A stretch of 64,000 nucleotides of DNA, taken from positions 240,779 through 304,778 of the forward strand of contig NZ_NCSM01000014.1 of assembly GCF_002224125.1 (NCBI RefSeq), in the 5' to 3' direction. This document shows positions 1 through 64,000 of the stretch, piece by piece; position 1 is the stretch's first letter, and each line of letters opens with the position of its first letter. The DNA is from Streptomyces sp. NBS 14/10 (lineage in GTDB: Bacteria; Actinomycetota; Actinomycetes; Streptomycetales; Streptomycetaceae). The translations under genes were made by a program, and so were the position numbers. The notes below the pieces were generated by a model. It was given only the letters and a program-made list of their open reading frames with translations. It made no database searches and was not told the DNA's origin.

Positions 1-871
1 CGCGCAGCCGCAGTCCGCCCGCGTCGGCCGACGAGCGCAGCCGGGAGACGACATCACGCAGCTGCGCGGGTACGGCGAAGAGCACGGTCGGCTCGCTCTG
101 CCCGGCCAGCCGGAGGAAGTCCGCCACGTCCCACCGGCGCAACAGCGCCTGCCTGTTCCGCGTCACCAGGCTGAGATGGAGCGAGAGGAGCCCGAAGAGA
201 TGGGTGAACGGGCTGCCGCTGACGATCGTGTCGGTGCCGAGCGCCTTGCCGTCGGCGGCCACTGCGGCGGCGTTGGCCAGCAGGCCGTCATGGGTGTGCA
301 CGCAGATCTTCTGGCGGAGCGAGGTCGTACCGGAGGACGGGAGGAGCACGAACGGATCCTCCGGCAGGACCTGCGCGGTCGGCGGCTCGGTCCCCCGCCA
401 GCGGCGCACTACCGCATCGAGGGACAGCACATCGCCCGTCCCGTCGCCATCGGCGTATGCCTCGTCGGCGACCAGCACATGCTGGAGCGCCGTCGATCCC
501 TCCAGGAGCTGCTGGACGAACTCGCCGCACGGCAGGCCCTGGTGGCCGGAGGTGAGGACCAGCGTCCGGGCCCGGGTGCGTTCGAGTAGCGAGCGCAGTT
601 CCTTCACCCCCAGGCCCATGTGCAGCGGGAGCATGACGGCCCCCGTGGCGGCGACGGCGACGTGGACGGTGAGGAATTCCCAGCAGTTGGGCAGGTGCAC
701 GGCGACCACGTCACCCCGCCGGACGCCCAGCTCATGGAGGCCGCGGCTCAGCGCGTCCGCCTCGTCACGCCACCGTGCCCAGGTCCGGTGTCCGCCGTCG
801 GTGAACACCGCCGGTTGGTCCGCGGCGGCGTCGGCGGCCGCGGCGAACAGTGAGGGAAGCGTGTAACGCAT
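1..871 (-). CDS. AMP-dependent synthetase/ligase, C-terminus beyond window
   Basis: This is the N-terminal 290 residues of an ANL-superfamily adenylating enzyme, which would activate a carboxylate with ATP. The frame stays open to the left edge, so the C-terminal lid domain is not seen. The ATP-binding A3 loop reads LLPSSGTTSLRQK; the usual GLPKG part is altered, although the SSGTT core and a lysine two residues on are kept. The start ATG lies 17 nt after the stop of the upstream 4CL-like gene, so it is the last visible gene of the creE operon. In cremeomycin and avenalumic acid clusters an ANL ligase homologue (CreM type) performs ATP-dependent diazotisation with nitrite. This gene or its neighbour could do that; that is inference. 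Otherwise it is an acyl/aryl-CoA ligase. Confidence 0.85.
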   Translation of the reverse strand, partial: MRYTLPSLFAAAADAAADQPAVFTDGGHRTWARWRDEADALSRGLHELGVRRGDVVAVHLPNCWEFLTVHVAVAATGAVMLPLHMGLGVKELRSLLERTRARTLVLTSGHQGLPCGEFVQQLLEGSTALQHVLVADEAYADGDGTGDVLSLDAVVRRWRGTEPPTAQVLPEDPFVLLPSSGTTSLRQKICVHTHDGLLANAAAVAADGKALGTDTIVSGSPFTHLFGLLSLHLSLVTRNRQALLRRWDVADFLRLAGQSEPTVLFAVPAQLRDVVSRLRSSADAGGLRLR

Positions 872-888
872 GCGCACTCCTGTGGTGT

Positions 889-2460
889 TCACCGCTCGGA
901 CCCGAGTGCGCCGCGCAGCACCTTGCCCATGGGGGACCTGGGGATGCGGGGCACGGCTTCGATGCGCCGGATCTTCTTGTACGGCGCCACCCGCTCCGCG
1001 ACATACGCCGACACCTCGTCGAGCGGGACCGGGGCGCTGAGGACCACGTATGCCTTGGGGATTTCTCCGACGGCCTCGTCCGCTACGCCCACGACGACGG
1101 CGTCGCAGACATCCGGGTGACCGAGCAGGATCGCTTCGAGCTCGGCGGGCGCGACCTGATGGCCCTTGTACTTGATGAGCTGCTTGCACCGACCGGTGAT
1201 CGTGACGTACCCCCGCGCGTCGCTGCGACCGATGTCACCGGTGTGCAGCCAGCCGTCGGCGTCGACGACGGGGACGATGCTGTCCGGCCCCCGCAGGCAG
1301 CCGGGGGAGATCTGCGGACCGCGGATCCAGATCTCGCCGGCCGCCCCGTTTCCGACGTCGAGGCCGGTGTCGGGGTCGACGAACCGCGTCTGTGTGCCCG
1401 GGATGGGGACCCCGATCGATCCCGGCGGGCTGGGGCTGCCGTCGGGCGGAGCGTGGGTGCAGCCCCCCGCCTCGGTCATGCCGTAGCTCTGGACGACCTC
1501 GGCCCCCAGCACGCGCGCACAGGTCTCGGCGATCGCCAGGGGGAGCGGTGCGCCGCCCGAGTGCAGCATCCGCAGGCTTGAGGTGTCGTACCGCTCGATA
1601 TCGGGGAACCGGGCCAGTTCGGCGAGCACGCTCGGGACCACATAGGCGACCGTGACGCGGTGGCGCTGCACGGCGTCGAGCAGGTTCTCCGCGCTGAACG
1701 GCGTGGCCAGGGAGACGAGCGTGCCGCGTGCGTGCATGGTGCGGTTCATCGAGATCTGCATGCCGTACAGATGCCGGAACGGAGTGATGCCCAGGACCAC
1801 ATCGTCGGCCGTCAGCCGGTGTACGCAGTTGACCTGGAGGATGTTCGCGGCGAGGTTGCGATGGGTCAGCACGATCTGCTTGGGCGTGCCCGAACTGCCG
1901 CTGGACGCGGCCAGCACCGCCGTCCGGCCGCCTCCCTCGGCCACCGCGGCGTCCGTCTCCGCACCGAGCATCTGGTCCCAGTCGGCCGCCTCGACTGCTT
2001 CGACCATGGGGGACGCCGACCGTGTGCCGCCTTCCCCGATGACGAAGACATGCTGGAACGAGTCCGCGAAGGCTTGCCCCTCGAGCTTCTGCCACACCGC
2101 GGCGGTCACGACCGCGAACCGTGGGCGGCTGTGCTCCAGCGCCGTATGCCATTCGTTCCCGCTCCCCAGGGGCTCCAGGGGGAGGACCACGCCCCCGGCC
2201 CACAGCGTGCCGTAATAGGAAGCGATGAATTCGCCGCTGTTGTCACAGACGATCGCCACACTCTCGCCGGGGCGAAGCCCCCGACGCCGCAGGGCGGCGG
2301 CGAACCGTCGGCTGTCGAGCAGCAGATCCTGGTACCGGTGGGTCCGGCCGGTCGGGTGCTCGATCAGCGCGACTCCGTCGCCCTGCCCGGCTCCCCATAC
2401 GATGTCGGCGAGGTTCCGCTGTCCCACGGCGGCGTCGACATTCCATCCCACGGCCGTCAT
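889..2460 (-). CDS. 4-coumarate:CoA ligase-like adenylating enzyme
   Basis: This 523-residue ANL-family protein is of full family length. Visible motifs are the ATP loop ASSGSSGTPKQIVLTHRN, the A5 motif YGMTEAGG, the hinge GRCKQLIKYKGHQVAPAELE and the C-terminal lysine motif PRSPMGKVLR. The hinge and lysine motifs are typical of 4-coumarate:CoA and related aryl/acyl-CoA ligases. The start ATG (2460) overlaps the stop of the condensing-enzyme gene as ATGA, indicating translational coupling; a longer open frame reaching 2676 only runs into that gene. Next to a type III PKS/KAS III-like enzyme it would plausibly supply an acyl- or aryl-CoA starter, or perform the diazotisation reported for CreM-type ligases. 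The substrate cannot be told from the sequence. Confidence 0.9.
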   Translation of the reverse strand: MTAVGWNVDAAVGQRNLADIVWGAGQGDGVALIEHPTGRTHRYQDLLLDSRRFAAALRRRGLRPGESVAIVCDNSGEFIASYYGTLWAGGVVLPLEPLGSGNEWHTALEHSRPRFAVVTAAVWQKLEGQAFADSFQHVFVIGEGGTRSASPMVEAVEAADWDQMLGAETDAAVAEGGGRTAVLAASSGSSGTPKQIVLTHRNLAANILQVNCVHRLTADDVVLGITPFRHLYGMQISMNRTMHARGTLVSLATPFSAENLLDAVQRHRVTVAYVVPSVLAELARFPDIERYDTSSLRMLHSGGAPLPLAIAETCARVLGAEVVQSYGMTEAGGCTHAPPDGSPSPPGSIGVPIPGTQTRFVDPDTGLDVGNGAAGEIWIRGPQISPGCLRGPDSIVPVVDADGWLHTGDIGRSDARGYVTITGRCKQLIKYKGHQVAPAELEAILLGHPDVCDAVVVGVADEAVGEIPKAYVVLSAPVPLDEVSAYVAERVAPYKKIRRIEAVPRIPRSPMGKVLRGALGSER

Positions 2461-3596
2461 CGGGGGTTCCAGCCGCCGTGGGGGATCGTCATCGTGAACG
2501 CGCCGCAGCTGAAGCTGAGGCCGAATGCCACGAGAAGGCCCTGCCCCGCCGGGCGGTGCACCGGCTCCGCCACCATCAGGGGGACCGAACACCCCAGCGT
2601 ATTGCCGTAGTCGCGCAGCACCCGGTACGACGAGGCGACGGATTCGGCGTCCTTGGGGTGGCCGAACTGCTCGCACAGGGTGTCCAGGATGCGCACACTG
2701 CCGGTGTGCAGAAGCAGCACCGAGGCGTCACGGGGGTCGGACAGCGCGCAGGACTCGTCGGCCAGCGCCATACGGACGGTTTCCCGGGCGTAGAAGGATC
2801 CGCGCGGAGTGACGTCGGGGCCCAGCGTGTAGGCCCGCCGCCCGTGCACCACCGGAATGTCCGATCCGCCGTCGGGGACGGTGCCGAGTTCGGCGTCCTC
2901 CGGCTGTTCGTTCGTCAGATTGGACACCGGGCCGAACGTCGGTCCCTCGCCCTCCGCGCCGAGCAGCATCGCCACGGCAGCGTCCGCGAAGAGAAAGCCG
3001 TGCAGCACGTTCACCGTGTCCTGGTGCTCCTCCTTGTCCACTTCGGAGAAGTGCGAGTAGAAGCCCGGAAGTTCCGGGGACAGCGGTGTGATCGCCTCCA
3101 TGAAGCAGACAAGGACCCGTTTGCCGGGGTTGCAGCTCAGATACCAACGGGCCGTATCGACAACCTTCGACATCGCGGAGCAGCCCATGTACTCGATGCT
3201 CAGATTCGCCGCGGTCCGCGGCAGTTCCGGCATCCGCGCGAACACATCGCACACCAGGCTGGGCAGCAGCCGGCCGGGGGTGCTGCTCACGCCCAGCACC
3301 AGACCGATCGACTCCACCGGCACATCGGCCTTGGCCAGGCATGTGCGGGCGGCGCCCACCGCGAGGTCGACGGCGAGGGTGTCCAGTTTCGGTTCGGCAC
3401 CCTGGAAGAGGACGTCCGTGTAATTGGCGAGGACCGAATGCCTCTTCTCCACCCCCAGGCCGCCGAGCATCGCAGCGAGTTTGTCGGAGCAGTGCCCTCG
3501 GCCGGCCTCGAGTAATTCCTCGGTCGTGTACTCGGGGCGAGGCATTTCGGTGGCGATCGAGATGAGTCGGGGATCGATTCCGGTGACGGCGGTCAT
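2457..3596 (-). CDS. Type III PKS / KAS III-like condensing enzyme
   Basis: This 379-residue thiolase-fold protein of the chalcone synthase/FAE1/KAS III kind would perform decarboxylative condensation of a CoA-bound starter. The likely catalytic triad is visible: Cys139 (EYMGCSAM), His297 (LLLHTGS) and Asn332 (YGNTLGCS). The C-terminal GLSFSCGAFT stretch resembles the glycine-rich end of this family (GFGPGLT). The start ATG overlaps the stop of the upstream flavoprotein gene (ATGA at 3593-3596), and its own stop overlaps the next ligase gene. It therefore sits in the middle of a coupled operon with CreD/CreE-like genes. I cannot tell type III PKS from a KAS III-like acyltransferase. The YGN and HTG contexts differ from plant CHS (GNMS, LHPGG), so a divergent member is likely. 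Confidence 0.8.
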   Translation of the reverse strand: MTAVTGIDPRLISIATEMPRPEYTTEELLEAGRGHCSDKLAAMLGGLGVEKRHSVLANYTDVLFQGAEPKLDTLAVDLAVGAARTCLAKADVPVESIGLVLGVSSTPGRLLPSLVCDVFARMPELPRTAANLSIEYMGCSAMSKVVDTARWYLSCNPGKRVLVCFMEAITPLSPELPGFYSHFSEVDKEEHQDTVNVLHGFLFADAAVAMLLGAEGEGPTFGPVSNLTNEQPEDAELGTVPDGGSDIPVVHGRRAYTLGPDVTPRGSFYARETVRMALADESCALSDPRDASVLLLHTGSVRILDTLCEQFGHPKDAESVASSYRVLRDYGNTLGCSVPLMVAEPVHRPAGQGLLVAFGLSFSCGAFTMTIPHGGWNPR

Positions 3597-5044
3597 GCAC
3601 TCGCTCCTGTTTCTCGGGGGGAGAGCGTCACGTATATCTGGTCGTCGGCCGCGTCGTAATGCGCGAGGGTCACCTGGCTGTCCAGGGCGTGATCGGCGGT
3701 GGGCAGATCGGGGCGGAAGAAGAATCCGCGGCTCTCCCCGCGCGCCATGGTCGACCGGGTGTATGCCTCGGCCAGGATGAGCAGATCCACGTCCTCGTTG
3801 TCCGGTGCGCTGCCCGCCCGGCGACGCGCTCGTTCACTCCGGCACCAGCGCGCGAATTCCTCGGCCGAGGCCATGGAGAATCTGCTGTCCTGAAAGGCGT
3901 CCAGACGGTGCCGGATCTCCTGGCGCAGGGACGCATCCGCACCCGGCTGGGCCCTACCGGCCTCGAAGTCGGTCTCGGCGACGCCGGTCGAGTGTCGCAC
4001 CAGCGCGTCGGCGAGCATACGGCCCTTGGCGAGGAAGGACGGGAAGGGTTTACCGGAAATCGAGTCGACGGCCAGACCGTAGGCGCATTCGCCGGTGGCG
4101 TGGACGTTCCGCAAGGTGGGGGCCAGTCGCGTCGCCATGCCCCCCATGCTGAATCCCCTGACCGGCCCCAGCCGGAACGTGCCGTCCGCCAACTCCACGG
4201 TGTGCGGCACATCGAGGTTCCGCGTCCAGTAGTGCGCGAATACGTCCACGTCGCACCGGTCTCCCTGGTACGCGTCGAGCGCCTTCTCCAGCTCGCTTGC
4301 CCGCTCCCCGGCCCGCAGCAGCCGGGGCGCCCCGTCGAAATCGGACGGATAGAGGGGGCGGCCCAGGTCCGGGAGGCCCAGCGGGAACCGGTTGAACAGT
4401 TCGAGACTGGCCAGATGGCCGCCGTGCCGCGCATATGTGCCCAGCAGATAACCGGTGTTGCCGCCGACCCCGTCCGCGAACAATCCGCAGAACCCGCCCG
4501 ACGCGAAGACCAATTGAGTGCAGAGAATCCTGCCGGGCACGCCATGGTGTTCATAACGCACACCCAGACAGACATCGCCGTCGATGACGAGATCGGTCAC
4601 CCGTCCGTGGAGTATGGTCCCGCCCAGTTCCTCGAACCGTGCCAGCACCGCGTCCACCACGCTGCCGCCGCCGCCCATATGGATACCGGGTTCGGCAAGG
4701 CGCGGATGCAGATACGGACCGAAGGGCCCGTATTCCACCAGCCGGCTCAGTTCCTCGAATTCCTCGGCGAAGTACTCGGCCATCATGGGGGCGTAGCCCG
4801 GATCCTGGGTGCCGGAACCGTCCGCGAACACTTCCGCCGCGGGCGCGGTGGCACAGTCGAAAACCCGCTGTTCCACAAGGCCGAACGCCCACTGCCGGGA
4901 TGCCGCCGGGGCGTGCTCCTCCGTGGAGATCAGCACCGTCGGCACGTCTCGCTGAACCAGCCGGTAGGCCAGCCAGGCCCCCGCGATACCGCCACCGACG
5001 ATGGCCACCTCGCTGGTGTGGCGATAAGCCTGACTAGCGGGCAT
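3593..5044 (-). CDS. FAD-dependent oxidoreductase, L-aspartate oxidase/fumarate reductase-like
   Basis: This 483-residue flavoprotein opens with a dinucleotide-binding fold (VAIVGGGIAGAWLAYRL, near residue 13). It carries a substrate-domain glycine motif (ASGGFCGLF) and the late FAD-binding segment HATGECAYGL. The layout follows the succinate dehydrogenase/fumarate reductase flavoprotein and NadB family. The chosen ATG at 5044 overlaps the stop of the transporter gene by 11 nt; an upstream extension to 5143 would lie inside that gene. There is no NadA or NadC next to it, so a housekeeping NAD role is unlikely. In this cluster it could oxidise or reduce a C-N or N-N bonded intermediate, or supply a dicarboxylate; that is inference. 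Confidence 0.75.
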   Translation of the reverse strand: MPASQAYRHTSEVAIVGGGIAGAWLAYRLVQRDVPTVLISTEEHAPAASRQWAFGLVEQRVFDCATAPAAEVFADGSGTQDPGYAPMMAEYFAEEFEELSRLVEYGPFGPYLHPRLAEPGIHMGGGGSVVDAVLARFEELGGTILHGRVTDLVIDGDVCLGVRYEHHGVPGRILCTQLVFASGGFCGLFADGVGGNTGYLLGTYARHGGHLASLELFNRFPLGLPDLGRPLYPSDFDGAPRLLRAGERASELEKALDAYQGDRCDVDVFAHYWTRNLDVPHTVELADGTFRLGPVRGFSMGGMATRLAPTLRNVHATGECAYGLAVDSISGKPFPSFLAKGRMLADALVRHSTGVAETDFEAGRAQPGADASLRQEIRHRLDAFQDSRFSMASAEEFARWCRSERARRRAGSAPDNEDVDLLILAEAYTRSTMARGESRGFFFRPDLPTADHALDSQVTLAHYDAADDQIYVTLSPRETGASA

Positions 5045-6443
5045 CGAGATCACCCGCAACCTCGCCCTCGTAAGGACCGGCGAGCACTGCCGCCTTGGCC
5101 CCGTTGTCCATACTTTCTCCCAACGGTGAAGCAGTCGACTCAAGCGCGAGATCCCGTCCCCGGGTCTCGGCGGTGTGCCAGACCACGGTGGCGCTGACCA
5201 GGCAGGTGGCCAGCATGTACAGCGCGACCAGCCAGGGGTCGTCGCCTCCGGCGGCCGACAGCAGAAGCGCTCCGATCAGCGGCGCGAGGCCACCACCGAC
5301 GACGGCGGCCAGCTGGTAGCCCATGGACACCCCGGTGTAGCGGGTGCCGGTGCCGAACATCTCGGAGAACAGCGCGGGCACCGGGCCGAGCAGCGAGCCC
5401 ATCGGCAGCGGCGCGAGGATCCCCAGCGCGATCAGCATCAGCGGCAGCGACCCCGTATTGATCAGGGCGAACACCGGGAACGCCATGGCGCCGAGGGTGA
5501 GCGCCGCGCCCAGCAGGACCGGGCGCCGGCCGACCCGGTCGGACCAGGCCGCGGAGACCGGTATCGCGATCGCCGCCGCGACGCCGTTGACCAGTTGGCC
5601 GATCAGAATCTCGGTGCGCGAATAGCCGACGTCCTTCGCGAAGCTGATGGTGAACACACTGGTCAGCGCCTGGGACACGGTGGCCCCGAAGACCACGAAG
5701 CACGCCTGGAGCAGGGGTTTGGGCTTGCGCAGGATCTCGACCAGCGGTCTGCGCACCACGGACTCGCTCTGCTGGACCTCGGTGAACAGCGGGCTCTCGG
5801 TCACCTTCAGCCGTACGAACAGGCCGATCGTGAGCAGGGCGGCACTGAGCAGGAACGGGATCCGCCAGCCCCAGGACAGGAACTGGTCGTCGGGCAGGGT
5901 GGAGAACAGCATGAGGGCGAGCGTGGACAGCACCGTGCCGGCCGGCCCTCCCATCTGCACCAGACTGGTCAGCAGTCCGCGCCGGCGCGACGAAGCGTGC
6001 TCGGCGGTCAGCAGCGCGGCCCCGCCCCATTCGCCGCCGACGGCGACGCCCTGGATGAGCCGCAGCACGATCAGCAGCGTGGGTGCCAGGTTGCCGACCT
6101 GGTCATGCGTGGGGAGCAGCCCGATGAGCGTGCTGGCGATGCCCATCATCGCCATCGAGACCACCAGCATCGCCTTGCGGCCGAGCCGGTCCCCGAAGTG
6201 GCCGAAGATCGCCCCGCCCAGGGGGCGGGCCAGATACCCGACGGCGAAGGTGCCGAAGGAGGCGATCGTCCCGGCCACGGGGGAGAGGTTGGTGAAGAAG
6301 AGCTTGTCGAACACGAGGGATGCGGCAGTGCCGTAGAGCAGGAAGTCGTAGTACTCGATCGTGCTGCCGAGCCAGCCGGACAGTACGACACGGCGGATCT
6401 GCGCACGGTTTTCCGTGCCGGACCCAGGGTCGAGCCGAGACAT
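5034..6443 (-). CDS. MHS-family major facilitator transporter (ProP/KgtP type)
   Basis: This 469-residue protein of the metabolite:H+ symporter branch of the MFS has about 12 hydrophobic segments. The N-terminal signature includes GWLGSTIEYYDFLLYGTAA, a GHFGDRLGRK loop between helices 2 and 3, and RLIQGVAVGGEWGGA in helix 4, all hallmarks of the ProP/KgtP/ShiA group. The start ATG at 6443 has an AAAGGGG ribosome-binding site 7 nt upstream; the open frame continues far upstream but is only a shadow of creD. It follows creD by 101 nt that contain a 20-bp tandem repeat. Members carry organic acids or zwitterions, so it may import a precursor dicarboxylate or export the product. Confidence 0.88.
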   Translation of the reverse strand: MSRLDPGSGTENRAQIRRVVLSGWLGSTIEYYDFLLYGTAASLVFDKLFFTNLSPVAGTIASFGTFAVGYLARPLGGAIFGHFGDRLGRKAMLVVSMAMMGIASTLIGLLPTHDQVGNLAPTLLIVLRLIQGVAVGGEWGGAALLTAEHASSRRRGLLTSLVQMGGPAGTVLSTLALMLFSTLPDDQFLSWGWRIPFLLSAALLTIGLFVRLKVTESPLFTEVQQSESVVRRPLVEILRKPKPLLQACFVVFGATVSQALTSVFTISFAKDVGYSRTEILIGQLVNGVAAAIAIPVSAAWSDRVGRRPVLLGAALTLGAMAFPVFALINTGSLPLMLIALGILAPLPMGSLLGPVPALFSEMFGTGTRYTGVSMGYQLAAVVGGGLAPLIGALLLSAAGGDDPWLVALYMLATCLVSATVVWHTAETRGRDLALESTASPLGESMDNGAKAAVLAGPYEGEVAGDLDAR

Positions 6444-6471
6444 CGCGATACCCCTTTGCCTGTGCGGATAC

Positions 6472-6511
6472 GGCGGATACGGGCGTGCGTAGGCGGATAC
6501 GGGCGTGCGTG
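6472..6511. repeat. 20-bp tandem duplication between creD and transporter gene
   Basis: Two adjacent 20-bp copies of ggcggatacgggcgtgcgt (plus a/g) lie in the 101-bp gap between creD and the transporter gene. A shorter cggatacgg piece precedes them. They lie just upstream of the transporter ribosome-binding site. They may be an operator, an RNA element or simple slippage. Confidence 0.9.
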
Positions 6512-6544
6512 GGCGTTGATCCGGGCTGTGGGAGCGGCGCGGCG

Positions 6545-7996
6545 TCAGACCGGACGGCGGGTCTCCCGGTAGTGGGCGAGGGCCCGGTCGACGAGTTCGC
6601 CGGCGGCACCGGTGTAGTGGCCGGGGTCGAGCAGTTCGGCCAGTTCGGCGGCGTCGACGTGGCCGTTCAGCTCGGGAAGGTCCAGCAGCACGGCGCTCAG
6701 CGGTCTGCCGGTGCGCGTCGTCTCCGCCGCGGCCCGGCTCATCAGCGACTTCGCCGTGGCCTTGCCGACCACGGGCGCCAGCACGGCGGCCAGCCGCTCG
6801 GTGATCAGCAGACTGCCGGTCATCCCCAGGTTGTCCCGCATCCGCCCGGGGCGCACGCTCAGCCCTTCGGCCAGCTCGACGGCGGTGTGCGCGGCGCCTC
6901 CCGCCAGCCGCAGACACTCCCGCATCGGCTGCCACTCGGCGTGCCAGACCCCGGCGGGCCGCTCGTCCTCGGCGAGCATGGCCTGGGCCAGCACCAGGGC
7001 CAGAGCGGGGACTTGCAGGGCCGCGGAGCGAATGAGTGTGGCCAGCGCCGGGTTCCGCTTGTGCGGCATCGCCGACGACACCCCGCGTCCGGCCGCCGAA
7101 GGCTCGGAGACCTCGGCGATCTCGGTGCGGGAGAGCGTCTGGACGTCCACGGCGAACTTGCCGAGCGCCCCGGTGACCTCGGTGAGCGCCGATCCGATCC
7201 GGGCGATGGGGGCGCGGGCCGTATGCCAGGGCAGCACCGGTTCGGCCAGCCCCAGCTCGGCGGCGAAGGCGGCAAGCAACTTCTCCCCGTACCCCGCGGC
7301 GTACCCCGACCCCGCGGCGTACCCCGACTCCGCGAGGCGGGCGTACTCCAGATAGCCCGCCAGGGTGCCCGCCGCGCCGCCGAGCTGGACGGGCAGCTGT
7401 GCGCGCAGCCCGCGCAGCCGCTCCCCGGCCTCCAGGACGGCCTGCAGCCAGCCCGCCGCCTTCAGCCCGAAGGTGACGGGCACCGCGTGCAGCGCGAGGG
7501 TGCGCCCCGGCATGGCGGTGTCCCGGTGGTCCTCGGCGAGCCGGGCCAGCGCCGCGGCCACCCGGTCCAGATCGGCCAGGATCAGCCCCGTGGTCCGGTG
7601 CGCGACCAGCATCGCGGCGCTGTCCATGATGTCCTGGCTCGTGGAGCCCCGATGCACGTACTCGGCCGAGTCCGGATCGGTCAGGGCGACGGCGGCGGTC
7701 AGCTCCTCCACCAGCGCCACCACCGGGTTGGCGGCACCGCGGCCGCGGCGGGCCAGCCGTACGAGGTCGAGCCGGCCGGCCCGCGCGGTACGGGTGATGG
7801 CCGCGGCGGCCTCCTCGGGTACCACACCCAGCCGGGCCTGGGCCCGGACCAGGCCCGTCTCCGCGTCCAGCAGCGCCTGGAGCCATGCCTCGTCACAGGC
7901 CGCGGCTTCCGCCGGCGCGCCCGCGCGCACCGGGGACAGCAGCCCGGAGTCCAGGCCGCATTCGACGGTCGGAGTGGGGGCGTCCTGCGCGGTCAT
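6545..7996 (-). CDS. creD: CreD-like nitrosuccinate lyase (aspartase/fumarase superfamily)
   Basis: This 483-residue member of the aspartase/fumarase superfamily resembles PcaB/adenylosuccinate lyase-type enzymes. The superfamily signature SSAMPHKRNP is at about residues 307-316, and the STSQD motif near residue 118 is the other conserved active-site region. PcaB-like lyases next to a large FAD/NAD(P)-binding protein are the hallmark of the aspartate-nitrosuccinate route, where CreD splits nitrosuccinate into fumarate and nitrous acid. The start ATG overlaps the creE stop (ATGA at 7993-7996), so the two are translationally coupled. An 18-nt in-frame repeat adds a hexapeptide near residues 224-236 (SGYAAGSGYAAGYG). 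The alternative, 3-carboxymuconate cycloisomerase, is unlikely because no protocatechuate genes are near. Confidence 0.85.
   Translation of the reverse strand: MTAQDAPTPTVECGLDSGLLSPVRAGAPAEAAACDEAWLQALLDAETGLVRAQARLGVVPEEAAAAITRTARAGRLDLVRLARRGRGAANPVVALVEELTAAVALTDPDSAEYVHRGSTSQDIMDSAAMLVAHRTTGLILADLDRVAAALARLAEDHRDTAMPGRTLALHAVPVTFGLKAAGWLQAVLEAGERLRGLRAQLPVQLGGAAGTLAGYLEYARLAESGYAAGSGYAAGYGEKLLAAFAAELGLAEPVLPWHTARAPIARIGSALTEVTGALGKFAVDVQTLSRTEIAEVSEPSAAGRGVSSAMPHKRNPALATLIRSAALQVPALALVLAQAMLAEDERPAGVWHAEWQPMRECLRLAGGAAHTAVELAEGLSVRPGRMRDNLGMTGSLLITERLAAVLAPVVGKATAKSLMSRAAAETTRTGRPLSAVLLDLPELNGHVDAAELAELLDPGHYTGAAGELVDRALAHYRETRRPV
7289..7336 (-). repeat. In-frame 18-nt tandem repeat inside creD
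   Basis: Two 18-nt units (7301-7318 and 7319-7336) and a 12-nt partial unit (7289-7300) are all built on gtaccccg. On the coding strand they encode the repeated peptide SGYAAG. The length is a multiple of three, so the reading frame is kept. Confidence 0.9.
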
Positions 7997-9981
7997 ACCG
8001 TGGCCTTCGTGGTCTTGGTTTCCGTCTCGGGAGTTTCCGTCCCGGACACCTCGGTGGCCAGCGAGAGGGCGGCCCGGGCGATGGCATCGGCGTCGCTGAG
8101 CGTCACCGAGTTGACGCCAGGACGGATGCCCGCGGCGGTCACCCAGTGCACCGCCTCCGTGGGCACGCCGAAGGCGAACCGCCTCGGATGCGGCCGGCCC
8201 GACGCGTCGAGGAGATGGAAGAGGCCCTCGGTCACGTCCAGGCCGCCGGTCTGGTAGGCCGTGCCGTCGGGGTTGGGTATCCGGTGCGGTCGGCACTGGC
8301 CGCTGACCAGCAGATACGTCAGCAGGGGATCGGCGGTCCTGCGTACGTCGATATCGGGCAGCCGGGCGTCGATGAGGGCCGTGGTCCACACCTCGGACCC
8401 CGGTACGGAGCCCGCTTTGACGGCGAAGACCCCGGCTTCGCCGTCGGCGTGCGCGGTCACATCGGGGCCCAGGACCTCCAGCAGACCCGCGTCGATCAGG
8501 GCCACGGCTTCCTCGATCCGCTGGACGGGCGGGCCGATGGAGAGGAAGGCGTTCAACGGCGTGTACCACCGTTCGAGGTCCTGGTGGTGGGAGTGTCCGG
8601 TGAGCCCCCGGTGATCGACCAGCAGCCGCACCTCGTTCCGCAGATCGCGCAGCACATCCAGCGCGGCCTTCAGCGGACCGCGGACATTGCCCGCCCGCGC
8701 CTCGGCGATGTCCTGGCGCAGATGGTCCAGCAGCCAGTCGCGGAAGTCGGCGGGGCCGGTGAACTGCCGGTCGTCGTACGGGCGGGCGATCCGCTCCCAG
8801 TCCCATCTGTGGTCGCGGGGGAAGCCGAAGGTGTCCAGGAGCCGGGTCTCCTCCGGCGTGCCCCAGGGGAGGGCGAGATAGCGTCTGCGGAACGCCTCAG
8901 CTGCCCGTACGCCCTGCGACGCCGTGAGCGAGGTGGCGTAGTAGACCGTTTCCACCTCCTTCGCCACCAGCGGCCATATGTCGCGGCGAAAGTCGATGCC
9001 GCCGTTCGACCCCTGGGCGCGCAGACCGTCGATCACTTCGGGGGTGAGGACGACGGGAATGTGCCGCCCGTGCGCGCCCTTCTCGTTCTCGCCCCGGGAG
9101 TGGAAGGGGATGCCGCGCCGGGAACCTGCGTACAGACGCGGCTCGTTGCCGGACGCGAGATAGGTGAGGGTGCCGTCCTCCTCGCGTTCGAACCGCCCGC
9201 CGCGCCCGACGGTGAACAGGGCGATGTAGTCGAAGGCGCACAGGCCGAGACCGAGCAGGGCGACGAGCTCCTTCGGGCGCACCTGGCCGAGATCCGCGTC
9301 CGCCGGGTTGGCCGGCGGGAAGTACAGCAGTTCGCGCTCGGCCGCGAACCGGCTCAGCGCGGCCTCGCGTCCGGTGGCGGCGGTGGGCAGATGGCCCTGG
9401 GCGAGCACCACCGCGTGCAGCCCGTCGAGCCAGCTGCCGTCGTCCAGCTGCACGGTTTGCAGCTCACTGAGATCACCCGGATCAGGGGCGGCGTCGTCCA
9501 GGGCGACGGCGCGTGCCTCGTGGACCTGGACCAGGACATGGTCCGGTGCCGCGCTCACGACGCGGTGGAACACCCATTCCAGATAGTGCCCGTAGAAGGC
9601 CCGGCTGGGATACGAGTCCGGCCCCAGCGCGGCGGCCTCCTCAAGGATCAGGGGCCGGTACTGGTACCGGTCGAAGGGCCCCATCAGCGTGAGGAACCTG
9701 GCCCATTCGTACAGGCTCGGACCGGGTGCCAGCGGGCCTTCGAGGTCCACACTGTCGTCGGTGAACATGGTCACCTGCGAGGCGACGGTGTTCATCAACA
9801 GGTGTCGCGACTGCGCGGTGCGCCACACCTTGCCCGCACCCGCCGGGTGGGGGTCCACGACATGCACGGTGATCTGCGTATCGGACCCCGTGTGGCGGGC
9901 GTTGGCACAGATTCTCTCCAGCACCGAGAGTCCCCGAGGCCCCATGCCGATGATGCAGATGTCGAGTCGTCGGCCAGCCAT
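7993..9981 (-). CDS. creE: CreE-like flavin monooxygenase (aspartate N-oxygenation)
   Basis: This 662-residue FAD/NAD(P)-binding protein begins with the dinucleotide motif CIIGMGPRGLSVLERI and has the arrangement of the FAD-NAD(P)-binding family that includes CreE. CreE oxidises L-aspartate to nitrosuccinate using FAD, NADPH and O2, and CreD then releases nitrous acid. ATG 9981 is preferred because GGAG sits 5 nt upstream; a longer frame to 10059 adds an unlikely leader. It is probably the first gene of the operon creE-creD-transporter-flavoprotein-condensing enzyme-ligases, with a strong hairpin at 10066-10091 just before it. Assignment rests on family motif, size and pairing with creD; nitrosating activity is inferred. 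Confidence 0.82.
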   Translation of the reverse strand: MAGRRLDICIIGMGPRGLSVLERICANARHTGSDTQITVHVVDPHPAGAGKVWRTAQSRHLLMNTVASQVTMFTDDSVDLEGPLAPGPSLYEWARFLTLMGPFDRYQYRPLILEEAAALGPDSYPSRAFYGHYLEWVFHRVVSAAPDHVLVQVHEARAVALDDAAPDPGDLSELQTVQLDDGSWLDGLHAVVLAQGHLPTAATGREAALSRFAAERELLYFPPANPADADLGQVRPKELVALLGLGLCAFDYIALFTVGRGGRFEREEDGTLTYLASGNEPRLYAGSRRGIPFHSRGENEKGAHGRHIPVVLTPEVIDGLRAQGSNGGIDFRRDIWPLVAKEVETVYYATSLTASQGVRAAEAFRRRYLALPWGTPEETRLLDTFGFPRDHRWDWERIARPYDDRQFTGPADFRDWLLDHLRQDIAEARAGNVRGPLKAALDVLRDLRNEVRLLVDHRGLTGHSHHQDLERWYTPLNAFLSIGPPVQRIEEAVALIDAGLLEVLGPDVTAHADGEAGVFAVKAGSVPGSEVWTTALIDARLPDIDVRRTADPLLTYLLVSGQCRPHRIPNPDGTAYQTGGLDVTEGLFHLLDASGRPHPRRFAFGVPTEAVHWVTAAGIRPGVNSVTLSDADAIARAALSLATEVSGTETPETETKTTKATV

Positions 9982-10065
9982 CAATTCTCCAATGGGTTGC
10001 TTGCGTCGAACCGACGGACAGCAGCCCGGAGCGTGGACGGCCGTCTGCGCACACTCCACCGCCCC

Positions 10066-10091
10066 GCCGCCCGGGAGTCGTCCCGGGCGGC
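10066..10091 (-). terminator. Hairpin terminator after ArsR gene
   Basis: A perfect 10-bp GC stem (gccgcccggg / cccgggcggc) with a 6-nt loop lies between the ArsR stop and the creE start. No U-tract is evident, as is common in actinomycetes. It probably separates the ThiF-to-ArsR unit from the creE operon. Confidence 0.7.
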
Positions 10092-10101
10092 GAGGGGTGG
10101 C

Positions 10102-10141
10102 TCACAGGAGGTTCAAGAGGGGTGATTCACAGGAGGTTCAA
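10102..10141. repeat. Duplicated 3' end of the ArsR gene
   Basis: The 15-mer tcacaggaggttcaa occurs at about 10102-10116 and again at 10127-10141. The second copy holds the last codons and stop of the ArsR gene. The first is a downstream copy of the same gene end, including the stop triplet, as expected from a 25-bp tandem duplication. Confidence 0.85.
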
Positions 10142-10831
10142 TCCGAACTCTCGTGACAGCCCTTCCGCGCCCGCGGGGGTCACCACGACCGCCCGCTTGT
10201 GCTCACGCGCTCGGGCGATCCAGCCCAGCTCGAACAGCTGGTCCGTCAGGGCCGTTGCCGCGGTCCCGGCCAGGTGGTGGCGGCGCTCGCTCCAGTCCAC
10301 GCACCCTTTGATCAGCGGCTGTCCCTCGATCTCCAACGGGCCGGAGGCCAGGCCGAGCGGCTTGTCCGCGTCCCAGCGCTCCGTGTCGATCTCCAGGCCG
10401 CTCTCCTCACGGCGCACCAGCCCCCGGTCGAGCAACGCGCCCGCCAGCTCCACCCCGATGCGCCCGGCCAGATGCCGGTAGCAGGTACGTGCGTGGCTGA
10501 GGGTCTTCAGCAGCCGCGCGGACCGCAGCGAGGTGGGAGGCCTCAGCGGTGCGATGACCGCCAGCGCCTCGATCAACTCGGCCACCTGCGGGCTCGAGAT
10601 CCGGTAGTAGGCGTGCCGCCCCATGCGGTCGACGGAGAGCAGACCGCGGTCCACCAGCCGGGAGAGGTGTTCGCTCGCCGTGGGCCTGGAGACGCCCGCG
10701 ATCGAGGCGAGTTCACCGGCGGGCATCACAAAGTCTCCCGCCAACGCACTGACCATCGTGGCGCGTGTCGTATTGCCCAAAAGCTCGGCTACGGTCGCGA
10801 TATCGGGCCGTGCCTGCCCGGGGTCCAGCAT
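10127..10831 (-). CDS. ArsR-family transcriptional regulator
   Basis: This 234-residue winged-helix regulator has its DNA-binding core at residues about 12-75 (TRATMVSALAG, then SRPTASEHLSRLVDRGLLSV, then GRHAYYRI), typical of ArsR/SmtB proteins. No CxC metal-binding motif is present in the recognition helix. The C-terminal half carries the actinobacterial extension with CYRHLAGRIGV and CVDWSERRHHLAG, which may bind a small ligand. It starts 13 nt after the RidA stop and ends before a hairpin. It is clearly paralogous to the regulator at 16205-16936, in both the HTH and the Cys-containing extension, so the two may share operators or respond to cluster intermediates. Confidence 0.9.
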   Translation of the reverse strand: MLDPGQARPDIATVAELLGNTTRATMVSALAGDFVMPAGELASIAGVSRPTASEHLSRLVDRGLLSVDRMGRHAYYRISSPQVAELIEALAVIAPLRPPTSLRSARLLKTLSHARTCYRHLAGRIGVELAGALLDRGLVRREESGLEIDTERWDADKPLGLASGPLEIEGQPLIKGCVDWSERRHHLAGTAATALTDQLFELGWIARAREHKRAVVVTPAGAEGLSREFGLNLL

Positions 10832-10844
10832 GTTTTCTCCGTTG

Positions 10845-11291
10845 TCACGCCGTGGGTTGTGAGGGGGGAATATGCGCTACGCACTGCACCTCCACCTGGA
10901 GGTTGGGCAGAGGCAGCCCGGAAACGGCCACCGCGGTGCTCGAGACCAGAATTTCCCCAAGGATCTCCCTTCGAATGTCGAAGAAACGCGGGGCATTGCG
11001 CATATCCGTCAGATAGATGGTCATGGACACCAGGTGCTCCATACCACCGCCCGCCGCGCTCAGCACGCGCCGGACGTTCTCCATCGCCCGGTACGCCTGC
11101 TCGTCGAAGCTGTCGCTGACCGGCTTGTAGTCCTCGTCGATCCCGAGCTGGCCCGAGACGAAGAGCAGTCCGCCCGCGCTGACCGCCTGTGCGTACCCGA
11201 ACCTGCGCGGATCGCCGACACCGGGCACCTCCACATACCGGACGACCTCCTCGTCCGCCGCCGCTCCGGCTTCCCGACGGTCAGTGGTCAT
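10845..11291 (-). CDS. RidA/YjgF-family protein
   Basis: This 148-residue Rid-superfamily protein would hydrolyse reactive enamine/imine intermediates or protect enzymes from them. Visible family features are the N-terminal FGYAQAVSAGGLLFVSGQLGID segment (here residues about 24-45) and the later LVSMTIYLTDM strand. The usual catalytic Arg near the C-terminus of RidA proper is not evident, so it may be one of the variant Rid groups. ATG 11291 overlaps the capA stop (ATGA), so a longer open frame reaching 11408 is ignored. Flavin oxidation of amino acids gives imines, which would explain a Rid protein in this cluster. Confidence 0.85.
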   Translation of the reverse strand: MTTDRREAGAAADEEVVRYVEVPGVGDPRRFGYAQAVSAGGLLFVSGQLGIDEDYKPVSDSFDEQAYRAMENVRRVLSAAGGGMEHLVSMTIYLTDMRNAPRFFDIRREILGEILVSSTAVAVSGLPLPNLQVEVQCVAHIPPSQPTA

Positions 11292-12493
11292 GCCTTGGCT
11301 CCGATCTCGGACTCGGATACGGGGAGGGCCTGGATGCTGTCGGCGGGCAGTCCCGAGCCGGCCAGCGGTGTGCTGAAGCGGGTCGGCAGCCGCTCCTGGG
11401 AGCAGCATTCCGTGAGGTATTCGACGATCCGGCGCCCGGTCTCGCTCTCGGGCGCCACCGGCACCGGTTCGTTACGGGCGTCGATCAGCGCCGGGCAGAA
11501 CCCGGCGGAGAGCACTCCCTCGGAGCCGACGCGGACCACGGCCACGCCGGTCATCCGCGCATCCGGGTGGAAGGGCAGCAGCGGGTATTCCTCCTTGGGG
11601 CTGATACGGAACTCGCCGAACCGGCGGCTCAGCTCGATCTCGTCCTGCGGCCGGGCCGCGCTGAGATAGCCGTCCTTGGCCAGGCGCTGCGGCAGGTTGG
11701 GCAGATCGAAGACGTAGTGCCCGAGCCCGTAGAAGATCGGCTTGCCCTCGTACCACTCGATGCCGCGCAGCATGTGGTGGTGGTGCCCGAGGACGATGTC
11801 GGCCCCGGAGTCCACGGCCAGCCGGGCCAGCCGGCGCTCGTTGTCGGTCAGCACGAACGGGCGGGTGAAGTCCCCCCAGTGGAAGCTGATCGCGACGATG
11901 TCCGCCTGTTCGCGCGCGGCCCGTACGTCACGGGTGAAAGCCTCCACGTCCTCGGGAAAGTTCTCCGTGGTGACGCGGGGAAGCAGCCCGGGATTCCACT
12001 CGTTGAGCTCCCACGGCGTATAGCGGGTGTGGGCGCGCAGCGGGGCGAGTCCGGGAACCCCGGCGCGGGCCTCATAGCCGTGCGGGAAGACCGACGAGTA
12101 GGCCAGGAAGGCGATGCGCAGCCCGTCCCGCTCGACGATCGCGGGCGTGCGGGCCTCGGCGATGTCGGCGCCCGCGCCGGCCGTCGCGATGCCCAGGTCG
12201 TGCAGCGTGTCCCGGGTGTTGAGCAGCGCCTGGTGACCGCCGTCCACGCTGTGGTTGTTGGCCAGCGACATCACATGGAATCCCGCTTCCGCGAGCGGTG
12301 CGGCGTTCTTGGTCGGGGCCACGACGGGAGAACCGGAACTCGGCGCCCTTTCCCAGGTGTCGCTGAAAACTCCTTCGCAGTTGCCGAAGACGACGTCCCC
12401 GGCGCTCAGTACGTTTTTGGCCACATCAAACGCGGTCTCGGGATTCTCCCGGTCGATGAAGACATCGCCAACCGCGAATAAGGAGACTGCCAT
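11288..12493 (-). CDS. CapA-family metallophosphoesterase-fold protein
   Basis: This 401-residue CapA/PgsA-type protein has the conserved N-terminal GDVFIDR motif, the NCEG motif, LANNHSVDGG, the SFHWGDF strand and the histidine motif DIVLGHHHHMLRG. Together these form the metal-site architecture of the calcineurin-like CapA domain. It has no signal peptide or N-terminal membrane helix, unlike the membrane CapA of capsule systems, so it is probably a soluble enzyme acting on a cluster intermediate. ATG 12493 has a GAAAGA site about 7 nt upstream and is preferred over the GTG 6 nt earlier, which would sit on that site. Its stop overlaps the ridA start. The reaction is unknown. Confidence 0.85.
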   Translation of the reverse strand: MAVSLFAVGDVFIDRENPETAFDVAKNVLSAGDVVFGNCEGVFSDTWERAPSSGSPVVAPTKNAAPLAEAGFHVMSLANNHSVDGGHQALLNTRDTLHDLGIATAGAGADIAEARTPAIVERDGLRIAFLAYSSVFPHGYEARAGVPGLAPLRAHTRYTPWELNEWNPGLLPRVTTENFPEDVEAFTRDVRAAREQADIVAISFHWGDFTRPFVLTDNERRLARLAVDSGADIVLGHHHHMLRGIEWYEGKPIFYGLGHYVFDLPNLPQRLAKDGYLSAARPQDEIELSRRFGEFRISPKEEYPLLPFHPDARMTGVAVVRVGSEGVLSAGFCPALIDARNEPVPVAPESETGRRIVEYLTECCSQERLPTRFSTPLAGSGLPADSIQALPVSESEIGAKA

Positions 12494-12642
12494 GCTCACT
12501 CTTTCGGACGCTGGAGACGGGCGGGACGGGTGTGGAATGTGTCCACTCCGTTTTGCCGAATAAGCCTAGATGCTCCGTGATTCGGGGGCGGCCTAACCGT
12601 CGTCGGGCGCGGCGGTCGGTCACTGCCCCGCGGTGCCCCGGT

Positions 12643-13830
12643 TCAGGCGGGCAGCGGGTGCCGGCCCGCGTGGCCGATCAGGAGGAGACGGTGCATCGGC
12701 GCCTCGAGCACCGCCACACGTTCGAGCCCCGCCTCCGCCAGCCACTGGTCGTAGGCGCTCAGCGTGTAGGCGTCACCGCCGCCGGTGGCCAGCATGGAGG
12801 CGGCGAACAGCATGGCGAAGCGGTCCTGCGCCGTCACCGGCCGCGCCTCGTCCACGACGATCTGGTCGGCGATGCAGATGAGGCCGTCGGGGGCGAGGAC
12901 ATCGGCGGCGCTGCGCATCAGCTTCTGTACGGAGTCGGGCGTCTGCAGATGGAAGATGTTGGCGAACAGGATCAGGTCGACGGTCTCGCCCCAGCCGTCC
13001 TTCCAGAAGTCGCGGACCGTGCCGGTGAAGCGCGAGCCGACGCCGAGCCGCTCCGCCTGCGCGGTGGCCAGGCGGATGATGCGCGGAGCGTCGATGCCCT
13101 CCGCCTTCCAGGCGGGGAACCGCTCGAGCAGCAGCTGGCTGTAGAGGCCGGTCCCACAGCCGACGTCGAGCACCGAGACGGCTTCGTCCTTCTTCCAGCC
13201 GGTCTCGGCGAGGGCGGCGGACAGCACGTCCACGATCGGCGGCGCCCAGAAGTTGATGCCGGAGGTCAGATCCTCGTAGTCGGCCTCCGAGATCTGGTTC
13301 GTACGGTCGTTGCCCGACTGGTCGCGGGTGCCGTGCCGGACGGCGTCGCCGAGGTTGCGCCAGCCGGCCCAGGCGACATGCCGGTCATGGAGCATCTTGC
13401 CCACCAGGCTGAAGGTCCCGCCGGGGAGCAGCGCCTGCCGGAATTCACTCGGAAGGGAGTAGCGGACCTCGCCGTCGAGCTCGGAGCGCTCGATCACCCC
13501 GTAGGCGAGGAGCCCGCCCAGGAGGACCCGGGTGGCCCGCTGATCGGTTTCGAGCTCGGCGGACATCTCCTCCACGGTGCCGGGCCGGTTGGCCAGCCAG
13601 GAGAAGACCCCGAGGTCGTGGGCGGCCTCGATGACCGCGGGCGCCCAGAGACCTATCAGATGCTCGTATATCTGATGAGCCGCGCGGACCGTCTTCTGCT
13701 CGCCGGTCGTGGCGGACAGAAAGTTGAAGTCCACCAACGTCCTGACGCTGTCGTCACGGCGGGTGGGAGCGCCGGACGCGTACGCGCGGTCGTCGAGTCC
13801 GATGACAGAAGTGGGGGATTGCTCAACCAT
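12643..13830 (-). CDS. SAM-dependent methyltransferase, O-methyltransferase type
   Basis: This 395-residue class I methyltransferase has an N-terminal winged-helix dimerisation region (AHDLGVFSWLANRPGTVEEM) and a Rossmann domain with the SAM motif VLDVGCGTGLY near residue 230. The layout follows the O-methyltransferase/hydroxyneurosporene methyltransferase class of bacterial natural-product clusters. ATG 13830 has AGAGGA about 8 nt upstream; the GTG at 13857 lacks such a site. It is preceded by a GC hairpin (13936-13965), so it may have its own promoter. It would methylate an oxygen or nitrogen on the cluster product; the substrate is not inferable. Confidence 0.88.
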   Translation of the reverse strand: MVEQSPTSVIGLDDRAYASGAPTRRDDSVRTLVDFNFLSATTGEQKTVRAAHQIYEHLIGLWAPAVIEAAHDLGVFSWLANRPGTVEEMSAELETDQRATRVLLGGLLAYGVIERSELDGEVRYSLPSEFRQALLPGGTFSLVGKMLHDRHVAWAGWRNLGDAVRHGTRDQSGNDRTNQISEADYEDLTSGINFWAPPIVDVLSAALAETGWKKDEAVSVLDVGCGTGLYSQLLLERFPAWKAEGIDAPRIIRLATAQAERLGVGSRFTGTVRDFWKDGWGETVDLILFANIFHLQTPDSVQKLMRSAADVLAPDGLICIADQIVVDEARPVTAQDRFAMLFAASMLATGGGDAYTLSAYDQWLAEAGLERVAVLEAPMHRLLLIGHAGRHPLPA

Positions 13831-13935
13831 GTGGGTGTTCCTCTCGTTGCCGACCACACGGATCTGGCCCCGGGGAATGGCCGGCGGGATGTAACAGGGG
13901 GATGTAACAGCCGCTGTGCGGGCAGGGATCAGCGC

Positions 13936-13965
13936 GTCCGGCCGCAGCCGCGGCCGCGGCCGGAC
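13936..13965 (-). terminator. GC hairpin after formyltransferase gene
   Basis: A perfect 10-bp inverted repeat (gtccggccgc / gcggccggac) with a 10-nt GC-rich loop lies just past the formyltransferase stop and before the methyltransferase start. It reads as a terminator or attenuator within the minus-strand gene series. A repeated gggatgtaacag lies beside it at about 13887-13911. Confidence 0.6.
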
Positions 13966-13986
13966 ACACTGGGGTGAAGGCCACCG

Positions 13987-14961
13987 CTAGGTGTTGTCGC
14001 GGGCCTGGAATCGGGTGTCGAAACGCGCGGTGCCGTCCGGAACTCGGGCGAGCCGTTCTTCACCCTTGACGTCGATGGACCACAGTCGCAGCCAGCCGTC
14101 CCGGCTCGCCGCATAAACCGCGCCGGATTCGACGCGCAGCATTCCCGGAGCATCGGGCTCGGGGAACTTACGGCCCACGTCTTCCACGGTCAGGATGGTG
14201 AGTTGGGCCCCGTGGTCGGTGGAGACATACGCACCGGGTCTGCGGTATCCCGCGCGGACGGTCCTCGCGATCGCCGCACTCGACTGGGTGAAGTCCAGCC
14301 AGTAGTCGCGATCCTCCGGTTTGCTGAAGTAGCTGCGTAAGTCGGCCACTTGGGGGGAGGTCGTGTACTCCCGTGCGATCAGCCGGGGGAGGAGCTGCCG
14401 CAGCAGCGCCACATTGGCCATCGTATGGGATTCCCTGACCTCGAGGGCCGTTTCATGGCCGGTCAGCCGGATCGGCTTCTGCATGATGACCGGCCCGCCG
14501 TCGATTTCCGGTGTCACATCGATCGCGGTCACCCCGCTGTCGAGCTCTCCCTCTCTGACCATCCAGAAGAAGGGCGCCCAGCCGGCATAGCGCGGCAGCG
14601 GACTTGGGTGAAAGTTGACCGTGGTGACGGTCGGCACGGCCAGAATGTCGGGCCGGAGGATCTGCTGGTAGTTGCCGATCAGGAAGTAATCCGGCTCCAG
14701 GGCCGCCAGTTCACTGATCACCGCGGGGTCGTTGACCTTGGCCGCGCGAAACACCGGAATGCCTCGGTCACTGGCCTGCTTCTCGAGGTCGACCTGGTCC
14801 TCTTCCCCGATGAAGTAGGGGCAGAGCTTTCCGGGCGGGCTGGTGACCACGCCGACGAGTTGGACCAGCGGGTGCTCGGCGAGAATGGACAGGAACGGCG
14901 AACCGAGCTTTGAGTTGACTTCGGAGAAGAGTACGACCCGGATCGGGTGTAACTCGCTCAC
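13987..14961 (-). CDS. Formyltransferase (methionyl-tRNA formyltransferase-like)
   Basis: This 324-residue protein of the 10-formyltetrahydrofolate-dependent formyltransferase family has the catalytic triad Asn116, His118 (NFHPSPLPRYAGWAP) and Asp154 (PEIDGGPV). A C-terminal beta domain like that of Fmt/ArnA follows. It starts with GTG immediately after the TAA of the ThiF-like gene (zero spacing, TAAGTG), with GGTGGG a few bases upstream. The housekeeping fmt gene normally sits with def and priA, which are absent here. A dedicated enzyme that formylates an amino or N-N group of the natural product is more likely. Confidence 0.88.
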   Translation of the reverse strand: MSELHPIRVVLFSEVNSKLGSPFLSILAEHPLVQLVGVVTSPPGKLCPYFIGEEDQVDLEKQASDRGIPVFRAAKVNDPAVISELAALEPDYFLIGNYQQILRPDILAVPTVTTVNFHPSPLPRYAGWAPFFWMVREGELDSGVTAIDVTPEIDGGPVIMQKPIRLTGHETALEVRESHTMANVALLRQLLPRLIAREYTTSPQVADLRSYFSKPEDRDYWLDFTQSSAAIARTVRAGYRRPGAYVSTDHGAQLTILTVEDVGRKFPEPDAPGMLRVESGAVYAASRDGWLRLWSIDVKGEERLARVPDGTARFDTRFQARDNT

Positions 14962-15834
14962 TTAAGCCCACCACTTCCCCGGAACCATCTTCGCCGTCCA
15001 GCTCACCGAGTCGAAGATGGCGTAGCCGGGCTGGACGGGGAGGGGTTCGAGGCCCGGGATCTCAAGGATTTCCAGGGCGAGCCGCTCGGTCAGGATGCCC
15101 TCGGCCATCGGCGGACAGGCGCCGAAGATGGGCATGCGCTCCATGTCGACGAACCAGTGGTCGATCATCTCGCGCCCCGGATAGGGCGGCATGACCGCGA
15201 TGGCGCGCTCCACCAGCTTGTTGATGACCTCGGGCGTGAACTCGGCGTCCTCGGGGATGTCGTACACCTCCTCGATGGTCATCGAGTCCTTGGTGTACTT
15301 GTAGACGATGACCGTGTGGCCCACCGTCGGTATCTTGAGCATGAACTTGCACCGGTCGGACTTCCGGAATGCGCGGTGCAGAGCATACCGATTCTTTACC
15401 TGGTAGAACTCCATCTGGTCCATGACGTAGTCACAGCCGTCCATGAACTCTTCGGCTGAGTCGGGCGTGATCCCCTCGGGGAACACGTCGATATTCACGT
15501 CCTTGGTCAGGTCGTACGTCATTTCCGCGACGACCTCGGCCTTGTTGCGGCCGATGGTCTTGACATCCGCCCCCATCTGCCGCTGCACATTGGAGAGCTC
15601 GAAGATGTCGGGGTCGGCGAGCTTGAGATTGCGGACTCCCATACGGGCGAGCCGCATGGCGACCGCGCCGCCGATTCCGCCGGTGCCGACGATTCCGATG
15701 ACGGAATCGCGAAGCTTCTCCTGGCGAGCCCGCTGCTCTTCCGGGGTGTTGCCGAGCCAGCCGAGGTTGCGGTCGACGCGCTCCCAGTAGAACTTCTCGT
15801 CGTAGGTGCCCCGATAGGTGATCCTGTCAGCCAT
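14962..15834 (-). CDS. ThiF/MoeB/E1-like adenylating enzyme
   Basis: This 290-residue protein has the E1-type ATP-binding fold: GTGGIGG at residues 50-56, Asp74/Asp76 in LADPDIFELSN, Arg85 in NVQRQ and Lys98 in GRNKAEV. These residues normally bind ATP-Mg and adenylate a C-terminal carboxylate. The paired CxxC zinc motifs of MoeB and ThiF are absent, and no ubiquitin-like partner is encoded nearby, so a small-molecule or peptide carboxylate is a possible substrate. ATG 15834 with GAGAGGA 8 nt upstream is chosen over a longer frame to 15930. It is the first gene of its unit and faces a divergent ArsR gene across repeat-containing DNA. Confidence 0.85.
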   Translation of the reverse strand: MADRITYRGTYDEKFYWERVDRNLGWLGNTPEEQRARQEKLRDSVIGIVGTGGIGGAVAMRLARMGVRNLKLADPDIFELSNVQRQMGADVKTIGRNKAEVVAEMTYDLTKDVNIDVFPEGITPDSAEEFMDGCDYVMDQMEFYQVKNRYALHRAFRKSDRCKFMLKIPTVGHTVIVYKYTKDSMTIEEVYDIPEDAEFTPEVINKLVERAIAVMPPYPGREMIDHWFVDMERMPIFGACPPMAEGILTERLALEILEIPGLEPLPVQPGYAIFDSVSWTAKMVPGKWWA

Positions 15835-16204
15835 CGCGTGGGTCCTCTCGTGAATGAGCGGAAAACTCAACGCACCTGGGCGCGGCCAAGGGGGGCGATT
15901 GCTCCTTTTCCCCTGCGGCGCCTGCTGCAAAAAAGTTACCTGAAGAACAGTTAGGGAGCCGCCTAAGTGTGCGAAAGCTGCCGGGCGTTGGCTCCTAGGC
16001 GCCCGCTAAGCGTGTGAAAGGTGCAGGGTGTTGGCCCGGCAAGGCAATCGGAGTGCTCTATTCCGTTCCGATGCGGGGGTGAATCAATCGATCTCTTTGG
16101 ATTCGCTGGAAGTAAAGATTCCGTTCCTGTGGGCAAGGCCGAAAAAGACTGTGGAATTCCCTACTTCGGCGTGTCGCTCAGCTGGCCTCGCCAGGGCCGA
16201 GGTT
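15835..16204. promoter_or_regulatory. Divergent control region, ThiF-like / ArsR genes
   Basis: This 370-bp gap between divergently oriented genes has no credible coding frame. It holds an A-tract (caaaaaagtt near 15930) and the long imperfect direct repeat listed separately. Both promoters should lie here. The ArsR protein is the obvious candidate to act on it; no consensus -10/-35 pair stood out. Confidence 0.6.
15963..16038. repeat. Imperfect 33-bp direct repeat in divergent promoter
   Basis: Copies at 15963-15995 and 16006-16038 are 43 bp apart and agree at about 27 of 33 positions (ctaagYgtgYgaaagStgc followed by MgggYgttggcYc). The 43-bp period is about four helical turns, which suits two regulator dimers on one DNA face. 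Confidence 0.8.
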
Positions 16205-16936
16205 ATGGTGATCGACATGGGACGATCACCGGATTTCGGGCCTGATATCGCCACGGTGGCACAGTTGTTAGGGGACCGGACGCGTGCTCTCATGGTCGGT
16301 GAGTTGACAACCGGCCAGCCATTGTCAGCCAGTTCGCTGGCGGCCCTGGTCGGAATTTCCAGGCCGACCGCCAGCGAGCATCTGGGCAAGCTGGTCGAAG
16401 GAGGCATCTTGCATGTCGAGCGCGTCGGGCGGCATGCCTATTACCGGCTCGCGAGCCACGATGTCGCCGTCGCGCTGGACGCCTTGGCCTCGGTGGCCCC
16501 GGATCTGACACTGCCCGCCCCGCCGGCTTGCGGTCCGAGTGTTCTGAGCGAGACAAGAACGTGCTACGACCATCTCGGCGGGAAGCTCGGGGTGGCGCTC
16601 ACCGAAGCACTGCAGGAACAGGGTCTGATCCGCCGGGATGCCCAGCAATGGGAGGTCGAATTCGAGACATGGGACGAACGCCGTCCCCTGGGCATCACCT
16701 GTGAGCCGCTGAAGGACTCCCGGCGGCCCATCGTCCGTGGCTGCGCCGACTGGAGCGGGCCGAGCCACCACATCGCCGGCGGTCTGGCCGCGGCCCTGAC
16801 CCAGCGTCTTTTCAGCCTCGGATGGCTGACGCGGGCCTCCAAGGACGACCGCACGGTCGCCCCGACGAGGGTCGGTCTGGCCGGGTTACGGAACACCTTC
16901 GGTCTGACACTGTGCGAACTGGGGCCTGCCCGATGA
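16205..16936 (+). CDS. ArsR-family transcriptional regulator (paralogue)
   Basis: This 243-residue winged-helix protein is homologous over its whole length to the regulator at 10127-10831. Shared blocks are DIATVAQLLGDRTRA, SRPTASEHLGKLVEGGILHV, GRHAYYRL, the extension motif CYDHLGGKLGV and GCADWSGPSHHIAGG. It has no metal-binding CxC. The start is uncertain: ATG 16205 is listed, but GTG 16208 is better spaced from GAGG at 16199-16202, and ATG 16217 is also possible. It is divergent from the ThiF-like gene and ends inside a long hairpin. It probably controls the adjacent biosynthetic genes, perhaps with its paralogue. Confidence 0.88.
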   Translation: MVIDMGRSPDFGPDIATVAQLLGDRTRALMVGELTTGQPLSASSLAALVGISRPTASEHLGKLVEGGILHVERVGRHAYYRLASHDVAVALDALASVAPDLTLPAPPACGPSVLSETRTCYDHLGGKLGVALTEALQEQGLIRRDAQQWEVEFETWDERRPLGITCEPLKDSRRPIVRGCADWSGPSHHIAGGLAAALTQRLFSLGWLTRASKDDRTVAPTRVGLAGLRNTFGLTLCELGPAR

Positions 16937-16961
16937 CCACCGTCATCGACCAGGCCCCAGT
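16918..16961. terminator. Long two-part hairpin between convergent genes
   Basis: An outer 11-bp stem (actggggcctg / caggccccagt), a 2-nt mismatch and an inner 7-bp stem (cgatgac / gtcatcg) with a cacc loop span the ArsR stop codon (16934-16936). This is an almost continuous hairpin between convergent genes and is probably a bidirectional terminator. Confidence 0.85.
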
Positions 16962-17006
16962 CCATTTGCCCCAGCCCATTCAGCGGCAACGCCGCGCTGG
17001 TAGCGG

Positions 17007-18005
17007 TCAGGCGTCGATCGTCCGCATGATTCCCTCCGGATACCGGTCTCCCGACACCGCGTCACCGGGCACCAGCGCGTCCAGCTCGCCGACCTGGTCG
17101 GCGGTCAGTACGACACCGGCCGCCGCCGCGTTCTCCTCCACATAGCGCACCCGCTTGGTGCCCGGGATCGGAACGATGTGCTCATTTTTCGCCAGGAGCC
17201 AGGCGAGTGCGATCTGCCCGGGGGTCGCTCCGGCCTCCTTGGCGAAGACCTGGATACGGTCGAACAGGGCGAGGTTGCGGACGAGGTTTTCGCCCTGGAA
17301 CCGGGGGTCGGTGTGCCGGTAGTCGTCGTCGGACAGCCCCTCCAGGGTGCGGACCGTGCCGGTGAGCATGCCCCGCCCCAGCGGTGAGAAGGCGACCAGT
17401 CCGATGCCCAGTTCCAGGCACGCCGGCAGAATGGCGGGCTCGTTGTGCCGGGCGAACAGCGAGTACTCGCTCTCCAGGGCCGCCAGCGGATAGGTGGCGT
17501 GCGCCCGCCGGAGCGTGTCCTCGTTGACCTCGGACAGGCCGATGTGGCGGACCTTCCCCTCGGTCACCAGCTCGGCCATGCCGCCGATGATCTCCTCAAT
17601 GGGCATCGAACGGTCCCTGCGATGCAGGTAGTAGAGGTCGATGACATCGGTCTTCAGCCGGCGCAGGGACGCCTCGCACGCCTGCTTCGCATACGCCGGG
17701 CTGGAGTCGAGGACGAAGCTGCCGTCCTTGGACCAGCCCTTGATGCCGAACTTGGTGGCGATCGTCACCTCGTCCCGGCGTCCGGCGATCGCGTCGCCGA
17801 TCAGCTCCTCGTTGTGGCCCATCCCGGACACGCTCGAAACCCCGTACATGTCCGAGCTGTCGAGGAACGTCATGCCGAGGTCGAGCGACCGGTGGATGGA
17901 GGCGATCGACTCACCCCGGTCGGCGGGACCGTAGTTCTGGGACATGCCCATGCAGCCGAGACCGATGGCGGAGACCTCGAGTCCGCCCAGCATGCGTGTC
18001 TTCAT
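17007..18005 (-). CDS. Aldo-keto reductase
   Basis: This 332-residue NADPH-dependent reductase would reduce an aldehyde or ketone. The catalytic tetrad is visible: Asp49 and Tyr54 (FLDSSDMYG), Lys85 (ATKFG) and His128 (LYYLHR). The cofactor phosphate-binding segment PIPGTKRV is near the C-terminus. The sequence resembles the general YakC/IolS-like group of actinomycete AKRs. ATG 18005 has GAGGA about 8 nt upstream; the open frame continues to 18236 inside the neighbouring gene. It lies 29 nt after the Rid-like gene and is the last of a three-gene operon with an acyl-CoA synthetase. It may tailor the cluster product or be an independent general reductase. Confidence 0.92.
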   Translation of the reverse strand: MKTRMLGGLEVSAIGLGCMGMSQNYGPADRGESIASIHRSLDLGMTFLDSSDMYGVSSVSGMGHNEELIGDAIAGRRDEVTIATKFGIKGWSKDGSFVLDSSPAYAKQACEASLRRLKTDVIDLYYLHRRDRSMPIEEIIGGMAELVTEGKVRHIGLSEVNEDTLRRAHATYPLAALESEYSLFARHNEPAILPACLELGIGLVAFSPLGRGMLTGTVRTLEGLSDDDYRHTDPRFQGENLVRNLALFDRIQVFAKEAGATPGQIALAWLLAKNEHIVPIPGTKRVRYVEENAAAAGVVLTADQVGELDALVPGDAVSGDRYPEGIMRTIDA

Positions 18006-18034
18006 CGTGGTGTCCTCACTCTCACTCGGGACTC

Positions 18035-18595
18035 TCACTCGGGGTGCAATTCGAGTTCGGCCGCGATCTCCACCGGTACGTCCCACGGCAGCCCGGCCAC
18101 GCCGACCGCCACCCGGGCGTGGTAGCCGATGTCCTCGCCGAACATGTCGAGCAGCAGTTGCGAAGCCGGGTTGAAGACGGCGGGGAAGTCGAAGAAGCCG
18201 GGCACCGCGTTGGCCATGCAGTGCAGTCGGCACCACGCCTTCACCCGGTCCAGGTCCCCCACCGTGCGCTCGACGCTCGCGACCATGGACAGGACCGTCC
18301 GCACCGCGGCGTCCTGTGCCGAGGGGAGGCCGACGGTGTCACCGATCTTGCCGTAGGGTCCGGTGAGCTGCCCGTCCTTGCTGATCGGGACATGCCCCGA
18401 GATGAAAACCCGGGAGCCGACCACCCGCACCAGCTGGGCCGGAATCTTCACATCGGGGCTGATCGGGATGCGCCAGGGTTCCGGCAGCGACAGACCTCGC
18501 ACCGCAAGCCGTTTGGACACCTCCTGGCTCGATACCCGGTCGGCGGCCGCCACCTGATGGTGCACTTCCTCGCTGGTCGTCGCGGATTGCGCCAC
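18035..18595 (-). CDS. Rid-superfamily protein, larger variant
   Basis: This 186-residue protein has the chorismate-mutase-like Rid fold signature (VGSRVFISGHVPISKDG, then the FNPASQLLLDMFGE and GLPWDVPVEIAAE strands). It is longer than RidA at the N-terminus and belongs to the YjgF-like variant groups rather than RidA proper. The start is GTG 18595 with AGAGGA about 8 nt upstream. It follows the acyl-CoA synthetase by 48 nt and precedes the aldo-keto reductase by 29 nt. A second Rid protein close to the cluster suggests handling of imine or enamine intermediates, though its ligand is unknown. Confidence 0.8.
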   Translation of the reverse strand: MAQSATTSEEVHHQVAAADRVSSQEVSKRLAVRGLSLPEPWRIPISPDVKIPAQLVRVVGSRVFISGHVPISKDGQLTGPYGKIGDTVGLPSAQDAAVRTVLSMVASVERTVGDLDRVKAWCRLHCMANAVPGFFDFPAVFNPASQLLLDMFGEDIGYHARVAVGVAGLPWDVPVEIAAELELHPE

Positions 18596-18643
18596 TATGA
18601 GTTTCCTCTTCTCGGCTTCTGTGCGGCTGATGTGTGTGCGACC

Positions 18644-20263
18644 TCAGGCGGTGCCCTCGGAGTACCGCGCCCGCAGGGTCTTCTTGTCGATCTTGCCGAT
18701 GCTGGTCTTGGGCAGTGCGGCGACCGGCTCGATGGTGTCCGGGACCCATGAGGCCGCGACCCGGGAGGCCAGGAACTCGCGCAGCCGCTCACCCGTCACC
18801 GATTCGCCGTCCTCCGCGCGGAGCACCACACAGGCCAGCGGACGCTCTCCGGTCTTGGCATCGGGGACCGCGACGACCGCGGCCTCCACCACGGCGGGGT
18901 GGTTGAGCAGCTGCTCCTCCAGCTTGAGCGAGGAGATCCACTCGCCGTCGGACTTCACCAGGTCCTTCATCCGGTCGACGATGCGGATGTAGCCCAGTTC
19001 GTCGATGACGGCCACATCACCGGTGCGCAGCCAGCCGTCCATGAACTTGTCGGGCTGGGCGCCTTCGCGGGAGTACTCACGGGCGACCCAGGGGCCACGC
19101 GCCTGCAGTTCCCCCATGGTGTGGCCGTCCCGTGCCATCTCCGTCCCGGCGTCGTCGGCGATCCTCATCTCCACCAGCGGCAGCGGACGCCCCTGTGAGG
19201 TCGCGTAGTACCCGCGGGTCTCCTCGGTCGGGCTGTCGCCCACCTCCGCGGGGAGCCCGCTGAAGCTGCCGTGGCCGCTGGTCTCGGTCATGCCGAAGAC
19301 CTGGACGATCGGGAACCCCACCTCTTCGTCGAACGCGCGCGAAATCGGCCGGGCGACCGGAGAGCCGCCGCACACCATGCGCTTGAGCGACGACAGATCC
19401 GGGTGCTGGGCCCGCCAGTGGTCGAGCAGCCCGGTCAGCGCGGCGCCGAACCCGACGGCGACGGTGGGGCGTTCCTTCTCCACCAGTTCGCACACCCCGG
19501 CCGGGGTCAGATCGCGGCCCGGCAGCACCAGCGCCGAGCCGTGCAGCGCGGCGGCGAAGGGCAGCCCGACCTGGCTGAGCCCCAACGGCACCAGGGCCAG
19601 CAGGGTCTCGGACGAGGAAAGCCCCTCCGCGTCGGTGAGGCCGGTGCAGAAACTCTGCAGAACGGTGCTGCGGTGGCTGAAGACCACGCCCTTGGGGCGC
19701 CCGGTCGTACCGGTCGTATAGCTGGTGTGAGCCGGGGCGCTCTCCTCCAGCACCGGCCAGGTCTCCACCGGCTCCGCCGCGGCGAGCAGCGCCTCGTAGT
19801 CCAGTGCGGCTCCGTCCCGAGAGGTGTCGGTGGAGTCCGGCAGGACGATGACGCGCCGCGGGCGGCTCAGATGCTTCTCGGCAAGCCGCCACTCGGAGAG
19901 GAGGCTGCGGTCGCAGAGCACGATCGAGTCGTCGGCGTGGTCCACGATGTAGGCGACCTGCTCGGCGGGCAGGCTGGTGTTCACCGTGTGCAGCACCGCG
20001 CCCATCGACGGTACGGCGAGATAGGTCTCGACGTGCCGGTGTGTGCTCCCGGCGAAGGTCGCCACACGGTCGCCCGGCCGGATGCCCAGCTCCCGCAACG
20101 CCCCGGCCAACCGCCGGGCTCGCTCCACCACTTCGCCCCACGTCGAGCGGTGAAGACCCTCCCCGACCCGGCTGACCACCGGCCGGCCGGCAAACAGCTT
20201 TTCGGCCCGACTCGTGATCATCGACGGGATGGTGAGCGGGACCTCCGGCACTGCCTGCTGCAT
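18644..20263 (-). CDS. Fatty acyl-CoA synthetase (AlkK-like) / ANL ligase
   Basis: This 539-residue ANL enzyme has a fully canonical ATP loop TTGTTGRPKGVVFSHRS, A5 motif FGMTETSGHG, A7 motif WLRTGDVAVID, hinge RMKDLVKSDGEWIS and C-terminal lysine motif TSIGKIDKK. The VKSDGEWIS hinge is typical of medium-chain AlkK-type acyl-CoA synthetases. ATG 20263 has AAAGG about 8 nt upstream. It is the first gene of a trio with a Rid protein and an aldo-keto reductase. It is another candidate for a CreM-type role, since those are fatty acyl-CoA ligase homologues; beta-oxidation or starter activation is equally possible. Confidence 0.9.
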   Translation of the reverse strand: MQQAVPEVPLTIPSMITSRAEKLFAGRPVVSRVGEGLHRSTWGEVVERARRLAGALRELGIRPGDRVATFAGSTHRHVETYLAVPSMGAVLHTVNTSLPAEQVAYIVDHADDSIVLCDRSLLSEWRLAEKHLSRPRRVIVLPDSTDTSRDGAALDYEALLAAAEPVETWPVLEESAPAHTSYTTGTTGRPKGVVFSHRSTVLQSFCTGLTDAEGLSSSETLLALVPLGLSQVGLPFAAALHGSALVLPGRDLTPAGVCELVEKERPTVAVGFGAALTGLLDHWRAQHPDLSSLKRMVCGGSPVARPISRAFDEEVGFPIVQVFGMTETSGHGSFSGLPAEVGDSPTEETRGYYATSQGRPLPLVEMRIADDAGTEMARDGHTMGELQARGPWVAREYSREGAQPDKFMDGWLRTGDVAVIDELGYIRIVDRMKDLVKSDGEWISSLKLEEQLLNHPAVVEAAVVAVPDAKTGERPLACVVLRAEDGESVTGERLREFLASRVAASWVPDTIEPVAALPKTSIGKIDKKTLRARYSEGTA

Positions 20264-20719
20264 CCGACTACCTTTCACATGAAGAGCACTCTGCCTGCGG
20301 GGTCGGTCCTTGAGCTCCGGTACGGGGTGCGTACCGGCTGCCCGTTCCAAGTATTCGGAATTACCGTTTGGCCGGGGCCGAAGTGTGTTGGTGATGGCGC
20401 GGCGACTGCGGGTTACCGGGCGGGTTGCCGTACGGGTTACCGCCCGCCGAGCCCGCGCAGAAAGGCGTCGACCACCATGTCGGCGGCCTGGGCGTCGCTG
20501 AGCCTTCGCCCAAGCGGTCGTCGACGTGGACCACTTCTGACCCGGTCCGCCACCGACCGCGGCCCGGCCCGGCCCGGCCCGGCCCGCCCGTACCGTGGCT
20601 GCGCACCGGGGCATTCATATGCACTTCTCCGTCCGTTATCGACCACCTTCCTGTGTTCGCTCTCCGGCGGCTCATAGCGTGCGCTCCATCACCCCCGTAC
20701 CACCGCGTGGAGCAGCGCC
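20264..20719. other. Intergenic region with G+C repeats
   Basis: This 456-bp gap between divergent genes holds the acyl-CoA synthetase promoter, an inverted repeat around 20417-20450 built from cgggcgg and ccgcccg, and a short ggccc run (about 20561-20585). It also has a minus-strand stretch that looks like a TetR gene end. I see no intact gene. Confidence 0.6.
20437..20499 (-). pseudogene. Possible TetR-family C-terminal relic
   Basis: On the minus strand the last codons before a stop at 20437 read LSDAQAADMVVDAFLRGLGG, which resembles the C-terminal helix of many actinomycete TetR regulators. Upstream in the same frame the sequence becomes low-complexity Arg/Pro/Gly with no HTH. If real, it is the tail of a regulator otherwise deleted next to the acyl-CoA synthetase. 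The call rests on a short match from memory and could be chance. Confidence 0.3.
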
Positions 20720-22603
20720 ATGTGCAGAAGACCCGATCAGGTCAGTGAGCCGCAGACCGGAACCCGCCGCCGTACCTTCCTGCGCACCACGGGACTCGTC
20801 GGCGCGGGCGTGGCGATCACCGGTCTTGAGGCGACGCCCGCCGGGGCCGCCGAACCGGCCGCCGAACAGGCCCCCGCCTGGCGCCCCGACGCCGACAGCC
20901 CGCGATTCACCGTCGCCGTCATGCCGGACACCCAGTACCTCTTCGACGGCGAGAGCATCCACCCGGCGCCGGTGGAGGCGTCCTTCCGCTATCTCCTCAG
21001 CCGTGCACGCGAGGAGAACATCGTCTTCCTGTCCCACCTCGGCGACCTCACCGAACACGGACAGCCCGCCGAATTCGGGCCGATCGGCCGGGCCTTCCGG
21101 CTCCTGGACGAGCGGGGCGCCGCCTACAGCGTGGTGGCCGGAAACCACGATCTCGACTCGCGCACCGACGACCAGCGCGGCCGGACGCCCTACCTGGACA
21201 CCTTCGGCCCCCGGCGGTTCAGCTCCGCGCCCTCGTTCCGCGGCGCGAGCCCGGACGGCTACAGCACGTACCACACCTTCCGCGCCGCTGGCCGGGAGTG
21301 GCTGGTGCTCGCCCTGGACTGGCGCCCCTCCGCGAAGGGCATCGCCTGGGCGCGGGACGTCATCGCACAACACCCCAGGACCCCGGTCCTGCTCACCACC
21401 CATGAACTGGTCTACGCGGACCACGAGGGCGAGGAGGCGCGGTTCTCCGACCACGGCCAGTGGCTGTGGGACGAACTGATCGCGGACCACGACCAGATAT
21501 TCCTGACGCTCAACGGCCACTACTGGCCGCCGGCCCGTACGGTCCGCAAGAACACCGCGGGCCACGACGTCCATCTGCACATCACCAACTACCAGGACCG
21601 CTACTACGGCGGCGCCGGGATGATCCGCCTCTACCGGTTCGACCTGGCCCGTAACACCATCGACGCCCAGACGCTCTCGCCCTGGATCCTCGGCCGCGCC
21701 GACGACGAACGGGGCGAGCTGGAGCGCGGCGAGATCGAACGTACCGGCCCCCAGGACTACTTCAGCGTCCCGATCGACTTCGAGCGGCGCTTCGCCGGAT
21801 TCGCCCCCGTCGCCCCGCGCCCGGCCCGGCCCGCCTCCCGAATGGTGATTCCCGGTACGGTCGCCTACTGGCGCTTCGACCAGGGCGACCGGAACGGCGC
21901 GCCCGTCGAGGACTCCGTACGGATCACCGACCACTCCGGCCGCGGCAACCACCTCACCAAGGTCACCGTGGACGGCAGCCCCGCCGACGCCCTCACCTGG
22001 TCCGATGAGTACCACCCTGACCAGCCGGGACACGGCAGCCTCGCCTTCCACGGAGACAAGCCCCCGCTGCGCGGCGCCTATCTGCGTACGGCCGACGGCG
22101 CCCCGCTCAACGGCGCGACCTTCCGCTCCGGCTACACCGTCGAGGCGTTCCTCAAGCTGCCCGCCGACTGGGACAGCGGGCACAGCGCCTGGTCGGCGCT
22201 GCTCAGCCGGCGGGGCCGCAGCGGCGATGCGGGAAAGACCGGCGGGGACACGGACGAGCCGGTGGTCACCCTCTCGCTGTCCGACGGCCATGCGCTCCAG
22301 TGGGCCGTCTATCCGCAGAACCAGGACGGCGCGGTGACCAACTGGAGCCATGAGCTGCCGCTGAACACCTGGTGGCATGCGGCGGTGGTGAACGACGGAC
22401 GGCACACCACGATGTATGTGGACGGTTGCCCGGTGGCGCGCAACCCCTCCACCGTGGCCACGGGCCTCGCCACCCTCGGGCTGCCCTGGCTGCTGGGCGG
22501 CTATGAGTACGGCGGGAAGATCGACCAGGTCATGAACGGCTGGATCGGCGACGTCCGGGTCGTGGACCGGGCGCTGGCGGTGCGCGACTTCATGTCCGCC
22601 TGA
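20720..22603 (+). CDS. Tat-exported metallophosphoesterase with LamG domain
   Basis: This 627-residue protein begins with a twin-arginine signal (RRRTFLRTTGLVGAGVAI), so it is exported folded. A calcineurin-like phosphoesterase domain follows (MPDTQYL, HLGDLTEHG, VVAGNHD, LTTHELVYAD, LNGHYWPP), which supplies the two-metal site. After a linker, residues about 375-620 form a concanavalin-like LamG/Laminin_G_3 domain (YTVEAFLKLP to WIGDVRVVDRAL). GGAG lies 8 nt before ATG 20720. It converges on the oxidoreductase gene with a 14-bp overlap at the 3' ends. It probably acts on extracellular phosphate esters or polymers in the cell wall or soil; the substrate is unknown. Confidence 0.9.
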   Translation: MCRRPDQVSEPQTGTRRRTFLRTTGLVGAGVAITGLEATPAGAAEPAAEQAPAWRPDADSPRFTVAVMPDTQYLFDGESIHPAPVEASFRYLLSRAREENIVFLSHLGDLTEHGQPAEFGPIGRAFRLLDERGAAYSVVAGNHDLDSRTDDQRGRTPYLDTFGPRRFSSAPSFRGASPDGYSTYHTFRAAGREWLVLALDWRPSAKGIAWARDVIAQHPRTPVLLTTHELVYADHEGEEARFSDHGQWLWDELIADHDQIFLTLNGHYWPPARTVRKNTAGHDVHLHITNYQDRYYGGAGMIRLYRFDLARNTIDAQTLSPWILGRADDERGELERGEIERTGPQDYFSVPIDFERRFAGFAPVAPRPARPASRMVIPGTVAYWRFDQGDRNGAPVEDSVRITDHSGRGNHLTKVTVDGSPADALTWSDEYHPDQPGHGSLAFHGDKPPLRGAYLRTADGAPLNGATFRSGYTVEAFLKLPADWDSGHSAWSALLSRRGRSGDAGKTGGDTDEPVVTLSLSDGHALQWAVYPQNQDGAVTNWSHELPLNTWWHAAVVNDGRHTTMYVDGCPVARNPSTVATGLATLGLPWLLGGYEYGGKIDQVMNGWIGDVRVVDRALAVRDFMSA

Positions 22604-24884
22604 GCAGACGGACCACGATCCCCTTCGATGTCGGCGTCCTGCTGATGTCCGCCATGCTGTCCAACGGCACCAGGACGTTGGTCTCCGGGTAGTACGCGGC
22701 GGCGCACCCGGGCGCCGTGGGATAGGCGACCACTTGGAAGTCTTCCGCACGGCGCTCGGCCCCGTCCTGCCAGACGCTCACCAGATCGACCCGGTCGTCC
22801 TGCTTCAGGCCGAGCGCACGCAGATCGGCAGGGTTGACGAAGACGACATGGCGGGAGCCGTGGATACCGCGGTAGCGGTCGTTCAAGGTGTACGGGACGG
22901 TGTTCCACTGGTCGTGGGAGCGCAGACTCTGCAGGATGAGATGCCCTTCCGGCGCCTTCAGCATCTCGAACTCATTGCGGGTGAACATGGCCTTTCCGGT
23001 CGCGGTCACGAAAATTCCCTCGTCGACCAGGCTCGGAAGTCTGAAGCCGCCCGGTTTGACCACCCGGGCGTTGAAGTCGTGGAAACCGGGCACGACACGG
23101 GAGATATGTTCCCGGATCGTCTCGTAACTCGTCTCGAAACGCTCCCAGGAGACCGGCACTTTGTCGCCGAGGGTCCGCCGGGCCAGTCTGCTGAGAATTG
23201 TCACCTCGCTGAGCAGATGCTTGGAGGCGGGTTCCAGTTTTCCGTAGGAGGCGTGCACCTCGCTCATCGAGTCCTCGACCGTGACGAACTGCTCCCCGTC
23301 GGCCTGGATATCGCGTTCGCTGCGGCCAAGGGCGGGGAGGATGAGCGCGGTCCGGCCGCACACCGCGTGTGAGCGGTTCAGCTTCGTGGAGATATGCGCC
23401 GTGAGCCGGCACTGGCGCATCGCCTGCTCCGTGGCCTTGCTGTCGGGTGTGGCGCGGACGAAGTTTCCGGCCAGGCTGAGGAAGACCTTCGCCCGGCCGT
23501 CGAGCATGGCCTTGATGGAGGCCACCGTGTCCCAGCCGTGTGCGGCCGGCGGGGTGAAGGAGAATTCCTTTTCCAGCGCGTCCAGGAATTCCTGCGGCAT
23601 CTGCTCCCAGATTCCCATGGTCCGGTCGCCCTGGACATTGCTGTGACCTCGCACCGGGCATACGCCGGCCCCGAGCTTCCCGATGTTCCCGCGCAGCAGA
23701 AGAAAGTTCACCACCTCGCGAATGGTGGGAACGCTGTGTTTGTGCTGGGTCAGCCCCATCGCCCAGCAGACCACGATCCGGCCGCTGCGCAGCACCAGAT
23801 CACGCAGGTCCTCGATCTCCTTGCGGGTGAGCCCGGTGGCGGCCAGGACATCCGGCCAGGAGACGGTCTGGCGGAGGTGTTCGGCGTACTCGGCGAAGCC
23901 GCTGGTGTGGGAGTCGATGAAGTTCCGGTTGAGCACCGTGCCGGGCGCGGCTTCCTCGGCCTCCAGAAGCAGCAGGTCAAGGGCTTGGAAGAGGGCGAGG
24001 TCGCCGCCGAGGCGGATATGGAGGAACTGATCGGCGATGGGGGTGCCGCGGCCGATCACACCGCGGGGCTTCTGCGGATGCTTGAAGCGCATCAGCCCTG
24101 ACTCGGGGAGGGGGTTCACCGCGACGATCCGGCCGCCCCTGCGCTTGCACTCCTCCAGCGCGGACAGCATCCGCGGATGGTTGGTGCCCGGATTCTGCCC
24201 CACCACAAAAATCAGATCGGCGTGGTAGATATCAGTCAGGCTCACATCGCCCTTGCCGATGCCCAGCGTTTCGTACAGCGCCGCGCCGCTGGACTCATGG
24301 CACATATTGGAGCAGTCGGGAAGGTTGTTGGTGCCGAAGGCGCGGGCGAAGAGCTGGAGGACGAAGGCGGCTTCGTTACTGGCCCGTCCGGAGGTGTAGA
24401 AGATCGCCTCGTTCGGCGAGTCCAGCCTCCGCAGCTCATCGGCGATCAATTGCAGCGCACCGCTCCAGCTGATCGGCTCGTAGTGGTCGGCGTCGGGCGG
24501 CTTCACCATCGGCACGGTGAGCCGCCCCTGTTGATTGAGCCACTGATCGGATCGGCGGCCGAGTTCCGAGACCGGATACCGGCGGAAGAATTCGGCGGTG
24601 ATACGTCGTGTCGTCGCCTCGTCATTGACGTGTTTGGCGCCGTTCTCGCAGTACTCGTTTCTGTGCCGCATGCCCGGTTCGGGCTCCGGCCACGCACAGC
24701 CGGGGCAGTCGAAACCCTTCCCCTGATTCATATTCAGCAGTGTCAGAGCGGTACGCCGGGGCGATGTCTGGCTCAGCGAGTACTTGAGCGCGTTCGCCAC
24801 CCCGGGGACACCGACGGCCCAGGTCTTGGGCGGGGTCACCGTCGCCTTGTCATCCTGCCCGTCCGCGGTCCGCGGATCCTCCAT
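22590..24884 (-). CDS. FdhF/YdeP-type molybdopterin oxidoreductase
   Basis: This 764-residue protein of the DMSO reductase superfamily is close to the usual length of YdeP-like 'FdhF family' proteins. It has an N-terminal Cys cluster (DCPGCAWPEP, then EYCENGAKH), the molybdopterin-guanine-dinucleotide segments FYTSGRASNEAAF and VVGQNPGTNHPRML, and the C-terminal dinucleotide domain (NPADLRALGLKQDDRVDL). It lacks the selenocysteine of E. coli FdhF. ATG 24884 lies 31 nt after the stop of the SRPBCC gene, so the two form an operon. YdeP-type proteins are linked to acid tolerance in enterobacteria; the substrate in actinomycetes is not established. Confidence 0.9.
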   Translation of the reverse strand: MEDPRTADGQDDKATVTPPKTWAVGVPGVANALKYSLSQTSPRRTALTLLNMNQGKGFDCPGCAWPEPEPGMRHRNEYCENGAKHVNDEATTRRITAEFFRRYPVSELGRRSDQWLNQQGRLTVPMVKPPDADHYEPISWSGALQLIADELRRLDSPNEAIFYTSGRASNEAAFVLQLFARAFGTNNLPDCSNMCHESSGAALYETLGIGKGDVSLTDIYHADLIFVVGQNPGTNHPRMLSALEECKRRGGRIVAVNPLPESGLMRFKHPQKPRGVIGRGTPIADQFLHIRLGGDLALFQALDLLLLEAEEAAPGTVLNRNFIDSHTSGFAEYAEHLRQTVSWPDVLAATGLTRKEIEDLRDLVLRSGRIVVCWAMGLTQHKHSVPTIREVVNFLLLRGNIGKLGAGVCPVRGHSNVQGDRTMGIWEQMPQEFLDALEKEFSFTPPAAHGWDTVASIKAMLDGRAKVFLSLAGNFVRATPDSKATEQAMRQCRLTAHISTKLNRSHAVCGRTALILPALGRSERDIQADGEQFVTVEDSMSEVHASYGKLEPASKHLLSEVTILSRLARRTLGDKVPVSWERFETSYETIREHISRVVPGFHDFNARVVKPGGFRLPSLVDEGIFVTATGKAMFTRNEFEMLKAPEGHLILQSLRSHDQWNTVPYTLNDRYRGIHGSRHVVFVNPADLRALGLKQDDRVDLVSVWQDGAERRAEDFQVVAYPTAPGCAAAYYPETNVLVPLDSMADISRTPTSKGIVVRLLRRT

Positions 24885-24915
24885 CGCTGTGCACCTTTCG
24901 TCGGTCTGCGCCGGA

Positions 24916-25458
24916 TCAGCCGCACGGCCAGTTCGGAACCTGTGGGCGCTCCTGTCCGGACTCGGGCTGCACATAGCCGTCCTTGATCGCGCCGCGCCAC
25001 CGTCCGGTCTCGCTTCCCTCCTCTTCGATGAATTCCTTGAAGTTCTCCAGCTCGCCCTGGATATGGCGCCGGACGATGCCCAGGCCGCCGCCGGCTCTTT
25101 CCATCACTCCGCTGGGTTTGAAGGACATCGCCAGCGTCACCCTGGAGCGGTCCCCTTCGAGCGACTGGAACTCCACCCGGCCGACGTGCCTGGGCCTGCT
25201 TCTCCACCGGCCCGAACGCTCGGGATGCTCCAGCGAGCGCCACCTCAGCCGCTCATCCGGACGTTGCTCCACGGTCTCGGCGTCGAACTCGCGGATGACG
25301 CCGTACATCTTGGTGACCCAGTGGGTCATGCTGGACTGAGGCCGGTCGACGCGCTTCACCCCGTCCATGAAGCGGGGGAAGAGGGGGAACTGAGTCCACT
25401 GGTTGTAGGCGATTTGGACCGGCACATCGATGTCGACCGAAGCCCGGATCAGGGTCAT
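24916..25458 (-). CDS. SRPBCC-family (polyketide cyclase/dehydrase-like) protein
   Basis: This 180-residue protein has an N-terminal START/SRPBCC-like fold beginning VDIDVPVQIAYNQWTQFPLFPRFMD, the pattern of the 'cyclase/dehydrase' group (CoxG-like), which binds hydrophobic ligands. A basic tail follows. ATG 25458 with AGAGG upstream is preferred over the GTG 18 nt earlier. It is the first gene of a two-gene unit with the molybdopterin oxidoreductase and diverges from the GH127 gene. SRPBCC proteins are often found beside molybdenum enzymes, where they may help maturation or bind substrate; here that is only inference. Confidence 0.85.
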   Translation of the reverse strand: MTLIRASVDIDVPVQIAYNQWTQFPLFPRFMDGVKRVDRPQSSMTHWVTKMYGVIREFDAETVEQRPDERLRWRSLEHPERSGRWRSRPRHVGRVEFQSLEGDRSRVTLAMSFKPSGVMERAGGGLGIVRRHIQGELENFKEFIEEEGSETGRWRGAIKDGYVQPESGQERPQVPNWPCG

Positions 25459-25613
25459 GGCGGCCTGCCTCTCCACAGCTGTGACGTGCGGAAACCCCGC
25501 AGCTGAGGCCGAACGCGTGATGAGGGTGCTGGCGTGGCCCCACGGGTTCCCCGCCTGTCGTCCGATGAAACGGCCAGGCCGCCGGGTGCGGAAGTTTCCC
25601 TTCCGTACGACCC

Positions 25614-25642
25614 TTGGCAGGACGCGCGACTCTGTTTATGGT
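25614..25642 (+). promoter_or_regulatory. Likely promoter of the hydroxyproline locus
   Basis: TTGGCA (25614-25619) and TATGGT (25637-25642) are separated by exactly 17 bp, a good vegetative-sigma arrangement. The expected start site (about 25649) falls inside the conserved 16-bp operator candidate, so a bound repressor would block initiation. Confidence 0.65.
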
Positions 25643-25643
25643 G

Positions 25644-25659
25644 CAGTGCAATGCTACAT
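25644..25659 (-). promoter_or_regulatory. Candidate GntR operator, copy 1
   Basis: On the minus strand this reads ATGTAGCATTGCACTG, matching copy 2 at 34702-34717 at 15 of 16 positions but in opposite orientation. The core TGYARCATTGCA approximates a palindrome of form TGYAAYRTTRCA, as expected for a dimeric FCD-type GntR regulator such as the one at 36658-37377. It lies 15 bp before the GH127 start codon and just before its GGAGG site. Confidence 0.75.
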
Positions 25660-25674
25660 GTCACTGGAGGACGG

Positions 25675-27618
25675 ATGGGTCACCAGACCGTGGCGCCCCT
25701 GCGGGGCTCACGTGTGCGCATCACCGGGGGGCTGCTGGCCGACTGGCAGCGGCGCAACCGCGAAGCCACCGCGCCGCACACGCTGGAGCAGCTGAGGAAG
25801 GCGGGCAATCTCGACAACCTCCGCCGACTGCTGCCCGAGGTGCCCGAGGAGAAGCGGCGCACCACGCCCTACCGCGGGCGGTATCCGTTCCTGGACACCG
25901 ACCTCTACAAGACCTTGGAGGGGCTGGTCTACGAACTGGCGCTGCCGGACGACGACGGCGGCCGGCAGGCGATGCGGGACTTCTACGAGGAGACCGTGGA
26001 CCTGCTGGAGCGCGTCCAGGCGCCGGACGGCTACCTCAACTCCTTCTTCCAGGACCCCGACTCTGCCAAGGCACCCTGGGAAGACCTTTCCTGGGGCCAT
26101 GAAATGTACAACCTCGGCCATCTCATCCAGGCCGCCGTCGCCGCGCACCGGCAGCTCGGGGACAGACGGCTGCTTGACGTGGCCGTACGCTTCGCGGATC
26201 TGGTGGTGGAGCGCTACGGACCGCGGGGCGAGGATGCGGTCTGCGGCCACCCCGAAGTCGAGATGGCCCTGGTGGAGTTGTACCGGGAGACCGGCGAAGA
26301 GCGGTATCTGACCCAGGCCCGGCTGTTCGTCGACCGCCGCGGCCGGGGCACCGTGCCATCGCGGGGCATGGGCTCCGCGTACTTCCAGGACCATCTGCCA
26401 CTGCGCGAACTCCCCTCGGTGACCGGACACGCGGTGCGGATGGTCTACCTGGCCGCGGGCGCCACCGATGTGTTCCGGGAGACCGGCGACCGGACACTGT
26501 TCGACGCGCTGCGGCGGCTGTGGGACGACATGGTGGCCACCAAGCTGTATGTGACGGGAGGTCTTGGCAGCCGCCACTCCGACGAGGCTGTTGGTGACCG
26601 TTACGAACTTCCCTCCGAGCGCTCCTACAGCGAGACCTGCGCGGCCATCGGCACCATGCAGTGGGCCTGGCGGATGTTCCTGGCCACCGGTGACGCCCGC
26701 TATCCCGACGTGCTGGAACGCGTCCTGTACAACGCGTTCGCCGTGGGCCTGTCAGCGGACGGACGCGCCTTCTTCTACGACAACCCGCTTCAGCGGCGCC
26801 CCGACCACGAGCAGCGCAGCGGGGCCGAGGAGAGCGGCGAACCGCTGCGCCAGTCCTGGTTCGGCTGCCCCTGCTGCCCGCCCAACGTGGTGCGCTGGAT
26901 GGCCCAGCTCGCGGACTTCCTCGTCGCGGAGCGGGAGGGAGAGCTGCTGGTCGCGGGGTACGCCGAGGCCGGTGTGGACGGGGAGGAGGTCGCGCTGGAC
27001 ATGGTGACCGGCTATCCGTGGGACGGCGAGGTGCGGCTCACCGTGCGCCGGGCGCCCGACCGGCCGTACCGGATCTCGCTCCGGGTGCCCGGCTGGGCGG
27101 ACGCCGGGCGGGTCCGGCTCACGGTGGGCTCGGTGGGCGAAGAGGCTGTGGCCGGGGACGTGGCGGACGGCTGGCTGAGCGTCGAGCGGCGCTGGAGCCC
27201 GGGCGACGAACTGCGGCTGAGCCTGCCCATGCCGGTCCGCGGCCATGTCTCCCACCCCTACCTGGACGCGACGCGCGGCACGGTCGCGGTGGCCCGGGGG
27301 CCGTTGGTCTACTGCGTGGAGCAGCAGGACTGCACGGCCGGCGTCGACGACGTGCTGATCGGCGCCGAGCACATCGCTGCCGCCCGGACCGCCGTCGCCC
27401 CGGAATCCGACGGTGTGCCGTCGGGAGCGCCGCTGATCCGGATCACCGCGGACATCGCGCCGCCGCCCTCACCCGAGCTGTATCCCGTGCTCGCGACCGG
27501 TCCGCAACAGGACCGGCCCGACGCTGCCACCGACACCGCCGAGCTGACCCTCGTCCCGTACTTCGCATGGGGCAACCGAGAGCCCGGCCCCATGCGGGTG
27601 TGGATCAGAAACACCTGA
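25675..27618 (+). CDS. GH127 beta-L-arabinofuranosidase
   Basis: This 647-residue glycoside hydrolase of family 127 (former DUF1680) would hydrolyse beta-L-arabinofuranosides, such as the chains on hydroxyproline of plant extensins; Bifidobacterium HypBA1 is the reference enzyme. The cysteine-zinc active site is recognisable: Glu304 (SDEAVGDRYEL), Glu320-Thr-Cys322 (SETCAAIG) and Cys400-Cys401 (GCPCCPPN). There is no signal peptide, so it acts inside the cell on imported sugar-peptides. ATG 25675 has GGAGG 4 nt upstream. It heads a locus encoding a peptide transporter, prolidase-type peptidase and hydroxyproline catabolism, which strongly supports a hydroxyproline-arabinoside substrate. Confidence 0.92.
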   Translation: MGHQTVAPLRGSRVRITGGLLADWQRRNREATAPHTLEQLRKAGNLDNLRRLLPEVPEEKRRTTPYRGRYPFLDTDLYKTLEGLVYELALPDDDGGRQAMRDFYEETVDLLERVQAPDGYLNSFFQDPDSAKAPWEDLSWGHEMYNLGHLIQAAVAAHRQLGDRRLLDVAVRFADLVVERYGPRGEDAVCGHPEVEMALVELYRETGEERYLTQARLFVDRRGRGTVPSRGMGSAYFQDHLPLRELPSVTGHAVRMVYLAAGATDVFRETGDRTLFDALRRLWDDMVATKLYVTGGLGSRHSDEAVGDRYELPSERSYSETCAAIGTMQWAWRMFLATGDARYPDVLERVLYNAFAVGLSADGRAFFYDNPLQRRPDHEQRSGAEESGEPLRQSWFGCPCCPPNVVRWMAQLADFLVAEREGELLVAGYAEAGVDGEEVALDMVTGYPWDGEVRLTVRRAPDRPYRISLRVPGWADAGRVRLTVGSVGEEAVAGDVADGWLSVERRWSPGDELRLSLPMPVRGHVSHPYLDATRGTVAVARGPLVYCVEQQDCTAGVDDVLIGAEHIAAARTAVAPESDGVPSGAPLIRITADIAPPPSPELYPVLATGPQQDRPDAATDTAELTLVPYFAWGNREPGPMRVWIRNT

Positions 27619-27619
27619 T

Positions 27620-27725
27620 CAACCCCCCACCTGATCAACCCCCCTGCCTGTACATATCCCTCCGCCTGTACATCCCCCTGCCTGTATCTCCCCCCACGCG
27701 TACGTCCCCCTGCGTACGTCCCTTG
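27620..27725 (+). repeat. C-rich degenerate repeats before binding-protein gene
   Basis: The gap between the GH127 stop and the binding-protein gene is almost G-free on the plus strand and built of near-repeats. It has two copies of cctgatcaaccccc-like sequence, three of gcctgtat/gcctgtacat plus a C run, and two of gcgtacgtccc, at a spacing of about 15-18 bp. It may be an mRNA spacer, a processing site that raises binding-protein expression, or replication slippage. Confidence 0.75.
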
Positions 27726-27756
27726 TCCGCCCTCCCTCACTTCCGGAGAAGGTGCC

Positions 27757-29454
27757 ATGAGAAGAGCTGTCCTGTCCTGCGCCGCCCTGTGTACCGCCAT
27801 TCCCCTGACCCTCACTGCCTGCAGCGGAGGTGGCCCCGCCGCCTCCGGCCAGGCCAAGCCCACCGCGGACCCCGCCACCGGCGGCACCGTGCACGTCCTG
27901 GGGAAGGCCGATTACTCGCATCTCGATCCGGCACGCGGTTTCGACGGCGGGGTCAACAACTTCTACCGTCTGGTCTACCGCACCCTCACCACCCGGGAGG
28001 CGGCCGGTCCGCACAGCGACGGGACGAAGATCGTCGGAGATCTGGCCACCGACACCGGCCGCCCGTCCAATGACCACAAGACCTGGACCTTCACCCTCAA
28101 GAAGGAGCTGTTCTTCCAGAACGGCGCCCCGATCACCAGCCAGGACGTCAAGTTCGGCGTGGAGCGGGCCTGGGATCCCGACGCGGGCATCGGCTCGCCG
28201 TACGCCAAGCAGGTCATCGCCGCACCCGCCGACTACAAGGGCCCCTACCAGTCCGGCGATCTGGACACCATCGAGACCCCGAACGATCGCACGATCGTCT
28301 TCCACCTCAAGACGTCCTATCCGCAGTTCTCCAGCGTGGTCGCACAACCGAACTTCACCCCCTTCCCCAAGGGCACCGGCGCCAAGGCCGCCTTCGACAC
28401 CAAGCCGATCGCGTCCGGTCCGTACCAGGTGGACAGCTACCGGCGGGGCGCCACGCTGGAACTCGTCCGCAACAAGCACTGGAAGCGCTCCTCCGACCCG
28501 GTGCGCGCCGCCCGCCCCGACGGTTTCGTCTTCACCTTCGGACTCGATCCGGCCACCATGGACGAGCGCCTGATAGCGGGTCAGGGCAAGGACATCAACG
28601 CCATCGGTGCCATGGTGCAGCCCGCCACCATCGCCCGGCTCCGCACCCCGCAGCTCAAGCCGCGCACGCTCGGCAACGTGACCGGCTGCACCACGTACAT
28701 GAGCCTGAACACCACCAAGGGGCCGCTCAAGGACGTCCGGGTGCGCCAGGCGATCGAGTACGCCGTCAACAAGCAGACCACGGTGGACGCGCTCGGCGGC
28801 TCCACCCTGGCGACCGCGGCCACCTCCATCCAGCCCCCGTCGATTCCCGGCCGCGATGCCACGGATGTGTATCCCTCCAAGGACGGCACCGGCGATCCGG
28901 CCGCCGCCCGCAAACTGCTGGCCGAGGCCGGCCAGTCCAAGGGCTTCACCCTCACCGTGGACGCCCGGGCCGCCGCCACCGAGCAGGCCGTGGCGGTGGC
29001 CGTCCAGCAGGGGCTGAAGCGGGTGGGCATCAAGGTGAAGATCAACACCATTGACACCTCGACCTTCTACGAGGTCATCGGCACGCCCTCGCAGCAGCAC
29101 GACGCGGCGCTCACCGGCTGGTGCCCGGACTGGCCGGGCGGCACCACCTTCCTGCCGCCGCTGTTCGACGGACGGCTCATCTCAGCCAAGGGCAACTCGG
29201 TGCTCTCCATGCTCGACGACAAGAAGATCCAGAAGCGCATCGACGAGATCGCGGGGATGGATGACGAGACGGCACAGAACGAGGCCTACGGCAAGCTCGA
29301 CGCCGAGATCATGAAGCTCGCCCCGATCGTGCCGCTCAACTACACCAAGACCGTGCTGGTGGTCGGCAGCAATATCGCGGGCGCCCACACCTCGATTTCG
29401 TTCAGCGGCGGAATCGACCTGGTCGGCATCGGCCTCGCCGACCCGAAGAAGTAG
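27757..29454 (+). CDS. ABC oligopeptide-binding lipoprotein (SBP family 5)
   Basis: This 565-residue solute-binding protein of the DppA/OppA family has a lipoprotein signal peptide ending in the lipobox LTAC (Cys22). The family-5 features are present (GGTVHVLGKADYSHLDPAR after the signal, FTLKKELFFQNGAPITSQDVKFGVER near residue 110). It would capture peptides outside the membrane for the permeases encoded immediately downstream. GGAGAAGG lies 4 nt before ATG 27757. In this locus the likely ligand is a hydroxyproline-containing, perhaps arabinosylated, peptide. Confidence 0.92.
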   Translation: MRRAVLSCAALCTAIPLTLTACSGGGPAASGQAKPTADPATGGTVHVLGKADYSHLDPARGFDGGVNNFYRLVYRTLTTREAAGPHSDGTKIVGDLATDTGRPSNDHKTWTFTLKKELFFQNGAPITSQDVKFGVERAWDPDAGIGSPYAKQVIAAPADYKGPYQSGDLDTIETPNDRTIVFHLKTSYPQFSSVVAQPNFTPFPKGTGAKAAFDTKPIASGPYQVDSYRRGATLELVRNKHWKRSSDPVRAARPDGFVFTFGLDPATMDERLIAGQGKDINAIGAMVQPATIARLRTPQLKPRTLGNVTGCTTYMSLNTTKGPLKDVRVRQAIEYAVNKQTTVDALGGSTLATAATSIQPPSIPGRDATDVYPSKDGTGDPAAARKLLAEAGQSKGFTLTVDARAAATEQAVAVAVQQGLKRVGIKVKINTIDTSTFYEVIGTPSQQHDAALTGWCPDWPGGTTFLPPLFDGRLISAKGNSVLSMLDDKKIQKRIDEIAGMDDETAQNEAYGKLDAEIMKLAPIVPLNYTKTVLVVGSNIAGAHTSISFSGGIDLVGIGLADPKK

Positions 29455-29459
29455 CCCGC

Positions 29460-30419
29460 ATGGCGACCACCACCCTCCACGAGGCGCAGCCCGGACTGCC
29501 CTCGCCCCCGGCCGGCGCCGCGCCGCCCGGGGGCACCGGGCGACGTGTGCTGCGCGAACTGCGGCGCGATATCGGGGCCGTGCTCAGCACCGCGTTTCTC
29601 GCCCTGCTGGTGCTGATGGCCCTGTGCGCGCCGCTGATCGGCACGCTGACCGGGCACGGCCCGGACACCTTCGACAGCGCGGCCGTCGACAAGGACCTGG
29701 GCGGGCTGCCCAAGGGATCGCTCGGCGGTATCAGCGGCGACCACTGGCTGGGCGTGGAACCGCAGAACGGCCGCGACATCCTGGTCCGGATCGCCTACGG
29801 GGCGCGGATCTCGATGCTGATCGCCGTCTCCGCGACCCTCCTGACCACCGTCATCGGCGTGGTGCTCGGCCTGCTGGCCGGGTTCTACGGCCGCTGGGTG
29901 GATCAGGTCATCTCCCGGCTGATGGACTTCCTGATGGCCTTCCCGGCCCTGATCTTCATGATCGCGGTGCTGTCCGCGCTGCCGGCCGGCAACCGTCCGG
30001 TGCTGCTGGTGATCGTGTTGAGCGTCTTCGGCTGGCCGTATCTGGCGCGTGTGGTGCGCGGTCAGACGCTGACCCTGACGGGCCGGGAGTTCGTCGAGGC
30101 GGCGCGGTCCTCCGGGGCGAGCAGCCGGGCGCTGATCTTCGCGGAGATCCTGCCCAATCTGCGCAGCACCATCATCGTGATGACCACGCTCGCCGTGCCC
30201 GGATACATCGGCACCGAGGCCGGACTCTCCTTCCTCGGCGTCGGGGTCACCCCGCCGACCGCCTCCTGGGGGCAGATGATCGCCACCTCGGTCAGCTGGT
30301 ACCAGGTGGACCCGATGTACTTCGTGATCCCCGGAACCTTCCTCTTCGGCACCGTGCTCGCGCTGACCGTGGTGGGCGACCGGCTGCGGCACGCCCTGGA
30401 CGCGGGGGAGGCCTCCTGA
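29460..30419 (+). CDS. ABC peptide permease, DppC-like
   Basis: This 319-residue inner-membrane permease has a long cytoplasmic N-terminus, six hydrophobic segments and the coupling loop EAARSSGASSRALIFAEILPNL, which contacts the ATPases. The DHWLGVEPQNGRDILVRI segment is typical of the C-type subunit of peptide transporters. It starts 5 nt after the binding-protein stop and its stop overlaps the next start (TGATG). Here the C-type subunit precedes the B-type one, the reverse of the usual dpp/opp order. Confidence 0.92.
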   Translation: MATTTLHEAQPGLPSPPAGAAPPGGTGRRVLRELRRDIGAVLSTAFLALLVLMALCAPLIGTLTGHGPDTFDSAAVDKDLGGLPKGSLGGISGDHWLGVEPQNGRDILVRIAYGARISMLIAVSATLLTTVIGVVLGLLAGFYGRWVDQVISRLMDFLMAFPALIFMIAVLSALPAGNRPVLLVIVLSVFGWPYLARVVRGQTLTLTGREFVEAARSSGASSRALIFAEILPNLRSTIIVMTTLAVPGYIGTEAGLSFLGVGVTPPTASWGQMIATSVSWYQVDPMYFVIPGTFLFGTVLALTVVGDRLRHALDAGEAS

Positions 30420-31414
30420 TGCTCCGCTACGTCGCCGGCCGGCTCTCCTGGGTGCTGGTCATCCTGCTGGCCGTCTGTGTGTTCACCTATGTCATCTTCT
30501 TCCAGCTCTCGCCGGACCCGGCGGTGATGGTCTGCGGCAAGACCTGCACACCGGAGCGCATCGACACGATCCGGACCTCCCTCGGCCTCGACCGCCCGTT
30601 CCTCCAGCAGCTGTGGGACTTCCTGCGCGGCATCGTGGCCGGACGGGACTACGGCTCGGGCGCCAATCTGGTCCACTGCCCCGCCCCCTGCCTCGGCTAC
30701 AGCTTCCAGAGCGGCCAGTCGGTGTGGGAGATGGTCCTCGAGCGGCTCCCGGTGAGCGTCACCGTCGCCGTCGGCGCGGCCGTGCTCTGGCTGCTGGGCG
30801 GGATCACCATCGGGCTGCTGAGCGGGGTCAAGGAGGGCACGTGGTGGGACCGCTCCACCATGGCGCTGGCGCTCGGCGGCTCCAGCATCCCCCCGTACGT
30901 ACTCGCCCTGGCGCTCCAGTACCTGCTGGTGGTCAAGTGGCAAGTGCTGCCGTTCCCCGCGGCGATCCCGTTCGGCGACGATCCGGTGGCCTGGTTCCAG
31001 TCGTATCTGATGCCGTGGATCGTGCTCGCCATCGGATACGCGTGTCTGTACGCCCGGATGACGCGGGCGAACGTCATCGACACCCTCGCCGAGAACTTCA
31101 TGCGCACGGCACGCGCCAAGGGGCTCGGACCGGTCCTGATCCTCCGCCGGCACGCGCTGCGGCCGGCGCTCACCCCGATCGTCACCATCTTCGGGATGGA
31201 CTTCGCCGGTCTGCTCGGCGGCGCCCTCATCACCGAAACCGTCTTCGGCCTCAACGGCGTGGGCAAGATGGCCTCGGACGCGATCGCGAAGAACGACCAG
31301 CCGGTGATCATGGCGGTCACGCTGCTGGCGGCGTTCTTCGTGGTGATCGGCAACGTCGTGGTCGATCTGCTCTATACGGCGCTGGACCCGCGCGTAAGGA
31401 TCACCGCGTCATGA
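30419..31414 (+). CDS. ABC peptide permease, DppB-like
   Basis: This 331-residue B-type permease has the N-terminal signature MLRYVAGRLSWVLVIL, about six membrane segments and the coupling loop FMRTARAKGLGPVLILRRHALRPAL. A predicted outside loop contains two Cys pairs (VCGKTC and CPAPC), which may form disulfides. ATG 30419 overlaps the preceding stop and its own stop overlaps the next ATG (ATGA at 31411-31414), so all permease and ATPase genes are coupled. The longer open frame starting at 29624 is a shadow of the DppC-like gene. Confidence 0.92.
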   Translation: MLRYVAGRLSWVLVILLAVCVFTYVIFFQLSPDPAVMVCGKTCTPERIDTIRTSLGLDRPFLQQLWDFLRGIVAGRDYGSGANLVHCPAPCLGYSFQSGQSVWEMVLERLPVSVTVAVGAAVLWLLGGITIGLLSGVKEGTWWDRSTMALALGGSSIPPYVLALALQYLLVVKWQVLPFPAAIPFGDDPVAWFQSYLMPWIVLAIGYACLYARMTRANVIDTLAENFMRTARAKGLGPVLILRRHALRPALTPIVTIFGMDFAGLLGGALITETVFGLNGVGKMASDAIAKNDQPVIMAVTLLAAFFVVIGNVVVDLLYTALDPRVRITAS

Positions 31415-32259
31415 CCGCATCCCCAGCCCACCGGGCTGACTCGGCCGAGTCCGCGGACCTGCTGGCGGTCGAGGGTCTGACCGTGACCTTCCCGACCACC
31501 CGAGGACCGGTGGACGTCGTCCGCGACAACACCTTCACTCTGCGGAACAACGAAACCCTGGGCATCGTCGGCGAATCCGGCTCCGGCAAGTCCATGACGG
31601 CCCTCGCCGTCATGGGGCTGCTCCCACGGGGCGCGCGCACCAGCGGCAGCATCCGGTTCCGGGGCACCGAACTGCTCGGCCGCCCGGACGCCGAGCTGCG
31701 CCGGCTGCGCGGAAACGTGATGTCCATGGTCTTCCAGGACCCGCTGTCCTCGCTCAACCCGTACTACACGGTGGGCCTCCAGATCGCCGAGGTCTACCGC
31801 TGCCACCGCGGCGGCTCGCGCCGCGCGGCGCGAACGATGGCCGTCGACGCACTCGGCCGGGTCGGCATCCCGGACCCGGCCGAGCGGGTCGACCGCTATC
31901 CGCACCAGTTCTCCGGCGGACAGCGGCAGCGCATCATGATCGCGATGGCGCTGATCTGCGAACCCGCCCTGCTCATCGCGGACGAGCCGACCACCGCGCT
32001 GGACGTCACGGTGCAGTCCCAGATCCTCGAGCTGCTGGCCGAGCTGAAGCGGCAGACCGGCACCGGCATGCTCTTCATCACCCACGACCTGGCGGTGATC
32101 GCCACGATCGCCCAGCGGGTGCTGGTGATGCGCGAGGGCGAACAGCTCGAATACGCCGACACGGAGCGGGTCTTCTCCGCGCCGCGCCACCCTTACACCC
32201 GGATGCTGCTGGAGAGCATCCCGCGTATCGACGACGAGGCACAGGAGGAAGTCCGGTGA
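31411..32259 (+). CDS. ABC peptide transporter ATPase, DppD-like
   Basis: This 282-residue ATP-binding subunit has Walker A GESGSGKS, the Q-loop VFQDPLSSLNP, signature FSGGQRQR, Walker B LLIADEPTTALD and switch His in FITHDLAV. The C-terminal HPYTRMLLESIPRID tail is typical of the peptide transporter ATPases. It is coupled at both ends (ATGA start, GTGA end), so equal expression with its partner ATPase is likely. It powers import of peptides captured by the lipoprotein at 27757-29454. Confidence 0.94.
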   Translation: MTASPAHRADSAESADLLAVEGLTVTFPTTRGPVDVVRDNTFTLRNNETLGIVGESGSGKSMTALAVMGLLPRGARTSGSIRFRGTELLGRPDAELRRLRGNVMSMVFQDPLSSLNPYYTVGLQIAEVYRCHRGGSRRAARTMAVDALGRVGIPDPAERVDRYPHQFSGGQRQRIMIAMALICEPALLIADEPTTALDVTVQSQILELLAELKRQTGTGMLFITHDLAVIATIAQRVLVMREGEQLEYADTERVFSAPRHPYTRMLLESIPRIDDEAQEEVR

Positions 32260-33143
32260 CCGGCAGCCGAGCTGAGGTACGGCCCCTGCTGCGCGCCCGC
32301 GATCTCACCAAGCGCTTCACCACGCGGGGCGGGGGCGGTCCGCTGGGGCGCAAATCGGTGTTCACCGCGGTGGACTCGGTCAGCTTTGAGGTGTTTCCGC
32401 ACGAGACGCTGGCGCTGGTGGGCGAGTCCGGCAGCGGGAAGTCCACCACCGCGCGGCTGGTGGCGAAGCTGATGGAAGCCACCGAGGGCACCGTCGAGTT
32501 CGACGGGCAGGACGTCACCCATGCCCGCGGGCCCGACCTGGCCCGCTTCCGCAACGACGTCCAGGTCGTCTTCCAGGACCCCTTCTCCTCGCTCAACCCC
32601 CGCCACACCGTGGAGCGCATCCTCACCGCACCCCTGGTCTACCAGGGGCTTCCCATCCCCGGAGGGCGGCGGGCCTTCGCCGGGGAGCTGATGGAACGGG
32701 TCGGTCTCAACCCCGACCATCTGCACCGCTACCCGGCGCAGTTCTCCGGCGGACAGGCCCAGCGGATCGGCATCGCCCGCGCCCTCGCGGTCGGCCCGAA
32801 GCTGGTGATCTGCGACGAGGCGGTCTCCGCGCTCGATGTGTCGGTGCAGGCCCAGGTGATGGACCTGCTGCTGCGCCTCCAGCGGGAGAGCGGCTTCTCC
32901 TACCTCTTCATCGCCCACGACCTCGCCGTGGTGCGCCGGATTTCGCACCGTATCGCCGTCATGAAGCAGGGTGTCATCGTGGAGTCCGGCCCCTGCGCGG
33001 AGGTCTTCGATCGCCCCCGGGACCCGTACACCCGCACCCTGCTGGCCGCGATACCCCGTATCGACCCGGAATGGGACCGCCGGCGCCGCGAGGGCGCCAC
33101 TGAGCACGCGTCCACCACCGCCTCAGCCGAGGAGCTGCCATGA
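32256..33143 (+). CDS. ABC peptide transporter ATPase, DppF-like
   Basis: This 295-residue second ATPase subunit has Walker A GESGSGKS, the Q-loop VFQDPFSSLNPRHTV, signature FSGGQAQR, Walker B LVICDEAVSALD and His in FIAHDLAV. It starts with GTG overlapping the preceding TGA and ends overlapping the peptidase ATG (ATGA at 33140-33143). The C-terminus is extended by about 25 polar residues after the usual DPYTRTLLAAIPRID. Confidence 0.94.
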   Translation: MTGSRAEVRPLLRARDLTKRFTTRGGGGPLGRKSVFTAVDSVSFEVFPHETLALVGESGSGKSTTARLVAKLMEATEGTVEFDGQDVTHARGPDLARFRNDVQVVFQDPFSSLNPRHTVERILTAPLVYQGLPIPGGRRAFAGELMERVGLNPDHLHRYPAQFSGGQAQRIGIARALAVGPKLVICDEAVSALDVSVQAQVMDLLLRLQRESGFSYLFIAHDLAVVRRISHRIAVMKQGVIVESGPCAEVFDRPRDPYTRTLLAAIPRIDPEWDRRRREGATEHASTTASAEELP

Positions 33144-34675
33144 CCGACGACCTGACCACCCGCTCCCGTACCGCCACCGCCACGGAGGCTCCCGCCATCG
33201 CCACGGACACCCCCACCACTGCTACGGAGAGCCCCGCGCCGCAGCCCGCGCCGCAGTCCTCGCCGCGGCCCACGAAGCTGGACCCGCGGATGCCCCGGCT
33301 GGCCGAGCTGCCCTCCTTCGCGGCGTTCATGGCGGAGGGCTGGGACACCCCCGACCGCAGCGCCCGGACCGTGCCGGGAGCCGCGGAGGCCGCCGCACAC
33401 CACCGGGCGCGGCTCAGCGCCGCCCACCCGGGAGCGGCGATCGTGGTGGCCGCCGGGCGCGCTCCGGTGCGCTCCAACGACACCAACTACGACTTCCGCC
33501 CGGACAGCGACTTCTACTGGCTGACCGGGTGTGGCGGGGTGGAGCACGGCGTACTGGTGCTGCGCCCCGTACCGGGGGGCCATGACGCGACCCTGCACCT
33601 GCCCGCCCCGGCCCGGCCCGGGGAGACGGGGTTCTTCGCCGACGCCGCGCACGGCGAGCTGTGGGTCGGTGGCGCCCCCGGGCTCGACGAGTGGAGCGAG
33701 GCGCTGGGCCTGGCCGTCCGGCCACTCGACGAGCTCGACGCCGCGCTGGCCGGGCTCAGCAAGCCGCTGCTGACCGGTGGGCTCGACCCCGACACCGCAC
33801 ACCGCCACGGCCTCGCCGTGTCCGCCGATCTGGGCCGTACGCTGTCAGAACTGCGCATGGTCAAGGACGCCTGGGAAATCGAGCAGATGCGGCAGGCCGT
33901 GGACCGCACCGTCGAGGGCTTCGCCGCCGTGGTGCGCGAGTTCCCGGCGGCCATCGCGGGCGGCGGGGAGCGCTGGCTGCAGGGCACCTTCGACCGCTAC
34001 GCCCGCACCCACGGCAACGGCCCCGGCTACGCGTCCATCGTGGGCAGCGGCACACACGCGGCCACGCTGCACTGGGTGCGCTGCGACGGCCCGGTGGCGG
34101 AGGACAAGGCGGTGCTGCTTGACCTGGGGGTGGAGACGAACAGCTACTACACCGCCGATGTGACGCGCACCTTCCCGGCCTCGGGCCGGTTCAGCCAGGC
34201 CCAGCGCGACGTGCACGACCTGGTGGAGCGGGCGCACCGGGCGGGCCTGGCCGCCGTCGTCCCGGGCCGGGACTTCGCCGACTTCCACACCGCCGCCATG
34301 GAGGTGGTGGCGCGGGGCCTGGCCGACTGGGGGCTGCTGCCGGTCTCCGTCGACGAGGCGCTGTCCCCGCAGGGCCAGCACCACCGGCGCTATCTGGTCT
34401 GCGGCATCGGACACCACCTGGGTCTCGATGTGCACGACTGCGCGCGGTCGGACTACGCCGCGTACCAGGGCGGGAAGATGACGCCCGGCATGGTGCTCAC
34501 CGTGGAGCCGGGGCTGTACTTCCACGAGCACGACCTCACCCTCCCGCCGGAGCTCCGCGGGATCGGGATGCGCATCGAGGACGATCTGCTGGTCACCGAG
34601 GACGGCGCGGAGGTGCTGTCCGCGGCCCTGCCGCTGGACGCCGCGGGCCTGGAGCGCTGGATGACGACCCGCTGA
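33140..34675 (+). CDS. Xaa-Pro aminopeptidase (M24B)
   Basis: This 511-residue metallopeptidase would remove N-terminal residues before proline or hydroxyproline from imported peptides. It has an aminopeptidase P N-domain (SNDTNYDFRPDSDFYWLTG). The C-terminal pita-bread domain supplies the two-metal ligands: Asp in LLDLGVETNSYYTADVTRTF (two), His in GIGHHLGLDVHD, and Glu in LTVEPGLYF and MRIEDDLLV. The first 50 residues are a Thr/Ala/Pro-rich tail without signal character, so it is cytoplasmic. It is translationally coupled to the transporter, linking uptake of proline-type peptides to cleavage that frees hydroxyproline. Confidence 0.93.
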   Translation: MTDDLTTRSRTATATEAPAIATDTPTTATESPAPQPAPQSSPRPTKLDPRMPRLAELPSFAAFMAEGWDTPDRSARTVPGAAEAAAHHRARLSAAHPGAAIVVAAGRAPVRSNDTNYDFRPDSDFYWLTGCGGVEHGVLVLRPVPGGHDATLHLPAPARPGETGFFADAAHGELWVGGAPGLDEWSEALGLAVRPLDELDAALAGLSKPLLTGGLDPDTAHRHGLAVSADLGRTLSELRMVKDAWEIEQMRQAVDRTVEGFAAVVREFPAAIAGGGERWLQGTFDRYARTHGNGPGYASIVGSGTHAATLHWVRCDGPVAEDKAVLLDLGVETNSYYTADVTRTFPASGRFSQAQRDVHDLVERAHRAGLAAVVPGRDFADFHTAAMEVVARGLADWGLLPVSVDEALSPQGQHHRRYLVCGIGHHLGLDVHDCARSDYAAYQGGKMTPGMVLTVEPGLYFHEHDLTLPPELRGIGMRIEDDLLVTEDGAEVLSAALPLDAAGLERWMTTR

Positions 34676-34701
34676 GCCGCCTACCCGTAAGCACCAGTGG
34701 T

Positions 34702-34717
34702 ATGTAACATTGCACTG
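34702..34717 (+). promoter_or_regulatory. Candidate GntR operator, copy 2
   Basis: ATGTAACATTGCACTG lies 18 bp before the DapA-like start codon and just before its AAAAGGAGG site. It repeats the motif upstream of the GH127 gene with one mismatch and opposite orientation. Flanking bases also agree (agtg on one side). The conservation points to a second regulated promoter in the locus. Confidence 0.75.
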
Positions 34718-34735
34718 TTCCTAAAAGGAGGATCC

Positions 34736-35644
34736 ATGACCGTCGGCCCCGACACCCCCTGGCGCGGAATCCATGTCGCGACGCCGCTGCCGCTGCGCAG
34801 CGACCTCTCCGTCGACTACGACGCCTACGCGGAGCACGTCCGCTTTCTCGCCGCCGGTGGCTGTGACGGCGTCTGCCCCAACGGCTCCCTCGGCGAGTAC
34901 CAGACCCTGTCCGATGAGGAGCGCGCCCGTATGGTGCGCACCGCCGTCGAGGCGTCCCCCGAGGGCCACACCGTGATGCCCGGCGTGTCCGCGTACGGCG
35001 CGCTGGAGGCCCGCCGTTGGGCCGAGCAGGCGGCCGAGGCGGGCGCCGACTCGGTGCTGCTGCTGCCGCCCAACACCTACCGCGCCGACCGCGAGGCCGT
35101 GGTGGCGCACTACCGCGAGGTGGCCGCGGCCGGTCTTCCGGTCGTCGCGTACAACAACCCCCATGACACCCGGGTCGACCTCACCCCCGACCTGCTGGCC
35201 GAACTGCACGCCGAGGGCCTGATCGTCGCGGTCAAGGAGTTCAGCGGAGACGTCCGCCGCGCCTATGAGCTGGCCGAACTCGCCCCCGGCCTCGACCTGA
35301 TCATCGGCGCCGACGACGTCCTGCTCGAACTCGGCCTGGCCGGGGCGGTCGGCTGGATCGCCGGCTACCCGGGCGTCCTCCCGGAGAGCTGCGTGGAGCT
35401 CTACCGGCTCGCCACCTCCGGCGAACCCGCCGACATCGCCAAGGCCCTGCCGCTCTACCGCGATCTGCACCCGCTGCTGCGCTGGGACTCCAAGACCGAG
35501 TTCGTCCAGTCCATCAAGCTGTCCATGGATGTCGTCGGGCTGCGCGGTGGCCCCTGCCGCCCGCCGCGCACCCCGCTCCGGCCCGAGATCGCCGAGCGGG
35601 TCGTCCGGGACACCGAAGCCGCTGTCGCCAAGGGATACAAGTGA
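34736..35644 (+). CDS. DapA-family lyase, probable pyrroline-4-hydroxy-2-carboxylate deaminase
   Basis: This 302-residue class I aldolase-fold protein of the DHDPS/NAL family has the Schiff-base Lys167 (AVKEFSGD) and Tyr139 (VVAYNNPH). The GxxGE motif reads NGSLGEYQTL. In bacterial hydroxyproline catabolism a DapA-family enzyme converts delta1-pyrroline-4-hydroxy-2-carboxylate to 2-oxoglutarate semialdehyde with loss of ammonia. The neighbouring epimerase and D-hydroxyproline dehydrogenase make that the best assignment over lysine biosynthesis. ATG 34736 has a strong AAAAGGAGG site. Its stop overlaps the epimerase GTG (GTGA). Confidence 0.87.
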   Translation: MTVGPDTPWRGIHVATPLPLRSDLSVDYDAYAEHVRFLAAGGCDGVCPNGSLGEYQTLSDEERARMVRTAVEASPEGHTVMPGVSAYGALEARRWAEQAAEAGADSVLLLPPNTYRADREAVVAHYREVAAAGLPVVAYNNPHDTRVDLTPDLLAELHAEGLIVAVKEFSGDVRRAYELAELAPGLDLIIGADDVLLELGLAGAVGWIAGYPGVLPESCVELYRLATSGEPADIAKALPLYRDLHPLLRWDSKTEFVQSIKLSMDVVGLRGGPCRPPRTPLRPEIAERVVRDTEAAVAKGYK

Positions 35645-36642
35645 GATCCAGCCGCGTCTTCCACACCGTCGAATCCCATACGGAGGGCATGCCCACCCGG
35701 GTCGTGGTCGGCGGTGTGGGCGTCATCCCGGGAAAGACCATGGCCGAGCGCCGCTCGTGGTTCATGGCCAACCGCGACGACGTACGCACCCTGCTGATGT
35801 ACGAGCCGCGCGGCCACTCGGCGATGAGCGGCGCCATCCTGCAGCCGCCGACCACCCCCGAGGCCGACTGGGGTGTGCTGTTCATCGAGGTCAGCGGCCT
35901 GCTGCCGATGTGTGGCCACGGCACCATCGGAGTCGCCACCGTGCTGGTGGAAACCGGCATGGTGGAGGTGCGCGAACCGGTCACCGTCATCCGGCTGGAC
36001 ACCCCGGCCGGGCCGGTGACGGCCGAGGTGGCGGTGGAGGACGGCCGCGCACGCTCGGTGACCCTGCGCAACGTCGTCTCCTTCGCCCACGCCCTGGACC
36101 GTACGGTCGATGTGCCCGGCCTCGGCAAGGTCCGCTACGACATGGCGTTCGGCGGCAACTTCTACGCCATCGTCGAGCTGGCGGAGCTGGGCCTGCCGTT
36201 CGACCGGCGGGCCGGGAACGAACTGCTGTCGGCCAGCCTGGGGATCATGGCCGCGATCAATGAGCAGGACGAGCCGGTCCACCCCGAGCGCCCCGACATC
36301 CGCGGCTGCCACCACGTCTATCTGAAGGCGCCCGGCTCGACCGCCGCCCACTCCCGGCACGCCATGGGCATCCACCCCGGCTGGTTCGACCGCTCGCCGT
36401 GCGGCACCGGCACCAGCGCCCGTATGGCGCAGCTCCACGCCCGGGGCGAACTGGCCGTGGGGGCGGAGTTCGTGAACGAGTCCTTCATCGGCACGCGCTT
36501 CATCGGGCGGCTGATCGAGGAGACTGAGGTGGCCGGACGACCCGCCGTGGTGCCCACCATCACCGGGCGCGCATGGGTCACCGGCACCGCCCAGTACACC
36601 CTGGATCCGGACGACCCCTTTCCGGCCGGATTCCTGCTTTAG
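35641..36642 (+). CDS. 4-hydroxyproline 2-epimerase (proline racemase family)
   Basis: This 333-residue PLP-independent racemase would invert C2 of trans-4-hydroxy-L-proline to give cis-4-hydroxy-D-proline. Both catalytic cysteines are present: Cys91 in MCGHGTIG and Cys254 in SPCGTGTSARMA. The Cys/Cys pair separates it from the hydroxyproline dehydratases, which carry Thr at the second position. The start is GTG 35641, overlapping the preceding TGA. Placement between a DapA-type deaminase and D-hydroxyproline dehydrogenase genes favours hydroxyproline over proline as substrate. Confidence 0.92.
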   Translation: MRSSRVFHTVESHTEGMPTRVVVGGVGVIPGKTMAERRSWFMANRDDVRTLLMYEPRGHSAMSGAILQPPTTPEADWGVLFIEVSGLLPMCGHGTIGVATVLVETGMVEVREPVTVIRLDTPAGPVTAEVAVEDGRARSVTLRNVVSFAHALDRTVDVPGLGKVRYDMAFGGNFYAIVELAELGLPFDRRAGNELLSASLGIMAAINEQDEPVHPERPDIRGCHHVYLKAPGSTAAHSRHAMGIHPGWFDRSPCGTGTSARMAQLHARGELAVGAEFVNESFIGTRFIGRLIEETEVAGRPAVVPTITGRAWVTGTAQYTLDPDDPFPAGFLL

Positions 36643-36657
36643 AAAGAGGCAACCCAG

Positions 36658-37377
36658 TTGGACGGCGAACGGCCGGTCACGGAGGAGTCGACGACGCAAG
36701 GGTCGACGACGCGAGAGTCGACGACGCACCTCCGCACCGTGGGAAAGCGTGAAATCCTCCGTGACCGGGTGCGAAACGCCCTGCGCGCCGCGATCATCTC
36801 CGGAGAGCTGACACCCGGCACGGTGTATTCCGCGCCGACGCTGGCCGCCAAGTTCGGGGTGTCCTCCACCCCGGTGCGCGAGGCGATGATCGACCTGGTC
36901 AAGGAGGAGCTGGTGGTGGCGCAGCCCAACAAGGGCTTCCTCATCACCGAGGTCTCCGAGCAGGACCTGGACGAGGTGACGGCGGTGCGGCTGCTCGTCG
37001 AACCGCCCTCGGTACGGGCCGTGGTGCCGCTGGTCCCGGCGGAGGCGTTCCCCGAGCTGCGGGAGCTGGCCCAGCGGATCGTGGAGGCCGCCGAGAAGGG
37101 CGACCTCATCGGCTACGTCGAGGCCGACCGGGTCTTCCACCTCGCCCTGCTGGCGCACGGCGGCAACCGGCGGCTGCTGGACGTGGTGGCCGGCCTCCGG
37201 GCCCAGACCCGGCTGCTGGGTCTCGCACCGCTGGTCCGCAAGGGCAACCTGGTGGAGTCCGCGGCGGAACACCACCAGCTGCTGGACTTCGTCGAGTCCA
37301 GGAACGCCGAGGCGGCCGAGTTGTTCATGCACCGCCACATCGGACACGTACGGGGCATCTGGGCGGGCGGCACATGA
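36658..37377 (+). CDS. GntR-family regulator with FCD domain
   Basis: This 239-residue FadR-type regulator has a winged helix at about residues 30-95 (ELTPGTVYSAPTLAAKFGVS, STPVREAMIDLVKEE) and an all-helical FCD ligand domain (AVRLLVEPPSVRAV, DRVFHLALLAHGGNRRL, EHHQLLDFVESRNAEAAEL) with the Asp/His metal ligands of that domain. The start is an uncommon TTG (36658) with AAAGAGG about 9 nt before it. The N-terminal tail is made of a 15-nt repeat present three times. Its stop overlaps the dehydrogenase ATG. It lies inside the hydroxyproline gene set and probably senses a pathway intermediate through the two 16-bp motifs. Confidence 0.92.
   Translation: MDGERPVTEESTTQGSTTRESTTHLRTVGKREILRDRVRNALRAAIISGELTPGTVYSAPTLAAKFGVSSTPVREAMIDLVKEELVVAQPNKGFLITEVSEQDLDEVTAVRLLVEPPSVRAVVPLVPAEAFPELRELAQRIVEAAEKGDLIGYVEADRVFHLALLAHGGNRRLLDVVAGLRAQTRLLGLAPLVRKGNLVESAAEHHQLLDFVESRNAEAAELFMHRHIGHVRGIWAGGT
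36687..36727 (+). repeat. 15-nt triplet repeat in GntR N-terminus
   Basis: The 11-mer gtcgacgacgc recurs at 36687, 36702 and 36717, giving three in-frame 15-nt units that encode a Ser-Thr-Thr-rich tail (ESTTQGSTTRESTTH). The units lie between the TTG start and the DNA-binding domain. Confidence 0.9.
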
Positions 37378-38570
37378 CCGGGTCGGCTCCGCGTACTGAC
37401 ACCGCCGACCTGGTGGTGATCGGGGCCGGGGTGGTCGGCGCGGCCGCCGCGTACTTCGCGGCCCGCGCCGGACTCCGCGTCACCGTCGTCGACCGTGGCC
37501 CGCTCGCCGGCGGTACGTCCAGCGCCGGCGAGGGCAATCTGCTGGTCTCCGACAAGGAGGCCGGACCCGAACTCGATCTCGCCCTGTTCTCCCAGCGGGT
37601 CTGGCGCGAGGACCTGGCCGAACACGCCGGGTTGTGGGAGTTCGAGGCCAAGGGCGGTCTGGTGGTGGCCGCCACCCCGGGCGGTGCGGACGCGCTCGCC
37701 AAGCTCGTCCTGGAGCAGCGCGCCCAGGGGATCGAGGCCGTCGACGTACCGAAGGACGAACTGCCGGACTACGAGCCCCAGCTGTCGCCCGAGCTGGTCT
37801 CCGGCGCCTTCTACCCGCAGGACGCACAGGTCCAGCCCATGCTGGTGGTGGCGCAGCTGCTCCGGATGGCGCGGCAGGCGGGCGCACGGGTACGGACGGA
37901 CACCGAGGTCACCGGGTTCCTCCGGACCGGCGACCGGATCACCGGAGTCCGCACCAGCCGCGGCCCGCTCAGCGCCCCCGCCGTGCTCAACGCCGCGGGC
38001 ACCTGGGGCGGCGCCGTCGCCGAACTGGCCGGGGTGCGGGTGCCGGTGCTGCCGCGGCGGGGATGCGTCCTGGTCACCCAGCCGCTGCCGGTCATGGTCC
38101 GGCACAAGGTGTACGCGGCGGAGTACGTGGGCGACGTGGCCAGTTCGGACGCGGCGCTGCAGACCTCACCCGTCGTCGAGGGCACCCGCGCGGGCACCGT
38201 CCTGATCGGCTCGTCCCGGGAACGGGTCGGCTTCGACCGCGACGTCCCGCCCGCCGTCCTCGCGGCGCTGGCCCGCAACGCGATCGCGCTCTTCCCCTTC
38301 CTGGCCTCCGTCCAGGCCATCCGCAGCTATCTGGGCTTCCGGCCGTACTGCCCCGACCACCTGCCGGTGATCGGCCCCGACCCGCGGGCCCCCGGGCTCT
38401 GGCACGCCTGTGGCCACGAGGGCGCCGGAGTGGGCCTGTCGGTGGGGACCGGCAAGCTGCTCGCACAGGCCATGACGGACCGCCCGACCGGCCTGGACCT
38501 GAGCCCCTTCGCGCCCGAACGATTCGAACAAGCCCTGCCCGGCGACGAGGTGAGCCCCGATGCCCCCTGA
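37374..38570 (+). CDS. D-hydroxyproline dehydrogenase, FAD subunit (DAO family)
   Basis: This 398-residue flavoprotein of the D-amino-acid-oxidase fold has the dinucleotide motif VVIGAGVVGAAAAYFAARAG, a GGTSSAGEGNLLVSDKEAG FAD-contact segment and the C-terminal HACGHEGAGVGLSVGTGKLL. It resembles the catalytic beta subunit of HcnC/OoxB-like multi-subunit dehydrogenases. With the following [2Fe-2S] and alpha-type subunits it would oxidise cis-4-hydroxy-D-proline to delta1-pyrroline-4-hydroxy-2-carboxylate, passing electrons onward rather than to O2. ATG 37374 overlaps the GntR stop (ATGA). Confidence 0.9.
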   Translation: MTGSAPRTDTADLVVIGAGVVGAAAAYFAARAGLRVTVVDRGPLAGGTSSAGEGNLLVSDKEAGPELDLALFSQRVWREDLAEHAGLWEFEAKGGLVVAATPGGADALAKLVLEQRAQGIEAVDVPKDELPDYEPQLSPELVSGAFYPQDAQVQPMLVVAQLLRMARQAGARVRTDTEVTGFLRTGDRITGVRTSRGPLSAPAVLNAAGTWGGAVAELAGVRVPVLPRRGCVLVTQPLPVMVRHKVYAAEYVGDVASSDAALQTSPVVEGTRAGTVLIGSSRERVGFDRDVPPAVLAALARNAIALFPFLASVQAIRSYLGFRPYCPDHLPVIGPDPRAPGLWHACGHEGAGVGLSVGTGKLLAQAMTDRPTGLDLSPFAPERFEQALPGDEVSPDAP

Positions 38571-38868
38571 CCCGATGCCCCCTGAGACAGCACAGCCCTT
38601 CGACCTGTCCTTCGACGGGCGGACCATCCACGCCCGGCCGGGCCAGAGCGTCGGGGCGGCGCTGGTCGCGGCCGGGGTGGTCGCCTGGCGCACCACCCGG
38701 GGGGAGGGCAGGCCGCGCGGGCTGTTCTGCGGGATCGGCGTCTGTTACGACTGCCTGATCACCGTCGACGGCCGCCCCGACCAGCGGGCCTGTCTGGTGC
38801 CCGCGGCCGAGGGCATGCGGCTGGAGTCGGGACGTACGGGAGGGGAGACCGATGCGCGGGAACGGTGA
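38560..38868 (+). CDS. D-hydroxyproline dehydrogenase, [2Fe-2S] subunit
   Basis: This 102-residue ferredoxin-like subunit (HcnA/OoxC type) has the plant-type iron-sulfur ligands CGIGVCYDC followed by a fourth Cys about 15 residues on (DQRACLV). The ATG overlaps the end of the FAD-subunit gene by 11 nt and its own 3' end overlaps the next gene by 17 nt. It would relay electrons between the two flavoprotein subunits. Such small subunits occur with this type of dehydrogenase in hydroxyproline clusters of pseudomonads. Confidence 0.9.
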   Translation: MPPDPMPPETAQPFDLSFDGRTIHARPGQSVGAALVAAGVVAWRTTRGEGRPRGLFCGIGVCYDCLITVDGRPDQRACLVPAAEGMRLESGRTGGETDARER

Positions 38869-40351
38869 CGCAACAGCAGAGGTAACGGCCGATGTGGCGG
38901 TGGTCGGCGCCGGTCCGGCGGGGATGGCCGCCGCGGCCGAGGCGGCGGCGGCCGGGCTGACCGTGGCCCTGGTGGACGCCGGCGAGCGGCCCGGCGGCCA
39001 GTACTGGCGGCACGGTCCGCACGACGAGGGACCCGTACGAGGTCAGCACGGCCGCCGTACGTTCGCCGCCCTGCGCGCGGGCCTGGTCCGTACGGGGACC
39101 CGTACGCTCTTCGGACACCAGGTGTGGCTCATCACCCGCGACACCGACCGGTTCACCCTCCATCTGCGGCCCACGCACGACGGCCGCGCGCCGGGGACCG
39201 GACCCGGTACCCGGACGCTGACCGCGCGTTCGCTGATCCTCTGCCCGGGTGCGTACGACCGCCAACTCCCGGTGCCCGGCTGGGATCTGCCCGGCGTCAT
39301 GGCGGCCGGCGGGGTGCAGGCCCTGCTCAAGGGGAGCGGCACCCTGGCCGGGCGGCGGGCCGTGGTGGCGGGGACGGGACCGTTCCTGCTGCCGGTGGCC
39401 ACCGGCCTCGCCGCGGCGGGCGCCGAGATCGTGATGGTCTGCGAGGCCAATCCGCTCCGCGGCTGGCTGCGCGACCCGGGCGGCGCGCTACGGGAACCGG
39501 CCAAGGCGGTCGAGGGCGCCCAGTACGCCGCGCTCCTCGCCCGGCACGGCATCCCGTACCGCACCAGGACCGTGGTCACCGAGATCCGCGGCGAGGACCG
39601 GGTGCGGTCCGTCCGTATCGCGCCGCTGGACCGCGACGGGCGCCCGCGCAGCGGTGTGCGGATCGAGCTGGACGCCGATCTGGTCGCGCTGGGCTGGGGG
39701 TTCACCCCGTCGCTCGAACTGCCGCTGATGGTCGGTGCGAGTACCCGGCTGGACACCGACGGCTCGCTGGTCGCCGTGGTCGACGCCCGGCAGCGGGCTG
39801 ATGTGCCCGGCGGCCCTGCTGTTTATCTCGCGGGGGAGGCCACCGGGGTCGGTGGCGCGGTGCTCGCCGTCCGCGAAGGGCGGCTGAGCGGGCTCGCCGC
39901 GGCAGCCGACCTGGGACGGACCGTCGACGAGGGCCGGATACGCCGGCTCCAGCGCGCGGTCCGCAGGGGCCGGCGCTTCGCCGCCGCCCTGCACACCGCC
40001 ACTCCGGTGCCACCGGGCTGGACCGACTGGCTCGACGGGTCCACGCTCATCTGCCGCTGCGAGGAGGTGACGTACGGCGATCTGTGCCACGCGGTACGCG
40101 AACTCGGCGCAGAGGACCCACGGACGCTGAAGATGCTGGCCCGGCCCGGTATGGGGATGTGCCAGGGCCGGGTGTGCGGCTTCGCGACCGCCCAGGTGGC
40201 GGCGGCGCTCACGGGTGGATCACCGGGTGCGCCCGGCACGCCCAGCACGCCCAGCACTCCCAGCGCGGACGATCTCCTTCCGCTGGCCCGCCGACCGCTG
40301 GCCACCCCGGTGACGCTCGGCGAAATCGCCGCGTTGGAGGAGGAGTCCTGA
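38852..40351 (+). CDS. D-hydroxyproline dehydrogenase, NAD/FAD-binding alpha subunit
   Basis: This 499-residue subunit of the HcnB/OoxA type has an FAD motif VAVVGAGPAGMAAAAEAA, a GGQYW motif and a second nucleotide motif AVVAGTGPFLLPVATGLA. A C-terminal BFD-like [2Fe-2S] region carries CRCEEV and MCQGRVCG. A 9-nt repeat near the C-terminus gives a PSTPSTPS tail. ATG 38852 overlaps the small subunit gene. It completes the three-part dehydrogenase and is the last gene of the hydroxyproline unit; the next gene is on the other strand. The final enzyme of the pathway, 2-oxoglutarate semialdehyde dehydrogenase, is not encoded here. Confidence 0.9.
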   Translation: MRGNGDATAEVTADVAVVGAGPAGMAAAAEAAAAGLTVALVDAGERPGGQYWRHGPHDEGPVRGQHGRRTFAALRAGLVRTGTRTLFGHQVWLITRDTDRFTLHLRPTHDGRAPGTGPGTRTLTARSLILCPGAYDRQLPVPGWDLPGVMAAGGVQALLKGSGTLAGRRAVVAGTGPFLLPVATGLAAAGAEIVMVCEANPLRGWLRDPGGALREPAKAVEGAQYAALLARHGIPYRTRTVVTEIRGEDRVRSVRIAPLDRDGRPRSGVRIELDADLVALGWGFTPSLELPLMVGASTRLDTDGSLVAVVDARQRADVPGGPAVYLAGEATGVGGAVLAVREGRLSGLAAAADLGRTVDEGRIRRLQRAVRRGRRFAAALHTATPVPPGWTDWLDGSTLICRCEEVTYGDLCHAVRELGAEDPRTLKMLARPGMGMCQGRVCGFATAQVAAALTGGSPGAPGTPSTPSTPSADDLLPLARRPLATPVTLGEIAALEEES

Positions 40352-40362
40352 CGCGCCCGCAC

Positions 40363-40761
40363 TCAACCGTCTGACGCCTGCCGGGTGGCGGCCCGTGCGC
40401 GGTCGTTGCTGAGCACCGTCTCCAAGTACTCCGCGATGGCGTCCCGGTTGCGCACCAGACAGCCGATGCGCTCGGTCATCCGGTCGCGTTCGTGCTCCAG
40501 TGTGGCGATCATCTCCGGTGTCGCGTCCGAGAAGTGGATGATCCGGGGCTTGTCGAGGCAGGGGAGGATCTGTTTGATGATCCGGGTCGGCAGCCCGGCG
40601 TCGAGCAGGCCCCTGATCTGCAGGACCCGGTCCACGAAGCGTTCGTCGTAGTCGCGGTAGCCGTTCGGGCAACGGTCCGCGGCGATCAGCCCCTGCTCCT
40701 CGTAGTAGCGCAGCAGCCGACGGGGGGTGCCGGTGAGCTCCGACAGCTCTCCGATGCGCAT
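40363..40761 (-). CDS. MerR-family regulator
   Basis: This 132-residue regulator has the MerR N-terminal HTH (MRIGELSELTGTPRRLLRYYEEQGLI) followed by NGYRDYDERFVDRVLQIRGLLDAGLP and a C-terminal coiled-coil (EMIATLEHERDRMTERIGCL). No clear metal-binding Cys pattern is present. ATG 40761 with GTGGAG upstream is chosen; a longer frame to 40896 crosses the promoter. It is divergent from an MFS exporter gene and probably activates that gene in response to a drug-like compound. Confidence 0.9.
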   Translation of the reverse strand: MRIGELSELTGTPRRLLRYYEEQGLIAADRCPNGYRDYDERFVDRVLQIRGLLDAGLPTRIIKQILPCLDKPRIIHFSDATPEMIATLEHERDRMTERIGCLVRNRDAIAEYLETVLSNDRARAATRQASDG

Positions 40762-40785
40762 GTGCTCCACCTCGTCCACACTCGT

Positions 40786-40806
40786 TTGACCTTCACATCT
40801 GTGTGA
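40786..40806 (+). promoter_or_regulatory. MerR-type operator/promoter candidate
   Basis: An inverted repeat tcaca-tctg-tgtga (40793-40806) lies directly after TTGAC (40786-40790) in the 64-bp gap between the MerR and MFS genes. Dyad symmetry just downstream of a -35 element facing the transporter is the usual MerR layout. A -10 element at proper distance is weak. Confidence 0.5.
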
Positions 40807-40825
40807 TGGTTCGAGCATACGAGGC

Positions 40826-42007
40826 GTGCGCAACGACACCACACAGAAACTCCCCCTGCCCGCGCTGCTGGCGCTGGCCACCGCCGTCTTCATCACCAGC
40901 CTGACCGAGACGCTGCCCGCGGGCGTGCTGCCCGCGATGGGCGCCGACTTGGGGGTCGGCGAATCCGCGATGGGGCAGTCGGTGACGATCTACGCCATCG
41001 GGACCGCGCTCACCGCGATCCCGCTGTCCGCGGCCACCGCGGGATGGCGCCGCAAGCGGCTGCTGCTGACGGCCATGGCGGGCTTCGCCGTCGCCAACAC
41101 GGTCACCGCGGCCTCGGCGAGCTATCCCCTGACCATGGCCGCCCGGTTCGTCGCCGGGGTCGCGGCGGGCCTGGCCTGGGCGCTGCTGGCCGGATACGCC
41201 CGCCGTATGGCGCCCGTCGCGCTCCAGGGCAAGGCGGTCGCGGTCGTGATGACCGGCATACCGATCGCCCTGTCGCTGGGGGTGCCCGCGGGCACCTTCC
41301 TCGGCGAAGTGCTCGGCTGGCGGGTGACGTTCACCCTCATCACCGTGCTCGCCGCCGTCCTGATCGGGTGGATCGCCGCGCTGGTCCCCGACTACCCGGG
41401 GCAGCGGCGGGACGGCCGCGCCCCGATCCTGCGGGCCCTGACCGTCCCCGGCGTGGCCCCGGTCCTGTTCGTCACGCTGGTCTATGTGCTGGCCCACACC
41501 ATCCTCTACACCTACATCGCCACCTACCTCGACGGGCTCGGCATGGGCGGCTCCACCGACCTCGTCCTGCTGGTCTTCGGCGCCGCCTCCATGGCGAGCA
41601 TCTGGATCGTGGGCGCCCGTATCGACCGCCGGCTGCGGGCCCTGACCATCGCCGCCACGGTCCTGTTCGCCGCCGCGGCCGCCGTCCTCGCGATCCCGGC
41701 CGGCAGCCGCGCCCTGGTCTACCTCGCGGCGGCGCTGTGGGGCCTGGGCTGGGGAGGCGTCCCCACGCTGCTGCAGACCGCCGTGGCCGACGCGGGAGGC
41801 GACGCGGCGGACTCCGCGCAGGCCATGCTCGTCACCCTGTGGAACGCGGCCATGGCCGGCGGCGGAGTCGCCGGCGGCATCCTCCTCGACCGCCTCGGCC
41901 CCGACGCCTTCCCCTGGAGCGTCCTGGCGCTCCTGGCGCCCGTACTGGCCGTGGTGATCGCCGCCCGCGCGCACGGCTTCCCCGCGGAGCGCTCGCGTAC
42001 GACGTGA
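40826..42007 (+). CDS. MFS efflux transporter (DHA1 type)
   Basis: This 393-residue 12-helix major facilitator has the helix 1 signature ATAVFITSLTETLPAGVLPAM, typical of the AraJ/PurP-like DHA1 branch, a W-R-R-K-R loop between helices 2 and 3, and a helix 5 motif with GIPIALSLGVPAGTFLGE. The start is GTG 40826. It is divergent from the MerR regulator, which suggests inducible drug or metabolite efflux. It is not clearly part of the hydroxyproline locus. Confidence 0.9.
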   Translation: MRNDTTQKLPLPALLALATAVFITSLTETLPAGVLPAMGADLGVGESAMGQSVTIYAIGTALTAIPLSAATAGWRRKRLLLTAMAGFAVANTVTAASASYPLTMAARFVAGVAAGLAWALLAGYARRMAPVALQGKAVAVVMTGIPIALSLGVPAGTFLGEVLGWRVTFTLITVLAAVLIGWIAALVPDYPGQRRDGRAPILRALTVPGVAPVLFVTLVYVLAHTILYTYIATYLDGLGMGGSTDLVLLVFGAASMASIWIVGARIDRRLRALTIAATVLFAAAAAVLAIPAGSRALVYLAAALWGLGWGGVPTLLQTAVADAGGDAADSAQAMLVTLWNAAMAGGGVAGGILLDRLGPDAFPWSVLALLAPVLAVVIAARAHGFPAERSRTT

Positions 42008-42014
42008 ACGGCCG

Positions 42015-42359
42015 CTACGGAACACTCCGGCGGGCGTGGCGCTCCGCGGCGGCATGCCACCAGCCGGGCGGGGACGGTCCCTCGACCGCCGCGGTCGGCT
42101 GGCCGGGATGGAGCCCGAGGCGGCGTAGCGCGTCGGCGCGGACGTGGACCTGGATCCAGCCGCGTCGACGGCCGTCGGCGTCGACGCCGCACATCAGGTC
42201 GCAGCGGATCTCGTCCTCCGGCCTGAACGGCATCCAGTCGATGCCGCGGTCGCGCAGTCAAGCGCGCGTGGCCGCCAGGGGGCGCGGACAGCCGGGCAGG
42301 TTCTCGTAGGACGCGATGGTGACCCAGGCGTCCGGGGTCGGAGAGGTCATGGCGTCCAT
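42015..42359 (-). pseudogene. Small conserved-type protein gene with in-frame TGA
   Basis: Two halves lie in the same minus-strand frame, split only by a TGA at 42258-42260. The first half (from ATG 42359, or ATG 42350) is about 33 residues and includes WVTIASYENLPGCPRP. The second is about 80 residues and begins LRDRGIDWMPFRPEDEIRCD. The join reads naturally across the stop (one codon lost), so a nonsense mutation in an otherwise intact gene is the simplest reading. I do not recognise the function. A second-half product from the internal ATG at 42233 is possible but has no good ribosome-binding site. Confidence 0.65.
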
Positions 42360-42384
42360 GATGCCCGATACGCCACGGAGTTGG

Positions 42385-42411
42385 CGGCCCGGTCGCCGGG
42401 CGACCGGGCCG
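42385..42411 (-). terminator. Strong hairpin terminator
   Basis: A perfect 12-bp GC stem with a 3-nt loop (gcccggtcgc-cgg-gcgaccgggc at its core) lies 19 bp past the stop of the 42431-42949 gene. It ends the three-gene WXG100/DUF1023 unit. Confidence 0.85.
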
Positions 42412-42430
42412 CGTCTGCCCTTGTGAGCGC

Positions 42431-42949
42431 TCAGTACTCGTCCACCGTGGTGCCGTCGGGGACCCGGAAGCAGGCGGAGACGAGATGGAACATGATCCCG
42501 GGCTCCGCACCGCTCCTCTCGGCGTCCCTCGCGGTCGGGATCAGCAAGGTGGCCTTCAGGGTGAACTTCTTCCGGGTGGAGTCGGCCATCAGGAACGGGG
42601 ACTGGGCGACGGTCGACTCGCGCCCCTCGTGGACGATCTCCCAGCCGTGCCGGGGAAGGTCCTCCCTGAGGCCCTGCCAGCCGGCCTCGAGGTCCCCGGC
42701 CGGCAGGCCGTACAGCGACCACAGATGGCGGATGACATAGAACGTCTCGGGGTCCAGGTCGCCGCATACGTCCACGCCCGGGCCGGGCGCGGAGGTCTTC
42801 CCCTTCACCCGCAGCAGGTCGTACAGCTTGCTGGAGAGCCGCCTGGCCTCCTCCCGGGGCGCGGAGACCTCCCGCACCTCCGGCGTATAGCCGAGACCGA
42901 GGTCAGCGGAGTCGGGACCGGGACCGGAGTCGGAGTCGGAGTCGGACAT
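42431..42949 (-). CDS. Hypothetical protein of the DUF1023/WXG100-like operon
   Basis: This 172-residue acidic protein is of unknown function. The N-terminus is a Ser-Asp repeat (MSDSDSDSGPGPDS). The rest has an alpha/beta pattern with KLYDLLRVKGKT, WQGLREDLPRHGWEIVHEGR and a C-terminal strand FRVPDGTTVDEY. No signal peptide or membrane segment is present. It starts 15 nt after the stop of the DUF1023 gene and ends before a strong hairpin, so it is the third gene of that unit. It may be a chaperone or immunity-like partner; there is no motif to prove this. Confidence 0.8.
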   Translation of the reverse strand: MSDSDSDSGPGPDSADLGLGYTPEVREVSAPREEARRLSSKLYDLLRVKGKTSAPGPGVDVCGDLDPETFYVIRHLWSLYGLPAGDLEAGWQGLREDLPRHGWEIVHEGRESTVAQSPFLMADSTRKKFTLKATLLIPTARDAERSGAEPGIMFHLVSACFRVPDGTTVDEY

Positions 42950-42964
42950 CGAAAATTACCCCCG

Positions 42965-44731
42965 CTACTTCAACTGGACCTCGTCGTAGCGTCCCACCAC
43001 GACTCTCGCCTGGTTCTCCAGGCTCTCCGAACCGGCCAGCCAGTAGTTTCCGTGCCCATGGGTGTCGGTGGCCATCTGGTTGGCGCCGAAGATGGGGTCT
43101 TTGGGGGTGATGAACTGCGTCAGACCTTCGTGGTGGCCATGGGTGGGCGCGCCCCACTTGGGCACCCAGTCACCCTCTGCCTTCTGGTTCCACACATGCC
43201 CCGAGGGCACGTCCAGATCCTTGGCCCGCCCGACCTGGACGCCGGGGCTGCCGCTGAGCATCACATCGTCCGCCTCCAGGGTGCCCTGGCGGGCGGCGGA
43301 GCCCACCACCACGGTGCCGTAGCTCTGCGCCTGCACCGACAGGTGGTCATTGGCCTTCGGGTCGTGGGCGGTGTGCAGCCCCGACAGGAATTTATTGAGA
43401 TCCGGTCCTGCCTCGTCGGCGTACTTGTCCTTCATGGCTTCCGGGAAGAAGTTCTGCGGAGCGTCGTAACCGTGCCAGGTGATGGTCGACACCTTGGGGT
43501 CGCCTGGCATCGCGCTGGCCGCCTGCCAGAGATTGGTGCCCGCGATGACGGGTTTGTTGATGCCGCCGAGCGTGCCGTTGGTGCCGCCGACCATCACGGC
43601 GGTGTGATCGGCCGTGTCCGGATTGCCGTTCGCGATGATCGCGCGCCCGTTCTTCTCGGGGTCGAAATCCAGCAGATACGCGGGCGGCAGCCCGTCGCCG
43701 GTCGGTTTGTAACCGGAGGGCCGGGTGTTGTCGAAGGCGTCGACCTTCCCCGTGTCGTCGAAACGCATCTGAATGCGCTTCATACCGTTGAGGGAGGACT
43801 TCAATTGCTTCTTATGCTCGTCCCACTTGGTCCACTCCCGATTGAGGACCATGGACCGTCCGGCCAGGATGTACTTGGGCTTCGGCTCAGGTGGCAGATT
43901 GGCCAGCTCGGTCTGGTACTTCGCCCGCTGCTCGTTGAACCAGATGCGATTGGCCTCGTCGCGGTCCTCGGCGGGAAGCCCGTCCAGCTTGCCGATGCTC
44001 GCCGGATACAGGGAGATGTACTCCGCCTGCTCCTCTTTGCTCAGGCTCTTCCACCAGAGCGCGTTGTTCTTCGGCGACATGTCCTTGTTGGGGAAGTCCG
44101 GCAGATAGTCGCCGACCGTCTTCTTGACGTCTCCGCGGTCCTTCGCGGCGTCGGTCCAGTCGTCCTTGGTGACCGACAGATCGGCCACCGTGATCAGCTT
44201 GCCCAGCGTCTTCGCGTACTTGCCGTCCGCGTCCGTCGCGTCCTTGAGCGCGTCACCGATCCGGTCGGCGAACCCCTGCGCCTGCTGCTTCGGCGTCGTC
44301 GTCACAAATGGCGTCCCGTTCCCGGGCGGCTCGTACTCCTGGCCCGGCAGCAGGACCAACGGCGGCTTGTACTCCACCGAACCGTCTTCCTTGACGGTCA
44401 TCCCCGCGTCCTGTGCGTCCTGGACGGCGTTGTCCAGTTTCTTCTTCGCCGCCCGCAGCTCAGAGGCCAGCCCGTTCAACGCCGTAAGGATCAGCGCGCA
44501 CTCCACCTGCATGTAGTGGAAGTTCTCGCTCAGCCGCTCCAGCCGGCCCAGCGCCGCACCGACCCCCTGGCCCTTCAGGCCCCCGCGGAGCTTCGCGTTG
44601 ATCTCATTGTCCAGCCGGTCCTTGGCCGCACTGGCGCTGCTGCTCACCTTGTGCCAGCCGTCCGCCGCCTGCTCGAACTGGGCGGGGTCGACCGCCTTCA
44701 ACTGTGCGAAAGTCACCATGGCGCGGATCAC
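42965..44731 (-). CDS. DUF1023 alpha/beta-hydrolase with WXG100-like N-terminus
   Basis: This 588-residue protein has an N-terminal helical, WXG100-like region (QLKAVDPAQFEQAADGWHKV, coiled to about residue 110). A C-terminal DUF1023 alpha/beta-hydrolase domain follows with the nucleophile elbow AQSYGTVVVG and later HGHHEGLTQF and DTHGHGNYW His candidates. No classical signal peptide is present, which fits a type VII-like secretion substrate. GTG 44731 overlaps the stop of the upstream gene (GTGA); ATG 44719 is the alternative. This pairing is common in Streptomyces; substrate and target are unknown. Confidence 0.85.
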   Translation of the reverse strand: MIRAMVTFAQLKAVDPAQFEQAADGWHKVSSSASAAKDRLDNEINAKLRGGLKGQGVGAALGRLERLSENFHYMQVECALILTALNGLASELRAAKKKLDNAVQDAQDAGMTVKEDGSVEYKPPLVLLPGQEYEPPGNGTPFVTTTPKQQAQGFADRIGDALKDATDADGKYAKTLGKLITVADLSVTKDDWTDAAKDRGDVKKTVGDYLPDFPNKDMSPKNNALWWKSLSKEEQAEYISLYPASIGKLDGLPAEDRDEANRIWFNEQRAKYQTELANLPPEPKPKYILAGRSMVLNREWTKWDEHKKQLKSSLNGMKRIQMRFDDTGKVDAFDNTRPSGYKPTGDGLPPAYLLDFDPEKNGRAIIANGNPDTADHTAVMVGGTNGTLGGINKPVIAGTNLWQAASAMPGDPKVSTITWHGYDAPQNFFPEAMKDKYADEAGPDLNKFLSGLHTAHDPKANDHLSVQAQSYGTVVVGSAARQGTLEADDVMLSGSPGVQVGRAKDLDVPSGHVWNQKAEGDWVPKWGAPTHGHHEGLTQFITPKDPIFGANQMATDTHGHGNYWLAGSESLENQARVVVGRYDEVQLK

Positions 44732-45213
44732 CAGCTCCCTGACGGGCCGCCCGGCGGGGGTATCGGCCTCGTATCCTGCGCCTTGAACAGAGTCTCAATC
44801 GCCTCGTCCTGATTGGCGAGGTCCTTGCCCGCCTTCTGCAGCTTCCCCATGAGTTCGCCGCATTCGTCGCGTACGACCGTCAGCCGCGCCTCCCAGGAGT
44901 TGAAGACCCGCTGCTGCACGGACGTGCTCTCCAGCCCCTCGACGCCCTTGCTGGCGACCCCCGCGCCCTCCTGGCCGTGCTTGAGGTCGCCCAGCGCGGT
45001 CGTGGCATTCCGGCGCAGCTCGTCCAGGGCGTTTGACGCGGTATTCCACGGCCCCTTCGACGATTTCAGATCGCCGTCGGAGCCGCCCTTCCCGCCCCCT
45101 TTATTCCCGTCCGCACTGGCCAGCCTGGTTTGAACGTCTTTGTCGCCGCTATCCGTTCCGCCCGCCGCGTCGTAATACGCCTGCCAACGCTCAGACAGTC
45201 CCGTGTCCCCCAT
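44728..45213 (-). CDS. WXG100-like helical protein
   Basis: This 161-residue, mostly alpha-helical protein has a Gly/Lys-rich linker (residues about 30-50), then helices AWNTASNALDELRRN-like and a coiled segment (VFNSWEARLTVVRDECGELMGKLQKAGKDL). The SWE turn sits where WXG100 proteins carry W-x-G, so it is a divergent relative. ATG 45213 has GGAGG and GAAGG just upstream. It is first in a three-gene unit with the DUF1023 protein and probably pairs with it for export. Confidence 0.75.
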   Translation of the reverse strand: MGDTGLSERWQAYYDAAGGTDSGDKDVQTRLASADGNKGGGKGGSDGDLKSSKGPWNTASNALDELRRNATTALGDLKHGQEGAGVASKGVEGLESTSVQQRVFNSWEARLTVVRDECGELMGKLQKAGKDLANQDEAIETLFKAQDTRPIPPPGGPSGSW

Positions 45214-45465
45214 ACTGCCTTCCTCCACCCGTACACCATGTTCTTCATGGCAGAACAAGGAAGGTAACAGAGCGCAATAACGGAAGGGAACTTGTCGAGA
45301 GCCGGGCTGGAGAGATCCTGGGGTCTGGTTTGTGCGGAGTTTGCAACCGCGGCCGTCCCGCCGCCTGTTGGTGGCGCAACGTGACCGTACCGTGGCTCGG
45401 TGAGACGTCCCAGGTCCGCTCCCAGCGCCGCATTGTTAGCGGACAGCGCCGTCTCCTTAGCACTG

Positions 45466-45852
45466 ATGGGGCTTGGGGAATTCATACCGGACCCGGTGGA
45501 GAAATGGGTCGGGAAACGGGTCGAAGACGCCGGTGAGGCCGACGACCGCACGGTGCGCTACGAACACGACGCCGCCGGCCAACGGGTCGCGCGCACCACC
45601 GCGCTGGGCGAGCACATCGCCCACGAACACGATGTGCTCGGCCGCACCGTCGCGAAGGACGCCGCCGGCCGGACCACCACCTACACCTACGACGCGGTCG
45701 GCAACCGCACCGCCCTCACCGCCTCCGGCCACCCGCTCGAGTTCGACCACGACGCCGCGGGCCGCGAAACCACCCGCCGGCTGAGCGGCACCCTCTCCCT
45801 CACCCAGATCTGGGACCCCGCCGGACATCTCACCGACCAGACCCTGACCTGA
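45466..45852 (+). pseudogene. RHS-protein relic with internal deletion
   Basis: A 128-codon frame starts MGLGEFIPDPVEKW, matching the start of the large RHS protein at 51205 (MGFGDFVPDVIEDK), and then jumps directly to YD repeats. Its last 60 codons are closely homologous to about 54310-54500 of the large gene (TASGH, DAAGRE, IWDPAG, then LTEQALT versus LTDQTLT). All of the secretion domain, DUF6531, core and toxin are missing, and the frame stops straight after LT. The longer start at 45400 lacks a ribosome-binding site. It looks like the residue of a second RHS gene or an orphan fragment. Confidence 0.75.
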
Positions 45853-45885
45853 TGGGCCCGACCGCCGCCCCTCCCCTGCTGGGCA

Positions 45886-45909
45886 TCCGGGACCTTGTCG
45901 GGTCCCGGA
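45886..45909. terminator. Hairpin between convergent RHS relic and peptidase gene
   Basis: A perfect 9-bp stem (tccgggacc / ggtcccgga) with a ttgtcg loop lies between the RHS relic stop (45852) and the peptidase stop (45956). It probably serves as a bidirectional terminator. Confidence 0.75.
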
Positions 45910-45955
45910 GCCCCGTGGTGGCAGGGCCGCACAGCCCCGGCCGAAGCTGTGCCGA

Positions 45956-47533
45956 CTATGACGAGAGGATCGCCGTCGCCTTGTCGAGGGCCGGGTCCTT
46001 GCCGGTGGACACGTCCGCCGCGGTCAGCGGCGCGTAGTGGTCCGGGGGGACGCCGATACCGTCGATGATCTCGCCGTTCGCGCCGATGGCGCGCTGCGAC
46101 GGCAGACGGATCAGGCTCGTGTGATCGTTGAGCGCGTACAGGCGGGCGGGGCCGGAGTTCACTCCCGCGGTGCGGGTGCCGACGAGGGCGCCCAGGTGGA
46201 GGTCCTTGACGCCCGTCGCGAACACCTCGCACGCGGAGGCGCAGCCGTCGTCGGTGAGCGTGACCATGGGCAGGTGCAGCAACGGGGTGCTGTTGTCGAC
46301 GGGCTGGGGGTCGCAGGTGCCGTCGGCGTCGCAGAAGGAAACGGCCGATGCGTCGTGGACGAACGCGCCCATCAGTTTGTTGCCCTCGTCGGCGACGCCG
46401 CCGCGGTTGCCGCGCAGGTCGAAGATGATGCCGGTGAGCTTGGTGGTCGCCTTGAGGTCGGCGATGGCCTTGAGGGCTTCCTGGGCGACGCCCGGATAGA
46501 AGGCGTCGACGCGGACGTCGGCGATGCTGCCGGCCACCAGGGTGACGTCCACGCGCGGCTTGGGCTGCGCGGGCAGCGGACCGGGAGTGACACGTACGTG
46601 CAGGGTCCGGCCGGTGGCGGGTCGCCGTACGGTCAGGGTCACCGGGACGCGCCGGGGATACGAGGGGCGGAGGGAGTCCACAACTCCCGGGTTCAGCTGA
46701 CGGTTGGTGAAGACCGGGACATTGTTCACCCGCTCGATGACGTCTCCGGGCTTGAGCCCGGCCGCGGCGGCGGGAGTATCGGTGCCGACCGTGGTGAGGA
46801 AGAGCGGACCGGTGAAGTCCGGGGCGGTCGCGGCCGGGGGGAGGGTCCTGTTCAGGCCGATGCCCAGGCCCCACGGGTGGGCGTCCGGCGTGGCACCCGG
46901 GCTGCCGGGACCCTGGTAGTCGGCGTGGTTGTCGTGCAGGGCGGTGAGCATCCCCTGGATCGCCGCGACGGCGAGCGAGGAGCGCAGTGCCTGGTCTTCC
47001 GGCACCGCGTCCAGCACTTCCTGGAGCCGCTTGGCGAAGAGCGGCCAGTCCTTGTCCCGGTCGCCGGTCAGCGCCGGCAGGACGGCGAACGGCTGGTCGA
47101 CACCGCGTTTGCGCAGCTCCCGGACGACGGCCTGGGCGGCGTACTGGAGCAGTGGGCGGTCATCGAGCCGGGCACCGCCGTAATAGTTGTCGAAGATGCA
47201 GTAGTACGCCTGCTCCACCGTGCTGACGGAGGTCGGGGCCGGGTCCTGCGCGGGCGGCGGGGGGCTGGTCGGGTCCTGCGGTGCGCAGGCGGCGGGCCGG
47301 TCGGCCTGGTGCGGCTCTGCCGACGGGCTGGCGGACGCGGTCAGGGCGGTGACGAGCACGCTGCACGCGAGGACGGCGATCCCGGTCGTGGCCAGTACGC
47401 GCCGCTGCCGCGGCAGCCCGAGCCGGCGGTGGCCGAGCCCGCGGCCGGGCGACGACGCTTGGGCGGTGGCCGGGAGTTCCGCCGACGAGGGTGTGGTGGC
47501 GGTCGGCAGCGGGGCGGCCGGTGTGTTGCTCAT
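45956..47533 (-). CDS. S41-family peptidase with PDZ domain
   Basis: This 525-residue protein has a cytoplasmic N-terminus, one membrane anchor at about residues 47-68 (VLATTGIAVLACSVLVTALTA) and a Pro-rich stretch outside. Domains then run: a helical cap, a PDZ domain (TPAAAAGLKPGDVIERVNN) and the tail-specific peptidase domain (IIFDLRGNRGGVADEGN, then TDDGCASACEVFATG with the likely nucleophile Ser). The usual catalytic Lys of CtpA (TFGKG) is replaced by GTRTAGVN, so it is not a standard CtpA. It follows the two-component genes on the same strand and may be an extracytoplasmic protease under their control. Confidence 0.87.
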   Translation of the reverse strand: MSNTPAAPLPTATTPSSAELPATAQASSPGRGLGHRRLGLPRQRRVLATTGIAVLACSVLVTALTASASPSAEPHQADRPAACAPQDPTSPPPPAQDPAPTSVSTVEQAYYCIFDNYYGGARLDDRPLLQYAAQAVVRELRKRGVDQPFAVLPALTGDRDKDWPLFAKRLQEVLDAVPEDQALRSSLAVAAIQGMLTALHDNHADYQGPGSPGATPDAHPWGLGIGLNRTLPPAATAPDFTGPLFLTTVGTDTPAAAAGLKPGDVIERVNNVPVFTNRQLNPGVVDSLRPSYPRRVPVTLTVRRPATGRTLHVRVTPGPLPAQPKPRVDVTLVAGSIADVRVDAFYPGVAQEALKAIADLKATTKLTGIIFDLRGNRGGVADEGNKLMGAFVHDASAVSFCDADGTCDPQPVDNSTPLLHLPMVTLTDDGCASACEVFATGVKDLHLGALVGTRTAGVNSGPARLYALNDHTSLIRLPSQRAIGANGEIIDGIGVPPDHYAPLTAADVSTGKDPALDKATAILSS

Positions 47534-47644
47534 GGGGAGTGCTCCTGAACTCGCGTCGGTCGTGCCGTGGGCGACGCCGCGGCCACTGGTGCGGCGGTCG
47601 GTGCGGCGGCGCTGACGGACGTTCTACGCGGCAGGCGGTTTCAG

Positions 47645-47712
47645 GGCGGTTGCGTCGTCACGGCGGTCGCGTTGTCGCGGCGGTTGTGTCGTCACGGCGG
47701 TTGTGTTGCCGC
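47645..47712. repeat. Four 17-bp tandem repeats at histidine kinase 3' end
   Basis: Four consecutive 17-bp units of the form ggcggttgtgtcgtcac (47645-47661, 47662-47678, 47679-47695, 47696-47712). The kinase stop codon (47692) lies in the third unit, so the last residues of the kinase (about ATQPP) are encoded by repeat DNA. Because 17 is not a multiple of three, changes in copy number would shift the C-terminus. Confidence 0.9.
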
Positions 47713-49026
47713 GGCGGGAAAGCGGACCGTGACGACCAGGCCGCCGCCGGGCCGCGGGGCGGCGGTGAGGGTGGCATCGTGGGCGGATGCGATGGCCGAG
47801 ACGATGGACAGGCCCAGGCCGAACCCCTGGGACGACGCCCCCCGGCCACCGCTGCCGGTGCGAGCCGGGCCGAGGCGCTGGAAGGGCAGGAGGATCCGCT
47901 CGACGGCGTCCGCGGGCACGTCCGGGCCGGTATTGGCGACCGTGAGGACGGCGCGGCCGGCCTGTGTGCCGGTGGTGATGTCCACCTGCCCGCCGGGCAT
48001 GTTGTAGCGGATCGCGTTGTCCAGCAGATTGGCCACCAGCCGTTCGGCGAGCGCCCGGTGGCCCGAGGAGACGGCCGCGTCGGCCTGGGGGCGCAGCGCC
48101 ACCTGCCGTTCGTGGGCCGCGGTGGCGCGCGCGGCCACGGCTTCCCGGGCGAGCCGGGCCAGGTCGAAGGGGCGGCGCTCGTCGAGGCCCGCGTGGCCGC
48201 GGGCCAGGGTCAGCAGCGCTTCGATGAGCCGTTCCTGCTGCTGTCCGGCGGCGAGTATCCGTTCGTGGGCCGTACGCAGGGACTCGACGGTCGGTTCGGG
48301 GTCGGCCAGGGCGACCTGGCCCAGTACGCGCTGGCGGGCCAGTGGCGTACGCAGCTCGTGGGAAGCGTTGGCGACGAACTGCCGCTGCGCCTGGAAGGCA
48401 CCGTCGAGCCGGGCCAGCAGCGCGTCGAACGTGTCGCCCAACTCCCGCAGTTCGTCCCGCGGGCCGGCCAGGGCCAGCCGGCGGTGCAAGCTGGTCGCCG
48501 AGATGTCCTGTGCGGTGGAGGTGATGGTCCGCAGCGGGCGCAGGACACGGCCGGCCACGACCCAGCCCAGCAGCACGGATGTCAGTGACATCAGGCCCAG
48601 GGCGATCCCCGACTGGACCAGCAGGGTGTGCAGCATGGCGGACTTCTGGTGGTCAACGGTCCGCTGTACGTCCTTCTGCAGGGCCGCCATGGCGGTGTCC
48701 ATGGCGGCCCGATCGCCGGGCCCACCCCCAGGCCGTGTCCCCTCGTTCCCCCCTTGTGCCCGGCCGGCCGATGCGCTCGGGCTGGGGGAGGCCACGGTCA
48801 CCTCCCGCTTCAGGACCGTGGGCGGACGGTCGACGGCGCCGGCCACCAGGCCGTACGTCACCGCGAGCAGCGCGGCGCCGGACACCAGGAACAGCCCTCC
48901 GTACAAGGCGGTCAGCCGCAACCGTACGGTGCGGCGGGGCAGGCCCGCGCACACGATCCGGGCGGTGAGCCGGCGCAGAGCGGCGGGGGCGAGGCCGCGG
49001 ACGGCAGCGGAGGTGTGGACGGGCAT
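47692..49026 (-). CDS. Two-component sensor histidine kinase
   Basis: This kinase has two membrane segments (LTALYGGLFLVSGAALLAVTYGLV and LLVQSGIALGLMSLTSVLLG) around a short Ser/Gly-rich outside loop. A HAMP domain, the phosphoacceptor motif ASHELRTPLA, the N-box LVANLLDNAIRYN and the ATP-lid motifs TVANTGPDVP and GFGLGLSI follow. ATG 49026 (444 residues) is listed, though its AAAGG site is 13 nt away; GTG 49077 (461 residues), close after the regulator stop, is the alternative. It is co-transcribed with the regulator upstream. The signal is unknown. Confidence 0.92.
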   Translation of the reverse strand: MPVHTSAAVRGLAPAALRRLTARIVCAGLPRRTVRLRLTALYGGLFLVSGAALLAVTYGLVAGAVDRPPTVLKREVTVASPSPSASAGRAQGGNEGTRPGGGPGDRAAMDTAMAALQKDVQRTVDHQKSAMLHTLLVQSGIALGLMSLTSVLLGWVVAGRVLRPLRTITSTAQDISATSLHRRLALAGPRDELRELGDTFDALLARLDGAFQAQRQFVANASHELRTPLARQRVLGQVALADPEPTVESLRTAHERILAAGQQQERLIEALLTLARGHAGLDERRPFDLARLAREAVAARATAAHERQVALRPQADAAVSSGHRALAERLVANLLDNAIRYNMPGGQVDITTGTQAGRAVLTVANTGPDVPADAVERILLPFQRLGPARTGSGGRGASSQGFGLGLSIVSAIASAHDATLTAAPRPGGGLVVTVRFPAAATQPP

Positions 49027-49081
49027 GTGAACGTGGCGACCTTTCGGCTGGATCCTGCACTGTGCTCGCCCCCACAACCCC

Positions 49082-49741
49082 TCAGATCCGGTAACCGCTC
49101 CTGGCCACCGTCTCGATGACCGGCGGCGTCCCGAGTTTGGCCCGCAGCCGGCTGATCGTGATCTTCACGGCGCTGGTGAAGGGGTCGGCGGCCTCGTCCC
49201 AGACCCGTTCGAGCAACTCCTCGGCGGAGACGGTACGGCCCCCGGCGGCGAGGAGCAGTTCGAGGACGCCGAACTCCTTGGGCGTGAGGGCCAGCGCTCG
49301 GCCTGCCCGTACGGCGGTGCGCCGGGCGCTGTCGACCACGAGGTCGCCGTGGCGCACGACGGGCGGTACGGCCGGATGCGCGCGGCGGGCCAGGGCGGTG
49401 ATCCGGGCGACGAGTACGGGGAAATCGAAGGGCTTGGGGAGGTAGTCGTCGGCGCCCAGGCCCAGCCCGTCCACGATGTCGTCCGCCGTTCCCGCGGCGG
49501 TGAGCATCAGGATGCGGCTGCGGCACCCGGCTGCGATCAGCGCCGCGCAGACCTCGTCGCCATGCGTCCCGGGCAGGTCCCGGTCCAGGACGACCACGTC
49601 GTACGCGTCGCTGTCGGCGCCCAGCCGTTCCAGCGCCTCCGTACCGTCGAACGCCACATCGACGGCCATCCGCGCACGGCGCAGGCCCACCGCGACGACC
49701 TGTGCCATCTCCTCGTCGTCATCGACGATGAGCACGCGCAT
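49082..49741 (-). CDS. OmpR-family response regulator
   Basis: This 219-residue regulator has a receiver domain with phospho-acceptor Asp53 (VVVLDRDLPG), the acidic pair VDDDEE, a Thr in LMLTAAG and Lys in DYLPKPFDF. The C-terminal OmpR winged helix reads LTPKEFGVLELLLAAGGRTVSAEELL, then ITISRLRAKLG and VARSGYRI. ATG 49741 follows a G-rich run. It precedes the kinase by about 55 nt on the same strand and forms a standard pair with it; the S41 peptidase downstream is a possible target. Confidence 0.93.
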   Translation of the reverse strand: MRVLIVDDDEEMAQVVAVGLRRARMAVDVAFDGTEALERLGADSDAYDVVVLDRDLPGTHGDEVCAALIAAGCRSRILMLTAAGTADDIVDGLGLGADDYLPKPFDFPVLVARITALARRAHPAVPPVVRHGDLVVDSARRTAVRAGRALALTPKEFGVLELLLAAGGRTVSAEELLERVWDEAADPFTSAVKITISRLRAKLGTPPVIETVARSGYRI

Positions 49742-49826
49742 CCCCCGGCACCCCCCTCTCGTGTCGTCGTCCCAGTGTCCCGCAGCCCCCTCGGGCGACT
49801 CCGGCGGGCCCACGGACACAGGAGCG

Positions 49827-50315
49827 TCAGATGTCCAGGGAACTCAGATCGCGACGCAGAACGTTGCGAGCCGCTTCGGTCGTCTCTCGATGCGCTTGCC
49901 CGGCTGCCTCATAGCCCGGTGTGGGCACGGTGGCGCCGGAGGCAAGTACCTCGCGGATCCGGCGAAGCGAGACGTACGACGCGTCGATCGCCGACACCAC
50001 CTCGTCGGTTGCGGTGAGGATCAGCCGTTCCCGCGCCTCATCACATCCCGACGCCTGGTAGACCTGCCGGATCCTGGCCGCTCTCGCCTGTGGACTCGGA
50101 CGCTCTTCGTCGGCGGCCAACCGCATGGCCTCGTGCGCCTTCCGAAACGAGACGAGGCAGTCCGCGTACAGGTTGCGGCGGTCCTGCAGCCTGTTGTCCC
50201 TGGTGGCGCGCCGCCACCGCACATGCTCGCCAACCAAGGTGGCCCCCACCCCCAGTACGGCCCCGAACCCCGTCCCGACCAGACTCGACCACTCCACGCC
50301 AACGGATAGTGCCAT
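49827..50315 (-). CDS. Hypothetical single-pass membrane protein
   Basis: This 162-residue protein has an N-terminal glycine-rich membrane segment (residues about 8-28, SLVGTGFGAVLGVGATLVG) and then a helical cytoplasmic domain rich in Arg, Ala and Glu (RRNLYADCLVSFRKAHEAMRL). Similar short proteins of unknown role are common in Streptomyces. It stands alone between the response regulator and the divergent RHS operon. No function is inferred. Confidence 0.8.
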   Translation of the reverse strand: MALSVGVEWSSLVGTGFGAVLGVGATLVGEHVRWRRATRDNRLQDRRNLYADCLVSFRKAHEAMRLAADEERPSPQARAARIRQVYQASGCDEARERLILTATDEVVSAIDASYVSLRRIREVLASGATVPTPGYEAAGQAHRETTEAARNVLRRDLSSLDI

Positions 50316-50608
50316 GCGGGCATAGGCGTACAGAACCCTCTGATCCCTAGCGATATCCGGAAGCGGTCAGCAGCGGCCAGCAGCGGCCATCCTGCGCTGA
50401 ATCGCGACACGCCCACAAATGGCGGTGACACTCCGTTGCGTGTCGAATACCGTTACGTAGCAAGGGAGTTCGACCAAGGAGGACAAGGGGGCGTGATGAG
50501 TCTGCCGGGGCAGATCGCGATACGAGGGGCTAGTTGCTGCGTACTCACTACGCGCGTAGTGGAGCCGAGACCTGCCCTGTGCGTCGCCCTGCCCGGGGAG
50601 GGCGTCCG
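50316..50608. other. Divergent intergenic region before WXG100/RHS operon
   Basis: This 293-bp gap contains a short cagcggc repeat (about 50366-50385) and AT-richer DNA around 50435-50475 (cgaataccgttacgtagcaa) that may hold the promoter of the RHS operon. I see no gene in it; upstream in-frame starts for the following gene lack a ribosome-binding site. Confidence 0.5.
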
Positions 50609-51205
50609 ATGAGCGGCGGTGGCGGTGGCGGGGGCGGTGGCAAGGAGCCGGACCTGAAGCTGGACAAGGAGGCGTTAGAGGACATCACGAAGGGTTTGCG
50701 GGCGGCCATCAGTGAGTTGAAGGACATCGGGTCGGCGACGGACGCCGTGATCGGGTCGGGGTTCGACGAGTTGTCGCTGACGTCGATGGAGGCGGGGCAC
50801 AACGGTCTCGCCAAGGACTTCGAGGACTTCTGCGAGCGCTGGGAGTGGGGGGTGCGCGGCCTGATCCAGGACGCGAACAAGCTGGCCAAGAAGGTGGGCC
50901 TCGCGGCGGGGATGCAGTGGGAGGAGGACCGGTACATCGACGGCACGTTCAAGGTCGTGGCGAACTCGGTGGCCGGCAATCCGCATCTGAGCGAGGAGGA
51001 AGTCACCCAGAAGGAGTGGGGCGAGCTGTTCTCGGGGGACACCTGGCGCCCGGACTACAGCAAGGAGTCCTACGACAAGGCGAGCGAGGAGATCAAGGGC
51101 ACCTGGCAGGCCACGGGCGACAAGATAGGCGGCACCAGCCGTATCGCCCAGTACGCCGTCCCGCCCGCTGAGCAAGGTGGCGAGCAGGGTGGCGGTGAGG
51201 GCTGA
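50609..51205 (+). CDS. WXG100-like protein upstream of RHS toxin
   Basis: This 198-residue helical protein starts with a nine-glycine run (MSGGGGGGGGGKEP) and has helices DKEALEDITKGLRAAISELKDIG and LAKDFEDFCERWEWGVRGLIQDANKLAKKVGL. The WEWG turn matches the W-x-G of WXG100 proteins. The C-terminus is extended (to EQGGEQGGGEG), and the protein has no signal peptide. GGGAGG lies 8 nt before ATG 50609. Its stop overlaps the RHS start (TGATG), so the two are co-translated; it is probably the export partner of the RHS protein through a type VII-like system. Confidence 0.82.
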   Translation: MSGGGGGGGGGKEPDLKLDKEALEDITKGLRAAISELKDIGSATDAVIGSGFDELSLTSMEAGHNGLAKDFEDFCERWEWGVRGLIQDANKLAKKVGLAAGMQWEEDRYIDGTFKVVANSVAGNPHLSEEEVTQKEWGELFSGDTWRPDYSKESYDKASEEIKGTWQATGDKIGGTSRIAQYAVPPAEQGGEQGGGEG

Positions 51206-54200
51206 TGGGCTTCGGTGATTTCGTCCCCGATGTCATCGAGGACAAGGTCGAGGACGGCGTCGAGGCGCTCGGAGATGTCGTCGAGGCGGGCGGCAACAAG
51301 ATCGCGGACGGCCTGGACTACGTCGGTTGGGAAGGCGGGGCGGACTGGGTCCGTGACAAGTCCCGCTCGGCGGCGAACCAGCTGGGCGCGGATGTCGCCG
51401 AGATGCAGCTGGATGAGACCGAGAACCCGAAGAAGCTGATCTTCGGCAGTGCGAGCAAGATCCGCTCGACGGCGAGCCATCTGCGGGACTTCAAGAAGGC
51501 GTTCAACGACGTCGGGGACGGCCTGAAGCGCCTGGATTCGGCGCACTGGAAGGGCAAGGCGGCGGACGCGTTCCGCGAGGAGGTGGCGGTCGAGCCGAAG
51601 AAGTGGTTCAAGGCCGCCGACGCATGCGAGAAGGCCGCGCTCGCGATGGAGACGTTCGCGGGGACGGTGGAGTGGGCCCAGACCCAGGCACAGGAGGCCA
51701 TCGACGCCTACAAGGCCGCGAAGAAGGCGTCGAAGGACGCGGTGTCGGCCTACAACGAGCAGGTCACGGCGTACAACGCGGCCGTCGAGGACGGCAAGGA
51801 TGCCTGCAAGCCGGGCAAGTTCCACGACCCGGGCCCGGGCAAGGCCAAGCTGGCGCAGCAGAAGCTGGACGAGGCCCGCCGCCAGCGCAACGAGGCCGCG
51901 GATACGGCCCGTACGGCTGTGAAGGCCGCGCGGGACGCCGCGCCGCCCAAACCGTCGTACTTCGAGCAGGCGGATGACGGTTTCACCGGCCTGAAGCTGG
52001 ACGCCACGCATTTCACGGCCGGTGTCATCAAGGGCGGCGCGGGGGTCATCGGCTTCGCGCGCAGCGTCAACCCGCTGGACCCGTACAACATCACGCACCC
52101 GGCCGAGTACGCGACGGGCCTGAACAACACGGCGGCGGGGCTGGTCAACCTGGCCAGCGATCCCTATGGCACGGGCAAGCAGATGCTGGACGGGTTCGCC
52201 AAGGATCCCGCTGAGGGGGTCGGCAGGGTCTTCGGCGAGGCGCTGGGGGCCAAGGGGATCGGCGCGGCACGCAAGGGGGTCACGGCGGGCAAGTACGCCC
52301 GGCCGCGAGGCAGGGTCCGCGAGTCGCTGCGCAAGTGGGGGAAAAAGGCGCTAGGTCGCAAGGAGAAAGAGACCGGAGGGTCGGACCCCATCGATCTGGC
52401 GACGGGAAAGATGTTCCTGCCCCAGACGGACGTAACCCTTCCCGGTGTCCTACCGCTGGTCTTCACCCGTCGGGTTGAATCGGGTTATACCGAGGGCCGC
52501 TGGTTCGGCCCGTCATGGTCGAGTACGGCCGACCAGCGACTGGAGATCGACGCGGAGGGCGTCGTCTTCCTGACCGAGGACGGCATGCTGCTGTCCTACC
52601 CTCATCCGGCCCCGGGTCTGCCGACGCTCCCCGACACGGGCCCCCGCTGGCCGCTCGAACGGGACGAGCACGCCGACTACACCGTCACCGACCCGTCCGC
52701 CGGTCACGTCCTCCACTTCACCGGCCCGAGTGGCGGAGGCGATGGGACCGCGCGGCTGGAGCAGATATCGGACCGCTCCGGCAACTTCATCACCTTCGAG
52801 TACGAGGACGATGTGCCCACGAGCATCGTCCACTCCGCCGGCTACCACCTGAAGCTGACCACCCAGGACGGGAGGATCACGGCTCTCCACCTGGCAGGCG
52901 CGGCCCCTGACGGTGGGGACCAAGAGTTACTTCGCTACGGCTACATCGACGGCAACCTCACCGGGGTCATCAACTCCTCTGGTCTGCCGTTGCGGTTCGA
53001 GTACGACGACGAGCGCCGGATCAGCGCGTGGATCGACACCAACGACCGCCGCTACGACTACGTCTACGACAACCGCGACCGCTGCATCGCGGAAGGTGGC
53101 GAGGCGGGCCACATGGCCCTGCGCGTCGACTACGACCAGATTGACCAGGCCACGGGCCACCGCGTTACGACCCTCACGACGGCTGACGGCCATGCCACCC
53201 GCTACCTGGTCAACGACTCCTATCAGATCGTCGCCGAGACCGACCCCCTCGGCCACACCACCCGCACCACGTACGACCGCCACGACCGGATCCTGACCCG
53301 GACCGACCCGCTCGGCCACACCACCGCCTATACGTACGACGAGGCAGGCCACGTCACAAGGATCGCGGGCCCGGACGGTCATGAGACCACCGCCGCGTAC
53401 AACGCGCTGGGCTTACTGACGTCCGTGACCGGCCCGGACGGTGCCAGGTGTAGCCAGACCTACGACGAGGCGGGCCACCGCACCAGCGTCACCGACCCGG
53501 CCGGCCACACCACCCGCTACACCTATGACGACCACGGCCACTTGAACGCCATCACTGACGCGCTTGGCCAGACCACGGGCGTGTGTTGTGACGCGGCGGG
53601 TTTGCCGGTGGAGATCGCCGATCCACTCGGCGCCACCACGCGCTATCAGCGTGACGCCTTTGGCCGCCCGATTGTCCTCACCGACCCCTTGGGCCACACC
53701 ACACACCTGCGATGGACGGTCGAGGGTAAACTCGCCGCCCGCACCGGCCCGGACGGGACGACGGAGAGCTGGACGCACGACGGGGAGGGCAACTGCACGC
53801 GGAGTGTTGACGCGGCAGGTGGGGTCACCTCGTACGAGTACACCCACTTCGACCTGCTGGCCGCCCGTACCGGCCCGGACGGGGTGCGCTACCAATTCAC
53901 GCACGACTCTGCTTTGCATCTGACCCAGGTCACCAATCCCCAGGGCCTGACATGGACCTACGAATACGATCCGGCAGGCCGCCTGGTCGCCGAGACGGAC
54001 TTCGACAACCGCACTCTCACGTACATCCACGATGCGGCAGGACGCCTCACCGCGCACATCAACCCGCTCGGCCAGACGATCCACTATGAGCACGACGCTG
54101 CGGGGCGCATTGCCAGCAAGGCTGCCGACGGTCGCGTCACCCGGTACACCTACGATCCGGCAGGCCGCCTCCTCCAGGCCACCTGCCCAGATTCAGAAGT

Positions 54201-55893
54201 GGTGTACCAGCGCGACCGTATGGGCCGCGTCAAGACCGAAATGGTCAACGGCCAGGTCATGGCCCACACCTATGACGCTTTAGGCCGCCGTACCCGCCGC
54301 ACCACGCCCACCGGTGCCACCACCACGTACACCTACGACGCGGCGGGCAACCGCACCACCCTCACCGCCTCCGGCCACAGCGTCGCCTTCGACCGCGACG
54401 CCGCAGGCCGCGAGATCACCCGCCGCATCGGGGACGAGCTGTCCCTCTCCCATATCTGGGATCCGGCTGGCCGCCTCACCGAACAGGCCCTGACGGGACC
54501 GGCCGTCGGAACAGTCCGGCGCCGCGCCTACACCTACCGTGCCGATGGCTACGTCACCGCGATCGACGATCAGCTCTCTGGCCGCCGGACCTTCGACCTC
54601 GACGCGGTAGGCCGAGTGACCACCGTTCAGGCCCTGGACTGGACTGAGAGGTACGCCTACGACGAGGCAGGCAACCAGACGCAGGCGAGCTGGCCCAGCG
54701 CCCATCCTGCCCAGGAATCGACCGGGACCCGTGCCTACACCGGCACCCGGATCACTCGTGCGGGAAACATCCGCTACGAACACGACGACGCGGGCCGCCT
54801 CACCCTGCGCCAGAAGACCCGGCTGTCCAAGAAGCCCGACACTTGGCACTACACCTGGGATGCCGAAGACCGCCTTACTTCTGTCATCACCCCCGATGGC
54901 ACGGTATGGCGCTATCTGTACGACCCTTTCGGCCGCCGCACCGCCAAACAAAGCCTCGCGGCCGACGGCGAAACGGTCGCCGAGCAGGTGGACTTCACCT
55001 GGGACGGCTCCACCCTTGTCGAACAGACGGCCACCACGCCTGACCTCCCCCACCCCGTCACCCTCACGTGGGACCACGACGGTCTGCACCCCATCGCCCA
55101 GACCGAGCGCATCACCGAGGCCACCACCCAGCAGGAGATCGACCAGCGCTTCTACGCCATCATCACGGATCTCGTCGGCACGCCCACGGAACTCGTCGAC
55201 GAGACCGGTGATATCGCCTGGCAGACCCGCGCCACTTTGTGGGGCACTACTGCCTGGACCACAGACAGCACCACCTATACGCCTCTCCGCTTCCCGGGCC
55301 AGTACTACGACCCGGAGACCGGCCTCCACTACAACCACCACCGCTATTACGACCCCACCACCGCCCGCTACCTCACCCCCGACCCCCTCGGCCTCACCCC
55401 GGCTCCCAACCCCACCACCTACGTCCACAACCCCCATACCTGGACTGACCCGCACGGGCTGCTTTCGTGTGACGATGAGGTGACCATCTATCGCGGGACT
55501 AACCTGTACATGGATAATTACATAGCGGGAGATACGGGTCACCTCATGAGCGAAGCCGCAAGGCACGCCTACAGGGAAAGCGGAGGTTCTATGGAAGCCG
55601 CGCTCCGAGCGTCCCAAGAAGCTTATGCGGCAGCCTTGAGGGAATGGGGAAGCTTGGAGAATTATGCCCTGGCGCATGCGGAGTGGGGAACGGAGCTGTC
55701 TCAGATTTACGGCCACAGGCCGATGATGTCATTTACTACCGACGCGCAGGTGGCCAAGGACTTCGCGGACGGCGGTATGATATATCAGGCGACAATTAGA
55801 CGGGGTGATGGGCATTGGCAGACGCTGCCGACATCTGGTGAGAGTGAAGTTCTGATTGCTCACATGGTAAGGGTAACTCCATGGACGCCTTGA
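51205..55893 (+). CDS. RHS polymorphic toxin with C-terminal ADP-ribosyltransferase-like domain
   Basis: This is a 1562-residue polymorphic toxin. Residues 1-200 form a helical, type VII-type secretion region without a signal peptide. A DUF6531 domain begins at about residue 392 (SDPIDLATGKMF) and is followed by some 20 YD repeats and the RHS core end (YYDPETGLHYNHHRYYDP, then DPLGL and DPHGLL at about 1419). The last 142 residues are the toxin tip: Arg1430 (IYRGT), Ser1509 (MMSFTTD) and Glu1546-Ser-Glu1548 match the R-S-ExE pattern of arginine-type ADP-ribosyltransferases. The tip is coded in visibly lower-GC DNA than the RHS body, as expected for an exchanged module. The next gene overlaps its 3' end and is the immunity candidate. 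Confidence 0.88.
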   Translation: MGFGDFVPDVIEDKVEDGVEALGDVVEAGGNKIADGLDYVGWEGGADWVRDKSRSAANQLGADVAEMQLDETENPKKLIFGSASKIRSTASHLRDFKKAFNDVGDGLKRLDSAHWKGKAADAFREEVAVEPKKWFKAADACEKAALAMETFAGTVEWAQTQAQEAIDAYKAAKKASKDAVSAYNEQVTAYNAAVEDGKDACKPGKFHDPGPGKAKLAQQKLDEARRQRNEAADTARTAVKAARDAAPPKPSYFEQADDGFTGLKLDATHFTAGVIKGGAGVIGFARSVNPLDPYNITHPAEYATGLNNTAAGLVNLASDPYGTGKQMLDGFAKDPAEGVGRVFGEALGAKGIGAARKGVTAGKYARPRGRVRESLRKWGKKALGRKEKETGGSDPIDLATGKMFLPQTDVTLPGVLPLVFTRRVESGYTEGRWFGPSWSSTADQRLEIDAEGVVFLTEDGMLLSYPHPAPGLPTLPDTGPRWPLERDEHADYTVTDPSAGHVLHFTGPSGGGDGTARLEQISDRSGNFITFEYEDDVPTSIVHSAGYHLKLTTQDGRITALHLAGAAPDGGDQELLRYGYIDGNLTGVINSSGLPLRFEYDDERRISAWIDTNDRRYDYVYDNRDRCIAEGGEAGHMALRVDYDQIDQATGHRVTTLTTADGHATRYLVNDSYQIVAETDPLGHTTRTTYDRHDRILTRTDPLGHTTAYTYDEAGHVTRIAGPDGHETTAAYNALGLLTSVTGPDGARCSQTYDEAGHRTSVTDPAGHTTRYTYDDHGHLNAITDALGQTTGVCCDAAGLPVEIADPLGATTRYQRDAFGRPIVLTDPLGHTTHLRWTVEGKLAARTGPDGTTESWTHDGEGNCTRSVDAAGGVTSYEYTHFDLLAARTGPDGVRYQFTHDSALHLTQVTNPQGLTWTYEYDPAGRLVAETDFDNRTLTYIHDAAGRLTAHINPLGQTIHYEHDAAGRIASKAADGRVTRYTYDPAGRLLQATCPDSEVVYQRDRMGRVKTEMVNGQVMAHTYDALGRRTRRTTPTGATTTYTYDAAGNRTTLTASGHSVAFDRDAAGREITRRIGDELSLSHIWDPAGRLTEQALTGPAVGTVRRRAYTYRADGYVTAIDDQLSGRRTFDLDAVGRVTTVQALDWTERYAYDEAGNQTQASWPSAHPAQESTGTRAYTGTRITRAGNIRYEHDDAGRLTLRQKTRLSKKPDTWHYTWDAEDRLTSVITPDGTVWRYLYDPFGRRTAKQSLAADGETVAEQVDFTWDGSTLVEQTATTPDLPHPVTLTWDHDGLHPIAQTERITEATTQQEIDQRFYAIITDLVGTPTELVDETGDIAWQTRATLWGTTAWTTDSTTYTPLRFPGQYYDPETGLHYNHHRYYDPTTARYLTPDPLGLTPAPNPTTYVHNPHTWTDPHGLLSCDDEVTIYRGTNLYMDNYIAGDTGHLMSEAARHAYRESGGSMEAALRASQEAYAAALREWGSLENYALAHAEWGTELSQIYGHRPMMSFTTDAQVAKDFADGGMIYQATIRRGDGHWQTLPTSGESEVLIAHMVRVTPWTP

Positions 55894-56363
55894 CGGTAAA
55901 GATCCACAAGTGGGATGTCTTTTATTTCCCGGCAAATACGCCGATCGACAACCGTGGGAAAATAGGTAATTTCGACGAGCTGGAGGATCGGCTGCTGGCT
56001 GGGCATCCCAGGATGCGCCGCATTTTGGTGCAGTTGTCGCCGAACTGGCCGCTGGGTCTCTACTATCTGCACTGGGGCAATGGAAGTGACCTGAGCGAGC
56101 TCGACTTCCGAGTCGCGGCCGGTGTGGCAAGGGAGGCCGATTTCGAAGGCGCAGTGGTCGGGGAAGCGAAAGGAACCAGTTGCTTTGAGTGTCACACGCG
56201 GATGCGCATAATTGGTCTGGAGCCCGGGCTGGCTCTGTTCTCCAACGACCTTGAGAGAATCCGTGCGCACGAATACAGGCAGCATTGTCCAGTGTGTGGA
56301 AAAAGATGGACCAGTAATGCGCTTGAATTCATCGACACCAAGTACTGGGACGCTCCCTCTTGA
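55881..56363 (+). CDS. Candidate immunity protein with zinc ribbon
   Basis: This 160-residue soluble protein starts inside the last codons of the RHS gene (13-nt overlap), the normal place for a cognate immunity gene. It has a CFEC motif near residue 99 and CPVC near residue 140, which together could bind one zinc. The rest is acidic (NFDELEDRLLAGHPRM, SDLSELDFRVAAGV), with no signal or membrane segment. The DNA is of lower GC than most of the window, like the toxin tip. I do not recognise the family; the immunity role is inferred from position. Confidence 0.75.
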   Translation: MDALTVKIHKWDVFYFPANTPIDNRGKIGNFDELEDRLLAGHPRMRRILVQLSPNWPLGLYYLHWGNGSDLSELDFRVAAGVAREADFEGAVVGEAKGTSCFECHTRMRIIGLEPGLALFSNDLERIRAHEYRQHCPVCGKRWTSNALEFIDTKYWDAPS

Positions 56364-56540
56364 ATTCTTCTTGTCTGTCTCGGTGGGAATTCTAGACGTT
56401 TCCGTGCTTCGGGGTGTGGAAATGGATGGCCTGGTCGGTAGGTGGATTGGGTGAAACGGCGCGTCGGTGGTCATCGCGGTCAGCAAGCGCCGCCCCGACG
56501 TGTCCGGATCATGCCCTGGATGCTGATCTCTAGGTAGGTC

Positions 56541-57007
56541 GTGAAAATCTATATTACGACAAGTGATCCCATGACGGCGGAATCTTGGGCGAACGTTTTT
56601 CGGCGCAGGATGATGTGGAGGTTATCGAATCCCGGGCCACCTCACTCGAAGTAGATATTGTTGTGATGGCGGGTGTTTGGGCATTCGAGCGTTACGGTGG
56701 ACGGCCGTCTCACGAGCAGGCTCAGATTCTGCCGAATGAAACGGGGGATGGATTTCCCTTGTGGGTGGTGATTCCGCCATATCGCCCTGTTGTGCGGAAG
56801 GATGACGAGATCGTGGTACGCGAGGACTTTGCAACGGTGAGTCCTGCATATTTCGCAATCGTGCGGAGCCTCCAGGCAATGAGGCGGGAGTTCGGCAGCG
56901 AGGTGGTGGTTCTCTTTGGTCTACCACTTCTGGGTATGGATGATCCGCGCGACCGGGAAACACCAGTATCCGAAGCTAGGGCAATTGGTGAATCCCGGAG
57001 CGAATAA
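56541..57007 (+). pseudogene. Macro-domain-like gene broken by a one-base shift
   Basis: A GTG start at 56541 with AGGTAGG upstream opens a frame (KIYITTSDPMTAESWANVF) that ends within about 37 codons. The natural continuation (AQDDVEVIESRATSLEVDIVV to the stop at 57007) is in another frame. Restoring a sixth T to the five-T run at 56596-56600 joins them as NVFSAQDDVEV. The joined protein of about 155 residues resembles macro-domain proteins: a VEV-x-TSLEVD-x-VV start, an ILPNETGDGFPLWVVIPP strand and AYFAIVRSLQAMRREF before VLFGLPLLGM. Macro domains bind or remove ADP-ribose, which is striking beside an ART toxin. It may instead be an intact gene with a sequencing error. Confidence 0.6.
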
Positions 57008-57077
57008 GAAAACGCTGCGAAGCAACCCGTTGGTCTAAGGCCAGGAGCGGGCATCGGGTGCCGTCCAGGTGGTCCTG

Positions 57078-57368
57078 TCACTCGCGGTTCAACGGGGTGG
57101 ATCGGTGATCGTTGAGGTGGTCGAAAATGCCTGCTTTGGCGGCGCGTATGAAGACGCCGAGGATGGTGGGGGTGGCGGTGAGGATGATGTCGGGGTCGTC
57201 GCTCTCGCGGATCTTGATGACGTCGGGGGTGGGGGCGGCAACGTTGAGGCAGTTGGATCCTTGGGCGCTGTGGGAGGACTTTCGCCAGTCGGCGGGCAGT
57301 CTGGCTACATAGAGGCAGTTAGCCGCCTCGCCGCTGAACGAGGACTTCTGCCAGTGGTGAGTGGTCAC
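57078..57368 (-). CDS. DUF397 protein with two repeat motifs
   Basis: This 96-residue protein carries two copies of the DUF397 opening motif, WQKSSFSGEAANCLYVA and WRKSSHSAQGSNCLNVA, followed by one complete domain (DVIKIRESDDPDIILTATPTILGVFIRAAKAG). The start is GTG 57368 with GGGAG 8 nt upstream. It lies 13 nt after the XRE regulator stop. XRE/DUF397 pairs are widespread in Streptomyces and act in developmental or antibiotic control (BldB/WhiJ-like context). Duplication of the first motif suggests a partial domain duplication. Confidence 0.9.
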   Translation of the reverse strand: MTTHHWQKSSFSGEAANCLYVARLPADWRKSSHSAQGSNCLNVAAPTPDVIKIRESDDPDIILTATPTILGVFIRAAKAGIFDHLNDHRSTPLNRE

Positions 57369-57381
57369 GTCCGCTCCCTTC

Positions 57382-58236
57382 TCAGATGTCTTGTGCGATG
57401 CGGTGGATCAGGTCACGGGACTCGGCTGGCTTGAGTGCGCACGCCGCCATTCGGCCGAGGACGGTCCGATACTTGACCAGCTGCGCTTGGGCGTCGTGGA
57501 ACTCGGATCCATAATCCGTGTCGAGCTGCACTGTATCGAGCTGTGGCATAACACCGCTGAAGTAGACGATGGACTGTCCCGAGCTGGGAAAGGTGCCCGC
57601 GTCGAAAGGGATCACCAGGAGGGAAATGTGTTCGTGCTCGCTCATCGTGATGAGGTGGTCGAGTTGTGCGCGGGCTACGGAAGGTCCGCCGAACTCCATC
57701 CGTAGTGCGGCCTCATGGACAATCGCTGTCAGAGTCGTCGGTTGGTCGCTGTAAATGGTGGCTTGTCTCTTGAGGCGAAATGAGACGCGGTGTTCTACGT
57801 CTGGGGGCGCCAGCGGCGGTACGACATCGCTGATGACGGCGCGGGCATGGTCCCTGGTCTGAAGGAGTCCGGGGAGGTGGATCACCGAGGCGACGCGAAT
57901 GGCGGTCGCGTGATGCTCGAGCTCGGCCAGGTCGAGAGCCCCAGGTGGGAGGATCTCGCGGTACTCCTCCCACCACCCGCGCATCTGGCGGCCAGTCATT
58001 TGGGTCAGGCTCTCGACGAGCTCCTGATCTGTGCAGCTATAGGAGCGGGCCATAGCGCGTACCCGATCCGCGCTCACCGCGTAGCGTCCAGCTTCGATGC
58101 TGCTGACGCGTGGCTGGTTGACGCCCAGGAGCGCGCCGGCCTGAGTGGCGGAGAGGTCAGCCTGCTCGCGGAGCCTGCGCAGTTCGGCGCCCAGGCGCCG
58201 TTGGCGCACGGTCAGCCGGAGGTTGCTCGGGGGCAT
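57382..58236 (-). CDS. XRE-family regulator with DUF5753 domain
   Basis: This 284-residue regulator has an N-terminal helix-turn-helix (RLREQADLSATQAGALLGVNQPRVSSIEAG) and a C-terminal DUF5753 domain (ASVIHLPGLLQTRDHARAVI, then EHRVSFRLKRQATIY, HEAALRMEFGG and DTDYGSEF). This is the WhiJ-like class of actinomycete regulators. ATG 58236 is chosen because the HTH begins about 10 residues later; the upstream frame to 58311 adds residues with no family match. It forms an operon with the DUF397 gene and is divergent from a small hypothetical gene, the usual three-part arrangement. Confidence 0.9.
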   Translation of the reverse strand: MPPSNLRLTVRQRRLGAELRRLREQADLSATQAGALLGVNQPRVSSIEAGRYAVSADRVRAMARSYSCTDQELVESLTQMTGRQMRGWWEEYREILPPGALDLAELEHHATAIRVASVIHLPGLLQTRDHARAVISDVVPPLAPPDVEHRVSFRLKRQATIYSDQPTTLTAIVHEAALRMEFGGPSVARAQLDHLITMSEHEHISLLVIPFDAGTFPSSGQSIVYFSGVMPQLDTVQLDTDYGSEFHDAQAQLVKYRTVLGRMAACALKPAESRDLIHRIAQDI

Positions 58237-58438
58237 CGGTCTTCTTGTCTCCTCGCTTGCACGTGGTGTGTAGCCATCACCCACATGGGTGTTCTCGGCA
58301 CTCATATTCAAGACTGCATGGCATGTATCTTATGTTGCGCGCTACGGTGTGACGCGTGCCACTTTGGTCGTGGCGTCGCATAGCTGCGGCGTGCATGGCC
58401 TCGACCTCCCCAACTCCTCCTCGCGACAGGAGACATCC

Positions 58439-58774
58439 ATGGACACCGTATCCCCGCAGAACACCCAACCCGCCCCGTATGACACCGACCAGGAGCTGTG
58501 CGAACTCGCCCTCAACAACGCCCCGCGCGTCTTCGCCGTCACCGTCCAGTACGACGTGGCCCCAGGCGAGCCCGAAGGGCGGATCGCAGCCTGGGGACTG
58601 GCGTACGGAGACGGAAGTGCTCACATCGTCACCGCGGACGGTCAGTACCGGCTGAGCCTTAAGTCCGCTGAGCGCGCTGCCTGGTGGTTCGGGCGTCGGG
58701 ACAACACCACCGCTCGGCTGCTTTGGTTCGCCGCGCCCTCCGCGCCCACCTTCGAGCCCGCCGAGGCCGCCTGA
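58439..58774 (+). CDS. Small hypothetical protein divergent from XRE regulator
   Basis: This 111-residue protein has no recognised domain. It contains a possible alpha/beta pattern (ELCELALNNAPRVFAVTVQY, RIAAWGLAYGDGSAHIV) and a C-terminal WWFGRRDNTTARLLWF stretch. AGGAG lies 6 nt before ATG 58439. Proteins of this size and pattern are commonly found beside XRE/DUF397 genes in Streptomyces, where they are called accessory or spectator members. It ends before a bidirectional hairpin. Confidence 0.82.
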   Translation: MDTVSPQNTQPAPYDTDQELCELALNNAPRVFAVTVQYDVAPGEPEGRIAAWGLAYGDGSAHIVTADGQYRLSLKSAERAAWWFGRRDNTTARLLWFAAPSAPTFEPAEAA

Positions 58775-58781
58775 GACGCCG

Positions 58782-58819
58782 ACGGGCCGCGCCGCCCTCG
58801 TAGGGACGACGCGGCCCGT
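58782..58819. terminator. Bidirectional hairpin terminator
   Basis: A perfect 10-bp stem (acgggccgcg / cgcggcccgt) encloses a second small ccct/aggg hairpin. It lies between the convergent small gene (ends 58774) and GH92 gene (ends 58835). Confidence 0.85.
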
Positions 58820-58834
58820 GCCGAACACGCCGGG

Positions 58835-61800
58835 CTACGCCAGCAGCTCAACCTCCGCCAGCGTCGCCTTCCCCTCCGGCACCAAGCGGTAGCGCTCATA
58901 CGCCCCCGGCGACCGCACCGAGAAGACCCGCGTCTGCTTGTCCCAGGCGAAGGACTCGTCCGACCGCCGGTCCACGTCCGTCCACTTCTCGCCGTCGTGG
59001 GAACCCTGCAGCACCCAGCCCGACGGGGCCTTCGACCGATCCCCGGGCGACGTCAGCGTGTACTGGACCACCCGGGACGCCTCGGCCAACGGAAGGTCCA
59101 GCGACTCGAACGACGCCTCCGTCCCCGACGTATCGTCCAGCAGCGCCGAACCCCCACCCGGCGGCACCGTCACATCGTGGCGCGGCGTGGGCACCTTGTC
59201 GTCCGTCGTAATCGATCTAGGCGCTGCGCCCACCCCCGTGCCCCACTTCGTGGGCTTAGCGCCCATGTCGAAGTCCAGCGTCCCGCCCCGCGCGAGTACG
59301 TCATGGGGCAGAGCGGTCGAGTTCCAGGGCTTGCCGTTCACCTTCAGGCCCTGGATGTAGACATTCCGGGCGCTGTTCTTCGGGGCCCGGACGACCAGGT
59401 CGCGGCCGTTCTCCAGGTGCACCGTGGCCTTGGTGAACAAGGGGGAGCCCACCGCGTACTCGGAACCGCCCATGACCAGCGGGTAGAAGCCCAGGGCGCT
59501 GAAGACGTACCACCCGGACTGCTCGCCGTTGTCCTCGTCGCCGTGGTAGCCCTGGCCGATTTCGCTGCCGAGGTAGAGGCGGGAGAGGACTTCGCGGACC
59601 TTCTCCTGGGTCTTCCAGGGTTGGCCGGCCGCGTCGTACATGTATGCCGCGTGGTGGGCGACCTGGTTGCTGTGGCCGTACATGCCCATGCGGACGTCGC
59701 GGGCCTCGGTCATCTCGTGGATGACGCCGTTGTAGGAACCGGCGAATTCAGGGGAGGCGGTTTCCGGGGTGGTGAAGTAGGCGTCGAGCTTCTTGGCGAG
59801 CCCGGAGCGGCCGCCGTAGAGGTTGGCGAGGCCCCGGCTGTCCTGGGGGGCGGTGAAGGCGTAGCCCCAGCCGTTGGTCTCGGTGTAGTCGTAGCCCCAG
59901 ATCCTGGGGTCGTACTTCTCGGAATCGACGCGCCACGCGCCATCCGCGTCCTTGCCCTGGAAGAAGCCCGCCTTGTCGTCGAAGAGCTTGACGTAGTTCT
60001 GGGCGCGGCGCAGGAAGTACTCGGACTCCTCCTTGTAGCGGGCCTTCTTGGTCTTCTCGTAGAGCGCCTTGCCCATCTTCGCGAGGCCGAAGTCGTTGAC
60101 ATAGCCCTCCAGCGCCCAGGACAGGCCCTCATGGGTTTTGGTCGTGGTGTAGCCGAGGAAGATGGACGTGTCCACGCCCTTGCGGCCGACCCCCGATTCG
60201 GACGGGACGGTGGTGGCGTTCTTCAGGGCGGCCTCGTACGCGGCCTCGGCGTCGAAGTGGACGCCCTTGAGGTACGCGTCGGCGAAGGCGACGTCCGAGC
60301 TGGTGCCGGTCATCAGGTCGGCGTAGCCGGGGGAGGACCAGCGGGAGATCCAGCCGCCGTCCTTGTACTGCTGGACGAAGCCGTCGACCATCTCACCGGC
60401 CCGCTTGGGGGTCAGCAGGGAGTACGCGGGCCAGGTGGTGCGGTAGGTGTCCCAGAAGCCGTTGTTGACGTAGACCTGGCCGTCGACGATCTTGGCGCCG
60501 GTGCGGGTGGGGGTGTTCTCGCCGACCGGCTCGGAGAATGCGCTGGCGTATTGGTACTTGGGCTTGTCCGCGGTGCCCGTGTTCTCGAAAGCGGAATTGG
60601 GATACAGGTATAGCCGGTAGAGGCTGGAGTAGAGGGTGGTGAGCTGGTCGCGGGTCGCGCCCTCTACCTCGATCCTCCCCAGGATGTTGTCCCAGGCCGT
60701 CTGCGCATGGTCTTTGACCTGGGTGAAGGACGCGGACGCGGGGATTTCGCGGTCCAGGTTCGTCTTCGCCTGGTCCAGGCTTATCAGGGACGTGGCGATC
60801 CGTAGCGTCACCGTACGGTCCGCGCCGGGCTTGAAGCGGAAGTATCCGGCGACGTCCTTGCCGCCCCCGCCGGACAGCTTGCCGCCCGCGCTCACGGGTG
60901 CGTCGAAGACCCCGTACACGAACATGCGGCCCGACCCCGGGTTGCGGTCGCTCTTGACGTCGGAGTAGCCGGTGACGACGCCGTGCTCGGCGTCCAGGGT
61001 CAGCCCGCCGTCCCCGGTGACGTTGTCGAAGATGACACTCGCGTCGTCGCCGGGGTACGTGAACCGCAGCAGCGCCGCGTGGTCGGTGGGGGTGATCTCC
61101 GCCTTCAGGCCGTTCTCGAAGGTCACACCGTAGTAGTGCGGCCGGGCGGTCTCATTGGTGTGGCGGAAGGGGAGGGCGCGGGCGGTGCGCCCGGCGTTGG
61201 GGGTGCCGGTGGCGGTGGACGGCATCAGCTGGAAGGTCTGCCGGTCGCCCATCCAGGGGCTCGGCTCATGGCTGGCGCTGAAGGCCTGGATGGTGGGGAG
61301 GTTGTCGTCGTTGTTGGCGCGGGCGTACTCGTACAGCCAGCTGCGTGAGCCCGCGTTGGTCATCGGGGTCCAGAAGTTGAAGCCGTTCGGGACGGCGGTG
61401 GCCGGGAAGTTGTTGCCGCGGGAGAAGCTGCCGCTGGAGTTGGTGCCACGGGTGGTGACCGCGTAGTCGGAGAGGTGCTTGAGGCGCTTCTCGGGGGCCT
61501 TGGCGGCGATGGAGATGTCGTCGACCCAGCCGCGGAACTTCGCCGGGCCTTTGGGCGAGTCGTACGCGACCAGGACACGGTCGATCGTCTTGCCCGCCGC
61601 GACCGTGCCGATCCGCGACTCCTTGTGGTTCCACTGGTTGACGTACAGCGTCTTGGAGGCGGCCTGGCCCTGGGGGCTCAGCCGGGCGCCGTGCTGGTCG
61701 ACGGCGCCGGGCAGATCGCTCAGGTAGGTGCCGTCGGTGAAGGCGAGGTCGACGGAGACGTGGGTGGCCGGATAGTTGAGGTCGGTCTCCGGCATCGAGG

Positions 61801-62713
61801 GGAAGATCCGGTACGAGAGCAGGGTGTCGCGGGTGACGGCCGTGTTCACGTCGAAGATCTTGTTGTACGAGTACGCCCGGCCGTCCGGCTTGTGGGTGCC
61901 CGCGTAGAGGAGGGCGTGGGTGCCGGTGAAGCCGGCGTCGGCCTTGGCGGTGGGGGAGCCGGCCGGGCCGCTGTCGACCTGCGTGCGCATATCGGCGGGG
62001 GCGGGCGGGGCGGTGTCGGCGGTCGCGAGCTGCAGCTCGGCGAGTTGCACGATGTCTTCGCCGGCGTTGCGGGTGATCTCCAGCCGGTAGTGCTGGTAGG
62101 CCGTCTCGTTGTCGAAGGCGAACTCGCGGGTCTGGAGGCGCGCGGAGAAGGACTGGTTCTCGCGGGTGTCGAGGGTCTTCCAGTCGGAGCCGTCGGCGGA
62201 GCCCTTGAGGGTCCAGTCGGCGGGGTCGCGGCCGGGGACGTCGTTGGCGGAGGTGAGGGCGTAGCGGACGGCCTTGACCGGGTCCTTGAGGTCGAATTCC
62301 AGCCAGGCGGTCTTCTCGAAGACCAGCCACTTGGTGCTGGACTCTCCGTCGACGAGGTTCTCCTTCACCTCGCCGCCGTCGCTGTTCTCCCCGTTGGCCC
62401 GGACCGCGGTCACCTTGTCGGTGACATTGCCGGGGATGCCGTTGCTGTAGCCGCCGTCGACCCCTGAGGCCTTCTTCTCACCGTCGGGGCCCGTCTCCAC
62501 CGTGTTGCGCCAGTCCGGTTGCGGGTCGTCCGATTCGAAGGACGACGCGAAGGACGACTTGGCGGACGACTTGGCGGACGCGGCGGCGGGATCGGCCTGC
62601 GCGGCGGCCGCCGCCGCGCCCTGGGCCGTCAGCGTCAGCACAACGGCCGCCACCAGGGCGGCCGGTCGTCGGGGTGCGTGCCATGGTCTGGGGCTGGGGC
62701 GTCTCAGTCGCAT
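58835..62713 (-). CDS. Secreted GH92 family glycosidase (alpha-mannosidase type)
   Basis: This 1292-residue exported enzyme has a signal peptide (RRPAALVAAVVLTLTAQGAAAAAA) and an N-terminal F5/8-type carbohydrate-binding region (residues about 120-235, WLEFDLKDPVKAVRYALTS). The GH92 catalytic region has hallmark segments NGFWDTYRTTWPAYSLL, HYDGDEDNGEQSGW-like (here YHGDEDNGEQSGWYVFSALG) and GFYPLVMGGSEYAVGSP. A second F5/8-like domain follows to the C-terminus (YTLTSPGDRSKAPSGW). GH92 enzymes are calcium-dependent exo-alpha-mannosidases acting on N-glycans or mannans. ATG 62713 has AGAGG about 8 nt upstream. A perfect LacI-type palindrome lies 21 bp before the start. Confidence 0.93.
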   Translation of the reverse strand: MRLRRPSPRPWHAPRRPAALVAAVVLTLTAQGAAAAAAQADPAAASAKSSAKSSFASSFESDDPQPDWRNTVETGPDGEKKASGVDGGYSNGIPGNVTDKVTAVRANGENSDGGEVKENLVDGESSTKWLVFEKTAWLEFDLKDPVKAVRYALTSANDVPGRDPADWTLKGSADGSDWKTLDTRENQSFSARLQTREFAFDNETAYQHYRLEITRNAGEDIVQLAELQLATADTAPPAPADMRTQVDSGPAGSPTAKADAGFTGTHALLYAGTHKPDGRAYSYNKIFDVNTAVTRDTLLSYRIFPSMPETDLNYPATHVSVDLAFTDGTYLSDLPGAVDQHGARLSPQGQAASKTLYVNQWNHKESRIGTVAAGKTIDRVLVAYDSPKGPAKFRGWVDDISIAAKAPEKRLKHLSDYAVTTRGTNSSGSFSRGNNFPATAVPNGFNFWTPMTNAGSRSWLYEYARANNDDNLPTIQAFSASHEPSPWMGDRQTFQLMPSTATGTPNAGRTARALPFRHTNETARPHYYGVTFENGLKAEITPTDHAALLRFTYPGDDASVIFDNVTGDGGLTLDAEHGVVTGYSDVKSDRNPGSGRMFVYGVFDAPVSAGGKLSGGGGKDVAGYFRFKPGADRTVTLRIATSLISLDQAKTNLDREIPASASFTQVKDHAQTAWDNILGRIEVEGATRDQLTTLYSSLYRLYLYPNSAFENTGTADKPKYQYASAFSEPVGENTPTRTGAKIVDGQVYVNNGFWDTYRTTWPAYSLLTPKRAGEMVDGFVQQYKDGGWISRWSSPGYADLMTGTSSDVAFADAYLKGVHFDAEAAYEAALKNATTVPSESGVGRKGVDTSIFLGYTTTKTHEGLSWALEGYVNDFGLAKMGKALYEKTKKARYKEESEYFLRRAQNYVKLFDDKAGFFQGKDADGAWRVDSEKYDPRIWGYDYTETNGWGYAFTAPQDSRGLANLYGGRSGLAKKLDAYFTTPETASPEFAGSYNGVIHEMTEARDVRMGMYGHSNQVAHHAAYMYDAAGQPWKTQEKVREVLSRLYLGSEIGQGYHGDEDNGEQSGWYVFSALGFYPLVMGGSEYAVGSPLFTKATVHLENGRDLVVRAPKNSARNVYIQGLKVNGKPWNSTALPHDVLARGGTLDFDMGAKPTKWGTGVGAAPRSITTDDKVPTPRHDVTVPPGGGSALLDDTSGTEASFESLDLPLAEASRVVQYTLTSPGDRSKAPSGWVLQGSHDGEKWTDVDRRSDESFAWDKQTRVFSVRSPGAYERYRLVPEGKATLAEVELLA

Positions 62714-62734
62714 GCTCCGCCTCTCCACGAGCTA

Positions 62735-62746
62735 GACAACGTTGTC
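62735..62746. promoter_or_regulatory. LacI-family operator palindrome
   Basis: GACAACGTTGTC is a perfect 12-bp palindrome with the CG centre typical of LacI-family operators in Streptomyces sugar-utilisation genes. Its position 21 bp before the GH92 start codon suggests repression released by a sugar. No LacI gene is present in the window. Confidence 0.75.
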
Positions 62747-63070
62747 AGTTGCGTCGGGCAGAGTTAAGTAGGGAGGCTGCGCCCCAGCGGTGTCAAGGCG
62801 GTGTCACGGATGTGTGGGGGAATCCGAACCGGGGTCAGTAGATGAGTGGGTGAGCGGGTGGGTGGATGAGCGGGTGGGTGGATGAGCGCGTGAGCCGGTG
62901 GGGCGGGACCGGCCGCGGTGGGGGTGTGGCCGCTCCCGCCTCCCGTGCTCATCGGCGGCTCACGGCGCGGTCGTCCGCGGCTTCGGACACGGTCACCGGT
63001 GCTCATCGCGACACGGCCATCGGTGGCTCAGAGCACGGCTATCCGCGGTCGGGACCCGGGCCTCCGCCGC
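62747..63070. other. Intergenic region with GT-rich repeats
   Basis: Between GH92 upstream DNA and the lipoprotein stop lies a run of gatgagcgggtgggtg-type units (62841-62864, 62865-62880, 62881-62904). After it comes a repeated gtgctcatcg segment (about 62946-63010). No gene is evident; open frames across it encode only repetitive peptides. Confidence 0.7.
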
Positions 63071-63598
63071 TCAGGACGCCGTCTTCGACTTGGTGCCCAG
63101 GCTCAGCCTGCACTTCTTCGCCTTCTTCGACGAGTCCGCCTTCAGCCCGACCACCTTGATGGTCTTGCTCGATTTCCCGGAAACCGCGGCGTCCGACTCG
63201 ATGCCCGTCGTGATCACGTCCTCGTTGGAGTCGACAAAGCCGACCAGCAGCGAGTAGTAGGACGTGGTCGAATCGGAGTTGGTTATCTTCACATTGGCGT
63301 ACGGGATGCCGTCCGAGCCCCATCCGCAGGTGCCCATCTTCGCGTCCGAGGTGACCAGTCCGGCGCCGCCGGTCGGCGTGTCCGTGGGGTCGTCGGTCGG
63401 GTAGTCCGTCGGGTCTTCGGTGGGGCTGGGGGACTCGGTGGGCTCGACCGGGAGCTCGGCCATGCCCTTTCCGAGCGCCGCGCCGCCCTTGGAGTCGCCG
63501 GCGGAGGACCCGCCCCCTTCGGAGCCGCACGCCGATATCGACGCGAGTGTCGCGACCACGACAAGCGCGGTGGCGAAGGGGAATTGCTTCCGGGCCAC
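63071..63598 (-). CDS. Lipoprotein of unknown function
   Basis: This 175-residue secreted lipoprotein has a signal sequence ending in the lipobox ISAC, then an acidic Thr/Pro linker (PTEDPTDYPTDDPTDTP) and a small beta-rich domain with NVKITNSDSTTSYYSLLVGF. That pattern resembles the FxLYD/immunoglobulin-like domains of actinomycete lipoproteins. Two Cys (GTCGWG and KKCRLSL) could form a disulfide. GTG 63598 is chosen with AAGG about 8 nt upstream; a longer frame to 63682 would bury the signal peptide. The role is unknown. Confidence 0.82.
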   Translation of the reverse strand: MARKQFPFATALVVVATLASISACGSEGGGSSAGDSKGGAALGKGMAELPVEPTESPSPTEDPTDYPTDDPTDTPTGGAGLVTSDAKMGTCGWGSDGIPYANVKITNSDSTTSYYSLLVGFVDSNEDVITTGIESDAAVSGKSSKTIKVVGLKADSSKKAKKCRLSLGTKSKTAS

Positions 63599-63943
63599 AG
63601 GGGCCGCCTTTCTTGTTGGTTCACGCGCACGGCGGCGTGCCGTACGGGCTGTGTCCCCTACGGTATGTCGGACAGGTCTCAACTCGGGAAAGACTCTGGC
63701 CCAATGACCATTCGATCTTGCCCACTTGAGGCCCAGTGGACTATACCTGTCGCCCCGGGGGGAGGCCGCTGTGCGGCCCTACGTCGCGTCCGCCTGAGCG
63801 GGCCTCCGTGCTCCCCGGCGCACACTCAGCAATACTCCGTTTCACGCTTCAACTGACCCGCGGTGTCGGGCCCCTCGCCGGAGGCGAGTATGTACGGGAA
63901 ACCGCTACACCGCCTGAGTCCTGACGAAGGCGAGGACTTGAGC
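63599..63943. other. Divergent intergenic region
   Basis: This 345-bp gap between the lipoprotein gene and the rightward Tat-substrate gene should hold both promoters. No gene or clear repeat is seen. Short plus-strand frames here lack a ribosome-binding site or coding bias. Confidence 0.5.
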
Positions 63944-64000
63944 ATGGGATCCACCCCAGATTTCGGCCGTCGCGACCTGATCAAGCGGTCCGCGGCGCTC
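63944..64000 (+). CDS. Tat-exported protein, 5' end only
   Basis: The window ends 19 codons into a gene whose product begins MGSTPDFGRRDLIKRSAAL, a classic twin-arginine signal (RRDLIK). GAGGA lies 7 nt before ATG 63944. The mature protein lies beyond the right edge. Many Streptomyces proteins with this leader are substrate-binding proteins or oxidoreductases, but nothing here tells which. Confidence 0.75.
   Translation, partial: MGSTPDFGRRDLIKRSAAL

Follow-up and report, generated by a model that had tools for sequence, protein, structure and literature searches.

Gene content of the locus

Between positions 25675 and 40351 of the window (the whole 64,000-nucleotide stretch of Streptomyces sp. 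NBS 14/10 DNA analysed here) lie genes for a GH127 beta-L-arabinofuranosidase, for a peptide ABC importer of the Opp type, for an aminopeptidase P and for a hydroxyproline (Hyp) pathway together with its GntR regulator (Table 1). Computation established these gene identities: every gene named in the first-pass annotation, including a GntR regulator of its own, was recovered by Pfam domain matches, or, for the gamma subunit, by cysteine spacing. The gene set represents one form of a locus that is conserved in actinobacteria.

Table 1. Features of the locus, in window coordinates.
Feature	Position	Strand	Evidence or remark
Sigma70-like promoter TTGGCA-17-TATGGT, before GH127	25614..25642	+	sequence match
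Predicted HypR-type operator CAGTGCAATGCTAC	25644..25657	+	at expected transcription start of GH127 unit
GH127 beta-L-arabinofuranosidase, 647 aa	25675..27618	+	PF07944/PF20736/PF20737
GH127/SBP gap, 138 nt	27619..27756	+	short repeats, strong predicted fold
Peptide-type SBP, lipoprotein-like signal (LTAC, by eye)	27757..29454	+	PF00496
OppC permease	29460..30419	+	PF00528, PF12911
OppB permease	30419..31414	+	PF00528, PF19300, matched in longer frame 29624-31414
OppD ATPase	31411..32259	+	PF00005, PF08352, matched in longer frame 30613-32259
OppF ATPase	32256..33143	+	PF00005, PF08352 (oligo_HPY)
Aminopeptidase P, M24B	33140..34675	+	PF05195+PF00557 (AMP_N+Peptidase_M24)
Predicted HypR-type operator CAGTGCAATGTTAC, before dapA	34704..34717	-	relaxed pattern
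DapA-family protein, probable pyrroline-4-hydroxy-2-carboxylate deaminase	34736..35644	+	PF00701 (DHDPS)
4-hydroxyproline epimerase	35641..36642	+	PF05544 (Pro_racemase), 437 bits
HypR-like GntR/FCD regulator	36658..37377	+	PF00392+PF07729
D-Hyp dehydrogenase beta (DAO) subunit	37374..38570	+	PF01266
D-Hyp dehydrogenase gamma (2Fe-2S) subunit, 102 aa	38560..38868	+	Cys spacing alone
D-Hyp dehydrogenase alpha subunit	38852..40351	+	PF07992 (Pyr_redox_2), SoxA-alpha-like

The locus had been taken to start at 25614, which is the -35 box of the promoter match and not a gene; GH127 begins at 25675 behind GGAGG. This promoter is the sole promoter-like match in 25400-41000, where shuffles expect 0.5. 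Downstream of GH127, the stretch 27600-27756 has a predicted fold of -34.9 kcal/mol (z -4.0 versus shuffles). Described at first as one coupled gene set, the locus probably comprises two transcription units, since the 60-bp gap 5' of dapA carries a second predicted operator. That each needed step is encoded was an overstatement, as neither an alpha-KGSA dehydrogenase nor L-arabinose genes were found in the window's cluster. The scanned cluster proteins likewise include no secreted protease and, by Pfam, no glycosidase other than GH127. An upstream 627-aa LamG protein (20720-22603), considered as a secreted partner, was rejected because by eye it looks like a Tat-exported metallophosphatase.

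The catalytic, middle and C-terminal domains of GH127 score 311, 63 and 77 bits, each above its Pfam cut-off. Glu304, Glu320, Cys322, Cys398, Cys400 and Cys401 align with identical residues of 3wkw, and following the roles in HypBA1 we take these to supply the Cys nucleophile, the Zn ligands and the acid/base Glu. As first noted, no signal peptide is visible when the N-terminus (MGHQTVAPLRGSRVRITGG...) is read by eye. In the GH127 tree, the clade of window orthologs has an SH-aLRT support of 100. The specificity of the enzyme is not readable from sequence. Its nearest solved structure is 6ex6 and not HypBA1, and its sole NCBIfam match, aceric acid hydrolase, lies far under the cut-off (385 of 950 bits). 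For XeHypBA1, a GH146 enzyme, the accessible text of PMC10850190 gives Araf-beta1-Hyp as the main substrate.

The best solved relative of the SBP is 2wok, the clavulanic acid biosynthesis oligopeptide-binding protein 2 (E 6.5e-76). That of aminopeptidase P is 4pv4, proline aminopeptidase P II (E 1.9e-51), and motifs with the expected metal ligands, whose roles we assume, are present. The enzyme is annotated as an Xaa-Pro, and is probably an Xaa-Hyp, aminopeptidase. The prolyl-aminopeptidase-like (PIP) gene kept in most relatives is absent from the window genome, where just two weak partial matches were found.

In the Hyp pathway, dapA starts at 34736 (AAAAGGAGGATCC-ATG) and not at 34697, with the ribosome-binding site and operator upstream. 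The epimerase has exactly the Cys91 and Cys254 first reported, and its gene is the only Pro_racemase match in the window genome; its best NCBIfam model is 4-hydroxyproline epimerase, at 367 bits just below the cut-off of 376. The gamma frame has 2Fe-2S-like spacing (Cys57/62/65/78) and sits between the DAO and alpha genes in relatives as well, while the Fer2_BFD match of the alpha subunit is weak (24.5 of 26 bits). None of the 40 Aldedh matches in the window genome is linked to the locus. The best candidate for the alpha-KGSA dehydrogenase lies elsewhere (C57:78548-80053); it shares 67% identity with the ALDH that adjoins a Hyp operon in Nonomuraea, an ALDH that reaches no NCBIfam cut-off. According to the accessible text of PMC6608401, S. 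coelicolor likewise has no linked alpha-KGSA dehydrogenase.

Conservation across actinomycetes

We compared 53 orthologous with 24 paralogous GH127 loci. Neighbours were counted within +-10 kb, at the same identity thresholds in both sets, with further downstream sequence added for 25 of the 53 loci in the Hyp-gene counts. The computed linkage is conserved: an SBP gene lies near 51 of the 53 orthologs, OppB, OppC and OppD near 50 each, OppF near 49, PIP near 44 and the M24 aminopeptidase P near 36. The order GH127-SBP-OppCBDF is common to Streptomyces, Nonomuraea, Kribbella, Isoptericola, Humibacillus and others. None of the 24 paralogs has an SBP, OppB/C/F, PIP, M24 or Hyp gene nearby, although an OppD-like gene does occur at a single paralog, 9 kb away.

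Hyp-catabolic genes lie on the GH127 contig in 29 of the 53 loci, so the outcome that would have refuted the first-pass annotation, GH127 unlinked to Hyp genes in every relative, does not hold. A HypR-like GntR gene is found in 11 further loci; 11 Kribbella loci have the regulator alone, with no Hyp-catabolic genes seen in the covered stretches. In the stretches covering 10 of the 53, Hyp genes were not seen. On the GH127 tree the linked and unlinked states need nine changes, and linkage thus recurs. ProR is present in all 50 genomes with a GH127 ortholog; it is common in relatives (65 of 100), so this adds little, and the argument rests on physical linkage and operators.

Several loci depart from this arrangement. 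Opp genes were not found near GH127 at L010 and its plasmid relative L128. In three genera the locus has araB/araA as neighbours: Streptomyces V4I2, Arthrobacter MYb227 and Humibacillus, the latter two with a Hyp operon there too. Some other neighbourhoods were rejected: GH127 of S. meliloti (20 kb read) and of a Clavibacter plasmid lies among LacI and sugar ABC genes, and Hyp genes were not seen there; in the Marinibacterium and Devosia PIP neighbourhoods GH127 is not annotated.

Regulator and predicted operators

The window regulator is 54% identical to the HypR-like regulator of Streptomyces sp. V4I2, with a matching DNA-binding helix, and upstream of the V4I2 gene lies an exact match to the HypR consensus. 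From the published motif of HypR, the Streptomyces Hyp repressor, we derived a relaxed operator pattern, CWNTGCMATGYYAC. By computation it matches three sites in the whole 12.1-Mb genome, two of them in the locus; compared with the strict motif, that at 25644-25657 has three mismatches and that at 34704-34717 two. Both halves of the locus are thus predicted to lie under one genetic switch. The pattern occurs 5' of GH127 in 34 of the 53 ortholog loci, some with the Hyp operon elsewhere in the genome, and, where whole genomes were searched, in 31 of 50. These 50 genomes hold 67 sites, of which about 30 lie away from GH127 and Hyp genes; a reversed control gave 17. Linkage in 29 of 53 loci and a HypR-type operator before both halves support the earlier proposal that GH127 is functionally part of Hyp-peptide use.

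Proposed pathway and alternative explanations

We consider it likely that the locus serves, under HypR control, for growth on arabinosylated Hyp peptides from plant Hyp-rich glycoproteins of the extensin type. Here, the lipoprotein-like SBP would capture short Hyp-O-(beta-L-Araf)n peptides for import by OppBCDF, and cytoplasmic GH127 would strip beta-L-arabinofuranose from Hyp. Aminopeptidase P, together with prolyl aminopeptidase in most relatives, would free Hyp, which the epimerase, the three-subunit D-Hyp dehydrogenase and the DapA-type deaminase would convert to alpha-ketoglutarate semialdehyde; an aldehyde dehydrogenase encoded outside the locus would complete the pathway. The GntR protein would keep both units repressed, through the two operators, as long as Hyp or a metabolite is absent.

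The coupled locus is well supported by comparison, to which the araB/araA neighbours and the Arthrobacter Rue61a and Rhizobium versions also contribute. From it we infer the substrate, a Hyp-O-beta-arabinofuranosyl peptide imported before deglycosylation, and the direction of regulation. Import before deglycosylation is plausible and fits the lack of a visible signal peptide and an Opp importer with a lipoprotein-like SBP. The first-pass annotation had named both extensin and arabinogalactan-type proteins as the source. Extensin-type proteins fit better; AGP glycans attach to Hyp via galactose, so that the arabinogalactan type fits less well. Several observations count against our model: the GH127 specificity that sequence does not reveal, the loci without visible Hyp genes or with the regulator alone, the PIP gene missing from the window genome, the pattern sites away from GH127 and Hyp genes together with the mismatches of both window sites, the lack of Opp genes near GH127 at L010 and L128, and the sugar transporter beside GH127 in Rhizobium. 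HypR binding in vitro is also unaltered by L-Hyp or D-Hyp in the accessible text of PMC6608401. Streptomyces luomodiensis, which carries a 67% relative (P0032) of the window regulator, is reported to use L-hydroxyproline but not L-arabinose (PMC11163044, accessible text), a growth pattern that would speak against the main explanation if the species carries this GH127.

Alternatively, the importer and peptidases may serve unglycosylated Hyp peptides from collagen or gelatin, with the adjacent GH127 acting on other plant arabinosides (such as RG-II or arabinan ends). The accessible text of PMC6608401 has S. coelicolor HypR also repressing a putative M9 collagenase gene, an M9 peptidase adjoins the same kind of locus in Arthrobacter Rue61a, and in ERGS1:01 the M9 peptidase gene accompanies Hyp genes where the annotation shows no GH127 in the vicinity. 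This explanation is nevertheless unlikely given the relaxed HypR pattern directly 5' of GH127 in the window and most ortholog loci, and the conserved GH127-Opp order that no paralog shares. Moreover, Streptomyces NBC_01669 and NBC_00841 retain GH127 with PIP, M24 and Hyp genes where importer genes were not found.

It is quite improbable that the family-5 SBP carries beta-arabino-oligosaccharides freed outside, as in Bifidobacterium hypBA1/hypBA2/bauABC, with Hyp arriving by another route. In the model for B. longum, arabinobiose is taken up and then split inside by HypBA1 (PMC5928203, accessible text), and GH127 is paired with a sugar ABC system in Rhizobium, but the SBP is nearest to an oligopeptide-binding protein, the ATPases carry oligo_HPY, peptidases are embedded in the importer's gene run, and Pfam matched no second glycosidase among the scanned cluster proteins. 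That separately useful genes adjoin by chance would accord with the ten loci lacking visible Hyp genes and with an arrangement that changes often, yet is hardly credible against the recurrence, shared operators and control loci.

More tentatively, and with considerable doubt, actinomycetes and, convergently, rhizobia may import intact arabinosylated Hyp glycopeptides for cytoplasmic deglycosylation, with substrates that could include plant signalling peptides (CLE/CLAVATA3 and HypSys types) besides extensin fragments, so that the locus could degrade plant peptide signals.

Extensin-type glycoproteins of plant walls are abundant and shielded by Hyp-linked arabinose. The HypR-type locus would take sugar and Hyp from one imported glycopeptide in several actinomycete genera, with an echo in legume symbionts. 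The locus offers named genes, two predicted operators and a directly testable substrate prediction, and would also give a function to one uncharacterised GH127 clade.

Comparison with known systems

Our open-access literature search found no paper describing GH127/Hyp-peptide coupling. In the accessible text of the papers found, bacterial routes take either the sugar or free Hyp, not both.

A plasmid locus of the Rhizobium leguminosarum complex shares GH127, Xaa-Pro peptidase, DapA-like and GntR genes with the window, and a PIP-like gene (63% identical) with its relatives. Its GH127 is just ~36% identical to that of the window and lies inside a sugar, not a peptide, ABC operon; its M24, DapA and GntR proteins are 28, 36 and 25% identical, and ProR was neither found nor annotated in the stretches read. 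Of 25 Rhizobium plasmid records that are among the matches listed for both PIP and GH127, 24 have the two genes 2.6-4.9 kb apart, many of these records being close relatives; in Rhizobium sp. BG6 the listed positions are 0.9 Mb apart. R. daejeonense, set aside, has ugpC between the GH127 and PIP-like genes and no Hyp genes annotated nearby.

The p232 locus of Arthrobacter sp. Rue61a resembles the window in its ABC peptide-type importer, aminopeptidase P and Hyp genes, and also has a PIP-like hydrolase, but an M9 metallopeptidase adjoins it and GH127 is not annotated. In Xanthomonas euvesicatoria, XeHypAA/XeHypBA2/XeHypBA1 remove arabinose from Hyp as proposed here (PMC6085000). However, a signal peptide is present on XeHypAA and XeHypBA1 at least, XeHypBA1 is now placed in GH146, and the accessible text describes no Hyp catabolism (PMC6085000, PMC10850190).

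The hypBA1/hypBA2/bauABC system of Bifidobacterium longum (BauR regulon) also has a cytoplasmic GH127 for beta-L-arabinofuranosides of plant Hyp-rich glycoproteins. Unlike what is proposed for the window with its peptide-type importer, the sugar is cleaved outside and imported as a disaccharide under a LacI regulator, with no Hyp use described in the accessible text (PMC5928203, PMC10850190). A GH121 beta-L-arabinobiosidase and a sugar importer mark the B. longum system; GH127 is the one glycosidase that Pfam matched among the scanned proteins of the window's cluster. The Streptomyces coelicolor HypR regulon SCO6289-SCO6294, as far as the accessible text of PMC6608401 lists it, differs in having no GH127, peptide importer or peptidase besides the putative collagenase. 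It shares with the window the three-subunit D-Hyp dehydrogenase and DapA-type deaminase (domains of the same kinds as listed for SCO6289-6292), the epimerase, a GntR/FCD regulator (a predicted repressor in the window) and, in relaxed form, the operator pattern.

Gene content of the locus

Within a window of 64 kb, the gene set that the first-pass annotation had claimed for the use of arabinosylated hydroxyproline (Hyp) peptides was recovered with Pfam and NCBIfam, and both predicted epimerase cysteines, Cys91 and Cys254, are in place. The aligned active-site residues of GH127 are likewise present, and the start of dapA was moved from 34697 to 34736. The repeats and predicted fold between the GH127 and solute-binding protein (SBP) genes might raise the level of SBP.

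Features of the locus and its surroundings (window coordinates; mismatches are to the published HypR operator)
Feature	Position	Context	Description
Locus	25675-40351		GH127, SBP, OppC, OppB, OppD, OppF, aminopeptidase P, DapA-type protein, 4-Hyp epimerase, GntR/FCD regulator, then D-Hyp dehydrogenase DAO, 2Fe-2S and pyridine-nucleotide subunits
Candidate HypR operator 1	25644-25657	directly 3' of predicted promoter 25614-25642	3 mismatches
Candidate HypR operator 2	34704-34717	upstream of dapA	2 mismatches
Intergenic gap	27619-27756	between GH127 and SBP genes	repeated CCTGATCAACC / CCTGTACAT units; strong predicted fold, z -4.0
Secreted-looking protein	20720-22603		Tat-like signal; metallophosphatase-like N-terminus (by eye); C-terminal Laminin_G_3 domain
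Protein with hydrolase domain	42968-44731	downstream of locus	588 aa; Abhydrolase_8 (alpha/beta hydrolase) domain
Large frame	51205-55893		1562 aa; first 498 residues match T7SS signal domain and DUF6531, resembling large polymorphic-toxin-like actinomycete proteins

Conservation across GH127 loci

A single scan of genome contigs yielded 55 GH127 loci. Leaving out L053 (45%) and L054 (43%), 53 form the ortholog set, with best-segment identities of 57-93%; the nearest named orthologs are those of Streptomyces milbemycinicus (93%) and S. sparsogenes (85%). Within 10 kb on either side, the counts among the 53 loci are 51 for SBP, 50 for each of OppB, OppC and OppD, 49 for OppF, 44 for the prolyl-aminopeptidase-like (PIP) gene and 36 for aminopeptidase P. 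At the same identity thresholds, none of 24 paralogous GH127 loci taken as a control has SBP, OppB, OppC, OppF, PIP, aminopeptidase P or Hyp genes; an OppD-like gene 9 kb away, araA/araB and a LamG-GH127-like gene each occur at one of them.

The expected synteny with Hyp genes holds in relatives: DapA, the epimerase (ProR) or DAO lies on the same contig in 29/53 loci, 27 of them seen in the first stretch and two (L039, L049) in downstream sequence added for 25 of the 53. The accompanying Hyp operons are of two kinds, one window-like, the other arranged as SCO6289-6293 are in S. coelicolor. In 11 Kribbella loci (L024, L026, L028-L030, L032-L034, L036, L037, L052), the stretches examined run GH127-Opp-PIP-GntR, with a HypR-like GntR gene after PIP and no genes for Hyp enzymes. 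Several of these (e.g. L024, L026, L028) carry two oppositely oriented ATGTCAC cores before GH127, 26 bp apart. Three ortholog loci (L002, L007, L018) end at contig ends.

In the stretches examined, ten of the 53 loci show no DapA, ProR, DAO or HypR-like GntR gene. The relaxed operator pattern described below precedes GH127 in six of these, with a near match in two more, and is absent before GH127 in L019 and L042; not all ten loci can be counted as hidden support.

A quick tree of 61 rows, which carries a long-branch warning, places the orthologs in a single clade, with an SH-aLRT support of 100, and six paralogs outside it. On this tree, 9 changes are required to explain which loci are linked or unlinked, and 18 to explain the arrangement classes as assigned by us.

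Predicted HypR-type regulation

According to the accessible text of Kotowska et al. 2019 (PMC6608401), S. coelicolor HypR binds CTNTGC(A/C)ATGTCAC and represses the Hyp operon, which is induced in vivo by L-Hyp; in vitro binding is described there as unchanged by L-Hyp or D-Hyp. A relaxed pattern, CWNTGCMATGYYAC, picked after inspecting the window and its relatives, has three sites in the 12.1 Mb window genome against one for its reversed control, and two of the three lie in this locus. The third (L102, G000:C96:28186-28199) is near a 163-aa gene without evident Hyp link.

The relaxed pattern precedes GH127 in 34/53 ortholog loci. Across 50 whole genomes it gives 67 sites. These fall before GH127 in 31 genomes, six more are at or adjoining Hyp genes, and about 30 lie elsewhere, compared with 17 sites for the reversed pattern. 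Sites that depart from the strict motif at no more than one position occur in 20 of 1186 gene-upstream stretches of the loci (one genome counted twice), each of them preceding GH127, a gene of the Hyp pathway, the regulator gene of that pathway or a gene that diverges from GH127. In Streptomyces V4I2, where about 300 kb separates the Hyp operon from GH127, an exact site stands at the Hyp regulator gene and a two-mismatch site at GH127. Its regulator is 54% identical to that of the window, with a matching DNA-binding helix.

Proposed pathway

We propose that Hyp-O-beta-Araf peptides would be imported and stripped of arabinose in the cytoplasm, after which peptidases would free Hyp for the epimerase route. 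Signal peptides were assessed by eye. The closest relative of the SBP is an oligopeptide-binding protein. The closest solved relative of GH127 is 6ex6, with 4qjy and HypBA1 (3wkw) behind, and we infer specificity for Hyp-linked arabinose; in the accessible text of PMC10850190, GH127 and GH146 enzymes vary as to which linkage they cleave, Araf-beta-Hyp or Araf-beta1,2-Ara. The PIP label is based on a full-length match to the solved Arabidopsis protein 8jgn (AT3g61540), short proline iminopeptidase matches and names in two plasmid records; the protein falls below every NCBIfam cut-off. The window genome has no PIP gene and would therefore have to make do with aminopeptidase P and further enzymes. 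For the last step, alpha-KGSA oxidation, there is a candidate gene elsewhere in this genome.

In Streptomyces V4I2 (L012), Arthrobacter MYb227 (L039) and Humibacillus (L049/L087), the genes araB and araA are about 10 kb or less from GH127. Arthrobacter MYb227 and Humibacillus also have DapA, ProR, DAO, 2Fe-2S and alpha genes there, and Humibacillus araD, which connects the arabinose side of the proposed pathway with its Hyp side. A LamG-GH127-like gene lies about 20 kb or less from GH127 in L008 (stretch L068), L014, L019, L021, L048 and L065; by eye, the L014 protein has a Tat-like signal.

Comparison with related systems

A linear plasmid of Streptomyces (NBC_00841) carries the module as well. 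Members of the Rhizobium leguminosarum complex have a GH127, about 36% identical, as part of a sugar ABC operon; a PIP-like gene about 62% identical is 2.6-4.9 kb away in 24 of the 25 Rhizobium records that are among the matches listed for both genes. In strain TA1 this stretch also holds DapA-like, GntR and Xaa-Pro peptidase genes. GH127 has these neighbours in L127 (NZ_CP088106.1 142986-162887) and other plasmids of the complex, the PIP-like gene being 63% identical to the actinobacterial one.

On the conjugative plasmid p232 of Arthrobacter Rue61a, stretch L133 (NC_018532.1 128000-166000) encodes an ABC importer, a PIP-like hydrolase, aminopeptidase P and the Hyp enzymes. An M9 metallopeptidase gene accompanies them, GH127 is not annotated there, and the stretch is likely a collagen version of the locus. 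ERGS1:01 has peptidases and Hyp genes, with neither M9 metallopeptidase nor GH127 annotated nearby.

Among the open-access papers in the matches listed, none couples GH127 with Hyp catabolism, subscription papers being outside this scope; the arabinoside half and the Hyp half are each already known, separately. Set beside Rue61a and ERGS1:01, the locus reads as a single Hyp-peptide core with swappable front ends, collagenase or arabinosidase.
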